Part shown: one piece after another, positions 1 through 64,000 of the stretch
Numbering within the stretch: position 1 is the first letter of the stretch
Layout: the number at the start of each line of letters is the position of its first letter
NCBI GenBank assembly: GCA_964019415.1
Contig: OZ025884.1
Span: 3,231,193 to 3,295,192 of the forward strand
Reading direction: 5' to 3'
Source: Ianthella basta
Lineage: Eukaryota; Porifera; Demospongiae; Verongiida; Ianthellidae
DNA length: 64,000 nucleotides
Notes under the pieces: model-generated
Seen by the model: only the letters and a program-made list of their open reading frames with translations
Told to the model about the DNA's origin: nothing
Database searches by the model: none
Program-made: the position numbers and the translations under genes

Positions 1-1490
1 GCCCTAATCCCTATGCATGTGCCATGTAACCATTGTGTGTACTGTTCCATTTCCTTATTACCTCTTCTGATGGCAGTCCAGCAGAAATTCAATTAAATGC
101 TGGCGTTATGAGAAGCACCTTAATGCATACAGTCTAATGGACCCGTATATTTCTGTTTCCAGTTGCAGAATGGGAAAACTGTATGCAGACATCAGGATCA
201 CTTGTGACAGCACACAGAGAGATCTGAGCAAGCAGTGAGCAATCTAGAGACAGTGGCAGTGTATGATGACAATGACATGCTCATACAAATGCCAACGGCT
301 GAGACAACAGCAGAGACAGTTGACATTGAGGGAACATCTCCTTCCTAACATCAGCATGGTGAGAATTCATTAACTGATGCTGCCACTTCCACTTCATTTG
401 CATCAGCGACATCTCGCTACCTGCAATGAGTGCGTAAAGAATCTGACCGGTTTCACCCCTCACTTCAGTAGTTGCTGTATTCATGTTTACCTGCTTACGA
501 TCATGTCACTGATTGCACTTGCTTGTAGCCATTTTCTTAAGGGAGGGGAAGTGTATTGTGCATGGTGTGTGTTTGTGGTTACTGCATGCATGCTTGTAAT
601 CTCTAGTATTCCTTAGTATATGCATAAATGTAATTACGCATGCTCAGTTTTGTAAAAACTGTTGTTGTGTGGTTGATCATTGATTTGCCAAGTCTTGGTC
701 CATATGTTGCCTGGGTTATTTGTTGTTGGTTCAACAGTGTTAGACAGGAGAACACCACAGATGCTCACTTACATTGCCTGGAAAGACCTGTCCCAGAAAG
801 TAGCTAGTTTTGGGGAGTGTGTTTGCATTACCTATCCTGAGTCATGGTGTTGGACCTGTGTGTGTGCTAGCCCAGAGAAGATTGAGGTGCTTCTTTACAT
901 TACATACACGACCTGACCTGTCCCAAAGAAGCCCTGAGGGAGTCCATTTGCAATAACCTAACTTGCCGCTTAACCTTACCACAAAGTAAAGTGTGGCTAA
1001 ATCTGTGTGCTGCTCATATCCTCAAGGACAAGAGGGGTGTATGTGTGCATGGCCGACCTTTATCTGCCCCAAATGACATGCAACATATACTACACAGTAC
1101 TCTAGTTAACACCCTGCACAAGAAAGACATGCACATTGACAGATGAGATGCAGGGCCTTATCACTCGACACTGATTCCCCATGGCTGTCTGGATGCTTTG
1201 ATGAAGTTGGTGCAAATATTAGCTACTGCATGCCTATAGTGTATACAAGGTTGAGCAATGTCTGATCTATATAGTCTCTTTGGTCTTCATCAAAAGCAAA
1301 ACTAGGAAAGCTAGCTAGCTATGGCAGCCCAAGACAGACCGAGTTCAGCGTAGTCTTAACATGTCTCCGTACATTGACGACTGAAATGGCCATAGGCCCA
1401 TAGGTGCACCTGATTGATGGCGCACTCTACGTACTTGGACAAAGCATAGATCCTCGGACAAGGGCTTTCTGTTCGATAGAATAGTGGCCG
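1..1490. other. Unassigned sequence, no gene supported
   Basis: Short open frames exist on both strands, but none has recognisable domains, convincing splice sites or a copy elsewhere in the window. The segment lies before the duplicated COMMD10-like block and I see nothing in it that can be named. Confidence 0.4.
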
Positions 1491-1499
1491 ATTAACAGG

Positions 1500-2833
1500 T
1501 AGCTACGTACGCATTCAAACCAAGTGATACAAGCTTATCTACACACGAATCCACATGAAAGGAATTGTCCTTCCGTCCAAGCTGATTGGCAGTTCTACAT
1601 TTTCCCGAGAAACGCATTTCTCACACCACCACTGTCCAGTAGCCACGTAGACAATGATGGTTCTACTGTTCTCTTTAAATTTAACAGGGCATCACCGAAA
1701 CAGACAAGTTACCCCGATCACACACAACCAACCTGTCAGCAAACTTACTTAAGGGCGTTAACAGTAGTGGTTCACGCTCCAAGTCCAAGGAGTCACGTCA
1801 GTGGTAGCCAGCGGGAGGGAGATGGGAGATCAAGACGGAGGTGACGAGGAGGATGGGGATCAACTATGAATGTCATTAAGAGCGGCAGCAGCAACATGGC
1901 GTCGATGCCGTGATGAATGAAGCCATTGCATCACTTATTAGGAAACTGTGCATCACTGCCGCGCCGGATAGACATACCTGTGCAAGACTCGACCATAGAC
2001 ACGCGTGTGCAAAACACGACCCGTATTACCTCTTCGCGTCCTGTTATTGCTGATGATCTACCGCCTCAGCTAGCGTCCTTTGGCTGTCTGCATCAGGTGG
2101 ACGTTCAGCTAGCTAACTGGCAGACCACGAAGCACAACTTGGCATTTCCCAAGTGTGCATAGTGACTGTTACATGAATTCTTCAACGTTAGCTGAAGGGT
2201 CAAGTGACTGTGAGTATAGCTTCAGTGATTTGCTGTCCTGTGATTGTGTAGTAGCTAGCTAGTCCACAGAGCAGTGCACAGACTCCTCCTTTATCTCTCC
2301 AATTGCAATGCATGCCCTGCTCAGAGTGATTAATTATATATATGTGACAGGTAACAGACTGTGGGTGGGTGGACACGTGAGGGGTGTGCATGCACCCAGT
2401 GTCGCTGTACCAGTTGGTGGGTGTGTTTCAATGTGCTGGTGGTGCTGTCTGTCTATCTCCTTCCATCATATATAGGGATATTATAGCTACATTACACCCA
2501 GTGAAGGAATGTGTGCTCCTCTATATGTGCATGGTGCGCAGAGCATAAATAGCTATATATGCATGTCATGGTCATATGCTATGGCCACAAGACCAGCTAG
2601 CCACGTACACCTCTTCCAGGAAATGGTAGAATGCATTTCCTCCAACTTGTAGTAGTGTGTTTGATATTGATTGGCATATATTCTCATCAGATGCCCCTTC
2701 ATAGTGCAGTCCCTAATTGTAGTACACCACACTTGTAGGATGTGTTCAGAATGAATGTTTTCTTCCATGTATATCTCTCCTTTGTACACAGCTGGAGTCC
2801 ATTCAGGAGCAGTTGGATGGTCTGAGCAGCTAA
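1500..2833 (+). pseudogene. Decayed duplicate of the COMMD10-like region
   Basis: Several stretches match the 40.3-45.0 kb region in the same order. Positions 1660-1780 match about 40345-40510, 2345-2470 match about 41120-41240, 2570-2660 match about 42130-42220, and 2735-2833 match about 44863-44961. The last stretch holds a good acceptor (AG at 2790-2791) followed by a 14-codon terminal exon at 2792-2833 encoding LESIQEQLDGLSS and a stop. This is the COMMD10-type C-terminus. The two upstream COMM-domain exons present at 44.2-44.6 kb are absent here, so the copy cannot make a complete COMM domain. It ends about 590 bp from the stop codon of NLR gene A, in convergent orientation, as the second copy does with gene C. 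Confidence 0.6.
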
Positions 2834-3424
2834 AACATATATACTCTCACTGGACATGTGCACCATGCACATCAAGGCAGGAGTATATAATTATACTAAT
2901 GTATGACAACACTAGCTGTGTCCTGTATATTATATACGTAAAACGTTAACGTTGTGAATAAATATGCATGGCATGTTTAATTATAAATTAAAATTATTAT
3001 GCCAGATGCAGCATGTGACTGTGACTATTATTTGTGCATGACATGGGAATTTGAAGCTTAAGGGTGCCCAGCTGCATGGGGTTAGGTCTTTGTGCAGATT
3101 AACCAGGCACAGGAATATCTTGTGTGAATACTTAAGGATAGTAACAGTTACTGTATTGCAATATATATTGGCTGCACAGCTAGCTTGTAGGGTGCACTGC
3201 CAGTATAGCGGTATATGGCCACCTGCGTTGAGCACATGCAAATTCAATGTAAAAGTTGCATTTTGTTGCAATTGCTGTGTGTTTTCACCTTAAGTACATT
3301 GAGAGGATGCAAATGGTACAGAAGAACAACATGACTTCAATAAAACAATACATTGTGTGATACTAGAAAGATTACACATTGACTGGAATTGAGTTAATCG
3401 GCAAGGTCAATAACAGAATTCATG
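2834..3424. other. Convergent intergenic spacer
   Basis: AT-rich spacer between the COMMD10-like terminal exon on the plus strand and the stop codon of NLR gene A on the minus strand. It probably holds the 3' UTRs of both transcripts. I see no further gene. Confidence 0.4.
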
Positions 3425-6302
3425 CTACTGCAAAGTGGATCTGACATTAACAGTTAGTGCAGTGTTGGAACGCAGCATGTCACTCACTAACTCCACTAAC
3501 TCTTTTGGTACCCTCAACAGTGTTATTTCTCTGAGTGATGGGTTTCTACTGAACCCAGCAGCCAGGGCTCTGCTAGCTCTGGAACTGTTGTCCATATTCA
3601 CCTTCACCTTGACTACTTGAGCATAACTGGCTGCTTCCTCCAGCTGTGGCCAGTTCTCTTCACTTAACCACTCCTATGCATAGACAACATAACACAACCC
3701 AAGAGTAATGAGGTGATAGCTTACAAGAACAACAAACATTGTGTATGGCTTCAGGGGTAGGTTACTGGTGGGCACAAAATGGCCGTCCAACAGGCACATG
3801 AGATGGGTAGGGTACATGCATCTACTGTGGGTGCACTCCACATCTATACACGCCAACAATCAATGGGCGCAGTCACAAAGGAAGTCTGCTAATTTACAGC
3901 CACGTAATACTGCGTCACTATAATGATGCCATTAGCATCAACAACTGTGACATGCAGCCGCGTCAACCACACTCTAGCACTGTGTCATCACTCCTGACTG
4001 TTCATACTGCAATACTACATGTGGTCAGTGAATGTGTGCACGAGGATACAGTGAAAAGGAACTTGAAGCTGTCAAACCATGCACAGCCAGTGCGCATAAT
4101 GGACAGAGTGCCATATAAAATGGATGCTAGAGATTGGAATGGGACCTTAATCAGTGTAGGGGAAGCAAGTAGGCTACTATTTTGTTCCAAGGAACAGACT
4201 AAGGGATTGTGGCCTGAGGGGGGGGGGGGGGGGGGGGGGCTGCCCATTTTAGGGGGACCACTTTCGGGAGGGAGTCTGTCAGGGGATCACACATTTGTGG
4301 TGTCTCTTATGGGGCGCTTTAAAGGTGGTCTTTAAAGGGTGGGTCAATAGCAGTGCTGCAGTATCGGACATGACAGCTCTTGATATGAAACATCACTCGA
4401 CACATTGACAATAGACACACATACTGCAGTGTACCAACAGAAAACAAGCACAAACACTACACACAACATGTGCACTGACAACACACAATGACAAAGACAC
4501 ATACGTACTGTAGTAATGTACCAACACCACGTGGGGGTGCTGGTGGTCTGGAACACAGGCAAGCACAAGATTGAAGGGCAAAGCTATTGGGATGACCTAT
4601 TTGACACACACATGGGGATGTAGTACAGTGATTACTGTACTACGTCTCCATGTGTGTGCACATGTGTCAAATTGGCACTACTGTAGCAATGATGAAGCAA
4701 ATGAAGTGTACACTGTACATACCCACGGTGGATACGTCACTTGGGCACTTTGCAGAGGTGAGACTCGGCATGCCATTGCTTGGAACACTGGAACAGGGTT
4801 CAATTCAAAGATGACAAGTGTCCTCAACTGCAACATGTTTTGAACACAAGTGGCCACAGCTGAAGGTGTCTGTTCACCATTTGACAAATCTAAGTGTAGA
4901 AAAACACAGCATAAATCGACACAACTGAAAGTGGTTGACATTGAGGGTCCAATCACTAGATGACCAAGGCACCTGATTGCTGAATACCATATCTAAGATA
5001 GTAAAAACACAGCAATCACTGGTTTCTAATGTCAACATGGCATTTGTCGAAATTAACTGTTTGGAGAGTTGTCCAATCAACACAGCAGACACTGATTATG
5101 TACACAGCCAAAACATGTTGAGTGTGTAAGGGTGGTTAGGGGAGGGGCAGTGCTTCCAATTGTTAGTAAGCAGGAAAACCCAACTTTGCAGCTGTCTGAT
5201 AACGGCTGTTTGACTATGGTCTGCGCAAAAAGGATGTCTGGGCAGATTCGTTGGGCAGAATGGAATGCGTAAGGGCCCTGGTGACGTCAATTAAAATGGC
5301 AGCTCCACGTAGACTAAAAAATGCAGCGTGATCTTCTACAGCAGGGCAGCTAAGCACACCATCTCCCTAAGTTAACATGCCCCAGGTAGCCATGAACTGG
5401 GATGGAACATTTTGAGGTGATTCCGTCAGCGCTGTTGCTTTGTATAGGGACAAATAAACAGAGATCACATGCACTATAGTAAGACGACTTGCTAGGCAGC
5501 TTTAACAATTCCATTTCTGACAGTCAGGAAGCAAGTTAAGAACAGGACAAATAAACACAAATGCAGCAACAAAGGAAAGGGAGGTGGCAGGCAAACAACA
5601 AAGCAGTTATGGCCAACAAGACATTCACAAGATTGCTTTCGACTTCTGTATTGCGGTGACAGAGATGTGAGTACTGACATCCAACACCCATGCTTAGCTA
5701 CTTTGCTGATTCAGCACAATTTGAGTTGTTACCAATGGCCCAACCCATACATGTACATACCCTACTTGCTAGCTATAGTATTATTGCAGGCATGTGTGAT
5801 ACTGGTAAGGCTCACCTGTAACATGAAGATGGGTTATTGAACAGTTGTCCTTGACTCCGTTTAGTATAGGGAGTAGGGTGCTGTCAGCAAACAGCTTAAA
5901 TCTCTTCAGCCGACAGTGAGCAGCCATCTTTTCTAGAACACTGCTGTCCTGCATCTATAGAAATGCCAGTGATGTAAAGCGATGCATCTCAAACTGATTC
6001 ACACATTTCATCTCACAGTGGGGAGTAAAACGGCACATGTTAGTAGCTAGCTACATAAATAGGAGGAAGCCACACAGTATAGATTCACGTAAAGTGGTCC
6101 TTCAGAGTCCACACCACATAACCATAAAGTATACCAGATGAACATGCATTACTTACTTCAACAACACTGAGGAGGGTAAGAACCAACTCCTCCAATGGTC
6201 TGTAGCCAAAGACCTCAGCGATTGCATCTGAAGTGCAGCTTCCTTTCACCCTCAGCTTCAACTTCTTCAGTGACCCAGCAGCCTCACACAAAACTCTGGC
6301 AT
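3425..6302 (-). CDS. NLR A LRR exons and terminal exon
   Basis: Exons 6302-6157 (phase 1-0), 5954-5816 (0-1), 4889-4723 (1-0) and 3673-3425 (ends at TAG). Each encodes leucine-rich repeat units such as SLKKLKLRV and PLEELVLTLL, then SLREITLLRVPKELVELV in the last exon. The ligand-sensing region is short, four to six repeats. The terminal exon is 83 codons, like that of gene C and shorter than in B (91) and D (93). Confidence 0.8.
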
Positions 6303-9300
6303 CTACGTGAATAAGGGAACAAGGGAGAATGGAGGAACACAAACCACACCTGGCACAGACTACATATGTACTAAAGTGAACAAAAAGTGTATGGGTGACT
6401 TGTATATATAGTTTATACAATTACGATTAAAAGAGACACTGATGAAGTGGCACATGCACAAATCCTTACAGCATGGATAATTATAACAACAAAGAGTGTG
6501 GTCCCATTGACTCACCTTCAGCGGAGAACTGGACCACACTTAGTGACAGTGACTGTAAAGCAGGATTAGAGCTCACAACTGAACATACATGACGGAAACT
6601 GGTGGGGGATAAGGAATGCAATCTGACTGTTGGCGTGTGTAGTTCAGTCAGGTGCTTGCACTTGGTGAGGCAGTGGCAAAGTGCCATGGTGTCAAAAGGA
6701 GTGAGGTACAAATAAAAGGTGAGACAACTGTTCAACTGAGTTACAATGCTCTTGGTGAGAGACTCATTCTGAGACTCAAACAAAGCATGAAATACATACA
6801 AAAGATTAGGACTGTCAATGTTACATTCTGATGGCAGGTCATCACCTGTGGCAAAGATGGCCTCGTTGACCTCTGCTGACTTGAGTCGTGTTAGACCGGC
6901 AAAGAATTTCAGAACCACTGCAAACTTGGGATTGTGGCGGTTCTTCCTCCAGAAGGCAGCTTGTTCTGCCTCGGGCAACAGGGAGAGATGATAGGCAGCA
7001 AAGTACTCCTGCTTCGTGGTGTGGCTGAAGTTAAGCGTAGTTGAAGAGCCATCCTGGTTGGGGTGCAAATGAAGTAGGCCCAGAAAAGATGAATCCTCCA
7101 GGATCTCGTCATGTTTGACTGTGGCATGGAAGACACGACGCACTTCATCTTCTTGGAAGATATAGTCAGGCGGTTCCTGGGTCAGACCATTGAAGGCGAG
7201 GATACCGAAGGATGACGACAGGTGTTTAACATCAGGTGGGAGGTCGGTGAGAGATGAGTCAATTCGGTATACTTTCTTCACTTTCTGTTTCTCTCGAGTG
7301 ATGGTCATTGCAACAGAGGATTTATAGCACTCTGTCATTGTTGCAGGGAATGTTGACCTGCCTGCAACGCCATGCTCATAGACAGAACACAAGATTAGTA
7401 AATTCATTGGTATATAAGCACCTCCCATGAGGTCTGGACGGGCCCTCAGATCGGACAACATAGTCTCCCCTTTGCCCAGTTCACTCTTGAAGAAGTCCTT
7501 CACGTACGACTCCACTGCTGCCTCATCAAATCCGAGAATCTCGTAGAAGACAGTCCTGTGCTCTTGTAGTAGGGGACAACCACCGGGACGAGTAGACACT
7601 ATGAAGTGTGCTTGAGGAAGAAGCCGGCCTTCCAGGAGTACTCCTAGGAGGGATCCCTCGGGGCTGGCCATCAGGCCACGGACCTCATCTGCTCCGTCAA
7701 AAATCATCAACATATTCTGCCCTTCACTCTCCAACAGTGCTTCTGTTGAGGCAGAGCATTTATTCCCTCTAATGTAATACTGAAGAAGTTGTTCCAAGTT
7801 GGCATCACTGTCATGTTTCAGTGCTTCTGACACGGCCTTGTCACGCAGAGGGAAGAACAGGACGAGGGAATAGTCGCTCGGTTCATCGCTGGCCACTTTT
7901 TGACAAAGGTGCTTAAGGAAAGTGGTTTTACCTGTACCGGGCTGCCCAAAAATGATCCTGGTTTGCTGAGGTCCTTTCTTAAGGAAATCACTGACTGTCA
8001 ATTGTTCAGTTATTCCCTCTGACAGTCGTAAGCCACAATTGCGATATTGTTTCAGAAACTCGCTCGGGTCAACGTCTCCCTTCTTTCTCGGTTGAGGGTC
8101 ATTCTGCAGTACAGCTACTTTTGTAAACTGTAGCTCACGTGGCCCTTCTGTGAGGGGCAGCCGCTGGTACCTGCTGTAGGCAAGTCTCCTTGCATGCTGG
8201 AGTGGCTCTGGGAGGACAGGACACACCTCCACCTACAGGGGAAGGGGAGGGGGAGGGGAATGAAATTTTCAGCGAGGATGCAAAATTAATGCACAAAACA
8301 GAATTAGCTTCCCTAGCAAGAAGTATTGCATGACATTGCATAGGCACATTACTACATCATAGAACTGAAAGAAAGGCATTGTCAAGCAATTTCACATAGA
8401 ATACTGTAGAAGTAAATGAAACAGAACATTTCAGCCGTGGAGATCTACTTCAGCTGTCAGCAAAAACAGTTGAAGGCCTCTACAGATATGTACAGTGTGG
8501 GGCATGTAAAGTGTGAGGTGTGTACAATGTGGGGTGTGTACAGTGTGGGGCATGTACAGTGTGGGGCGTGTACAGTGTGGGGCGTGTACAGAGTGGGGTG
8601 TGTACAGTGTGGGGTGTGTACAGTGTGGGGCGTGTACAGTGTGGGGCGTGTACAGTGTGGGGTGTGTACAGAGTGGGGTGTGTACAGTGTGGGGCGTGTA
8701 CAGTGTGGGGTGTGTACAGAGTGGGGTGTGTACAGTGTGGGGCGTGTACAGTGTGGGGCGTGCACAGTGTGGGGTATGTACAGTGTGGGGCGTGTACACA
8801 CATCAGCTTTGTACAAGAGAGTGAATTGCACAGTCAACAGACTTCAATGGCACACTACAGCCACACCAACACTGCAGGTAGTTATCAAAACTCACTTGGG
8901 ACAGCTGGGAGTCCCCTCCACTGCCTTGCCCTGCTGCAACAACCACATTGATCTTGATACACCTGCCTTCGGTGAGTGTGCTCCCAGCAATGACGACTGG
9001 AGACACATCATGGGAAGGCTCTGTGTAAGGGACAGCACACACACACAGAGAGAGAGAGAGAGAAAGAGAGAGAGAATGAGACAGAGAAGATGAGCTATGC
9101 TTTCAATACTGCAAGAGTTACAATACAGTACAGTAATTATACAGTTGTCTGTTATCAGAGAAAGAACACAACTACACTTGCTGCATGATGAAGCCATTCC
9201 TTAAGAGAACAAAGTGTGCAATATCAAGACACAATACAAAGTGTGCAATATTATATCACTTGGGTGTGCATTTGCCTTCTAAGAGCACCCGGCCCATCTA

Positions 9301-10269
9301 AGAGCCCCCTTCTAGGCATATATAACAATCCCACTGCATACAACAAATTGCTTTGAAAATTCTTTGAAAAATCAAGGTGGGAAACTAGTGGCTGCATACT
9401 CACTTATAATACAAGTAAGAGATTTCCCTAAAAGTCAGTTTGACCAACTCCCAGTGTCCTGTCCTAATCACAGAAGCTAGCATGAAGTAAAGGTTGGCTC
9501 TTCATTAGTTAGCACAGGCCCGTTGGGCAGCTACCCAATTCAGTCCTTCCCAATGCATCACCCACGTTTTCCATATCTTTAGTGCCAATTATAAGGTAAG
9601 TGTGCAAAGCTGGGGCGCTCAGCTCTATTATAGCCCTTGGACACTTTGTGCCCTTGTGCAATAAATGAGCCAGCACCGTTGTGGCCATGTTATATATACA
9701 ACCAACAGGGAAATGTCACCTGTCAGTCTATTATAAGTATACATGAAAGGAGGTGCTGAGTGGCCGCTACAAGTTCAGTCCACTATTCAGCTAGCACTCA
9801 ACGAACCTTTTCCCTGTATCTCCATTCTGTCCACTCTCTGACAGAGAGAGTCCTGTCCTCTCTGAAGGTCTTGGATGGCTGTGCTCTGTGAGTCCTGCCC
9901 TCTCTGAAGGTCCTCCACTTTCATTTCAACGCATTTCAGCCTCTTCACAACAGCTATTAATGAAGGACAAGCATATATGAAGGGAACATCCTACTGCACT
10001 GAGACTGACACAGTACTCACAAAGCACTCACACGTATTATGTACAGTATAGTGTGTAAGTATAGGATCACACACATATAAAAGAATCATTATGCACACAC
10101 AGAACTGAGTCTTACATGTCAACTCAGTCTCCAAGTGTTTCATCTCTCTCAAGAGCTCCTCTCTTTGCTGACCCAGCTCTTGATACAACTCATCAACTTC
10201 CCCTAATTCTGCAACAGATCAAACAAAACACAGGGTGACAAGTGCACATACTCAAGCAGCAGGTATATT

Positions 10270-10311
<42 letters not shown>

Positions 10312-13300
10312 CCTCACCCAGCAACTCGCTCATATGATAGCACACCCTCCTAAACAAACACCATACTCAAACCTAACCAGTACACCCCACATATATTCAA
10401 TAACCACAAAACACAGTGAAATTCGTATACACCCACAGTACACCTGCCCGCACAAATACCACCCACACAATTATCACCAATCTTGCACAGCCAGACTGTC
10501 TGTTAGTCTAGCGTGCAGCCCCATTTCGCCCCTGGGCGCTTGCGTCCGAAGCTAAGCGCCCCCAGGCGGAGAGGGGCTAGCTTGCTAGACTAACTGTCTG
10601 TTCACTCTGACCTGACAAAATGGCAGCCTGCCTACATGAGACTACCCCTCTTGCACAATACTACTAGCCACACCCACAACACTCCTGTACACAATACCTT
10701 TATAATATGCACACTTGGACACCACCCTACAGGGTGTTAAGCACACAAGTAAACCCCTCCAACACACTTACATGTACACACATATACATACACACCTTCC
10801 ATTGCATGCTTCAACTCGTCCAGTGCCTTCTGGAAAAGCTCTAGCACAGCTCTTTCATCAGAGAACCTTCTTCTAAAGTCTTCAGCTGAAGTGAGGAGAC
10901 ACACACATTGCCCTACTTTAGACAGACAGCATGCCCAACATTGACTGCACAGTGTAACGCACAGAAGAGTAGGCACTGAGAGAGCTACTCGGATCAAGCG
11001 TCTTGACCAGCTACACACACTATATACTATGTACTTGCAAACTACATATTATAAGCTGTGAGGTGAGTGTGAGCAGGTGTTCATTGTACACATGTCACAA
11101 GATGTTCATGTTCATAATAGCTTCAGCCTTAATCCTGGTAAAAGTATTCTTGCACAACCAGACGGCCATTTTGTTGACTCTGCTGAGTCAGCACCAAACA
11201 GTGGTCTGCTTATGCTGAAACACAAACACCATCAGTTCAACTTGGATTAGCTGTGAGCACACTTTGGGAGACATTCACATAGGAACACATAAGCTTATTG
11301 TCTTCCAGAGTGTTCTGTTGATACCTTAAGAGTGTTCCACAGCAATGTACTCTATGTTTATATATTATAGCAATTTGGAGTGCATTGAATTTGTCACCCT
11401 AGCATGAGGGTGTGAAGCTCCCAAGGGCAAGTGTGACAAACTAGGTACACTCCAACTTGCTATGATATGAATGGCTTGTATCCAGGTCACACAACACATC
11501 TTTTTTTGATGTGCTGCATGTATTTGAACTAAGGTGCAAGATTACGTACAGGTTTCATATACCATGAGGCCTGGGAGAGCAGTCAAGCCTCAACTATTCT
11601 ACAATTGACCCGTTATTAGCAAATAAATTTGTCAATTGTATTCCTACTAATATAGCAAAGAGCATGATATTTGAGGCAAATGTGCCCTAATGATAATCCA
11701 GCAGTGTACCATTCACAGATCGCTGAAGGGCTTGTGTCTGTATGAATGTGTTTCAAGGAACACCAGGAAGGCCTGCCCAGTATTCTATCTGGACAAGTGG
11801 CAATGCCACAACAGCATGCAGTCTAGTTCCAGTGTACAACTCGCAGTGCTGCAGAAGCAGCTCAAATTCAACCCCTGAAGTAGCCATATCTAGCTTCTTT
11901 GAATCAATCACCAACTTTCACATTAATATTCAAGTCTTCACTGGGCACCTGGGTGCTTGGGGTGATATCACACATCAGGTGCCATGGTACAACTACTCGT
12001 TTGGGTAGTTATAGTATGCCACATGACTGGGCTTCAGATTCGCCCTGCTGTCGGTGCCTTTGATGAGTCACGTATTCAGGACACAACACAGCTTATGCTA
12101 TGTATATAACCCTCTGTAACCTTCCATGGAATTAGTGGAACTCACTGCAAGCTGCTTCCTTCAGTTTGGTCAAATAGCCGTCAGAGTCCTCTTTGGGACA
12201 GTAGGGGCGTAGAGCTTGCTCTATCAGACACTGTACAGCCGCCACACATTGTGTGAATTCATCATACGACACCTCTGTCTTTGAGCGATGGTAGAGTGAG
12301 TTCCTTGACTGCCTCACTTTAACAATGTCTGCCACCTCTGGCTGTGGAAGGTAAACGGGATGAGGTTTGGCTGCCATATACTTTGTAATCTTGTTTGGCA
12401 GATCTCGGTCATTGGCCATTGTTCTACTCACTGCAATAACCCGGGTATCACTGAGTGCTTCTGTTACAACACACTCCACTACCCCCTCAGCAGGTGATGC
12501 TCCCGTGACATTGACACTGAACCCCTCCCAAGTCTTGCAGTCAGTTCTCTCTGACATGCTCACGTCAAAGTAGTCTATGGCACTGCCCTTTCTGCTGCAC
12601 CCTTGGGTCACTGTGGCTTCACATGAAGCATCTGAAGGCTCCATCACTGCGGACAGTGCTGCGGTCAAGATGGTGACGTCCCACTCTGTGGCAGGTTTCC
12701 GTTTCACTGCTGCGCAGGAGAAATCCTGGACTCGTGGATTCTTCTCCATCACAGTGGCTAACCATCTTCTGTGATCCCTACCACCGTCCCATGGCTTACT
12801 GCCAAACCTCTTTTGAAAACCCTTGTTCAGTGTGATGTGGTGTGTTAGCACATCCAGCAGGATCTTGGGCACCAGGTCAGTGAAGATGTACACAAGCTGG
12901 AAGAAGCGAACACTGAACAAGAGACAGGAGAAGAGAAGGAGGTGAAACTGTTACAATGATTGTACAAATTGCTAGGTGGATGTCAAACAAAGGACCTTGC
13001 CCCGTGTTATACACCAGATCCATTTCACACTCCACTGGAGGTAGGTGCAATTTGGCTACACAAGACTGGACCATTGTACAAGTTTGCTGATACTGTTAGT
13101 CCCTACGTATACTAAAAACCAACCGAGGAAGCACCTTCCCCTGTTCAGTGACCTCAGATCTCGAACACATGCTCATTAGCTAAAAGGGAATATGACCAGC
13201 TATAAAGGACAATCAACACCTCCAGCTCCAGCCATCCTATCACAATTTCCCCAACAGTAAGGTCATGTAGTCCGCGTCTATACTCCCGAAAACACTGTGT

Positions 13301-13474
13301 ATACTGGCCTGTCTGCATGCGCGTGTCCGCTCGGTAGCTAGTTTTAATATACAGAGAAGCAAGTGAGTTTTAACAGTAAAGCGCTGTTTATACGTATCTG
13401 AATTAAGTAAGTTCTTACGTTTCGTCCTTGAGGACGCCTACACTGGATACTTCATCTTCTTCTTTGTTCGCCAT
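3425..13474 (-). CDS. NLR gene A: HEPN-coiled coil-NACHT-LRR receptor, complete model
   Basis: Eleven exons join in frame: 13474-13419, 12912-12146, 10885-10796, 10208-10116, 9953-9807, 9020-8896, 8232-6516, 6302-6157, 5954-5816, 4889-4723 and 3673-3425. They total 3,696 nt (1,231 residues) with no stop. Intron phases are 2,1,1,1,1,0,1,0,1,0. The order is a short acidic leader, a DZIP3-like HEPN domain, three coiled-coil-like exons, a linker, NACHT and leucine-rich repeats. By family knowledge this is a cytosolic STAND ATPase innate sensor; its ligand is unknown. All borders are GT..AG; the weakest donor is GTTCGT at 9806. The start was chosen because the ATG at 13474 has a good context and its exon ends in the phase the HEPN exon needs. 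Compared with B-D, only A carries HEPN and coiled-coil exons. Confidence 0.8.
4218..4239 (+). repeat. Poly-G tract
   Basis: Run of 22 G in the terminal intron of gene A; length is likely to be unstable and sequencing-sensitive. Confidence 0.9.
4600..4671. repeat. Foldback palindrome in NLR A intron
   Basis: Near-perfect inverted repeat with CACACATGG-type outer arms and the inner core TAGTACAG-TGATTA-CTGTACTA. Related copies sit at the same intron position in B, C and D. It looks like a small foldback element fixed before the gene duplications. Confidence 0.6.
5536..5645 (-). CDS. Possible alternative terminal exon (hydrophobic tail), NLR A
   Basis: Lies in the intron between the second and third LRR exons. 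After acceptor ATACAG it opens in phase 1, the phase left by LRR exon 2. It encodes E-VESNLVNVLLAITALLFA, a Cys-rich stretch and a stop after about 35 residues. The same frame is open in B, C and D. It would replace the last two exons by a membrane-helix-like tail. Unproven without transcripts. Confidence 0.4.
6516..8232 (-). CDS. NLR A NACHT exon
   Basis: A single 1,717-nt exon opening after a polypyrimidine acceptor (AG at 8234-8233) in phase 0, with donor GTGAG at 6515 in phase 1. Walker A GQPGTGKT is at exon residues 96-103, Walker B LMIFDGADE at 175-183 and the sensor motif VSTRPG near 212-217. The helical NACHT tail includes GGAYIPMNLLILCSVYE, followed by a winged-helix/helical region and the first LRR-like segments. 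All catalytic motifs are intact, so ATP binding and oligomerisation are expected. Confidence 0.9.
8489..8800 (+). repeat. 16-bp minisatellite in NLR A intron
   Basis: About 19-20 head-to-tail copies of TGTACAGTGTGGGGCG with common C/T and A/G variants at the last positions. The unit is not a multiple of three, so open frames appear in all frames on both strands; none is a gene. It lies between linker exon 6 and the NACHT exon. Its orientation relative to gene A is the reverse of that in B and D. Confidence 0.9.
8896..9020 (-). CDS. NLR A exon 6: linker to NACHT
   Basis: A 125-nt exon encoding 41 complete codons after two completing bases (starts EPSHDVSPVVIAG). It has acceptor TTACACAG and donor GTGAG, is phase 1 in and phase 0 out, and so meets the phase 0 NACHT exon. 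Low-complexity Gly/Ser/Gln end. No homologue is visible in B, C or D, where a different linker or the Death exon takes this position. Confidence 0.6.
9807..10885 (-). CDS. NLR A exons 3-5: coiled-coil stalk
   Basis: Three phase 1-1 exons: 10885-10796, 10208-10116 and 9953-9807. They encode charged, heptad-rich helices, for example DERAVLELFQKALDELKHAM, then ELYQELGQQREELLREMKHL. Exon 5 holds an internal duplication, DLQRGQDS repeated after a five-residue spacer. Because all three are symmetrical (phase 1-1), any could be skipped without breaking the frame. They link HEPN to NACHT and could mediate oligomerisation. The donor of exon 5 is non-consensus (GTTCGT), so its end is the least certain, although the phase fits. 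Confidence 0.65.
10272..10308 (+). repeat. (CA)n microsatellite
   Basis: About 18 CA units in an intron between coiled-coil exons of gene A. Confidence 0.95.
10505..10592. mobile_element. 88-bp foldback MITE with 10-bp target duplication
   Basis: Ends AGTCTAGC and GCTAGACT form terminal inverted repeats; the interior is also partly palindromic (GGGCGCTT...AAGCGCCC). It is flanked by the direct repeat ACTGTCTGTT at 10495-10504 and 10593-10602. Long duplication and TIR suggest a Mutator-like nonautonomous element. It sits in an intron of gene A and does not touch exons. Confidence 0.65.
12146..12912 (-). CDS. NLR A exon 2: DZIP3/hRUL138-like HEPN domain
   Basis: This 767-nt exon encodes about residues 19-275 of the model. 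The N-terminal helical part (FFQLVYIFTDLVPKILLDVL, residues 22-41) and the WDVTIL segment near 96-101 fit the DZIP3-like HEPN family. So does the late motif VRQSRNSLYHR, with the R-x4-H signature at R222 and H227, followed by the SYDEF segment. HEPN domains of this family occur in animal NLR-like proteins as N-terminal modules; some HEPN domains are RNases through R-x4-6-H, so an RNase or scaffold role is possible. A Ser/Thr- and Cys-containing stretch at about 110-195 interrupts the two halves and is longer than usual. The exon ends at donor GTGAGT, phase 1. Family call is by eye. Confidence 0.65.
13419..13474 (-). CDS. NLR A exon 1 (start codon, acidic leader)
   Basis: Starts at ATG 13474-13472 and encodes MANKEEDEVSSVGVLKDE plus two bases. 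It ends at a consensus donor GTAAG (13418-13414), so the intron is phase 2. The next acceptor (AG at 12914-12913) opens the HEPN exon in exactly that phase. Promoter elements could not be recognised upstream. Confidence 0.7.
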
Positions 13475-15589
13475 TGCAGCGTTTGCCAAAAATAGAACTT
13501 CAGACATGATGTCATACCAAGGGAAATCCCATCACATGTGTCCCGTGAGCTGACCACACGATTTGTATGACATTTATGCAACTCATCAACTGATGACCAC
13601 AGTCAACGCACACATGCAATTGCAAGCAAATTGTCAGTGAACCTACAGAAATCCAAGCACATTGGTGACTGGTTGACACATGTTTGTTCTGTCAGAGAAG
13701 ATGAGGAGTAGCTAGCTAGCTAGCTAGCTACACAGCTAGGTTGGCAAGTAGCTAGCTAGAGTTACTGAGTATGGACCCCGGAGATGTGTAGCTAGCTATT
13801 TTGGCTGGGAGGAGGCGAATCTTATCTGCAGGGTAAACAGTGATGCTGGGATCCACCAACATGGAAGGGGGAGGAGGTCTGTGTAGGAGCTGGTCTGCAG
13901 TGGCAGGGTCAGGGAGGCAGCACACTGTGTAGGGAGTGGGGAATGGGGTGGAATAACAACTACAGTACATACATGTGTCAGAGACAAGGAATGTCACAGG
14001 ATGAAGGTAAAACCACAGTTCACCCTCTACCTGACTACCCTGATAAAGTGTATAGCTAAATGGACAGGGAGCGAAATGTAGACAAGGACACACATGCACA
14101 CACACGTCAAAACAAGGAAATATGATTGGGCCCTTTCCGGCACTAGCTACATTAAGGTACACCATACACACTATATGCTTACATTCATATTTTCTGCTAC
14201 AAACATCAAATAAGCAAACAGGATAAACATGGCAGGTAATACAGAATACAATACAGAGTACAATTCAGTATTATGTTTAGATCAGATGTCACACAAAATT
14301 GTCAAATTGTTAATAATTGTTAGTAATTGTTAGTAGCCAGACAGCCTGCCTTCCCTCGTGATCACATCAATCGGAAGGTCTGAGTGGCTGGCTGGGCATT
14401 GGTAGGCAGATCTGGAGCCTCGAAGACGTGATGGCAGATCATAGTAGGGAGAAGCTCAGGCAGTAGTGTATCCATCCCATCGTTGTGCACACTATATTGC
14501 AACTACAACACACTTTTAAACGCAACTATAGCTCTTTAATATGCCCACCCCACTTCTTCATTTTGTGCTGTGTGTGAGAGATCACAACAAAACAACACAT
14601 GTGACAAGGAGTACGTTGTGGATAATTTCACCATTTCATGTACTTTGTACTAGTCAGGCGTCGCGTGACCCTTCCCCACAAGGGAGGGGACACGCAACAC
14701 CAGACTACTTTGTACACCGTACTTGAAAATATACCCTTCAGCTTAATAACTAGCTATAGTCTACTATGAATCCTTTTGAGGGTTATTGGCTAAAGGTGCA
14801 GTCTGTGAAGTACTATGTGGAGTATGAAGAGGAAGACTACGTCATGACATCATAAGAATAGTGTGAGTTATTCAGAGGCCTAATGATACGTGTTGATCGA
14901 TTATTATAGCTATGCCTCCTAACTATATAGAACCCTTCTCTGCATACTATTAGCTACATGATGCATGTGCCATGCATTCCAGTTAACAAAGGAGTGAACC
15001 TGTGAAAACAGGGTATGGCTAACAAACACTGCAGAAAACCAAGCACAAGTTCACCGAAACTGATCTTTTATTATTCATTATGCTTATGTTATGTATGCGT
15101 GTGTGAACAACCATCCATGACATGCATGTGGGAAAGGGATTATTTCCACGTGTGAGATTATAGGATAGCTGCAGCCACACTGGGCCAGGGCATGCATGCA
15201 GCTAGTGCTGCATTTACACTTAGAATTAATAAATGAAGCACAAATTAATGCAGTTCTCTTCTCAAGGCAGGACATTTGAACATTAGCGCTAGCTATGTAT
15301 AATTCATTAATTTTGGTGCACATGCTGTACATATGTGTTTCTGCATGGTTTGCAATAATGTATGTAACATATTATTACAAGGAAGAATGGTCATAACACA
15401 TGCTGACTTGAGTAGCTAGTTCTGCATGGGTATGCGGCTTGTCACTTCTCCTTGGGAGTCTCCGGAATCACGGGAATTATGAACTTGGAATGTCTGATTC
15501 CGAGTGAATATTTGAAATTGCATATAATTATTATGAAATTTTGTATATATATACATATTATATATACATATATATATATATGCTTCATG
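13475..15589. other. Spacer upstream of NLR A
   Basis: Holds the presumed promoter of gene A, a run of (AGCT)n at about 13710-13731 and two minus-strand stretches that read like isolated exon fragments (about 13800-13930 and 14330-14450) but cannot be joined to a gene. An imperfect palindrome (GACCCTTCCC...GGGAGGGGAC) lies at about 14655-14695. No complete gene is supported. Confidence 0.4.
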
Positions 15590-15605
15590 TCGCAGTCACA
15601 AGATT

Positions 15606-16412
15606 ATGAGAGAATTCATGTTGCTCGGGCAAGGGCCCGTCCCTGACACGGACTCTGATGACCCTCCGGTAGAAAGGGAAACGGAAGTGGAGGAGATGAA
15701 CAGTACAACCATTGAATCCGATCAAAACGGCTATGAGCAGGAACATCAGCATCACCAGAAACAAACCCATGAGATGCGGGAACAGCGGCAGCAAAAAAGG
15801 CAGCAACAACATCAGCAGGAACAGCAGCAGCCTGTGGATCCCTCCAACTCAATGGGAGACAGGAGAATGGTAACGGTATATATCAGACGAATACCAACGG
15901 ACACCCAGATAAAGGATGTACAACAGCTCATCCAACGTCAGCAAGGGATAGCCGGGGAAGATCTCCATATCACCCAAACAGTCCCAAATGTGGAATTTCG
16001 AGGACGTTGGAAATTCATGAGATGTGAAGGACCAAGAGCAGTTGTACAGCTCTTGTCAAAGGCATGCGATGATGGAAGATTACACTGGAAAATGAGTTCC
16101 AGTCCACCCACATGCCCAAAGCCTTTTTGGGGGACGATCCAACACAAAGAAGAAGGGAGCACCCAGCTCCACTCCCCACACCTATCCAATCATTGCCAAT
16201 TGTGGCAGCTCCACCTTTTCCCCAACCTCATCCTCATCCCCACATCTATCCCCCTCCCCACCATCCATTCTTTGTGTAAGGTCCTCCACCTCTCCCAGCA
16301 TCGCTGCATCCCGGGCACCAACAGCAGATCTGGCCACAACTGTGGCGGGCCGTTTCGGAGCTGGGGCGGCTGCTTGGGGACCCTCTGGCTCCCTCCCACC
16401 CATTGGGGGTAA
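15606..16412 (+). CDS. LINE ORF1-like protein
   Basis: A 268-residue frame with an acidic start, a Gln/His-rich stretch (about residues 38-78) and a segment RMVTVYIRRIPTDTQIKDV that resembles the first strand and helix of an RRM-like ORF1 domain. The second half looks out of frame or low complexity. It overlaps the endonuclease frame at 16342. Function as an RNA-binding ORF1 protein is inferred from its position. Confidence 0.45.
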   Translation: MREFMLLGQGPVPDTDSDDPPVERETEVEEMNSTTIESDQNGYEQEHQHHQKQTHEMREQRQQKRQQQHQQEQQQPVDPSNSMGDRRMVTVYIRRIPTDTQIKDVQQLIQRQQGIAGEDLHITQTVPNVEFRGRWKFMRCEGPRAVVQLLSKACDDGRLHWKMSSSPPTCPKPFWGTIQHKEEGSTQLHSPHLSNHCQLWQLHLFPNLILIPTSIPLPTIHSLCKVLHLSQHRCIPGTNSRSGHNCGGPFRSWGGCLGTLWLPPTHWG

Positions 16413-17712
16413 AGTGAGATGTGGGTTATGGAATGTGAGGGGATTCATAAGTAATGAGCACTGTAGGCTTAGGGAGAGGATTATTAGTGCATCAGGCTTA
16501 GATTTTATTTGCTTATGTGAGACATTCTTAAGAGGTAGTGATGGATTAAATATCCCTGGCTATAGGTGGTTTGGACACAATAGACTAAATATCTCTAGGA
16601 GAGCGGTAAGGGGCTCAGGAGGAGTAGGGATTCTATTTAAGGACAGCTTCTTTGAGGAATATAGTGTAGATATTGTAGACAAAACCCATGAGGATATCAT
16701 GTGGGTTTCATGTACCCATTTCACAAACCTCGAGCATATGCTCTTCATCTGTGCATGTTACCTGCCACCAGCAGCATCAAGCAGGGGGGACAAATCCCAT
16801 GAATGTTTTGACATTTTAAAACAGCAAATCATAGAATTCCAAGACAAAGGAGAAATAATGATCTGCGGTGACTTTAACGCAAGGATTGGAGGCCTAAATG
16901 ACAATGTAGGAGGTATAGCCCTTCCTCAGAGGGAAATTCTAGACACGGTCGCTAACTCACATGGTAGGCAGTTGGTGGACTTCTTCAGAGATTGCGATAT
17001 GGTGACACTCAACGGAAAGTTTTCACCGGAGATTGATAATTTCACGATCCTCTCCACTCTTGGAAGATCGGTTGTAGACTATGCGATAGTGCAATCTTGC
17101 TGTTTCAGTGATTACTGTAATTTTGAAGTAGGAACAATGCTCAATCTACTTGACGACTTAAACATCCCTATAGACTCCTCAATACCATATCACTCCTTAC
17201 TAATGTGGGAATACTCACTAAAATATACTATGTTGTCAGAAAGTCATCAAAATTCAACACAAACTTTGCAGGGTAGTGGAACAACTAACAATGTTCTACA
17301 GCCAAAATCTTTTCGTATTCAGAATGGGAGACATATTTTTAGGCCTGATAGTGATGGTGAAGAAAACATAGACAAACTAATAAAAGAATTAGAAGACCTT
17401 GCCAATCAGAATATGGACATCTCACACACTAGGCTACAGAATAACTATTCCTCATTCTACCACCTTATAGAAAGAGAATTCTCCAGCCACAAAACTCATT
17501 ACAGATCCAGTAAGAAGCCATGGTGGAATTATGAACTTAATTCGCTCAGAAAGGAGGTCAGGCTATCACAAAATGATTGGAACAGATCCAAAAATACTCC
17601 TGATAGAATGAGATTTTGGCAAAGGTACAGGGAAAACAGCGTAAATTCAATCAATGCATTCGAAAGGCAAAACGGAAATTCCTCAGAGAAAAGCAAGATA
17701 ACCTACTTCTGA
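16342..17712 (+). CDS. LINE endonuclease (EEP/APE-like) region
   Basis: Shows the exonuclease-endonuclease-phosphatase pattern: CGLWNVRGF near residue 29, CLCETFLRG near 57-65, the CYLPP strand near 138 and GDFNARIG near 175-182. The final catalytic motif normally containing SDH reads PYHSLL here, so the nuclease is probably inactive. The frame ends by a shift into the RT frame that overlaps from 17616. Confidence 0.8.
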   Translation: MAGRFGAGAAAWGPSGSLPPIGGKVRCGLWNVRGFISNEHCRLRERIISASGLDFICLCETFLRGSDGLNIPGYRWFGHNRLNISRRAVRGSGGVGILFKDSFFEEYSVDIVDKTHEDIMWVSCTHFTNLEHMLFICACYLPPAASSRGDKSHECFDILKQQIIEFQDKGEIMICGDFNARIGGLNDNVGGIALPQREILDTVANSHGRQLVDFFRDCDMVTLNGKFSPEIDNFTILSTLGRSVVDYAIVQSCCFSDYCNFEVGTMLNLLDDLNIPIDSSIPYHSLLMWEYSLKYTMLSESHQNSTQTLQGSGTTNNVLQPKSFRIQNGRHIFRPDSDGEENIDKLIKELEDLANQNMDISHTRLQNNYSSFYHLIEREFSSHKTHYRSSKKPWWNYELNSLRKEVRLSQNDWNRSKNTPDRMRFWQRYRENSVNSINAFERQNGNSSEKSKITYF

Positions 17713-20654
17713 TGAAATCAACAAACACTAAAAAGTTCTGGCAGGAAATTGATAGCATAGCGATTACTAATGAACACTCAAAACGAGATCCACCACAACA
17801 GATGTTAAAGCCAGATGGATCTCTGACTTCCAATATGGATGAGACACTACAAATTTGGTCGGACCATTTTCATGCGCTGTTTTATCCTCCCCTAGAAAGG
17901 CTGGAAATTGAACAACATTCAGATGATACTGATAAGTACACAGAAGAGGCCAATCTAAACAGATTGATCACAATTGAGGAGGTTCATTCTGCAGTGATGC
18001 AACTAGAGGAGAGCAAGGCACCTGGACTTGATAAAATATGCCCTAGCATCTTAAGAGATGTTAAGATCATGCAATACCTACAGAACATGTATCAAACTTG
18101 CTTCAAGAATGGTGTGGTGCCTCAATCATGGTTATATAGTACCATCCAGCCAATCTTTAAAGGCTCGGGTAGCAGACAGGATCCTAACAATTATAGAGGT
18201 ATCACTTTACAATCATGTGTAGCATAAGCGTTCTGAAAAATTCTGAATAATAGAATAACTGAATTTTTACAAGCTAATAATATCTTACATGAAGAACAGA
18301 ATGGATTTCGTACTACGCGCAGTTGTCAGGATCATATATCCTCTCTATATTTCTTAATTGAAAATAGGAAGCTAAATAACCTGGACACATACACTTGTTG
18401 GGGCGCCGAAGGCGCCCCTATATTGTTTTCAGATTTAGGTCTTCGTATGGCTTCATGTTCGTATATATATATATATATATATTTCTGTCATTTTGCAAAT
18501 GGCGGCGCTCACGTCGTTCTTTACAAAGCTTTAAATCCTCTCTAATGACGTTTCGCCGTGTTTGAATCGAACGAAATGTGGTCATAAACATGTGTTAATA
18601 GAGTGATACTATTAAAAAGCCTAAGGAACGTCTCTTCTGCGAGATACGGCTCCAATTATCACTGACGGACATTGTAAAATGGCCGCGCGTTCGACGCTTT
18701 CTGTTTGCTAGGCTCAAAACCATTCTCTTTAGATTTCGCCGTGTATCCAAAGAGCGCAAAGTGTTTCTAGAACATGTTTAAGTAATATTATTGCGGTAGG
18801 AAGCTTACTTAACTGTTTTTCTGCGAGGTACAGCCCTAAATACAACAGAAGTCTAGTGACCCCCGTAGGCCAATAATGGAGGACCAGCGAGTCATGACAC
18901 ATAATTATAGCCATGATTCGCTCATATAGTCATCATAGGGTAGCCTTTTAGCCAGCACACTCCTCCTCCAGGCACAAAGTAACAATTGTTCATTTAGAAT
19001 GTCATATAGATCAAAAAGCAGTAGGTAAACATTTGACAGTTTGGTAGGGATGCTTTCACTGGATATGACTGGCTGCTCTGGAGACTTGAAACTCTTTCAA
19101 ACCCAACGGTCTAGTGTGTCTTGATGTATCTTTCAGGCCAACAACAATACTGTACCCCCAACTATCTGATTTACTGAATGTACATGGGAAAATTGCTAGC
19201 AAGTAGTTCGAGGTTGAGGGACGCCCTGGCGCCCCACGAGTTTTTTAACTCGAAATACTTGTTTTGTTGATTTTAAGAAAGCTTTTGATTCGATCCCTAG
19301 AGAACTATTGTGGCAAAAGCTCACCAAGATTGGCATCAGGGGCAAACTACTAACTTCTTTGAAGGCACTGTACACAAACCTGTACAGCTCAGTGAAAATT
19401 AAGAACAAATTATCTCCTCCCTTCGAAGTTGGCCGAGGTGTAAAGCAGGGATGCACACTCTCCCCTATCCTATTTAACATTTTTATTAATGATCTAATTG
19501 GGCACCTAAAGAAAGCTGCAGAAGGTATTAGGATTAGAGACTGTAAGATAAATGCACTACTATTTGCAGATGACCTAGTCCTCATAGCAGAGAACCCAAC
19601 TATGTTACAAAATTTACTAGATGCTCTAAAAGAATGGTGCTTGGATAATGGAATGTCCATTAACCCCAATAAAACTAAGATTATGCACTTTAGATATCCT
19701 AGGAAGAAAATCTGTCAGTTCCAGTTTACCTGTGGTGAAGTAACAATTCAGTATACGGATTGCTACAAGTATCTAGGGGTAGATTTTTCAGAACACCTTA
19801 GCTGGGCTAAATCAGTAGAGAACACGGCCATATCAGCTAATAAAGCTGCTAGTTACCTAATTGCAAAGGCTAGATCCAGTGGTGCTTTTGTGTATACTGT
19901 TTACAACCACCTATACAACACTTTAGTCTTACCCATTATTGAATACAGTAGTTTCATCTGGGGACTTAAGTCATTTGATCACATATCTAAAATCCAGAAT
20001 AATCTCATGAGAAGTTTCTTGGGTGTAGGCAGAAATGCACCAATTGCTGCTCTATTAGGGGAGATGGGGTGGTTACCAATTGCAGTTCTCACAAAAATAT
20101 CATGCATTAGATTTTGGCTCAGACTCAGTAAAATGTCACAAACTAGACTTAATTATGCAATTTTTGCTGAATCATGTACTTTAGCTGAAAATGGTAAGAA
20201 AAACTGGGCTTTCTATATTAAAGCCTACCTACATGATCTTAGCATAAATCTAGGCTTTAGTCCATCAATACATGACGAACACTTCATTCAGTACTACAAA
20301 GATGCAGCAACAAATCTGTATAAACTAGAATAGCTACGGCAGATACAAATGGTTAGAGAAGCATCTGAAACAGAAGGTAGGCTAAATATCTATAGAAGGA
20401 TAAAGGCAGATTTCCCAACCACAGAGAGATATGTAGCCAATATTAGGTCAGTAGGGGTGAGGAGGATGCTGGCGGGTCTCCGGGTGGGTTGCCTCCCGCT
20501 CGCAGTGGAGACTGGCCGCTACACTGGGGTCCCCCTCTGCCAGCGTTCTTGTAGGTTGTGTGATCGTGGGGAGGTGGAGGACCATGCAGACTCATTTTTT
20601 AATTATTTGCCCCGCTTTCAACCAATTCAGATTGCAGCTTTTCAATCAATGTAA
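17616..20654 (+). pseudogene. LINE reverse transcriptase, frameshifted and interrupted
   Basis: Fingers and palm motifs are recognisable: APGLDKICPS, NNYRGITLQS, then after the inserted element CFVDFKKAFDSIP, GVKQGCTLSPILFNIF and the catalytic LLFADDLVL. A C-terminal Cys/His cluster (CQRSCRLCDRGEVEDH) lies near 20545-20590. Breaks: stop at about 18225, insertion at 18400-19256 that splits codons of the palm, and another stop at about 20331. The polymerase aspartates are present, but no continuous frame remains. Confidence 0.8.
18400..19256 (+). mobile_element. Hairpin-ended nonautonomous element, copy 1
   Basis: 857 bp inserted in the LINE reverse transcriptase, flanked by ACTTGTT at 18393-18399 and 19257-19263. 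Removing one repeat and the insert restores the LINE frame. The left end is a perfect hairpin GGGGCGCCGAAGGCGCCCC; the right end holds GGCGCCCC inside nested inverted repeats. No coding capacity. The interior contains two diverged copies of a ~170-bp module (TTTCGCCGTGT... to ...CTGCGAG). Confidence 0.8.
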
Positions 20655-21026
20655 CTCACTATCATGCACATTTTTTCAACAACCAATCACAAGCAAATTA
20701 CATTTCATTTTAAGCTCCTACGACCATTCCATTGCAAACATACTTACCAAGATGTACACCCATAGGCAATCTCTTTTATTTAGCAACTAAAATCCACACT
20801 CCATGTATGTGTGACTCCCCCCCCCCCCCCCCCCATCTTTACATCCTGTCTTTTCCTTTGTGACCAGTAAGCCAGTACTGGCTGTGCAGCCTCTGATTAC
20901 ATGCTGCTGTCACTTTAATAATAAGAACATATATATACAACTTGAAAATCATGAATTAATATGTATAGACAATATTACATTGACAACAGTCGAGTCTGAG
21001 TTCGAAAACAGAAGTCATGTACAAAG

Positions 21027-24000
21027 TCACAGTGGACCTAACACATTGACAGTTAGTGCAATGTTTGTGCACAGTGTTCCTCTTACTGACACCACTAACT
21101 CTTCTGGTACCTCAAACAGTGACACTTCTCTGAGTGCTGAGTTTCTACTGAACCCAGCAGCCAGGGCTCTGCTAGCTCTGGCATATGTACTATCAATGCA
21201 TGACGCCAGTAGGTTCTTAACCACCACCTTCACCTTGACTACTTGAGCACAACTGGCTGCCTCCTCCAGCTGTGCCCAGTTCTCTTCACTCAACCTCTTC
21301 TGCAGGTACAAAGCACAACACAGGGGTACTAAGGTGACACCTTACAAGAACGAGTATATCGAGTTAAAAACTCGTGGGGTTAGTGCTGTCGCCCCAACTC
21401 GAAAATACTTGTTCCCTCCGGTCACTGCTGTGTTATCAATATATAATAGCTATTGCAATTATTTTCATGTAATTCATGAACACACTTGTGAACACACGTC
21501 ATAGGCAAGAATGAACACAAATGATTCAAGCGGACATGACTAGAGTCAAAATTATACACAATTGCACAATGGCATAGTACATTAACTTACATACCTTATA
21601 CACAGTTTGCACATTCTCAGAGTTGCTAAAAACACAATTTTACGCACATGCACACACACATGCGCAAGTACACACACACGTGCACGCACACACACACACT
21701 GCACACACACTAAACCCCTACATGCAAACATAATGTACATGCTCTCTCTGAAAGACATGGACAAGAGGAGATGGACGGCACACACTTTACAGCACACCTG
21801 CAGTCATTGCAGTGGCTAGGGTTCTGTTGTGGCAAAAGGCAGTTCGCTTGACCGCACTACGCGGACCATCTGGAGAAAATTTTGAAGGGTAACTGTGCAC
21901 GCTTAAGTTTTAAGCGCTATAGATCATTAGCAAAAGTTTGCATGCAGAATTCGTGGGGCTCACTAAGTTGTACGTCGCTCCTGTCACTTCTCTGAGACAG
22001 GGAACTGAAGTCCTTCAACGGGGCGGCCATGATTGAAAGCGTCGTGTGAAGTCGCCGAACTGCTGGGTGTTATCCCGCTACTTCTATATGTCTTCAGATG
22101 GTGGTGTGGTTGCCTGTTCTACAACTTTCGAAGGCAGAAGACGCCTATGCTCCGTGCAGAGCCACATTTGGAAGCCTGTTCAAAGTCCTTCCCTCAGTCC
22201 CTCCGGCGTGAAAGAAAGCAAATAAAATGACCGGCAATATATTTCCTATAATTATATCCTCAATACGTCAGTCAATACATAATTATATAAATGCTAGCAC
22301 AGTTGTACTACCACAGTTTACGTATTATATAAACCAACATACATACCTACATACTGACATATATACCACCGAAAGCAGGACACAAAGCCATACAACAAAA
22401 TGTCAAAAAGGAAACAATAGCTATTGCAGGCAGCCCCTAACAACAAACATTGCAATATTGGTATGGCTTCAGGGGTAGGTTGCTGATGGACACAAAATGG
22501 CTGTCCAACAGGCACATGAGATGGGTGGGGTACATGCACCTACTGTGGGCTAAGTCCACATCTACACACACATGTGATGCCAACAATCAATGGGCACAGT
22601 GAATTTACATACCATAATTGTTGAAAATTTTGTTGTGTGGAAATTTTCATGGTTGCCTCCATCCACGAAAATTAGGCCCACGAAACTTTATGTACAAAGA
22701 ATACGGTAGTAACTAATATAATACGTCTAATATATTAAGACAATACAAAGGATTGCATCTGAACTCGCGCGGCACTTGTAGGAGTTGTGAAGGATGGCTC
22801 TTCTGAGGTACTTACAGCGGAAAGAAGTTTAGCACTTCCAGATTCATGCAGCTCACTAGCATCTGCTATACTAGTTTCGTGGCCATTGCAAAAGCAAACA
22901 TGGAGGTCTGCGCTGCACGGAGTGCGAAGGGGAATTAAGCGCCGACTTTATACTGTATATCGTAAAATTTTCGCGACCTAAAAATTTCGTGAATCGCTGC
23001 CAGTCAGAAATGTTCGTGAATAAAAATTTTGCGAATGAGACTCTACAAGGTAGACATTAAAGCCTTTTTAGCGTAAAAATAGCAGGAGCAATCACTTCTG
23101 AAATCCAGCAAACGGAAGAGCTACACGCTGTTTGTTGATCCGCCATTTTATTGTGACATCACGCGCATACACAAGTTACTATTATACCATAGGTATTATA
23201 TGCGTATAAAATTGCGACAGAAATTATCGTGAATTGCTTCATTCGCGAAAATCGCAAAAATTATTGGTCACGAACATTTTGCAATATACGGTACCAGCAC
23301 TACAGTGCCACTGCTAGCCCTAGGTTTGTACCGCACATAGGCAAGAACTCTGCTTGCATCGCGGCATGGTTGCAGCAATGCGCTTCTTCTTTTCCAGGGA
23401 GCTGAATCATTGGGTCAACGAGACTACAGTGTGTTTGGTCAGGAAGGCCTACATTTAAGAATGAAGAAAGATATAGAAGATCTCCACTTGGCAAAGTGTA
23501 GTACTCTGTATTCTGCTGTGTTTAACAATGTACACAGTTACATTTTGTGAGGTTTAAATTGGGTGGGTGGCCCAGGCCACGAAATTTATGCCCCACAAAA
23601 ATTTGACACACGAAATTTTTGCACACACTGACGAAATAGGTTGGTGGTGACACTGGTGATACAAAATGACAATAGACATACATGCTGCAATGTACCAACA
23701 GAAAACAAGTATTTTGAGTTAAAAACTCGTGGGGCGCCGGGGCACCCCTGAACTCAAACTACTTGCCCTTTTGTTATTGTAAGGTAACTAAAATTACACA
23801 CACACACAACACACATGCACTGAATTGGAATTACACACACATACACACACACAAACACAAGCGCTCATGCACACACATAGAGAGAGGAGGAATGGGTCAA
23901 CAGAGGGTGTTAGCTGGCAATGTCTGTTGTAAATAGAGGAACATTTTAGCGCATGTTACTTTCCCTTAGTGTAATTTTAATTCCACTAGGAGTACCAACC

Positions 24001-25992
24001 TTTGCACACTTTGGTGCCATGATTTCCTGAAGTACGGCGTGCTGTTCCACTGTCTATAACAAACTCCGCGAGGGTAGCTAGTTTCCCATCATGTAAAATA
24101 TCATGCTTTTCGGTTGAAAGCCAAGCCAATTCATTCAAGGAACCTCTTTGCGTTGGTATATTATAATTTACAAATGGTTCTAGTCCCCCTTCAACAAACT
24201 AAAGTAGATTCGTCTCAGAGCGCCACCATGTTAAAATGCCGTCGCTCCGTTTTCATGATATTTGAAGCTATATCTCACAGCTGAGTCTTTCAATAGGCTT
24301 CTACTAGTATTACCATGAAAACACATGCATATGTCATAATTTCGTTTGATACATGGCAAATTGCAAACAAAGATGATTGCGAGCCTTGTAAAGAGTAGAC
24401 CTTGAGCGTGGCCATCTTGAATTGCCCGAAATGTACATACTTATATAGTCCATTACAAACATGAAGCCATACAAATACCTAAAAGTAAACACAATATAGG
24501 GGCACCTTTGGAGCTCCAACAAGCACAAACACTACACACAACATGTGCACTGACAACACACAATGACAAACACACATACGTACTGTAGTAATGTACCAAC
24601 ACCACCTGGGGGTACTGCATGGTGGTCTGGAACACAGGCAAGCACAAGATTGAAGGACAAAGCTATTGGGACAACCTATTTGACACACACATGGAGATGC
24701 AGTACAGTGATTACTGTACTATGTCTCCATGTGTGTGTCAAATAGTTAAGCAACTAGCAATGATGTAGCATACGAATAGGTGTACACTGTACATACCCAA
24801 CGTGCGGACCACACATCCATACTTTGCAGAGGTGAGAGTCGGCATTTCAGGGCTTGGAATATTGGAACGGGGTCCATCCCATAGATGAGCAGTGTCCTCA
24901 ACTGCGACATGTTCTGAACACATGTGGCCACAGCTGAAGGTGGCAGATCACCATGTGAAAAATAATCTAAGGTAGCAAGAGAGCATTGATTGACACGACT
25001 GAATGTGGTTGACATTGATGGTCTAATCACTAGATGACCAAGGTAGCAGATTGCTGAAGGGTGGCAAGGGGAGGGTCAGTGCTTCAAATAATTAGCATGA
25101 CTCGTTCTGCTGGTTTAACAAATATACAAATCCATTTCTAGCAGTCATGAAGGCAAGTTAGGAACAGGACAAGTAAACCCATAAGCAGCAATAAGGGAGA
25201 GGGAGGTAGCAGCAAACAACAAAGCAGTTATGGCCAACAAAACATTCACAAGATTGCTCTCTACTTCTGTACTGTGCATGGTGAGATGTGAGCACTGATG
25301 TCCAACACCCACACCCACACTCCCTCATTACAGTCACCCACCACCCACCCTCAGCTACACAACAACTGCATGCAAGGGAGATTTCAAACTTTGCTGAATC
25401 AGCACAACTTCAGTTAATGGCCCAACTCATACATGTACATACCCTACATGGTATAGTATAATTGCAGGCATGTAGTGACAGGCTCACCTCCAATATCAAG
25501 ATGGGTTATTGAACAGTTGTCCTTAACTCCATTCAGTATAGGAAATAGTGTGCTGCCACCCCACAGCTCAAGTCCCTTCAGCCGGCAGTGAGCAGCCATC
25601 TTCTTTAGGATACTGCTGTCACCCTGCATCTACAGAAATGTCTATGATGTAATGTGATGCATCTCAAACTCATTCACACATTTCACCTCAGAGTGGGAGT
25701 AAAACGGCACATGTTATGCACTCAAACAACTCAAGTGTAGAAAGTAGCAGCATAAATAGAAGGAAGCCACACAGTGGATTCATGTAAGCTGGTCCTTCAG
25801 AGTCTACACCACATAACTATATACCAGGTGAACATGCACTACTTACTTCAAGAGCACTGATGAAGGTGACATCCAACTCCTCCAATGGCCTGTGGTTAAA
25901 CATCTCAGCCAGTGCCTCTGAAGTGCAGCTTACAACCACTTCCAGCTTCAACTTCTTCAGTGACCCAGCAGCCTCACACAATGTCCTGGCAT
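21027..25992 (-). CDS. NLR B LRR exons and terminal exon
   Basis: Exons 25992-25847, 25629-25488, 24966-24797 and 21299-21027. Repeat units include SLKKLKLEVV, PLEELDVTFI and ALREVSLFEVPEELVVSV. The terminal exon has an eight-codon insertion (LASCIDST region) relative to A and C, which D shares in ten-codon form. Confidence 0.8.
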
Positions 25993-28900
25993 CTATGTGA
26001 ATAGGAGAATAGGAACAAGGGAGAATGGAGGAACACATGACACATCTGGCAGCTACACAAAAGGAAACAGGGGGAATTAATTAGTGGTTAAGACATGGGC
26101 ACCAGGGTGTCATGGCATATAAAATACACTCACACTAGGGCACTTCTCATAATGACTGAATGCCCATGTCCTAACCAGCATAGCATTTGTTGCCATGGGC
26201 AACCGATACAATGAGGTACTTAACACACACTATATGCACCACACAAGCAACACAAACTATGTACTAAATAATGCATGGCAATGTATACAATAAGTACATG
26301 GGTTACTTGTACATAATTTATACTTCATTAAAGGAGACACTGATGAAGTAACACATGTGCAACCTCCATAGAATAAGGATGACACCAATAGTTAGTGTGG
26401 TCCATTCACTCACCTTCAGTGGAGAACTGGGCTAAACGTAGTGACAGTGACTGCAAAAGAGGATTGGAGCTCACAACTGAACATACATGATGGAAACTGG
26501 TGTGGGATAAGGAATGTGGGTATATTGGTGTGTGTAGTTCAGTCAGGTGCTTGCACTTGGTGAGGCAGTGGCAAAGTGCCATGGTGTCAAATGGAGTGAG
26601 GTACAAATCAAAGGTGAGACAACTGTTCAACTCAGTTACAATGCTCTGGGTGAGAGACTCATTCTGAGACTCAAACAAAGTGTGAAATAAATACAAAAGA
26701 TAAGGATCGTCAGTGTTACACTTCGATGGCAAGTCACCACCTGTGGCAAAAATGGCCTTGTTAACCTCTGCGGACTTGAGCTGTGTCAGACTGGCAAAGA
26801 ATTTCAGAACCACCGTGAACTTGGGATTGTGGCGGTGTTTCCTCCAGAAGGCAGCTTGTTCTGTCTTGGGCAACAGGGAGAGATGATAGGCAGCGAAGTA
26901 CTCCTGCTTTGGGGTGTGACTGAAGTTGAGTGTACTTGAAGAGCCATCCTGGTCTGGGTGCAAGTGAAGGAGGCCTGCAAAGAACGAATCCTCCAGGATT
27001 TCATCACATTTGATTGTGGTATGGAAAACACGGCGCACTTCATCTTCTTGGAAGATATAGTCAGGTGGTTCTTGGGTCAGACCTTTGAAGGCGAGGATAC
27101 CGAGGGATGACAACAGGTGCTCAACATCGGGTGGGAGGTTGGTGAGAGATGGGTCAATTCGGTATGCTTTCTTTATTTTCTGTTTCTCTCGAGTGATGGT
27201 CATTGCAACAGAAGATTTATAGCACTCTGTCATTGTTGCAGGGAATGATGACCTGCCTTCAATATCGTGATTGTAGATGGAACAGAAGATTGCCAAGTTC
27301 ATTGGTATGTAAGCACCTCCCATGAGGTCTGGACGGGCCCTCAGATCAGACAACATGGCCTCCCCCTTGCCTGGCTCACTCTTGAAGAAGTCCTTCACAT
27401 ATGACTCCACTGCTGCCTCATCAAATCCAAGGATCTCGAAGAAGACTGTCCTGTGCTCTTGTAGAAAGGGGCAGAAACCAGGACGTGTGGTCACTATGTA
27501 GTGTGCTTGGGGAAGCAGTCGTCCTCCCAGGAGTGCTCCTAGGAGGGATCCATCGGGGCTGGCAATCAGGCCACGTGCCTCATCTGCTCCATCAAATAAC
27601 ATAAGTATGTTCTCTCCCTCGCTCTCCAGCAGTGCTTCAGTTAAGGTAGAGCACTTCTTCCCTGCGATGTAGTATCGTAGAAGTTGCTCCAGTCCAGCTT
27701 CACTGGCATCTTTCAGTGCTTGTGACACGGCCTTGTCACGCAGAGGGAAGAACAGAATGAGGGAGAAGTCGCTGGGCTCATTGCTGGCCATTTTCTGACA
27801 CAGGTGTTTGAGGAAGGTGGTTTTACCTGTGCCAGGCTGCCCGAAAATGATCCTGATTTGCTGGGGTCCTCTATGGAGGAAATCATCAACTGTCACTTGT
27901 TTAGACGCTCCTTCTGACAGTCGTACGCCGCAGTTACGGAATCGTTTCAGGAACTCACTCTGGTCTATGTCTCCCTTCTTTCTCGGTTGAGGGTCATTCT
28001 GCAGTACAGCTACTTTTGTAAATTGTAGCTCATGTGGCCCTTCTGTGAGGAGCAGCCGCTGGTACCTGCTGTAGGCAAGCCTCCTTGCATGTTGGAGTGG
28101 CTCTGAGAGGACAAGACACACCTCCTCCTACAAGAGGAGCGGAGGGATGATAAAAAAGTTGGATGCAAAATGAGTATACTTGACAAATTAGATTCACAGT
28201 AATTAATGTCAGTTGATCTAGCCTCTGCTGTACTAGTGGGCTAGTACTCTTCTGGAAGATCTTACACAGTACACGTCCCACACTGTGCACCCAGTTAGTT
28301 GTGAGGTTAAAAAGGCAGCACACCCAACACACAACATGTTCACACTTTGCGACTTTCTGGCCCAAAGACAAAGTTGAGATGTGCCTGGTTTAACACTTCA
28401 ATCAGGAACACTTAGGGTCCATCTTGTGTCTATTCAAGACTCGTAATGTTGTGCCTGATTGTGCACCACAGACATGACCAGAGGACTAGGTAAGCTGACC
28501 AGAAGAAGGCTCTGTCTCTGCTACACCCCACACTGCACACACCCCACACTGTACACATCCCACACTGTACACACCCCACACTGTACAAACCCCACACTGT
28601 ACACACCCCACACTGTACATGTCCCACACTGTACACGCCCCACACTGTACACACCCCACACAGTACACACCCCATACTGTACACGTCCTACACTGCACAC
28701 ACCCCACACAGTACACACCCCATACTGTACACATCCCAGGCCACACTGTACACACCCCACAGTGTACACACCCCACACTGTACACACCCTACACAGTACA
28801 TACCCCATACTGTACACGTCCCACATTGCATGTACACACCCCACACTGTACACACCCCACACTGTACACACCTCATACCGTACACGTCCCACACTGTACA

Positions 28901-30319
28901 CGTCCCACACTGTACACACCCCACACTGTACACACCCCACAGTGTACACACCCACACTATGCACGTCCCACACTGTACACACCCCACGCTGTACACACCG
29001 CACACTGTACACACCTCACACTGTACACACCCCATGCTGGACACGCCCCACACTGTACACACCCCACACTGGCCCAGTTTGGTTCAAACGCAGGTTAATA
29101 AATATGGAATGCTTAAACATGTCTACATGCACTCCTCACTTTGCCATCTAGGTCAGCAGGCTTGTAGTCAGACTGTGCTGCAACCTCTCTCAATCCCTCT
29201 CTGATCTCCCCCTCTACCTCTGTGCTGTGTCTTGCCTCCACTGCATACAAAGGAGACAAACTCTGAGATTACTACTCACTCATGCACGTTGCCCACATAG
29301 GAAATGCCCCACATGCATACTCATTAAATATACCCACTCCATGAAGTTGTAGAGGCTCATTGCTACATTAGGTGAAATCAGAGAGGTAAATTGTGAGCAT
29401 CAGACGTAGCAGATGGCATGCAGGTAATAGACAATTGAAACAGGGCCTTCCAGCCACATAGGCCTTCGTCAGCTGTACAAAAACTGAAAAGTTGCAGTGT
29501 TGGTTATATAGCAAAGATTTGGCGCGAACTAGTGTGTGTGCATGATGTGTAATCACTTAAAGTTAAAATGCGTGGGTGTGGCAGTGCCTAAAGTGGGTGA
29601 CTGTCACACAAATAACATTCTAGTCACTGTTGTAGTTAACGGTGTGGTCTAGCATGGGGAGGGGATTGGTTGAGGATAGGGATCCAGATCATTGGCAGTA
29701 GCAAGCCTCTTTCCAGGTTCATGTTGGGATTCGTTGTTCTAATTTCAATAGCTTTCTCTGTTCTTCTCTGCCAGTAGCCGCTCATTCTTCTCCACTGTGG
29801 CTCCTTTCCAATCAATTGTGTGGTTAGAGTCCTTCCTTACTTCTCCAATTATACCAACTCCACTGCTACTAATTCTACATTGAGACTTGCTATGAACTAG
29901 TGTGGTGACCTGATGTGGCCAAACACTGTATACAATGGAACTACTGCACATATTTATCTGTGTAGCATTAAGGGAAGGGCTATATACAGGGTGGAAACAT
30001 TCCATACCTGCACACTTCTTGAAACTCTCTGCTGCTGATTCCAGCTCATTTGCCCATGCCCTGTAATTGCTGCGTCGTAGCATATCTGTAAATATGGAAA
30101 ACTCTCTGTCACCCTTTCCAAGCAGGATTGTAATGATTTGACCAATTTGGTTCATCTCCCCTGACAGGTCAGTCACACTGCGTGCCTCCATAGTACTCAT
30201 AAAGCCGCCGGCTGGTTTCTGTAACATGTCACAAAGACCTGTCATTAAGATGTGTTCTTTTAGCTTCCCTTGCAATTTCACCAAAGCACTCTTGTTCCAC
30301 TTAGACATTGAAGCTGGAC
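21027..30319 (-). CDS. NLR gene B: CARD-NACHT-LRR receptor, 5' end missing
   Basis: Exons joining in frame: 30319-30008 (CARD), 29240-29140, 28127-26414 (NACHT), 25992-25847, 25629-25488, 24966-24797 and 21299-21027. Phases are 1,0,1,0,1,0, the same downstream series as in A. The CARD exon opens in phase 1, so at least one 5' exon with the start codon is still to be found; retroelements fill 31.0-37.3 kb upstream. The terminal intron (21300-24796) is swollen by several insertions. A role as a cytosolic sensor signalling through CARD-CARD contacts is inferred from the family. Confidence 0.8.
21354..22440 (-). mobile_element. Insertion sharing one terminal hairpin with the element above
   Basis: Sequence absent from the same intron of A, C and D, between ACAAGAAC and AACAAAC. 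It begins with the reversed terminal hairpin of the hairpin-ended family (CGAGTTAAAAACTCG then GGGG...CCCC). The remaining kilobase, including a CA-rich part at 21640-21710, is unlike copies 1-3. Could be a third internal variant or a composite. Confidence 0.4.
22620..23300. repeat. AT-rich dispersed repeat with GCGAAAATTTT motifs
   Basis: Intronic sequence rich in inverted motifs such as AAAATTTTCGCG, CGTGAATNGCT and TATACGGTA at its end. Similar motifs occur in gene D at 58366-58589. Probably MITE remnants. No coding capacity. Confidence 0.35.
23710..24517 (-). mobile_element. Hairpin-ended nonautonomous element, copy 3
   Basis: 808 bp in inverse orientation, flanked by AACAAG at 23704-23709 and 24518-24523. 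The ends match copy 1 (right end here reads as GGAGCTCCAAAGGTGCCCC when reversed), but most of the interior is different. The uninterrupted target is preserved in the other NLR copies. Located in the terminal intron of gene B. Confidence 0.7.
24676..24745. repeat. Foldback palindrome in NLR B intron
   Basis: The best preserved of four: a ~32-bp arm from CTATTTGACACACACATGG to the core CAGTACAG, loop TGATTA, and the matching return arm. Same intron position as in A, C and D. Confidence 0.65.
25145..25266 (-). CDS. Possible alternative terminal exon (hydrophobic tail), NLR B
   Basis: Opens in phase 1 after AGTACAG and encodes E-VESNLVNVLLAITALLFA followed by a further hydrophobic stretch and a stop after about 39 residues. 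Equivalent to the candidates in A, C and D. The downstream half differs from A by frame-changing indels, but the first 22 codons are conserved. Confidence 0.4.
26414..28127 (-). CDS. NLR B NACHT exon
   Basis: A 1,714-nt exon. Acceptor CTTGTAG opens with EEVCLVLSEPLQHARR; the donor is GTGAG. Walker A GQPGTGKT near residue 96, Walker B LMLFDGADE near 177, sensor VTTRPG. Conserved with A, C and D along its length; all ATPase motifs intact. Confidence 0.9.
28520..29071 (+). repeat. 16-bp minisatellite in NLR B intron
   Basis: About 34 copies of CCCCACACTGTACACA with variants, the complement of the unit in gene A. It occupies the intron between the linker and NACHT exons. Open frames across it on both strands are artefacts. 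One or two more units stand alone at about 28265-28292, separated by ~230 bp of sequence like that of gene C. Confidence 0.9.
29140..29240 (-). CDS. NLR B linker exon between CARD and NACHT
   Basis: A 101-nt exon, phase 1 in and phase 0 out, with acceptor TATGCAG and donor GTGAGG. Encodes EARHSTEVEGEIREGLREVA and a short acidic end. Gene D has the same exon at 63814-63726, four codons shorter. Confidence 0.7.
29342..29856 (-). mobile_element. 5'-truncated Penelope-like element fragment
   Basis: About 515 bp present in gene B but absent at the equivalent place in D (63911-63920). Flanked by ACTCCA at 29336-29341 and 29857-29862. On the minus strand it encodes HTIDWKGATVEKNERLLAEK, then after a one-base shift AIEIRTTNPNMN. 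This resembles the C-terminal part of the GIY-YIG nuclease of Penelope-like retroelements. Family assignment is from pattern memory. Confidence 0.5.
30008..30319 (-). CDS. NLR B CARD exon
   Basis: A 312-nt exon, phase 1 in and phase 1 out (acceptor TTCACAAG, donor GTATGG). It encodes about 100 residues in CARD order: KLQGKLKEHI (helix 1), LCDMLQKPAGGFMS (helix 2), EMNQIGQIITILLGKG (helices 3-4) and EFSIFTDMLRRSNYRAWANE (helices 5-6). CARDs recruit partners by homotypic contact, for example adaptor proteins or caspases. The call is by eye; a death-effector relative is less likely. Confidence 0.65.
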
Positions 30320-30517
30320 CTTGTGAAGGAGAACAACACATAAAATGCATGGACAGCTAATACACATACAACATTATACAGACTCAGTCTAGCCATTGTA
30401 ACAGCATATACATATACTGTGCAGACACTGGAAGAAAAATAAATGAAATACATCATCATTTCTTCAGATAGAAATCATAGATTAAATTTGCAATGAAACA
30501 TTTAAGCCATATTCAGT

Positions 30518-30835
30518 TTTAGGTGAGGGGGTTGTGGGGAGGGAAAGAAGTCGTAATTGGACTGAGGGGGTGAGGGGTTGAGGACGAGGTGAGGGGGTGA
30601 GGGGGTGAAGGTAGGGGACTGAGTGGGTGTGGGGCTGAGGGGTAAGGGGTTGAGAGGGAGGGAACTGAGAGCGTGTGGGACTAAGGGGTGATGGACGAGT
30701 GTGAGGGGGCAAAGAGAACTGAGGGCACAGAGGGGGTGTTGGAACGAAGAGGTGAGGGATGGAGGGAGTGGATGGGAGACTGAGGGGTGAGGGAATGCTG
30801 GAAGTGATCGAAGGGACAAGGGGTGGGGGTGGGGA
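30518..30835 (+). repeat. G-rich degenerate tandem repeat
   Basis: Irregular copies of a GAGGGGGTGAGGGG-like unit, strongly G-biased on the plus strand, upstream of the CARD exon of gene B. Long Pro/Ser-rich frames on the minus strand are by-products of composition. Confidence 0.7.
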
Positions 30836-32141
30836 ATGATTGGGGCAGTCCAATTGGAACTTCCATCTAAGGCCATACATGCATTTCAAAAGGTTTCCAT
30901 GGTATACATAACTGTCTAACTGAGATGATGACTAGTGAGAGAAAAATGGCGACTATGGCGGACTCTTGATTCCCGAAGTTGAACGAAGTGTGTAAGTACT
31001 ATTGCAGTATCCTTTGCACTGCCTTCAGATCCTGATCAGTGCAAATGCCCAGTTGCTGCCGGTGCAATGGCAGAGGGCATTGCAAAAGCTGTACATGCCA
31101 CAAATCGGGCCGACTTTGTACCGATTGCCTGCCTAGTCGAAGAGGCCATTGCAGATAGGCATAAATCCTCAAGTCTCTACATCAGTTGAATTGCCAAGGA
31201 GAAGAGCAAGTACCCAACTCCAAGATGCTGTTAACTGTGACCAAGACGGATCAAGTAGTGGTATTAGCACAAGAGACCACAGTAGCCCACCACGATCGCA
31301 ACGGGGCCATGGAGATCATCAACAAGAGGAAGAAAGCAGCCAGATGGACAGCAACGGTGTCACGGCGAGTCTACCTACCTATAGAGATGCTCATCAACCT
31401 GTTTTCCAGTGGGGAGAAGTGGATGGAGCCACGTTTTCAGAGTCAATTCGGACTGCATATGCAGAAGTAGTTCAGTGGCGCCGAAATGTGTTTAAAATAC
31501 CCTCCAGTAAGGCTGGAAAGGCCTTCGTAGCAGAACTGGGGCATCTACTTCATGCCTATGCAGAAGGGAGCACTCTGGAGTCGTTTGCCTTGATGTGTGC
31601 GATGACAATGCCAGCATTGTTGCTGCAAAAGCCCCACAAGACATCTAAAGCCAAGGATCATGTGGAGTGTTTAGAGTGGCGAATGGAATCTTGGAAGAAA
31701 GGCGACATCCTCATGCTACTTCATGAAGGTCGCACTATACAGAGTCGACTTCTGTCATCCAAGCGTGACATTAGAGCAGAGGCTCAAACAGCACCAACCT
31801 TTGCTAGGCTGATACATGAAGGAAAGATCAAACAGGCCATTCGCCTGTTGACTGACCAGGGTAGTGGAGAGAAGTTGAATCTGGATGATTACGTGGCCTC
31901 TACGGGTGGCAACGAGGAACGGAAGACAGTACGACAAGTGCTACTGGAAAAGCATCCCAAAGGACGCCCTCTCCAACTCAGCACACTATCTGTACAAGAT
32001 TCACCCTGTCAAGAGCCCCACCCAGTTATGTTTGAGCAGATCAATGGTGCCCTTATACATTCCACCACTCTAAAGACAGAAGGCACAGCAGGGCCATCTG
32101 GGATAGATGCAGTGGGATGGAGGCGGCTGGTCACCTCCTTC

Positions 32142-35100
32142 AATCAATCAATCAATCAATCATACACAGCTTTATCTCCAATGCTGGAGGTTGCTGGAAT
32201 TATTTTCTAACAGTTCTGTGCAAGAAATAGTTCACATCATGCTGTACTAAATAGTTCAATAATTAACTGTTCAATTTACTTTCAGATCATCAGCCCATCT
32301 TTTCCTTGGTCTTCCCCTCGGTCGCTTTCCGGGCACATTCTCCATATACACCTTCTTTACCATCCTGTCATCTGTCATTTCTTCCATCTTCTTTAACCAT
32401 TCTGTCTTCTTGTTCTCTACTCTTGATACCACTGCCACCTGTCCCAGTCTTGATCTAATATCAACATTCCTCACTTTGTCCAACATAGTCACTCCTTCCA
32501 CTCTCCTCAGGCATCTCATTTCAAGGGCTTGTATTCTGCTCTTGTGTCTCTCTAGCAGGGTCCAGGTCTCACACGCATACAACAGGGTTGGCATCACCGT
32601 GGCATTGATCACTCTAAGTTTTGTTGCCTTGCTCAGTTCTCTTCGATCAATTATCTCTTTTCTCATAGCTCCAATCACTTTGGATGCTGCTCCTATTCTG
32701 TGGTCTACCTCTGCTTCACATGATCCCTCTTCATCTAACATGGCTCCTAGATACTTCATTGTCTTCGCATTTTCTATCTCCACTCCATTTACTGTAATGT
32801 TGCATGTGCCTCCTCCTCTCTTCACCACCATTACCTTTGTCTTTCCCCAATTGATTGTCATTCTCCATTTCATCATCACTTCATCCAGCACCTTCACATT
32901 TCTTTCTGCATCCTCATCTCTTTCTGTCACTAACATTAGGTCATCGGCAAACAAGAGAAGCTGTATTGTGCCTGTTTCCATCTCAACTCCTCCTTCAAAC
33001 CTCTGTTTTGCCTCCCTCACAATGTTGTCCATAAAGATGTTAAATAGCCATGGTGACATAGTGCATCCCTGTCTCACTCCTTGTCCTACTCCAAACCAGT
33101 CTGATTTCTGACCTTGAACGCTGACACATGCCTTACCATCATCATATAGTGACCTCACTGCTCTTATCAGCTCACCATTCACTCCATATGCCCTAAGCAC
33201 TCTCCACAATAACTCCCTGTCTACCCTGTCGTATGCTTTCTCTAAGTCCACGCAAACCATCAGCATCCTCTTGTTCTTTTCAATAATCTTCTCTCCTAAC
33301 TGCCTGACAGTAAACAACTGGTCTACACAGCTCCTCCCTCTTCGGAATGCCCCCTGCTCTTCCAACACTTTCCCTTCGGTGATTGTCCTCATCCTCTTCT
33401 CCAACACACTGGCATACACCTTGCCAGGTATACTCAGCAAGCTGATGCCCCGGTAATTCTCGCATTGGGTTCTGCTTCCTTTCTTGTGGATCGGGACAAT
33501 CAGTGCCCTTCGCCAGTCCATTGGGACACTCCCACTCCTCCATGCCAGGTCCATGATTTTGTGCAGCCACTCTACCACTACCCCTCCACCTGCTTTCAGC
33601 ATTTCTCCAGTGACCCCACATACTCCAGGTGCTTTCCTATTTTTCAGTCTCAAGATGCTTGAGCACACTTCCTCCATACTTATCCTCTCATGTCTAGTCC
33701 CCTCTACTCGTTCCTCTTCTCTGCTTGCAATTTTGCATTCATTCTGTTGAACTCCTTCACCCTGTAACAGTGATGCAAAGTACTCTTTCCACCTATTCCT
33801 AACCTCTTCCTCCTCACACAGCACCTGTCCACTTTCATCACATACTCTTCCCACTTCACTGCTACCCTTTGTCCTATCTCTTATCTTCGCCCAAAACCTC
33901 CTCTGATTGTGTTGGAAATCTCCCTGCAATGTCTCGCCAATTTTCTTCCATTCCTCATTTTTCGCTTTCCTCACTGTATGACTTGCTGCCCTTTTGGCCT
34001 TCAGGTAAACTTCCTTTGCATCCTCAGTCTTCACTTGTAGCCACCTCTTATATGCCTCCTTCTTGCTTTTCACTGCCACTTCAACCTCCTTGCTCCACCA
34101 TGCAGTCCTCTTCTCTTTTCTGACTTTCTTTCTTCCACACACTACTTCAGCTACCTCCTTAACGTCACTCTTAAATTCATTCCATGCCGCTTCCACATCA
34201 TCCCCATTCACACACTTTGCTTCCCTCATTTTTTGGCTCAGTTTTGCACAATATTTCGTCTTTCCCTCTTTAGTTCGCAGTCTCTCACTTCTCAGCTGAC
34301 TCTTCTTTTCTGTCTTCTTAGTCTGCTTTCTACCCCTCACTTTCATCTTCATCAGCACCAGGTGGTGATCGCTACCAATCTCAGCCCCGCATACCACTCT
34401 CACATCATTCACATCTTTTCTTAGATCTGATCTTACTAAAAAGTAGTCTATGATGGACCGAAGTTGTCTTCCTGGACACTTCCAGGTGAACTTATGAATT
34501 TCTTTGTGCTCAAAGTGGGTATTCATTATGCTGAATTCATTTTCTGCACTAAACCTGAGTAACCTGCTTCCACTATCATTCTTCACCCTTTCACCATGCT
34601 TCCCAATCACACCAATCCATTCTTCCTCATCATTGCCGACCCTTGCATTAAAATCTCCCAGTACTACCACCTTGTCCCCTCTAGGTACTCTATCTACCAC
34701 TTCCTGAAGTTGTGCATAGAACCCATCTTTGGTTTCGTTGTCCCTGTCATCTGTTGGGGCATACACCTGCACGAGCGTCATCCACACTCCCGCGACCCGT
34801 AGCCTAATCATTACGCACCTTTCACTTACGCACCTCCAGCTTCTGACGCAGTCCGCCAAGCGCTCTGCTACGATTATCCCCACACCGCACTTCGCTCGCC
34901 CTTCTGTCACTCCAGCGTAGACATACCTCGCTCCATCTATTTCTGTCATGCCATTTCCTCTCGCTTTAGTTTCACTGAGACCGAGGACATCGATGTTGTA
35001 ACGCGCCATTTCCCGAACCACTTCTTCTTCTCTCGATCTTAATGTTCTAACGTTCCAGGTACCTATTCTATAGATATTACTTGCCTCCTCAGTTGGCGAT

Positions 35101-35185
35101 ACCATCATTGGTGCTTCGGTGGGTTGTCAAATCGTAGACAAGGAGCCCGACGCGAAGGCTAATCTGCCGCCATTTTCTCTCACGT
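32142..35185 (-). mobile_element. Full-length RTE-type LINE with perfect 12-bp target duplication
   Basis: 3,044 bp on the minus strand, inserted in the older RT element and flanked by GTCACCTCCTTC at 32130-32141 and 35186-35197. The 3' end is a short (TTGA)n tail at 32142-32163, as in RTE elements. The 5' leader is about 77 bp and contains one short upstream ATG. Removing it rejoins the host frame (VTSF to CKEF). Confidence 0.85.
32271..35108 (-). CDS. RTE-type LINE endonuclease-reverse transcriptase, intact
   Basis: A 945-residue uninterrupted protein. N-terminal APE endonuclease: IGTWNVRTLRSRE near residue 16, GLSETKARG near 43, VVLGDFNARVG near 147, DYFLVRSDL near 223 and GSDHHLVLM near 247, so all catalytic motifs are kept. 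Reverse transcriptase: RKAPGVCGVTGEML, NYRGISLLSIPGKVY, VDLEKAYDRVDRELLW, GVRQGCTMSPWLFNIFMDN and LLLFADDLMLVTE. The C-terminus KRPRGRPRKRWADDL is typical of RTE-clade proteins. The length and order match the single-ORF RTE plan. Intact motifs, tail and flanking duplication imply recent insertion. Confidence 0.9.
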   Translation of the reverse strand: MMVSPTEEASNIYRIGTWNVRTLRSREEEVVREMARYNIDVLGLSETKARGNGMTEIDGARYVYAGVTEGRAKCGVGIIVAERLADCVRSWRCVSERCVMIRLRVAGVWMTLVQVYAPTDDRDNETKDGFYAQLQEVVDRVPRGDKVVVLGDFNARVGNDEEEWIGVIGKHGERVKNDSGSRLLRFSAENEFSIMNTHFEHKEIHKFTWKCPGRQLRSIIDYFLVRSDLRKDVNDVRVVCGAEIGSDHHLVLMKMKVRGRKQTKKTEKKSQLRSERLRTKEGKTKYCAKLSQKMREAKCVNGDDVEAAWNEFKSDVKEVAEVVCGRKKVRKEKRTAWWSKEVEVAVKSKKEAYKRWLQVKTEDAKEVYLKAKRAASHTVRKAKNEEWKKIGETLQGDFQHNQRRFWAKIRDRTKGSSEVGRVCDESGQVLCEEEEVRNRWKEYFASLLQGEGVQQNECKIASREEERVEGTRHERISMEEVCSSILRLKNRKAPGVCGVTGEMLKAGGGVVVEWLHKIMDLAWRSGSVPMDWRRALIVPIHKKGSRTQCENYRGISLLSIPGKVYASVLEKRMRTITEGKVLEEQGAFRRGRSCVDQLFTVRQLGEKIIEKNKRMLMVCVDLEKAYDRVDRELLWRVLRAYGVNGELIRAVRSLYDDGKACVSVQGQKSDWFGVGQGVRQGCTMSPWLFNIFMDNIVREAKQRFEGGVEMETGTIQLLLFADDLMLVTERDEDAERNVKVLDEVMMKWRMTINWGKTKVMVVKRGGGTCNITVNGVEIENAKTMKYLGAMLDEEGSCEAEVDHRIGAASKVIGAMRKEIIDRRELSKATKLRVINATVMPTLLYACETWTLLERHKSRIQALEMRCLRRVEGVTMLDKVRNVDIRSRLGQVAVVSRVENKKTEWLKKMEEMTDDRMVKKVYMENVPGKRPRGRPRKRWADDLKVN

Positions 35186-37303
35186 GTCACCTCCTTCTGC
35201 AAGGAATTTGCGGACTTGTGTGAGGCTGTAGCCATGATGGCTAGACGCATCTGTAGCCAATTTGTGGACTCCCTGTGTCTCACTGCCTTTACTGCTTGTC
35301 GACTGGTGGCCTTGGATAAGCATCCTGGGGTCAGACCAGTGGGGATTGGTGAAGTTCTGAGACGAATCATTGGCAAAGCAATCCTGGTGGTTGTCGGTCA
35401 GGACGTTCAGCAGGTCACAGGGGCCCTGCAAGTGTGTGCTGGTCAACAGGCCGGGTATGTGTCTGCAGTGCATGCAATGGGCCTTGTCTTTCAGGACCCT
35501 AACACCGAGGCTGTCCTCCTTGTTGATGCCAGTAACACGTTCAACTGCCTCAACAGACAAGCTGTGTTACAGAATGTGGTGAACATATGTCCGTCAATTG
35601 CACCAGTTCTTGTGAACACCTACCGTTCAAATGTTCATCTGTTTGTGGAGGGAGAGGTGATTCTATCTGAAGAAGGCACCACCCAAGGTGACCCGTTGGC
35701 AATGGCAATGTATGCCATTGCCACCATACCGCTTATCCATCAACTGAGTAAAGTAGCCTCATTGAAGCAGGTGTGGTTTGCAGATGCCGCCACAGCAGGT
35801 GGACACATCCAAGAGCTAAAGCGGTGGTGGGACAGTCTGGAGACAATGGGCCCTGATTTTGGTTATCATGTCAATGCTGCGAAATCTTGGCTAATAGCCA
35901 AGGGTGAATCTCTGGCTCAGGCCAAGGACATCTTCGGCCAAAGTGGAGTGCAGATCACAGAGGAAGGCCAGAGGCATCTTGGGGCTGCTCTCGGCACTCC
36001 GAGCTTCACTGAGGCCTATGTGACAGGCAAAGTCAGGGTGTGGGTATGTGAACTCAAACAACTAGCAGAAATTGCATCCACCCAGCCCCAAGCAGCATAT
36101 CACTAACCCATGGACTGATGAGCAGATGGATGGATGTAGCCAGGACGATACCAAACATCAGTGACCTATTCATGCCCTTGGAGGAGGTGATACGCCATCA
36201 ATTTCTACCAGCACTCACAGGAAGAAGGGGCATCACTGATGAAGAAAGAGATCTCTTCGCCCTACCGTGCAGGCTTGGCGGCCTAGGCATTCCAAACCCC
36301 ACTAAAGTGGCAGGCCAACAGTACGTGAGTTCACAGAGAGTGACTGCCCCACTGACAGCTCTAATCCTTCAACAGGAGTGCACCTATCCAGCAGATGTGA
36401 CCATGGAGCAGACAGTCATCAAAAGAAAGATTAAGGCTCAGAGACACCAACAGCAACAGAAAGAAGCTGCAAGTCTACATGAGAAACTTCCGCAAGACAT
36501 GAAGCGAGTGATGGATTTCTGTAGTGAGAAAGGTGCATCTGGCTGGCTGGAAGTTATACCGTTGGAGGAGCATGGCTTCAGGCTACACAAGGGTGCCTTC
36601 AGGGACACACTATGCCTTAGGTATGGGTGGCAGCTCTCACATCTTCCTTCCCACTGTGTATGTGGAAAGACCTCCACGGTAGAACATGCGTTCAGCTGCT
36701 CATGCGGAGGCTTTCCCACCCTCAGACATAATGACATTAGAGACATCTGTGCATCTATGCTCGCTGAAGTGTGCCACAATGTATGTGTGGAACCTGAGTT
36801 GCAGCCACTCACAGGGGAGAAGATGCAGCACAAGACTGCCAATGTGGAGAAAGGCGCACGCTTAGACATACGTGCAAGTGGCTTCTGGGGGAGTAGACAC
36901 GAGAGTGCATTTTTTGATGTTCGGGTGTTTAGCCCATACATGCTCAGTAACCACAGACCCTCCCCAGCAGCAGTGTACAGAAGGCATGAAATGGAGAAGC
37001 AAAGAAGTTATGAACAACAAGTACGTGAGATAGAGCACAGCTCATTCACACCCCTGGTGTTTTTGGCCGTGGGAGGTATGGGTGCAGCGGCCAGTGTGCT
37101 CTATAAGAGGCTGGCATCTTTGCTAGCAGAGAAGCAGGCTTAAACATATGCCAAGACCATCGGGTGGCTTCGATGCACCTTGAGCTTCTCCTTGATGCGG
37201 TCTGCACTCATGTGCATTCGCGGAGCACGTTCGGCTAGGAAGCAGCCTGATAGACCAATCGCCCTTGACACCCAGGTTGAGCTGGCAGCAGCTGAGAGCT
37301 GAA

Positions 37304-38106
37304 CCATCAGCTCTTGACTTGATCGTGTTTGATTTCATAATTCACTGTACCTTTCAGAGATTTTGATATCTGATTAAGTATTGCATGGCATTTCTGTTAT
37401 ATTGGGCAGTGCGCATGTGTGCCTATGTATCATTATTTTGGTGGTAAAAAAGTATACATAACTGTGAACATTAATTAAGAAGACTACAACACAACACAAC
37501 CCAGAGCTACAAAGGATTGGTAAGGATTGGTAATACCTTGAACGTACCACATCAAAATGAGACTAGTTGTCACCACAAGTCCAAACTAAACAACTATACT
37601 TCATTGTCACTGCATGTACACTAAGCATATAAGAAGACAATGCCAATGGAATGCCACGTGTACGGACACCTTTGCTGCATCACACGTAGCACATTCCACC
37701 AGCAGGGCCGTTGCACCCACTCCGGCCGGTCTGGTTTTATCCTCAGAGACAAGATTTCTAAAAATCAAAGCTAAGCATTTTAAGACAGTTTCAGATTTGG
37801 GGGGGGCACTAACCAAAGTTTGCAATGCTCTGCTTTCTGATTGGTCTCCATACCGCGCGCGGGGGGCTGAATTTCGCCTAGTTATTAAGTGAAATAGCAC
37901 TTAAATGAACAATGCATTATCTGCACTGCACGGCGGCCATCTTACAATGACGTTTGCATAAAATTATAAAAACGTTGCATCATCCTGTAGATGTTATAAG
38001 ACACCTTACTGTACTGTAAGCATGGGGATCCTACATCTCTATGCTTAACAGTGTCTGCTGATCTATTGTGATACTCTCACAATATACACAGTCAAGCTGT
38101 CACATG
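37304..38106. other. Intergenic, no gene recognised
   Basis: Includes a short G-rich stretch (37800-37870) with GGGGGGGG and GCGCGCGGGGGG that looks repeat-derived. No supported coding exon. Confidence 0.4.
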
Positions 38107-38198
38107 CAACTGTTGCTACATAGTGTGAGCAACTGTTGCTACATAGTGTGAGCAACTGTTGCTACATAGTGTGAGCAACTGTTGCTACATAGTGTGAG
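38107..38198 (+). repeat. 23-bp tandem repeat, four copies
   Basis: Four near-identical units, CAACTGTTGCTACATAGTG plus TGAG. Each has the inner palindrome CAACTGTTG. Confidence 0.9.
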
Positions 38199-38359
38199 CA
38201 TGACTATTGCAAGATCTTGTTGTGACAGCTAAATCAAGACCGATTCAATATTATTTGTCACATGCAAGAAGGCCATTGACAAATTTGCTCCAACAAAGGC
38301 TTTAAGGCTCAGCTTGTTGAACACATGTGAGTGGGACACTGATAGTCTTGAAATGCCCC

Positions 38360-38760
38360 AGAATTGATCTTAGAGCATCCAGATCTCAAAAAATTTCCTG
38401 GGGGGGCATGCCCCCAGACCCCCCCTAGTAGGTCAGGCACAATATGTCATGGCCGGACCGGTTTCTATCCCTGTGCTACAGCCCTGACCAGGGAGGCAAG
38501 AGCTGCAGCAGCATTGGCAGAAGAGAAGAAGGCCAAATACCTTGACTTGGCACAAACACATCACTTTGTTGCAGTTGTGGTGGAGACAGCTGGTGCCATG
38601 GGGACTGATGCCCTGGATTTCTTTGCAGACATTGGAAGCTGAATCAGGGTGGTATCTAATGAAGCGCAGTCACGTTCTTTCATCCTGCAGCAGGTCTCTG
38701 TGGCCTTGCAGCAAGGCAACGCAGCCTCAGTCCTGGGGACCATTGGGTGACCCCTTAGTT
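38360..38760 (+). pseudogene. Retroelement coding remnant
   Basis: After a hairpin of GGGGGGCATGCCCCC type (about 38401-38415), a frame encodes EARAAAALAEEKKAKYLDLA, then HHFVAVVVETAGAMG and a stop at about 38640. In the next frame it continues with FILQQVSVALQQGNAASVLG. This pattern is common at the C-terminus of RT-bearing repeats in early animals. Only the tail is present and it is broken. Confidence 0.4.
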
Positions 38761-39779
<1,019 letters not shown>

Positions 39780-41038
39780 ATGTGAGATGGTGTATAGTCA
39801 CCATATAGCTGTCCCCTAACAAGTTAGCTAACTAGCTAGTGACGTGTTGATCTGGGGCACTGGGCTATAAGTTAAACATCTCTCACTTCACAGACATCAC
39901 TCCACTCCAATGGATGTGCTATCTATTCTGAGACACCATCAATACCTAGTCTCACAGTGTCCATAATTTTCTACACAAGACTAACATGATATCACTACAG
40001 CCTAGGGTGAATTAGCCTCTACAAGCTCTATCTGCCTAAGTCTCTTTCACGATCGATGAGATGTAGAGTCTCAGACCACACCTTTGCACATGTGTACAGT
40101 ACACTCCATCACACACTGATCCACACCAACAAACAGAGTCAACATAGTGCACACATGTACCTGTACTGTGATCATTGGAGTGAACACAAGTGCAGCCCAT
40201 TGATGGCCCTCATTACGTGGACAAGGGGTACGTGCTCTGTTCAGTGACACACAGTGACTCATTTCCAGACAGGTGAGTACGCATAAACTGAGAGAAAGTA
40301 ACTACATTCTAGACCTCTGTCCAGCACTGATTGATTGACACTAGGTACGTCGGTTCTACTGTTTAATACTCTTTAGCTGCTGTGCTCCGTGGCCGTAGCA
40401 AGTGGCTTACGCAAATAGCGAAATGCACTGTTCTCTCTCAGTCCATCATCAAAACAGACAAGCTACCTCAATCACACACGACTAACATGTCATACACTTA
40501 CCTAATGCAGTCAGTAGTAGTGGATGGATCTTATCATCAAAAACAGACTGAAAGAGATGGCCTATATAGGGAGAACTCCAAGCGCTCAAGTCACATGCAC
40601 AGGATGATGGCGTACAACTATGAATATCATTAGTGTTGTGCAGCACGCCCACGCAATCTGCAAGAGCAAAATGGTGTTAGAATCAGCTGTTGTCTCATGG
40701 ATCTGAAGGCCCTTAATGACAATACTACAAGCCAAGGCCAGCAGCTGCAGAGGTACATGTGGTGTCATCTCTCACAGCTGAGTTCAACAGCATGACACTG
40801 CATGTGGAGTGGCTGCAATAGAGGAGTTTGTAGTGCATTATAGTATGAGAGGTTTGTAGTAATAGTGTGACCTACTGCCACTCATCAGTTGTTGGCACAC
40901 CACTGATTGCTCTAGAGTAATGTGTGCAGTTTTTTTGTGATTCTGCTCTACCAAGAGGTATGTGTTTGAAATGCAGTGTCTCCCTCCGCCTCTCCCTACC
41001 CCTCCCCTCTCCTCCCGGCCCCTACCCCTTCTCCTCAG

Positions 41039-41129
41039 GTGGTGCATGTGATGTGGGTGGAGCTGTCTGTGATGTCACTACTACAAACTGCATTTGTATG
41101 AACAATGCATTGGGAGGGACATGTGACAG
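41039..41129 (+). CDS. Isolated Cys-rich exon, EGF-like
   Basis: A 91-nt open segment between an excellent pyrimidine-rich acceptor (CTCCTCAG) and donor GTAACA. Encodes CDVGGAVCDVTTTNC then CMNNALGGTC, with EGF-like Cys spacing. No neighbouring exon could be joined to it. The same place in the 2.3 kb duplicate has lost most of it. Could be chance. Confidence 0.25.
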
Positions 41130-42329
41130 GTAACAGACTGTGGGTGGATGAACACTTGAGGGGTGTGCATGCACCGAGTATCACTGCACCAGTTGGTGGG
41201 TGTGTTTCAATGTGCTGGTGGTGCCGTCTGTCTATGTCCTTCCTATGTAAACAGTGAAAAGGAATGAGTAGTCTCCTACGAAGTGGTTAGCACCACATGT
41301 GTGCTGAGCATGTGCAGTGTTTGGATGTGGTGGTAATGGTACATCCATCAACCAAGTGGCCACCACTCGCAGTCTGCTTACATTTCTTCAGGACATCTTC
41401 AGATATGATCGTCTGCTCCAACTACATTGCCTTCTTTTCATGAAGGGTATGCAAATGAAACAGAAGCACATTGCCTACTAATGTTAGCCACATTTCCATC
41501 AAACTTGTGTAGTAGAAGTGGTACATGTGTGCATTCACCATAATGGCCACTGCTCAACTGGTTTGTAGTCTCCACTGGTGCTTGGTAAATCCGTTTTGCC
41601 TGTCCCTCCTTGCCCACTCCATGCCCTGCATCACACCATGTGTAGACCTCCACCTTATCAGTACGGTTCAAGTGGCACAAGCTCACTGAAAGTGATGTAA
41701 ACATGTAGATGCTATAGATGTATTATATATCCCTCCCACTACTAGTTCCTCTCACTCAGGAGAGCCTGCTGTATGCTCCAGCAACATGCACACCCCTCCC
41801 CCTCCCTCTCTCCCTGCATGTACCCTGTGTGTGTGTGTGTGTGGCTGGGGGTGAGGTGTGTGACGCCAGAAGTGCAGTCAGTGCAGCTGTCTATTGAATG
41901 TTGAAGGGTGGAGCTGTGATGAGTGTGTGCTGACATGAGCTTTGGCTGCACCACAACTACTGGATGCATGCCAGATGGGCTCAGGGACTTGTAGGAATGT
42001 GAATTAGGACTGTGACCAATGTAGCAGCCATGCCCTGACATCTCCAGATTTGACAGCACACGACACCAAGACACTACATGATGTCCACTTGTAGGGTCTG
42101 TCAAAGTGAGCCCACATTCCTGGTGCAGTCATGTCATGGTCACATGCTATGGTCACATGACAACTAGCCACACCTCCTCCTGAAAATGGTAGAATGCATT
42201 TCCTCCAACTTGTAGTAGTGCCAGTGTTGTACTGTGTGGAGCCTTCTCCAGTGATGACACATATAGCTCCTGCAGTAGTTCACTCTAAAGCCACAATGGC
42301 TTTAAGTGAGCCATTTTGCTTCTTTTTGC

Positions 42330-43131
42330 CCTATATTGTTTTCAGATTTAGGTATTCGTATGGCTTCATGTTCGTATATATAATTATTTCTGTCATTTTG
42401 CAAATGGCGGCACTCACGTCAATCTTTACAAAGCTTAAAATCATCTCCATTGGCGTTTCGCCGTAGCTCAATCGAACGAAATGTGTTCAAAAAGATGTGT
42501 TGATAGAATGATACTCGTAAAAAGCCTAACGAAAGACTCTTCTGCGAGAAAGAGCTCCAATTATCACTATGCACTGACAGACATTGTAAAATGGCCGCGC
42601 TCGACGCTCTCTGTTTGCTAGGCTCATAATCGTCATTCTTCGTATTTCGCCGTGTACCCAAGGAACGCAAAGTCTTTCTAGAACATGTTCAAGCAATAGT
42701 ATTGTAGAAGAAAGCTTATCTAACTATTCTCTTGCGAGGTACAGCCCCAAATACAACAGAGGTCGAATGACCCATTGGCCAAAGAGAGACAAATCGAATC
42801 ATGGCATTACCACTTAGGGTAGCGGTTTTAGCCAGCACACTCCTACTCCAGGCACTAATAAACACGTACATCCTCATTCAGAATGTTATGTAGATCAAAA
42901 AGCATCAGCAAAGCATTTTGACAGTTTGGTAGGGGTGCTTTCACTGGATGACTTCCTGATCTGGAGACTTGAAACTCTTGCAGCCCCAGTCTATGGCATC
43001 GTGATGTATCATACCAGCAGCAATGCTGCATACTCAGCTATGTGAACTGTTGAACATACACAAGGAAGTTGTTAGCAAGTAGTTCGAGTTCAGGGGCGCC
43101 TGGCGCCCCATGAGTTTTTTTAACTCGAAAT
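42330..43131 (+). mobile_element. Hairpin-ended nonautonomous element, copy 2
   Basis: About 800 bp, very similar to the 18400-19256 copy through most of its length, but lacking the first ~18 bases (left hairpin). The right end keeps GGGGCGCCTGGCGCCCC and is followed by ACTTGTT at 43132-43138. The same internal pair of ~170-bp modules is visible. Confidence 0.75.
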
Positions 43132-43138
43132 ACTTGTT

Positions 43139-44206
43139 AACAGTGTTATTGTCTCTGATCTGATTGGCTATCCAGATGTACTGTAGCTAAAGGTGTAACA
43201 CTGGTACCATATTTGGTGAACTGGATTTCCAGATTCTATGAATAAACATCACTGTGCCAGGAATCAGTTTACAAGACCCATCTTTTGTGTGCCAGCAGCC
43301 ATTTATTTCCAAGTGGTGCTGTTTAGAGACTGGTGTGGAGTACTGTATTACCTGTCCATTTTGAGCTGTAAATTGTTGACCAGTGTGAGCTTTGTGGACA
43401 GCATGCCAACACCCAATCCCATTTACTTTATGAGGTGCCACACGATGACACTGATATGTGTAATGTGTTGTCTCATTTGGTGTGCCTTGTGGTTATTTAT
43501 AAGTGTTGTGGCTGTGCACAGCTTCCTTGAGTGCCCTGCATCCTTCCGTCCTGCCCTTCCTCCCTCCTCTCCTAGACCTCCTCCTGTGACCTGCTGGTAA
43601 CTGCTGTCTGTGGCAATGTCAGAGGTGACTGTCAGTGATGCCCTTTGGTTTCAGGGAGCCTCTGTGACTCGTGGAATTTGTGTAAGCTTTCAACCTCACC
43701 AGTAGTGGGTGTGTCCCAATTGGTGTGACATGTACGAGTCTATGCATATATCATGTCCTAGTAGGTGTGGCCCCAGTGGGTGTGACCTAGTATGTACATA
43801 CACGTGTATATGGGATCTTGTGCTCATGGGTGTTTCCCAGTTGGCATAATTAATATTATGCATATACACCCATATACGTATGGCCTATAGCTATGTAATT
43901 ATACTATTCCATGTATATGCTATCCACTAGCTAGTAACATTGCTCTCTGCTGCAGCCTAGGTCAATGGAAACATACAAGTGTGTCCTTCTGCTTCCCATG
44001 CCCTTCCCCTTGGTGCCACTGGATTAATATTGTGGGATTGTGTGCATGTGGTGTGTCTCTGTGTGTGTGCATGCTGCATGTGTGAGTGACTGAGTGTGTG
44101 CATGTGTGTTAATGTGTGTGTAGATTTCAGATTGTCTGTGGTCTTACATATGGACTTTGGTTTTGTATGTCGTTCCTGCGTGTTCCTGCTCCCTCTTAAA
44201 TTGTAG
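43139..44206. other. Intron or spacer before COMMD10-like exons
   Basis: A minus-strand frame at 43187-43441 reads like part of a protein but has no partner exons, and I cannot identify it. The remainder includes GT-rich DNA at 44035-44125. No supported gene. Confidence 0.3.
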
Positions 44207-44278
44207 TCAGTTTACCACTTGGCAAGGCCTGAGGTCCTTTCAGAGCAGCTCCAGACACTTGGACTCCATCAAGATAAG
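44207..44278 (+). CDS. COMMD10: COMMD10-like exon, before the COMM domain
   Basis: 24 codons, phase 0-0 (acceptor TTGTAG, donor GTAAGG). Encodes YHLARPEVLSEQLQTLGLHQ, close to the region of animal COMMD10 that precedes the COMM domain, including the QL....L.QDK pattern. Confidence 0.7.
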
Positions 44279-44403
44279 GTAAGGTGTGTGTGCAAGTGTG
44301 AGTGCATGTGGTCCTCTCTCTCTCTCTCCCTCCTTTCTATCACCCTACACCTCTATCCCTCTCTCCTCTCCAATCCCCTCCTTCTCCTCCATCTCCAATG
44401 CAG

Positions 44404-44600
44404 GCCTCCCTCTTCTCTCAGTCTTGGGCTAGCCAGGGTCATGCAGTGGTAGAGAGACTAAGAGGGAGAACCTTCTTTCCAACACAGCTGGCCATGGATG
44501 GCATCAACTGGAGACTGAACCTGGCCATGGCCCAACCCAGTCAGTCCAAGATGAAGCTATACCCAACGCTCAGTTTGAGTTTGGCATAAAGACAGAATAG
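44404..44600 (+). CDS. COMMD10: COMMD10-like COMM-domain exon, frameshifted
   Basis: Follows a C-rich acceptor. Encodes ASLFSQSWASQGHAVVERLR, then INWRLNLAMAQPSQSKMK, the Trp-containing start of the COMM domain (W-x-L-N-L-x-M-A). Beyond 44560 the match continues only one frame over, so a single base seems to be missing. Donor GTGAGC at 44601. Confidence 0.65.
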
Positions 44601-44919
44601 GTGAGCAGTCTGTCCTAATTAGCCTGTAATGCAAGTACATACATATTACTATTGTCTGCTATTAGCCTACACTTCATGCTCAGTGAATAGGGACAGTTTG
44701 TTCATGGGGTGGTCTAGCAGGCCAGACAGTCATGTGGAGTGGTCTAGCAATCCACATGGCTCTGTTATAATGCAATGCATGCTGCATGCATGTGCTTTGT
44801 ACATGGTGCATGGGTCAAATTAAAGTTAAGTTGATTTGATATTGATTGACCTACTCACACTTGTAGGATGTGTTCAGAATGAATGTTTTCTTCCATGTAT
44901 ATCTCTCCTTTGTACACAG

Positions 44920-44961
44920 CTGGAGTCTATTGAGGAGCAGTGGGATGGTCTGAGCAGCTAA
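44920..44961 (+). CDS. COMMD10: COMMD10-like terminal exon
   Basis: 14 codons after TTGTACACAG: LESIEEQWDGLSS and stop. A duplicate with QEQLDGLSS lies at 2792-2833. The upstream ~55 bp are also the same in both copies. Confidence 0.7.
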   Translation: MESIEEQWDGLSS

Positions 44962-45298
44962 GCACACTCTCACTGGACACACACCACAGGAGGATCCCAG
45001 AGTGTAGGATACTTGTGCACAGACTATACATTACCCTGTGCTATATACGTACATGTGTGAACATTGTGCACTGTATAAAGTTGAATGCCTGGACTGTTCA
45101 TCTCATTGTTATATAGTGTGATTGTGGCTGTTCATTATGCTTATGTGCTTATGCACATGCATGGCATGGGTTTTAGCTATAGGTCAAAACCATTGAGAGA
45201 AGTGTATACTAAGTACCACTTTAATAAAAAGAATTGTAATGACGATATCAGTACATTATCTAGAACTGAATTTAAGCACAAAGCAGAATTCATTCATG

Positions 45299-48200
45299 CT
45301 ACTCCAAAGTGGACCTGATATTGACAGTTAGTGCAGTGTTTGTGTACAGTGTTCCTCTCACTGACTCCACTAAATCTTCTGGCACCTCGTTCAGTGTCAC
45401 TTCTCCAAGTACTAAGTTTCTACTGAACCCAGCAGCCAGGGCTCTGCTAGCTTCGGCATTGTACACCACATCCACAATCACCTTGACAACTTGAGCACAA
45501 CTGGTTGCCTCCTCCAGCTGTGCCCAATCCGCTTCACTCAACTCCTCCTGTAGGTACAAAACACAACACAGGGGTACTGAGGTGACACCTTGCAGGAACA
45601 ACAAACACTACACTATTGGTATGGCTTCAGGGGTAGGTTGCTGATGGACACAAAAATGGCTGTCCAACAGGCACATGAGATGGGTGCGGTACATGCACCT
45701 ATTTTGGGTGAAGTCCACATCAACTCACGCACGTGACACTACCAATCAACGGGCACAGTGAATGCATGCAATCACAAAGGAAGTGTGACAAAATTACTAG
45801 CCCTATAATATTGCACCTGTCCTCTTTCGGAGGGCTACTTTAGGGAGGAAGTCTGTGAAGGGACCACACATTGGTGTGGGTATTTTATGGGTGGTTTTAG
45901 GGGGTGGGGCAATAGCAGTATGTAACATGGCATCTCTTCACATGAAAAATCACTTGACCTACTTACAACTTGCTAGCTACCGCCTGATAGCTAAAATGGC
46001 CACTCACAACATCATTGTGTACAGACGTCTACTGAGACCATCTGTGTCACTTACTGCTGACACAATTACAATACAAACATATACTGGAGTGTATATACCA
46101 ATAGAAAACAAGCACAAACACCTCACACAACATGTGCACTGACAAAACACAATGACAAAGACACATACATACTGTAGTAATGTACCAACACCACGTGGGG
46201 GTGCTGGTGGTCTGGAACACAGGCAAGCACAAGATTGAAGGCCAAAGCTACTGGGATGACCTATTTGACACACACACACGTACAGATGTAGTACAGTGAT
46301 TACTGTACTATGTGTCCATGTTTGCGAAGCAAATACATAGTAAGCATCCTGATCCACACTGTACATACATACCCATAGCGGCCACTCCACATCCACACTT
46401 AGCAGAGGTGGGACTCGGTGTGTCATTGCTTGGAATACCGGAATGGGGTCCATGTTATTGATGACAAGTGTCCTCAACTGCAACATGTATTGAACACAAG
46501 TGGCCACAGCTGAAGGTGGCAGGTCACCATGTAATGAATCTAAGGTAGTAAAACACAGCATTGATTGATGTCACTGAGTGTGGTTGACATTGCATGAGGG
46601 TCCAATCACTAGACAACCAAGGTATCTGAATACCATATCCAAGGTTGTAAATACACAGCAATCATTGGTCTCTAATGTTATTGTATTATTCCAAATTCCG
46701 TGCTTAGATTTGCCCAATCAACACAGCAGACATGTGCAGATTAGGTATACACATCCAAAACAATGCAAGAGGGTAAGGATGGCAAGGGGAGGGACAGTGC
46801 ACCCAATTATTAGCATGACTTGTTCTGCTGCTTTAACAATTCCATTTGCTAGCAGTCATGAAGGCAAGTTAAGATCAGGACAGGTAAACACATACAGTAA
46901 GCAACAACAAGGGAGAGGGAGGTGGCAGGCAAACAAGAAAACAGTTATGGCCAGCAAGACATTCACAAGATTACTATCCACTTCTGTACTGTGTTGAGAT
47001 GTGAGCAATGACACCAACACTCACACCCACACTACAGTCACTCACCACCCACTCTCTGATACACAACAACAAGAACTGCATGCAAGGGAGATTTCAAAAC
47101 TTGCTGAATCAGCACAATTTGAGTTGTTACCAATGGCCCAATCCATACATGTATATACCCTACATGGTATAGTATAATTGCAGGCATGTAGTGATGGGCT
47201 CACCTTCAACATCCAGATGAATTATTGAACAGTTGTCCTTGACTCCACTCAGTATAGGGAGAAGTGTACTGCAACCAAACATCTTCAGTCCCTTTAGGCG
47301 GCAGCGAGCAGCCATCTTCTCCAGGATACTGCTGTCACCCTGCATCTATAGAAACATCCACAATGCAATGGGATGCATCTCAAACTGATTCACACATTTC
47401 ACCTCAGAGTGGAGAGCAATTCAGCCTATGTTGTGTTACATATTGTTATTATGGTTAATTGTAACTATAACTAGATTATACTTTAGTAAGGCTTTTGAGC
47501 TTTCAGTTAATTATATTTATAACTAACTATAATTATCATATGCTGAGAAACTGTAAACTGTAACTAGAAAGAAAGCTGATGTGCCTATAACTGATGCAAT
47601 AATCAAATCTTCTTACAGTTCGCTAGTATGGTTATACAAACTTGGTCATTAATGTTTGCAGCCATAGGCATCATGCCTTGCATCATACAGATCTAGAAGT
47701 GCAACACATTGTTTGCAGACCAGTCATTGCATTTAGTAGTAGACTGGTGTTAGCACCTAGTGAGGGTGGCAGTGGCCAGAGTCAGGGATGAGTTACTGAC
47801 TAATGGCATGAAATCGTACATGCAGGAAACTCATTGGACAAACTTTGCATCGTCAAGCATAACTGTAACTACAACTATAGTTACATCTATTAAGCCAACT
47901 TTCAGGTTATACAAGCTGCAACTGTAACCAAAATTTGAAATCAGCATGGCACTGTAACTAACACTACAATATCAAGGTATCACAGCTCAGTTGATAACTA
48001 CAACAATTATCATGGAGGAATGTGCTTACAACAGATTTATGCAATCATGCAACAGGTTCCCAAACTGTGGGTAGTCATTACCTAGGTTACGAAACAAAAT
48101 TGTACACAACTATGATGTTAGTACAGTGCGTACTGTCGATTTCAGGTTGCTTGTCTCAAGAGCGTAAAATGGGAAACCACACTGACCAATCAGAGTCGCT

Positions 48201-48616
48201 GTACCCAATAACATAGGCAGTGTAATTTGTTTGTTTGGCTTGATTTCCCTTCTTATATCTTGCGACAAGCAACCTGAAATTGACTGTATCCTAGGTAACA
48301 ACTGTCCAAAGATTTGGAACCTGTTGCAAGATTGCAGAAATCTGCTGTACCAAAACTTGTGTACTACCAGCATAAATACATAGGAGGAAGCCACACAGTG
48401 GATTCATGTAAAATGGTCCTTCAGTGTCCACACCACATAACTGTATCAGGTGAACATGCACTATACTTACTTCAGCAGCACTGATGAGAGTCAGATTCAA
48501 TTCCTCCAATGGTTTGTGGTCAAAGACATCAGCCAGTGCCTCTGAAGTGCAGCTTTCCCGCACTTTCAACTTCAACGTCTTCAGTGACCCAGCAGTCTGA
48601 CACAATGTCCTCGCAT
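45299..48616 (-). CDS. NLR C LRR exons and terminal exon
   Basis: Exons 48616-48471, 47345-47204, 46539-46373 and 45547-45299. Units include SLKTLKLKVR, PLEELNLTLI, LRTLVINNMD and VLGEVTLNEVPEDLVESV. The 83-codon terminal exon lacks the insertion found in B and D. The intron between the first two is enlarged by an insert of about 0.9 kb (47430-48360). Confidence 0.8.
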
Positions 48617-51600
48617 CTATGTGAATAGGGATAGAGGAACATGGGAGAATGGAGGAACACAAAACACACCTGGCAGCTATGCAAAGGTATACAGGGGGAA
48701 TTAATTAGCGGGCATAAGGGTGTCATGGCATATACAATACACTCACACTAGGGCACTTGTGATAATGACTGAATGCCCATGTTCTATAATATAACCATGC
48801 AGTATAGCAGTCACTGCCATGGGCAATGGAACAACACAGACTATTTATGTGTATGGGTCGCATGTACAATGTCATAATTTATACTTTGTTGAAGGAGACA
48901 CTGGAGTGACACACACACAACTTTCTTACAATATGGATGACACCAACAATTTGTATGGTCCATTCATTCACCTTTAGTGGAGAACTGGCCCACACGCAGT
49001 GAGAGCAACTGCAAAAGAGGATTGGAGCTCACAACTGAACATACATGATGGAAACTGGTGGGGGATAAGAAATGGAAGAGTGATGTGTGTAGTTCAGTCA
49101 GGTGTTTGCACTTGGTGAGGCAATGGCAAAGTGCCATGGTATCAAAAGGAGTGAGGTACAAATCAAAGGTGAGACAACTGTTCAACTGAATGACAATGCT
49201 CTTGATGAGAGACTCATTCTGAGACTCAAACAAAGTGTGAAATACATATAAAAGATAAGGATTACCAGTAAAACACATTGATGGCAGGTCACCGCCTGTG
49301 ACAAAGATGGCCTCATTGACCTCTGCTGACTTGAGCCGTGTTAGACCGGCAAAGAATTTCAGAACCACTGCAAACTTGGGGTTGTGACAGTTCTCCCTCC
49401 AGAAAGCAGCTTGTTCTGCCTTGGGCAACAGGGAGAGATGGTAGGCAGCGAAGTACTCCTGCTTTGTGGTATGGCTAAAGTTAAGAGTGCATGAAGAGCC
49501 ATCCTGGTTGGGATGCAAGTGAAGAAGGCCTACAAAAGATGAATCCTCCAGGATCTCGTCACATTTGACTGTGGCATGGAAGATACGTCGCACTTCATCT
49601 TCTTGGAAGATATAGTCAGGTGGTTCCTGGGTCAGACCTTTGAAGGCAAGGTCACCGAGAGATGACAACAGGTGCTCAACATTGGGTGGGAGGTCAGTGA
49701 GAGATGGGTCAATTCGAGATGCTTTCTTCACCTTCTGTTTCTCTCGAGTAATGGTCAGGGCAACAGAGGATTTATAGCACTCTGTCATTGTTGCAGGGAA
49801 CGTTGACTTGCTTGCAATACTGTGACTGTAGATGGAACAGAAGATCGCCAAATTCATTGGTATATAAGCACCTCCCATGAGGTCTGGACGGGCCCTCAAA
49901 TCAGACAACATGGCCTCCCCTTTGCCTGGCTCACTCTTGAAGAAGTCTTTCACATATGACTCCACTGCTGCCTCATCAAATCCAAGGATCTCGTAGAAGA
50001 CTGTCCTGTGCTCTTGTAGTAAGGGACACCCACCGGGACGTGTGGACACTATGAAGTGTGCTTGGGGAAGCAGTCGGCCTTCCAGGAGTGCTCCTAGGAG
50101 GGATCCCTCGGGGCTGGCCATCAGGCCACGTGCTTCATCTGCCCCATCAAATATCATGAGCACATTCTCACCTTCACTCTCTAGTAGGGCTTTGGTTGAT
50201 GTGGAGCATTTATCCCCTCTAATGTAGTATCGAAGAAGTTGTTCCAAGTTGGCATCACTGTCGTCTTTCAGTGCTTGAGACACGGCCTTGTCACGCAGAG
50301 GGAAGAACAGTACGAGGGAGAAGTCGCTTGGTTCATCATTGGCCACTTTCTGACACAAGTGTTTGAGGAAAGTGGTTTTACCTGTGCCAGGCTGCCCGTA
50401 CATAATCCTGGTTTGCTGGGACCCTCTTTGGAGGAAATCACCAACTGTCACTTGTTTAGACGCTCCTTCTGACAGTCGCACGCCGCAGTCACGGAATTGT
50501 TTCAGGAACTCACTCTGGTCTACATCTCCCTTCTTTCTCGTTTGAGGGTCATTCTGCAGTACAGCTACTTTGGTATACTGTAGCTCATGTGGCCCTTCTG
50601 TGAGGGGCAGCCGCTGATACCTGTTGTAGGCAAGTCTCCTTGCATGCTGGAGTGGCTCTGGGAGGATAGGACACACCTCCACCTACAGGGGGAGGAGAGG
50701 CGAGAGATAATAAATATTAGCGCCGACACACAATTACTACATTTGAACAGAATTGGTTCCTTGACAAGAGCTGGAATGATAGACATCAATCAGTGGATAT
50801 ACCTACCAACCTGTTACACTAGTATTAGTGTCTCAATGGCAGGGGGACTGAAGCGCTATTGATATCAATGGCAAACAATGAGCACATACCCTTCAGCTGT
50901 TCCACAAAGATGGAACAGCCAAAAACAGCCTTTCTGATCTTCCTGTAACACATCAGTGTAGCATAGGGTGTCTGGTTTAACACTTCAATCAGGAACACTT
51001 AGGGCCAATCTTGTGGCTATTCCAGACTCGTAATGCTGTGCCTGATTGTGCACCACAGACATGACCAGAGGACTAGGTAAGCTGACCAGGAGAAGGCTCT
51101 GTCTCTGCTACACCCCACACTGTACACATACACCCAGCCACCCAACCAACAGGCACTGCCCACTCACTGTAACAAGATCCACTGGTCTCCACTTCAGCAG
51201 GTCTTCAACATGGTTACTAAGTCCCGCCTCCTTCATTGCCTCCAGAAGGGTGCTCCATGTCACTTCCTCCGAGGTGTTGCCAGCATGCCAGTAGCAAAGA
51301 GCTTGGAAGAACACTTCCTCAACATTGTGTGGGTTGCTCTCAAGCAGAGACTCCACCTTTGCATTGGGTATGCCCAGGTACGTGCAAATGGAGCGCCACT
51401 TTTGGCCGGCCACAGAACACACATGACGTCGAAGGTCTACCTCGCTTGGCTTAGACCTCAGGAACACTGCAGTGGAAGGAAAGGCACATGGTACCTTGTG
51501 CTAAAGACCACACACACACGCACACACACTACACAAAATGCCACAAACACTAAAATTCCATGGAAGTCTGTTATTAGTCTCGTCCCCAGCCCACTTCCGG

Positions 51601-52650
51601 CCACCATTTTGCAATGGCCTGAAAAGGTGGTCTGGCGACTATGGTCGACTTTCTTGCATGGGCCCAGAAGTCCATTCCCAGCAGGAATGCGTGCTTGCCA
51701 ATCAGATTACACAACAGCTCATTAGTGGCATGTTGTGTGTAACATTCACACCTCTGGTGTTCACACCTACCTAGCAGCATAGATCTATGCTAGCAGCGAG
51801 ATGGCAGCTTTGAGCAGCGAGATAGCAGCTTCGATGGGAGAAGTAAGCATATCCCAAGTTTGGGCACAAGGATACCTTCGGCCGCAGTGAACAGTGCTAT
51901 TCTGGAAGCATTCGTATTGCTCAGCTACGAGAAGCCCACAGGAGATCAGGAAAAGGTGATTTTGGACTTCTTAAAGGGACGCGACAGGGGCAGGCAAGTC
52001 TCTCTGCTTCGCCAGTCTTCCTTTTATCTTTGACAACCTTCAGCAGTCACTGTTGCACCGCTCTTCCTTGCGATCTGTTTGTGTTTGGGTACCATGATCG
52101 CAGCTTATAATCCTGATTGTGACAGAAACGTCATGCTGCTGTCCAGCACAACGTAGAATGTCTTGAACAGTAGATCGGAGTGTCCCTCTGCCTTGCTGCC
52201 TTTCTCCAGCTTGGAAAAGCATGTTCGACACATGTACTGGTTACTACTTTCAGTTTCTGCAAGTCCAGGCCCAATTGTACACTTGGCAAAGGCGAGAATC
52301 TGGGGGCTACTCTCTAATTGCCTGGGAAAAGAAGGATTTGCCACACTGCAAGAACACACAGCACAGCATGGTACCTCCATTTTGCCTGTACAAATTCCAC
52401 ACCTTGCTGTTCCCACCAGCATTATGTAATCGGAACTGACTTCTGGGCCCAAGATAGTCGACCATAGTCGCCAGACCACCTTTTCGGGCCATTGCAAAAT
52501 GGCGGCCAGAAGTGGGCTAGGGACGAGACTAGTCTGTTATAACACACCTTGAACAGGGTTAACTTGTGGGTGTAGCTTTGGGGGCAGTTCCACTTGAGGG
52601 TATGGTTCAGTAGGTGTGTCAGCTTGTGCAAGAACAGGGCCCTCCTCCAC
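45299..52650 (-). CDS. NLR gene C: Death domain-NACHT-LRR receptor, 5' end uncertain
   Basis: Exons joining in frame: 52650-52548 (Pro-rich), 51466-51168 (Death), 50682-48972 (NACHT), 48616-48471, 47345-47204, 46539-46373 and 45547-45299. Phases are 1,0,1,0,1,0, again the common downstream series. The Pro-rich exon opens in phase 0, and the exon before it was not found; a candidate at 56265-56105 ends in phase 1 and so cannot join directly. Signalling through Death-domain contacts is inferred. C pairs with A by its short terminal exon and its COMMD10-like neighbour, yet its N-terminus is of another class. Confidence 0.8.
46260..46329. repeat. Foldback palindrome in NLR C intron, decayed
   Basis: The inner core TAGTACAG-TGATTA-CTGTACTA is intact, but the outer arms no longer pair. 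Corresponds to the palindromes in A, B and D. Confidence 0.5.
46856..46983 (-). CDS. Possible alternative terminal exon (hydrophobic tail), NLR C
   Basis: Opens in phase 1 after AGTACAG and encodes E-VDSNLVNVLLAITVFLFA, then a Cys/Leu/Pro stretch and a stop after about 41 residues. Same position and phase as in A, B and D. Confidence 0.4.
48020..48355. mobile_element. Foldback element in NLR C intron
   Basis: Left arm near 48025-48080 (GCAACAGGTTCC ... TTACCTAGG) is repeated inverted near 48290-48350 (CCTAGGTAAC ... GGAACCTGTTGC). An inner pair with ATTTCAGGTTGCTTGTC and its complement is at about 48138 and 48262. Absent from the same intron of B and D. Ends not resolved. Confidence 0.6.
48972..50682 (-). 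CDS. NLR C NACHT exon
   Basis: 1,711 nt, phase 0 in and phase 1 out (donor GTGAATG). Walker A GQPGTGKT, Walker B LMIFDGADE and sensor VSTRPG are all intact. Very close to A and B across the whole exon. Confidence 0.9.
51112..51131 (+). repeat. Single unit of the 16-bp minisatellite in NLR C
   Basis: CACCCCACACTGTACACATA lies between the Death and NACHT exons. The flank on the NACHT side (about 50970-51111) is nearly identical to 28390-28520 in gene B. The flank on the Death side is unrelated to B. Here the array is at its minimum length. Confidence 0.7.
51168..51466 (-). CDS. NLR C Death-domain exon
   Basis: A 299-nt exon, phase 1 in (acceptor CACTGCAG) and phase 0 out (donor GTGAGT). It encodes one whole Death domain: RRHVCSVAGQKWRSICTYLG (helices 1-2), IPNAKVESLLESNPHNVEE (helices 2-4), QALCYWHAG (the typical L..W), then TWSTLLEAMKEAGLSNHVEDL (5-6), ending RPVDLVT. 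The Trp and Leu positions fit the family well. It joins directly to the NACHT exon with no linker exon. Confidence 0.8.
51575..52531. mobile_element. TIR element, Mutator-like, with 9-bp target duplication
   Basis: 957 bp with terminal inverted repeats of about 100 bp that begin TAGTCTCGTCCC and GGGACGAGACTA. Flanked by GTCTGTTAT at 51566-51574 and 52532-52540. Long TIRs and a 9-bp duplication suggest a nonautonomous Mutator-like element. The interior has a minus-strand frame with paired cysteines (CGICTGK, CCAVCSC, YMCRTCFSKL), which may be a captured zinc-binding exon. Sits just inside the intron after the Pro-rich exon of gene C. Confidence 0.75.
52548..52650 (-). CDS. NLR C Pro-rich linker exon
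   Basis: A 103-nt exon, phase 0 in (acceptor AGCTGCAG) and phase 1 out (donor GTGTGTT). Encodes EEGPVLAQADTPTEPYPQVE and a Pro-rich end. The out-phase fits the Death exon. A TIR element is inserted 16 bp inside its downstream intron. Confidence 0.5.
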
Positions 52651-53225
52651 CTGCAGCTATGACAACAGGTAGTAGAACATCAGTGGATGGCTGATAGACA
52701 TACACAGTAGTACCAGAGGTGAATCCAGGATTTCTTAAGGGAGCTAGGGGGCACAATTTATTTTTATTTTGGTGATGTCCTGAAAATGGTTGCCAGAGGC
52801 TAGCTAGTGCAGTGACAACACAATTATGCTACATAAGTACAAGTAATACAGTAGTGATTAACAGTCACAAGAGTTGAAATTTAGTTCATGCTATACATCC
52901 CTAGTGTTATAGTGTTACTTTAAGTCATTATGTACTGGACTTTGGAAATTAGTAACATACGTAGGTGTCAAACTAGCAGTTTATCAAAGTGGGACAGAAG
53001 TGTTGAAGAATGTGGGACATTGGCTCTAGAAAGTGGGACAAATTTTTCTCAGTATCATACAAGCTGGAAACATTACACATTGGACTGAACGTTGCTCGTG
53101 GGATCTGCCAAATTAACACAAACATATGCAGGAAACCATAGTAATATTCTAGTGGTAGTTAGGCCGGTTGAATTACCTTTGAAACAGCTATACGCACATT
53201 AATTAAGCTAAAACTCTTCAAAAGT

Positions 53226-54685
53226 GAGATGTTGAGGAATGAGAGAGACAGTGGAAAGTTGAGGAATGAAAGAGACAGTGGGACACTGAGGAATGAAGGG
53301 GACAGAGGGATGTTGAGGAAGAAGGGAGGATGTGGGACATTGAGGAGTGAGGGGAACAGTCGGATGCTGAGGAGTGAGACATTGAGGAGTAAGGGGGACA
53401 GTAGGATGCTGAGGAGTGAGGGGGACAGTGGGATGCTGAGGAGTGAGGGGGACAGTGGCATGCCGAGGAATGAGGGGACAGTGGGATGTTGAGGAGTGAG
53501 GGGGACAGTGGGATGCTGAGGAATGAGGGGGACAGTGGGATGTCGAGGAGTGAGGGGGCCAGTGGGACGTTGAGGAGTGAGGGGGGGCCAGTGTGACGTT
53601 GAGGAGTGAGGGGAACAGTGGGACAGTGAGGAGTGAGGGGGAAGGTGGGATGGTGAGGAGTGAGGTATGTTGAGGAATAAGGGGGACACTGGGACATTGA
53701 GGAATAAGGGGGACACTGGGACGTTGAGGAGTGAGGGGGACAGTGAGACGTACGTTGAGGAGCGATGAGGACAGTGGGATGCTGAGGAGTGATGGGGACA
53801 GTGGAACGATGAGGAATGAGGGGGATAGTGGGACGTTGAGGAGTTAGGTGGACAGTGGAACGCTGAGGAGTGAGGGGGACAGTTGGACATTGAGAAGTGA
53901 GGGGGACAGTGGGATGATGAGGAATGAGGGCGACAGTGGGATGCTGAGGAATGAGTGGGACAGTGCATAGGACGTTGAGGAGTGAGGGGGACAGTCGGAC
54001 GCTGAGGAGTGAGGGGGACAGTGGGACGTTGAAGAGTGAGGGGGCCAGTGTGACATTGAGGAGTGCCGGACAGTGGGACGGTGAGAAGTGAGGGGGAAGG
54101 TGGGATGGTGAGGAGTGAGGTACATTGAGGAATAAGGGGGACAGTGGGACATTGAGGAATAAGGGGGACAGTGGGACGTACGTTGAGGAATGAGAGGGGA
54201 CAGTGGGACGTACGTTGAGGAGTGAGGGGGACAGTGGGACGCTGAGGAGTGATGGGGACAGTGGGACGATGAGGAATGAGGGGGATAGTGGGACGTTGAG
54301 GAGTTCGGGGGACAGTGGAATGCTGAGGAGTGAGAGGGACAGTCGGACATTGAGGAGTGAGGGGGAATGTGGGATGATAAGGAATGAGTGGGACAGTGCA
54401 TGGGACGTTGAGGAGTGAGGGGACAGTCGGATGCTGAGGAGTGAGGGGGACAGTGGGACGTTGAGGAATGAGGGAACAGTGGGATGCTGAGGAAAGAGTG
54501 GGACAGTGCATGGGATGTTGAGGAGTGAGGGGGACAGTCGGACGCTGAGGAGTGAGGGGGTCAGTGGGATGTTGAGGAGTGAGGGCGACAGTGGGCTGCT
54601 GAGGAATGAGGGGGACAGTGGGATGTTGAGGAATGAGGGGGAAAGTGGGACGTTGAGGAGCGAAGGGGACAGTGGGACATTTGCA
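53226..54685 (+). repeat. 27-bp minisatellite, about 54 units
   Basis: Units of the pattern GAGGAGTGAGGGGGACAGTG plus GGATGCT, with diverged variants and higher-order blocks (about 53640-53940 and 54110-54370 resemble each other). Since 27 is a multiple of three, two minus-strand frames stay open for about 490 and 513 codons as degenerate 9-residue repeats. Probably not genes. It lies upstream of the Pro-rich exon of gene C. Confidence 0.9.
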
Positions 54686-56104
54686 GGCAAAGCGAAACAT
54701 GTCCTGCCTAAATCAGGACAGTTGACACCTATACAGTATGTAATTGTATGCTATTAAAAATTACAGGTGCCTCCAGGGACGGAGGGGGGAGTCACCAGCC
54801 CCCATGGCTCCCGCCCTTAATCTGGGTATGATATCATGCAAGCTCAGTCTGGTGTACATCCATTTGTACAAGTGTTCCTATGCTGGCTGGGCTCATTGAG
54901 TTAACAAGATGTCAATCAGTGGAGTAGTTAGGATATAAGTGCTGTGTTATGTACCCATCAAACATTGTGACACAGTATAACATTATGTAGCCACTGTCCC
55001 TACTGCCTCAATACTAGTGGCTCAATAGGATCTGATTTATCCACTGTTAAAGGACAGTGTCATTGGACCAGATGATAGCATGTTCCACCTCCCTACACTG
55101 ATCAGTGGTGTGGGGTACTGAATTTGTGGGTAAGGGAGTTGGTACTCATATATGGCTAACATGGAGAGTGCTGAGGAAGATCAAGTACAATAGAATGTAT
55201 ACAAGAGTGGGAAATATGAAGCTGAAGCTGAAACTATATATAACAGTTCCAAATGCTTCGAAGTGTCTGTGTGTATATAGAAGCCTAAAACATCATCCTA
55301 AGTCACATTAAACCCCTTGCACTAGCCGAGAATTGTAGCACTTTCCTCACTAAACACTATCCCTGTCTCCTGCTACAGATGCAGTGCTGGACTCACAGGA
55401 GACAGGTTTGCTTGTGGGTCTGGCACAGGGGGTGCGTCAGCCGCAACAGGTACATGTCTGGTTGCAGTCCTTTCTCTCTCTCTCCCTGACCACCACCTGC
55501 TGATGTGTCCTCCCATTGCTGTGTGACAGTTGATGGAGAGAACAGTGAGAGTACACACACTCCATGTCAGGCCCCCTTTACATTACTATGTCAACCAGTG
55601 ACCACAAGTGTGCCGTCCAGTACTGGTGAATGGAACACAGCTTGACTCAGGGACAGAACATGGTGCACATCATTAGGTAACTTAGCTACTGAACCAATGT
55701 TTCTCAAAGCAGATTCTTATTTGCCACACAACTATAAGTCTGCCCCTATGGCGTATATCAGAGTCTGATGATGTGTACTGTAATGCGTGAATGTATAGAA
55801 CAACAGCTTATAGTTTTCAATTCACTATAGGCTGTGTATGTTTTATGTCAACTTTGTGCTCACAATATGTGAACAGTGTCCATGTATCCCAGATCAAAGT
55901 ACCCTTGACAACTAAAGCAGCCCTAAGCGCAACCGAGAGAGGCTGGCCCTCTCTACATGGACATAGGGTTCTTCAGACCCATACAGTGACTGGCTTCTGG
56001 ACATGCTTGCTTATAAGAAATGAGTGAAATGAAGCATGCTCTCTTAAGAACATCTTCTATTACAGAGTGCAGAGTGAGGTTATGTGTGAGGCAATTTCAG
56101 TTAC
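54686..56104. other. Unassigned sequence
   Basis: Contains short Cys- or Pro-rich frames near 55373-55558 (minus) and 55380-55440 (plus) bounded by possible splice sites. None could be joined in phase to a gene. Confidence 0.3.
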
Positions 56105-56265
56105 CTTGAGATGATTCTGGACGAGGTTCTGATGGAAGCTGAGCTAGTGGTAGTGGTTTGTGGTCATCTTGTGGGTATGGGTCAACAGGGTGTGATTTGT
56201 CCTTGGTTGGATTCACTGCCTTCTTTTGATTTTTACTAGAGCATCCTTCAATTGGAGTGTGAACA
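56105..56265 (-). CDS. Candidate Pro-rich exon upstream of NLR C
   Basis: Opens after ACATTGCAG in phase 2 and closes at GTAACTG in phase 1. Encodes SHPVDPYPQDDHKPLPLAQL and a Pro/Glu/Ser-rich end, similar in style to the exon at 52650-52548. It needs an intervening phase 1-0 exon to be joined. May belong to gene C or to nothing. Confidence 0.3.
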
Positions 56266-57992
56266 CTGCAATGTGAGAAGGTATAGAAAGTGACTGCATG
56301 GAGGACACTTACTATACTAAGTGATTGGTGTGCATGGACTAGTACTACTCAGTGCAGTGGTTACACAAATGTTTGGAGAACTACACTGCATACATGAGGG
56401 ATGACTCTTCTCGGACACTTATCTTAGGTGTCTGTAGCATACCTTGTGTATTATAGCCTAACAGGACACCTTTTCTTATTCATGTGTACAGAGACCATTT
56501 GTTACAGCTCGTGGCCCAGCCAATGGCAGACATATACTGGTCTAGAATGGAATTGGCTCTGACGACCAATTCACAGCTCATTCTTCTTGGACCGTTAATG
56601 GGCTAGCGGCGATCTGTTCAATGCCACAGTGACTGATTTAGATACGTACAGATGGAAGTGGACGCATACACAGAAGGAAGAAAATGGTGCCTGTTCCGTC
56701 TTTTGTTACAGTTTATTTACCCATGCCACGATGCTTTCTCTGTTTTTCGGATGAAAACGACGTTTTTTTTAACATCAACGCCGACGGATGACGCCGACCA
56801 ATCACGTACAAGGTGGTTGCTTGGTGACATCTGGACGCTGCCCAGTGCTGCTGATGATGAGTGAGATTCTCCGAAAAGGCCTTCCAGCACAGTGGCAAAC
56901 CTCCAACTTTTCGTCCACCTGTATGAAGAGGTAAGTACCTTTTTTCTTATCATGGATCTAAGATCTATGTACCACAGTAGGGGTGTCATAGTTATTAATG
57001 ACTCCCCCAGCGAGGGACTCCCCAGTCTGTGAGGCCTAGTTGTGAACGACTCCCAAGTCACTATTGCCTAGGTGTGAATGACTCCCCACTCACATTAGCC
57101 TAAGCATGAATGAATCCCTTCCAGATAAAATAACTCCCTGGGAGTCATTACTGCCTAGAGGTGTTACTGACTCCTTGCACATTCCTAGCTAATTTGAGGA
57201 TGAAACGTTGAACAGGAATTTATAAAAGCTGCAGCAAGCGTAAGGTGTATGTTAAAATATGGTTACAGGGAGATGAACACAGTAAGTAAGATGAATTAAC
57301 TGTCACAAGTAAGGTGTATGTAAAAACATGGCTACAGAGAGATGAACATAGTAAGATGTATAAACTGTTACAAGTATGATGTATAAATTGTTACAAGTAA
57401 GATGTATGTCAAGACGTGGTTACCAGGAGATAAACACAGTAAGATACATAAACTAGCACTAGCTACCTGCAAGCCGAACACAACCATGTGTTAGGTGATT
57501 GGTTCACCTTGACGTTAACACACTTAAAGTGAAACTACATTTGGTATGAGTCGCACTGAATCATATGAAAATCATATGATTCAGGCAGTGCACAAGTGCA
57601 GTAAACAGAGATGAAGATGTGCTTCATCAATCTGCTTCCATTTCTTGGCAGTGACTAGTTGGAGAGTGGAAATGACTCCAAGGATTGTTGCTCTATGCAG
57701 CAGAGCAAAATTAATGTAACAGTTGCTGCATGGCTCCCTGATAGAAATGTACTGCATAGTACTAATGGGTGGGGAGTTACTCCCACCCAAGGAACATCAT
57801 TTCTGCCTAAGGCATTAGTGATGGGGGAGTCATGTCACTTGCAACGGGGAGTCATTTATGGCTCTGACATGCACCTGTGCATTTTAGTAAGATAAGATTA
57901 TTATTGCAACATGGATTATTAACAGAAATGTGATAATGAATTGAACACTACATTGACTATTAAGTCTGAGTTCAAACACAGAATTCAAGCTC
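56266..57992. other. Intergenic repeats between NLR C and NLR D
   Basis: Sequence with inverted AATGACTCCC / GGGAGTCATT motifs at about 56997-57150 and 57770-57855, which may be the ends or subterminal repeats of an unknown element. No gene is supported. D's stop codon begins at 57993. Confidence 0.35.
57239..57448 (+). repeat. Imperfect ~65-bp tandem repeat
   Basis: Three longer and one truncated unit of GTAAGGTGTATGT...GAGATGAACACAGTAAGAT...CTGTTACAA type, inside the repeat-rich spacer between C and D. Confidence 0.7.
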
Positions 57993-60900
57993 CTACAAAG
58001 TGGAAATAGCATTCAAATTGACAGTTAGTGCAGTATTTGTGCACAGCGTTCCTCTCACTGACACCACTAACTCCTCCGGCACCCAATCCAGTGTCACTTC
58101 TCTGAGTACTGAGTTTCTACTGAACCCAGCAGCCAGGGCTCTGCTAGCTCTGGTATATGTACTAACACTGTATGGCACCAGGAAGTTCTTCACCTGCACC
58201 TTCACCTTGACTACTTGAGCACAACTGGCTGCCTCCTCCAGCTGTGCACAGTACTCTTCACTGAACCTCCACTGTAGGTACAAAACACAACACAAGGGTA
58301 CTGAAGTGACACCTTACAAGAACAACAAACACTGCACTATTGCTGTGGCTTCAGGGGTACCGTGTAAGCTCTAATATTCACACGACTTAATTTTTGCAAA
58401 TTTTGCGAGGCCGGCGACGTTCACAAATATATATTCTTGCAAATATTTCATGCTTTACAGTTCCAGTATTTAAATTCATTGCAAACACTAGCTATATAAT
58501 TGACCTGGTGACCATTCGCAAAATAAAATTGTGAATTACTCTACCAAGCATTGATTCGTGAATTTTTCGTCCCGCAAAAATTAGAGCTTGGTTGCTGATG
58601 GAAACAAAATGGCAGTCCACCAGGTACATGAGATGGGTGGGGTACATGCACCTACTGTGGGCTAAGTCCACATCTACACACACATGTGATGCCAACAATC
58701 ATGCAATGGGCACGGCGAGTGCACACAATCACAAGGGAAATAAGACTGACTAATTGCAGTATAATATTGCATCACCAGCATACACATTTTCAACATGTCA
58801 TTATTGGCATCACCAACTGTGACACACAGTCTTGTCCCCTACACTCTAGCACTGTGTCATCACTTCTGACTGTCCTTCCTGCTCACACAGAGCAGTGTTG
58901 TAGTCAGTGAATGTGTGCACGAGGACACAGTGAATGGAGCTTGAGGCTGGTAACCACATGCAGCCAGCTCCCACTAATGTGGACAAGTGGGACAGAGTGT
59001 CCTATGAAACAGATGTTGCCAATTGGGAGTGGGACCTTGATCAGTGCAGGGGAAGCAAGTAGGCTGCTATTTTGGTCCAAGGAGTAGACTAAGGGATCGT
59101 GGCCTGGGGGGGTCTCCTCTTTAAGGGGACCACTTTAGGGAGAGAGTATGCAAACGGACCACACATTGTGGAGTCTCTTATGGAGCACTTTAAAGGGGCT
59201 CATTAGGGGGTGGGGCAATAGCAGTACTGCAGTTTTGGACACGACAGCTCTTGATATCTCAATTAACTTACTTACAACTACAGACTGATAAAATGGCCAC
59301 TCACAATACCATTGTGAACAGACATCTACTGAGACCACTAAAGTCATGCACTCACTGGTGCACACACTGACAAAATAGGTAGGCGGTGACACTGGTGCAC
59401 ACACTGACAATAGATACACATACTGCAGTGTACTAACAGAAAACAAGCACAAACACCACACACAACATGTGCACTGACAACACACAATGACAAAGACACA
59501 TACATACTGTAGTAATGTACCAACACCACGTGGGGGTGCTGGTGGTCTGGAACACAGGCAAGCACAAGATTGAAGGGCAAAGCCATTGGGATGAACCATT
59601 CGACACACACATGGAGGTGAAGTACAGTGATTACTGTAATACGTGTCCTGTGTGTGTCAAATATAGTTAAGCAACTAGCAATGATGCAGCATATGAATAG
59701 GTGTACACTGTACATACCCATTGTGGGGACCACATATCCACACTTTGCAGAGGTGAGACTCGGCATTTCATTGCTTGCAAAACTGGAACAGGGTCAACCT
59801 CAAAAATGGCAAGTGTCCTCAACTGTGACATGTTCTGAACACAAGTGGCCACAGCTGGTGTCAGATCACTAAGTGAAGGCCCTATAAGGTAGCACAAACA
59901 CAGCATTGATAGACACAACTGAATGTGGTTGTCATTGACCAAGCTATCTGATTGCTGAATACCATATCTGAGGTAGTCAAACAAAGAGATCACTGGTCTC
60001 AAACGTCATTTTGTTATTCAAAAAGTTTTAAGTGTTTCTATTTACTAGCATGACTTGCTCTGCTGGTTTAACAATCCCATTTCTAGCAGTCATGAAGGCA
60101 AGTTAAGATCAAGACAAGTAAATGCATAAGCAGAAACAAGGGAGAGGGAGGTGGCAGGCAAACAACAAAGCAGTTACGGCCAACAAGACATTCACAAGAT
60201 TGCTCTCCACTTCTGTACCGTGGTGAGATGTGAGCACTGACATCCAACACCCGCACCCACACTCCCTCATTACAGTCACCCACCACCCACTCTCAGCTAC
60301 ACAACAACTGCATGCAAGGGAGATTCAAAGGAGATTTCAAAGTTTGCTGAATCAGAATTTCAAAGATTTCTACATTATGGAGATTTCAAAGTCTGCTGAA
60401 TCAGCACAATTTCAGTTGTTTCCAATGGCCCAACCCATACATGTAAATACCCTACTTGGCATAGTATAATTGCAGGCATGTAGTGATATCAGCTCACCAA
60501 GAACATCAAGATGGGCTATTGAACAGTTGTCCTTGACTCCATTCAGTATAGGGAGTTGTGTGCTGCCACCAGACAGAGTTAGCCCCTTCAGATGGCAGTG
60601 AGCAACCATCTTCTCCAGGATACTGCTGTCACCCTGCATCTATAGAAATGTTCATGATGTATTGTGATGCATCTCAAACTTATTCACACATTTCACCTCA
60701 GAGTGGGGAGTAAAAAGGCACATGTTACTCAGAGTGGGGGTAAAACGGCACATGCTATGCACTCAACAACTCAAGTGTAGATAGTAGCAGCATAAATAGG
60801 AGGAAACCACACAGTGGATTAATGTAAACTGGTCCTTCAGAGTCCACACACTTAACAATATATGTGCCAGGTGAACATGCACTAAGTACTTCAGCACCGA

Positions 60901-61032
60901 TGAGGGTGAGATGCAACTCCTCCAATTGCCCGTGGTTAACCACTTCAGCCAGTGCCTCTGAAGTGCAGCTTTTGTGCACTGTTAGCTTCAACTTCTTCAG
61001 TGACCCAGCAGCCTCACACAATGTCCTGGCAT
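57993..61032 (-). CDS. NLR D LRR exons and terminal exon
   Basis: Exons 61032-60890 (one codon shorter than in A-C, donor GTACTT), 60639-60498, 59881-59718 and 58271-57993. Units include SLKKLKLTVH, QLEELHLTLI, LRTLAIFEVD and VLREVTLDWVPEELVVSV. The terminal exon is 93 codons, with the insertion shared with B. Confidence 0.8.
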
Positions 61033-63814
61033 CTATGTGTATATGGGAAGAGGAACAAGGGAGAATGGAGAAACACAAGACACGTCTGGCAGCTACACAA
61101 AGGGATACAGGGGGAATTAATTAGTGGTTAACATGGGCACCAGGGTGTCATGGCATATAAAATACACTCACACTAGGGCACTTCTCATAATGACTGAATG
61201 CCCATGTCCAAATATAACCAGAATAGCATTTGTTGCCATGAGCAATGGATACAATGGGGTACTTAATACATGCTATGTGCACCACACAAGCAACACAGAC
61301 TATTTATATACTAAATAATGCATAGCATTGTATACAATAAGTACACAGGTCACTTGTACATAATATTATACATCATTAAAGGGGACTGATGAGGTGACAC
61401 ATGCACAACCTCCTTACAATAAAGATGACACCAACAGTTAGTGTGGTCCATTCACTCACCTTCAGTGGAGAGCTGGGCCACAAATAGTGACAGTGACTGC
61501 AAAAGAGGATTGGAACTCACAATTGAACATACATGATGGAAACTGGTGGAGGATAAAGAATGTGATACACTGTCTGATGTGTGTAGTTCAGTCAGGTGCT
61601 TGCACTTAATGAGGCAGTGAGAAAGTGCCATGGTGTCAAAAGTAGTGAGGTACAAATTAAAGGTGAGACAACTGTCCAACTGAGTGACAATGCTCTGGGT
61701 GAGAGACTCATTCTGAGACTCAAAAAGAGTGCGCACTACAAACAAAAGATAAGGGTTGGCAACGTTACAAATTGATGGCAAGTCACCACCTGTGGCAAAG
61801 ATGGCCTTATTGACCTCTGCTGACTTGAGCTGCGTTAGACCAGCAAAGAATTTCAGAACTACTGCGTACTTGGGATTGTGGTGGTTCTTCCTCCAGAAGG
61901 CAGCTTGGTCTGTCTTGGGCAACAGGGAGAGATGATAGGCAGCAAAGTACTCCTGCTTCGTGGTATGGCTGAAGTTCAGCGTGCTGTGTGTTGAGTAACC
62001 GGGTTCCTGGCTGGAGTACAAGTGGAGGAGACCACCCAAGGAGGATTCAACCACCAAGTTGTTGGGTGAAATTGAGAAGATGTGCCGTACATCAGCTTCT
62101 TGGAAGATGTAATCAGGTGGTTCCTGGATGAGACCATTGAAGGCGAGGACACCGAGGGATGACAACAGGTGCTTAACATCTGGTGGGAGATCAGTGAGGG
62201 ATTGGTTAATTTGGAAATCTCTCTTCTCATGCTTTCGTTTCTCTCGAGTGACCATCCTGGCAATGGAGGATTTGTAGCACTCTGTCATTGTTGCAGGGAA
62301 TGACCTGCCTGCAGCACCATTTTCATAGACAGAACAGAAGATCAATAAATTCATTGGTATGTAAGCACCTCCCATGAGGTCTGGTCGGGCCCTCAGATCA
62401 GACAACATGGTCTTCTCTTCGCCTGGCTCACTCTTGAAGAAGTCTTTCACATATGACTCCATTGCTGCCTCATCAAATCCAAGGATCTCGTAGAAGACAG
62501 CCCTGTGCTCTTGTAGAAGAGGGCAGCTACCGGGACGAGTGGACACTATGAAGTGAGCTTGGGGGAGCAGACGACCTCCCAAGAGGGCTCCTAGGAGGGA
62601 TCCCTCGGGGATGACCATCAGGCCATGTACTTCATCCACCCCATCAAATATCAGGAGCACATTTTCTCCTTCGCTCTCCAGCAGTGAGTCAGTTGAGGTA
62701 GGGCACTTCTTCCCTGCAATGTAGTATCGTAGAAGTTGCTCCAGTCCAGCTTCACTGTCGTCTTTCAGTGCTTGTGACACAGCCTTGTCACGCAGAGGGA
62801 AGAACAGGATTAGGGAGAATTCGCTTGGTTCATTGTTAGCTGCTTTCTGACAAAGGTGTTTGAGGAAAGTGGTTTTACCTGTGCCAGGTTGCCCGTAAAT
62901 TATTCTGGTTTGCTGGGGACCTTTGCAAAGGAAACTATTGACTGTCACTTGTTGAGCCACTCCTTCTGACATTCGTATGCCACAATCACGGAATCGCTTA
63001 AGGAACTCAGTCTGACTCATGTCTCCCTGTTTTCTCGTTTGAGGGTCATTCTGCAGTACAGCTACTTTTGTAAACTGTAGCTCACGTGGCCCTTCTGTGA
63101 GGGGCAGCCGCTGGTACCTACTGTAGGCAAGTCTCCTTACATGTTGGAGTGGCTCTGGGAGGACAGGACACATCTCCACCTACAGGGGGGGGAAGGGGAG
63201 GGGTGATAAAAACTAGCCAGGATTCATCATTGATACACTTGAATGTGGCATATATTGATGATCAATGCTGGATAATGGGCTACGTCTATGTATATCCATC
63301 ACAAATTAAACACTTCTGGTTTCAACAGAAGCAGACAAGGGGATGCTGCAGTCAACAAGACTGGCCAGTTGTTGAAATGGGCCTGTTGTTTGCAGTGAGA
63401 CACTAATACCACTGTAGCAGCAGTAAGTGCAATGACCAGTGATTATGTCAATCAATCTAGCCTTAAGTGAGCTAGTGCTCTTCTGGGAGAGCTTACACAG
63501 TACACACCCCACTCTGTACGCCACACACTGTACACGCCCCACACTGTACACGTCCCACACTGTACACACCCCACACTGTACACGCCCCACACTGTACACA
63601 TCCCACACTGTACACACCCCACACTGTACACACTCCACACTGTACATACCTAACACTGTACTAACCCCACACTGTACACACCCCACACTGTACACATCCC
63701 ACACATGTCTACATGCACTCCTCACTTTGCCATCAGGGTCAGCAGACTGTGCTGCAACCTCTCTCACTCCCTCTCTGATCTCACCCTCGACCTCTGTGCT
63801 GTGTCTTGCCTCCG
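57993..63814 (-). CDS. NLR gene D: NACHT-LRR receptor, 5' part beyond the window
   Basis: Exons joining in frame: 63814-63726 (linker), 63179-61460 (NACHT), 61032-60890, 60639-60498, 59881-59718 and 58271-57993. Phases 0,1,0,1,0, as in the other copies. The linker exon is that of gene B and opens in phase 1, so a CARD exon is expected upstream. The last 90 bases of the window match the intron next to the CARD exon of B, ending about 60 bp short of it. The first LRR exon ends at an unusual donor, GTACTT, where the others have GTAAGT; splicing efficiency may differ. Confidence 0.8.
58366..58589. mobile_element. Small TIR element in NLR D terminal intron
   Basis: About 224 bp with ends AAGCTCTAAT and ATTAGAGCTT, inserted in the otherwise conserved stretch GGCTTCAGGGGTA / GGTTGCTGATGG. 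Interior AT-rich with GCAAAATTT-like motifs. Probably a MITE; the target duplication is unclear. Confidence 0.6.
59596..59670. repeat. Foldback palindrome in NLR D intron
   Basis: Core AGTACAGTGATTACTGTAAT with partly matching CACACA/TGTGTG arms; one arm has diverged. Same intron position as in the other three genes. Confidence 0.55.
60109..60212 (-). CDS. Possible alternative terminal exon (hydrophobic tail), NLR D
   Basis: Opens in phase 1 after GGTACAG and encodes E-VESNLVNVLLAVTALLFA, then Cys/Leu/Pro residues and a stop after about 33 residues. Matches the candidates in A, B and C. Confidence 0.4.
61460..63179 (-). CDS. NLR D NACHT exon
   Basis: 1,720 nt, phase 0 in and phase 1 out. 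Walker A GQPGTGKT, Walker B LLIFDGVDE and sensor VSTRPG are intact. It is the most diverged of the four, with changed segments such as KRKHEKRDFQINQS and SISPNNLVVESSLGGLLHLY where A-C agree with each other. Confidence 0.9.
63496..63705 (+). repeat. 16-bp minisatellite in NLR D intron
   Basis: About 13 units of CCCCACACTGTACACA type between the linker and NACHT exons, in the same orientation as in B. Confidence 0.9.
63726..63814 (-). CDS. NLR D linker exon
   Basis: 89 nt, phase 1 in and phase 0 out (acceptor TATTCAG, donor GTGAGG). Encodes EARHSTEVEGEIREGVREVA and ADPDGK. Homologous to 29240-29140 in gene B. Confidence 0.7.
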
Positions 63815-64000
63815 CTGAATACAAAGGAGACAAACTCTGAGATCACTACTCACTCATGCACATTGCCCACATAGGACATGCCCTACATGCATACTAATTA
63901 AATATACCCACTTCATTGCTACTAATTCTACATTGAGACTTGCTATGAACTAGTGTGGTGACCTGATGTGGCCAAACACTGTATACAATGGAACCACTGC

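Follow-up and report, generated by a model that had tools for sequence, protein, structure and literature searches.

An intronic 16-bp minisatellite as a probable joint for N-terminal module exchange in an NLR subfamily of the sponge Ianthella basta

Four NLR Genes and Their Intronic Arrays

The window, i.e., the whole stretch of DNA analysed here (C17:3231193-3295192, 64,000 bp), is part of a 209-Mb assembly of 96 contigs derived from one animal of Ianthella basta. It contains four genes, A, B, C and D, all encoded on the minus strand, and their NACHT exons lie at 6481..8232 (A, delimited as a stop-to-stop ORF), 26406..28127 (B), 48964..50682 (C) and 61452..63179 (D). The Pfam NACHT domain (PF05729) is matched far over the cut-off in A (E 9.8e-21), B (E 2.5e-19) and D (E 1.1e-21), which assigns these genes to the NLRs by their NACHT domain, and the protein encoded by the NACHT exon of C is 85% identical to that of B. 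The 5′ end of the exon in A is a phase-0 acceptor, TGTAG|GTGGAG.

The intron just 5′ of the NACHT exon carries a 16-bp repeat unit, TGTACAGTGTGGGGYG, in all four genes. A sequence-only reading of this DNA had claimed about 20, 34, 1 and 13 units in A to D, and this is borne out by Tandem Repeats Finder (period 16) with 19.4 units in A (8489..8798), 33.8 in B (28523..29071) and 13.2 in D (63495..63704), together with the single unit of C (51111..51126). In B, C and D the G-rich strand of the repeat coincides with the coding strand (minus strand); the array of A has the opposite orientation to its gene, as had also been claimed, with the G-rich strand on the plus strand and a C-rich coding strand. 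The G skew of the coding strand amounts to 0.6-0.8, inverted arrays excepted. The arrays of the window genes lie 0.26-0.43 kb from the NACHT exon and begin 31-103 bp 3′ of the predicted 5′ splice site (counted by hand), the lower value being that of D, in which the junction differs from that of the other genes with the same type of module. Altogether the window contains 64 matches to the unit (≤3 mismatches) against 0.71 expected from dinucleotide shuffles, and none of 100 shuffles scored as high. The single unit of C is insignificant by count; its position is exactly between the X-type far edge and the NACHT-side edge common to other genes. Four more isolated matches (2-3 mismatches; 21776, 28274, 42228 and 46350) are, given their small number, mostly chance.

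Beyond the array, on the side of the protein N-terminus, the genes carry different modules, termed X, Y and Z; splice sites and exon coordinates of these modules are predicted and hand-counted. In gene A the last exon before the array belongs to module Z (8896..9020, minus strand; donor CAA|GTGAGT, phase 0) and has a near-copy at locus L028 and a relative at L020. Upstream of it, an ORF at 12132-12950 (minus strand) shows a weak match to HEPN_DZIP3 (E 0.018, under the cut-off) and is perhaps the remainder of module Z. Gene C carries module X with a Death-domain exon (51168..51466, minus strand; donor ACA|GTGAGT, phase 0) within an ORF (51108-51500) matched by Pfam Death at E 2.3e-05, and 16 close near-full-length copies of this exon exist in the genome. 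In gene B a flank of 143 bp (28381..28523) follows on the NACHT side of the array, and a 265-bp block of module Y (29076..29340) adjoins the array on the other side with the edge AACCAAACT|GGGCCAGTG. This block contains a linker exon (29140..29240; donor AAA|GTGAGG, phase 0) and is followed by an ORF with a CARD-like exon (29745..30356; Pfam CARD E 0.012, under the curated cut-off) and, at the upstream edge of the module, by a C-rich (CCCCCTCA)n minisatellite (30563..30689, called by Tandem Repeats Finder), all on the minus strand. Gene D has a Y-type linker exon (63726..63816, minus strand; 5′ end approximate).

Further repeats and mobile elements lie between the genes. A 1.4-kb G-rich minisatellite upstream of gene C (53233..54678) has a 27-bp unit, GTTGAGGAGTGAGGGGGACAGTGGGAC, which is unlike that of the 16-bp array and has a core similar to the TGAGGGGG repeat of gene B. 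A LINE-type element at 32271-35126 (minus strand) consists of one long frame with endonuclease and reverse transcriptase domains, and a second one at 16096-20333 (plus strand) is split into several frames, one piece of which has an endonuclease domain.

Genome-Wide Distribution of the Unit

At ≤1 mismatch the unit occurs 2564 times in the genome, against 8 occurrences of a reversed control. The sequence-only reading would have been contradicted by a unit equally common at random genomic sites; this is not the case, as 1775 of the 2564 units fall inside 29 NACHT loci (the window genes, L009-L032 and L038, of which L038 was chosen for its array and the other 28 were drawn from the list of a NACHT protein search). 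The window together with L009-L039 holds 1845 units, including 34 in the flanks of arrays on C18 (L033-L036) and 36 in L037, and the remaining 719 include the interior of the C18 arrays, C17:3.18 Mb and C2. The protein search gave 76 scored copies of 480 candidates and a Pfam family search 102 of 469, all 102 above the curated cut-off, so that the genome probably contains hundreds of NACHT exons. Among the scored copies 28 are at least 78% identical. The sequences of 27 of these were read, leaving out C17:3394914, whose array match lies 14,913 bp from that of C17:3380001 with equally spaced NACHT exons and which therefore looks like a copy of the latter. The proposed search for the unit beside other NACHT exons turned out positive: in 26 of the 27 copies an array (one unit in C) lies 0.25-1.4 kb before the exon in the same intron, the exception being L025 with its array 4.9 kb away. 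No unit at ≤3 mismatches was found in the 10 kb of L024, with a NACHT exon of 75% identity, or in the 1.5 kb before the 77% NACHT exon of L046. Among the copies examined (L024 and L046 being those of ≤77% identity) the array belongs to one NACHT subfamily. It consists of head-to-tail 16-bp units in numbers from 1 to ~266 among related loci, i.e., it is a minisatellite (VNTR), and it is inverted in A and L028.

The unit is not restricted to these genes. The idea that the arrays mark NLR genes only is refuted by a 39-copy array on C13 (L037, C13:5650500-5656500) beside PIP5K-like exons, ~0.6 kb outside the outermost PIP5K exon read; the stretch read contained no NACHT exon and no shared NLR flank. 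An array on C12 (L039) was rejected as a copy of the 16-bp repeat, since it is built from another unit (0 matches at 1 mismatch). Large arrays form a second cluster at C18:6.25-6.46 Mb (L033-L036, L040, L043 and L044), with a Death-domain ORF ~6 kb from one array and a Gypsy-like pol ORF, recognised by eye, adjoining another. The stretches read around the C13 and C18 arrays contained no shared NLR flank. Arrays for which no such flank was found, such as the one beside the PIP5K-like gene, imply that the repeat alone is insufficient for a module junction. A lone array at C17:3183000-3190000 (L041/L042) is bordered on either side by sequence of A type (80% identity over 65 bp and 85% over 111 bp), within which no NACHT exon was found as far as the flanks were read. 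At L032 (C1:9528198-9534197) the array is split by a ~0.9-kb insert resembling a small DNA transposon with inverted ends (TGCGCATGTGGGACATGTCC), ~2856-3788 bp from the NACHT end, and L020 (C17:2600089-2610088) is a double cassette in the order Z exon, inverted 132-unit array, X exon, forward 47-unit array and NACHT exon. The 110-kb contig C54 may be an allelic contig, i.e., a copy of C17.

N-Terminal Modules and Their Reading Frame

The modules beyond the array are mutually non-homologous: 15 loci carry the X Death exon, 9 the CARD-like Y block and 2 the third module, Z. All 15 X and 9 Y modules lie ≤56 bp from an array. As predicted from sequence, the donors in X, Y and Z are of phase 0 and so is the acceptor at the NACHT exon, so that any joint within the array would keep the frame. 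The same exons are found on different backbones with compatible predicted phases and with breakpoints in an intron, which is the pattern of exon shuffling.

The Y block occurs at 18 genomic places, nine of them at array genes (89-100% identity) and nine elsewhere (76-84%; six on C8 and one each on C10, C15 and C18). Eight of the nine outside copies start 41-49 bp from the array edge, and the sole outside relative that reaches the array-side edge lies at C15:1532601-1532828 (82%, query 1-246). At L045 on C8, the one outside locus that was read, the Y block with its linker exon (83.7% over 282 bp; 83% to B and 83.7% to L012, L016 and L018) stands in front of a NACHT exon of another family, whose protein matches that of B at 32% over 271 aa (Pfam NACHT, E 3.2e-18); the intron between them is short and contains no array unit. 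For X, distant Death exons (47-48%) are located 2.2-2.9 kb before NACHT relatives of 69-71% at C17:2.20 and 3.74 Mb, which suggests that X is probably the older partner of this NACHT subfamily and Y the guest. Short remnants of the Death exon, comprising its first 43-46 residues at 85-89% and with at least one stop each, occur at C17:2420254, 2541177 and 2596609 and at C54:28438, ~6-10 kb upstream of cassettes.

Array Edges and the Position of the Homology Switch

The flanks of gene B resemble different genes on the two sides of its array, in agreement with the sequence-only reading. On the NACHT side B is 95% identical to C over 143 bp (~28381-28523), a flank common to most X and Y genes, and it has no match to C on the far side; on that far side B is 89% identical to D over 226 bp (~29117-29342), and the best stretch between B and D on the NACHT side reaches just 78% over 77 bp. 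The edges themselves are conserved. In 21 of the 24 X and Y loci the NACHT-side edge TAGCAGAGACAGAGCC, either unchanged or with slight changes, is found at the array end or a few tens of bases from it (exceptions: L017, L025 and D). The far edge ACT|GG(G/A)(G/C)CAGTGTGGGG is common to 8 of the 9 Y loci, and X genes have a common far edge of their own, GAGGAGTCTGTTGGTTGG, with differences. X and Y far edges are both found joined to the one NACHT-side edge, almost base-exactly, which places the X/Y switch inside the array.

Breakpoints that did not coincide with the array would have spoken against the proposal, and their position was assessed by a pairwise homology profile over 380 ordered pairs of 20 genes (without the identical copies L013 and L014, L025, L038, A, L028 and the unlabelled L019, L024 and L031). 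Homology through the NACHT-side flank ranges from 0.77 to 0.92. Across the array it falls from 0.86 to 0.00 in pairs of different class and passes from 0.85 to 0.80-1.00 in pairs of the same class. In all 172 between-class ordered pairs with a homologous NACHT-side edge (of 192 between-class pairs) the switch coincides with the array, where the value of 0.00 is partly by construction since the classes are named from the far flank. The sharpness of the drop and the unchanged NACHT side are not by construction.

A second drop, from 0.76 to 0.43, is seen in same-class pairs 400-450 bp (~430 bp) upstream of the array, where the module exon has its 5′ side. Upstream, the Y block is bounded by C-rich sequence, which takes the form of an 8-bp (CCCCTCAC)n minisatellite in three genes (B, L018 and L032) and of a related 17-bp array for L015; no array was called in the C-rich stretch of L012, L016 and L021. 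Both ends of one cassette swap are visible in L016 and L010, which have 2.9 kb in common at 95%, ending ~50 bp from the X exon; the stretch that follows, up to the array, measures ~1.06 kb and contains Y in L016, and measures ~0.4 kb and contains X in L010.

Module Labels, Linkage and Mosaicism of the NACHT Exon

In a tree of the NACHT exons of 29 genes, 26 of them labelled X, Y or Z and 14 of its 24 forks open, the module label changes eight times (minimum 2), compared with a mean of 9.3 for shuffled labels, 50 of 200 shuffles being as low. Its starred branches force at least four changes for X and at least three for Y. One example is the sister pair L016 (Y) and L022 (X), with a support of 100/98, in which the NACHT side is 94-99% identical by segment despite the different modules. 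The module label does not follow the NACHT tree, X and Y alternating on it at random. A tree of the NACHT-side flank (22 genes, poorly resolved) has six changes, one of them forced by starred branches, and flank distances do not track the module class, with r = -0.12 and means of 0.148 for pairs within a class and 0.116 for pairs between classes.

The NACHT exon is itself a mosaic, and conversion within it weakens the NACHT tree. In pairs with L011, L015 or L032 the third quarter of the exon is 77-81% identical in pairs that are ~90-97% identical around it, and the distances of the two exon halves correlate at r = 0.37. For neighbouring segments within a class, the distance correlation across the array (near versus far flank) is r = 0.76 for Y and 0.71 for X, the X value resting on three outliers and falling to -0.28 without C, L029 and L030; between two segments inside the NACHT exon (E3 and E2) it is 0.25 for X and 0.0 for Y. 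Within a class, linkage over the array is not clearly below that at other positions, and exchange is general throughout the family and not confined to the array.

Composition and Turnover of the Arrays

The array of L015 (~266 units) looks like a fusion of two, with the joint inside the array. Its units 3-48 align to units 11-56 of L016, likewise a Y gene, 38 of them exactly and with a score of 154-155; shuffled arrays reached at most 19.2 (60 shuffles of the pair) and 30.6 (40 shuffles of mixed pairs). Five L016-type variants are evenly distributed over the thirds of the L016 array (12, 10 and 10), and in L015 the first 51 units contain them 15 times and the other 215 not at all; six L015 variants are absent from these first 51 units and from L016 and occur 59 times in the other 215. 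These counts are descriptive, as the marker variants were chosen from the same table in which they were counted. The apparent fusion, in which the first ~48 units are L016-like, is known from one assembly, and long arrays are hard to assemble. Later turnover of one part of the array could mimic it; this would require the loss of every L016-type variant from 215 units.

L015 is the one composite array found, and in most other arrays turnover has gone too far for them to be read. When the arrays were searched for homology of unit order, only L011/L013, L012/L014, L015/L016 and A/L028 stood out; A and L028 (19 and 24 units) share unit order with a score of 49.3 against a maximum of 36.1 in 200 shuffles, and L012 and L014 are identical. 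L011 and L013, copies 25,349 bp apart, have flanks of 100% identity and arrays of 172 and 169 units, and for L012/L016, with 98.2% and 96.7% identity on the two sides, the unit order did not exceed shuffles (score 10.4). As arrays vary while flanks are near-identical, arrays change faster than their flanks.

Interpretation and Alternatives

We favour, with some reservation, the explanation that the intronic array serves as a shared recombination substrate between NLR genes with unrelated N-terminal modules and is one of several sites of exchange. The array is probably one of the joints for module exchange, since the repeat is common to genes with different modules and one array appears fused; indications of its use as a substrate come from this one case, L015, and from the near-exact edges in both combinations. 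Mechanistically, the minisatellite would provide a patch of homology between paralogues whose N-terminal modules differ, and as the last homology before the modules diverge it would be important for module swaps. Modules would then be swapped, added or deleted by ectopic germline exchange between such paralogues, one or both ends of which fall in or beside the array, the route being template switching, unequal crossover or gene conversion. The joint between Y and the array, which is identical in eight of nine Y loci (L012, L014, L015, L016, L018, L021, L032 and B), probably arose once, and its subsequent spread by exchange would fit the data better than a single old swap.

The sequence-only reading had proposed recombination or gene conversion at the minisatellite and a candidate hotspot for the shuffling of N-terminal exons. 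The former holds in part: the label unlinked to the NACHT tree, the switch at the array and the apparently fused array speak for it, and exchange takes place elsewhere as well. The hotspot as stated, with an excess rate of exchange at the array, is not supported, given the mosaic NACHT exon, the second break ~430 bp upstream and a linkage across the array that is not clearly weaker. Crossovers in the NACHT-side flank or exon would equally swap modules, and we count this against our own explanation, together with the single composite array, the weakly resolved trees, the arrays on C13 and C18 and the C15 relative of Y that extends to the array-side edge, which slightly lowers our confidence as regards the origin of the Y edge. 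A less probable reading, to which we would give perhaps a third of the weight of the favoured one, takes up this point: the array would be a passive landmark, exchange would proceed everywhere in the homologous part, and the switch would be seen where the homology of X and Y ends. The divergent third quarter of the NACHT exon, the low correlation of its halves and the within-class linkage across the array, which is not clearly reduced, agree with such a landmark; the apparently fused array of L015 with its joint inside the array, the different modules of L016 and L022 on near-identical NACHT sides, and L009/L023, in which 97-100% identity in NACHT exon and flank changes to 92.4% on the far side of the array, argue against it.

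A bolder form of the substrate explanation, doubtful at present, is that the arrays act as dedicated switch regions in which R-loop- or G4-prone breaks exchange Death, CARD-like and other modules at a raised rate, in the germline and perhaps in the soma. Rather improbable is the opposite role, in which the array acts as a barrier to strand exchange and N-terminal modules and NACHT parts are homogenised separately. Homology tracts indeed end at or in the array, L015/L016 included, and such a role is proposed in print for the GA microsatellites around Sp185/333 genes (PMC3091723, in the part of the article available); a barrier alone would not account for the alternation of X and Y on one NACHT side or for a fused array. 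We consider a single old swap followed by ordinary duplication, with X and Y lineages each of single origin, to be very improbable: the shared Y/array junction is what it predicts, whereas the eight label changes on the NACHT tree, at least four of them forced, and a clustering no better than that of shuffled labels contradict it, and only scrambling of the tree by gene conversion of NACHT exons alone would rescue it. That the array is kept for expression as an RNA-level or transcriptional element (splicing, R-loop) with module exchange being incidental has next to nothing in its favour beyond its proximity to the predicted 5′ splice site and its coding-strand G skew, as 1 to ~266 units and the inversions in A and L028 argue against a strict requirement.

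Comparison with Known Systems

KIR are vertebrate Ig-type receptors. In their cluster, an intron-1 minisatellite has been named among the sources of gene conversion, crossing over and domain shuffling (PMC5103432, in the part available), and the likeness to the sponge genes lies in clustered immune genes with a minisatellite in their first intron; in the excerpts consulted this is the nearest idea in print. Unlike in KIR, the sponge array separates non-homologous signalling modules from the NACHT exon, and one array reads as a fusion. In another clustered immune family of an invertebrate, the Sp185/333 (SpTransformer) genes of the sea urchin, the unit that is exchanged is likewise bordered by tandem repeats, which are proposed to promote or to limit exchange (PMC3091723, PMC5103432, both in part); there GA/GAT microsatellites flank whole genes, whereas the 16-bp minisatellite is placed between exons of one and the same gene. 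Zebrafish NLR-B30.2 genes resemble the sponge genes in that N-terminal parts are re-paired with different NACHT groups, via exon shuffling together with gene conversion (PMC4852459); in contrast to the array described here, a minisatellite has no mention in the main text of that article as far as accessible. In Dysidea avara, the NLRs with CARD and those with Death domains, as two classes, are reported to fall into separate clusters phylogenetically (PMC12909245, from partial text), unlike the mixing of X and Y on the NACHT tree observed here. Further comparison literature comprises PMC5894186 and PMC2408603, seen in excerpt. Among the titles and beginnings of abstracts consulted from an open-licence library no minisatellite linked to NLR module exchange was found, and absence is not proven thereby.

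Exchange of an exon block next to intronic tandem repeats is also known from the immunoglobulin class-switch regions and the intronic hotspot of mouse MHC Eb. Class-switch repeats are G-rich on the coding strand, as are the arrays described here, which are known from one assembly; class switching is somatic and requires AID. Re-pairing of sensor and signalling domains in large invertebrate NLR families has mostly been inferred from protein trees. In the genes studied here the joint itself is visible in DNA, with conserved edges, modules predicted to be in frame and unit variants that record an array fusion, and module exchange becomes directly measurable via long reads across one short intron. 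The repeat seems to permit the trading of non-homologous modules with the reading frame unharmed, as judged from predicted splice sites. With intron minisatellites of KIR, microsatellites of Sp185/333 and exon shuffling of zebrafish NLRs known already from the sources consulted in part, the sponge NLR array represents a variant of these systems.
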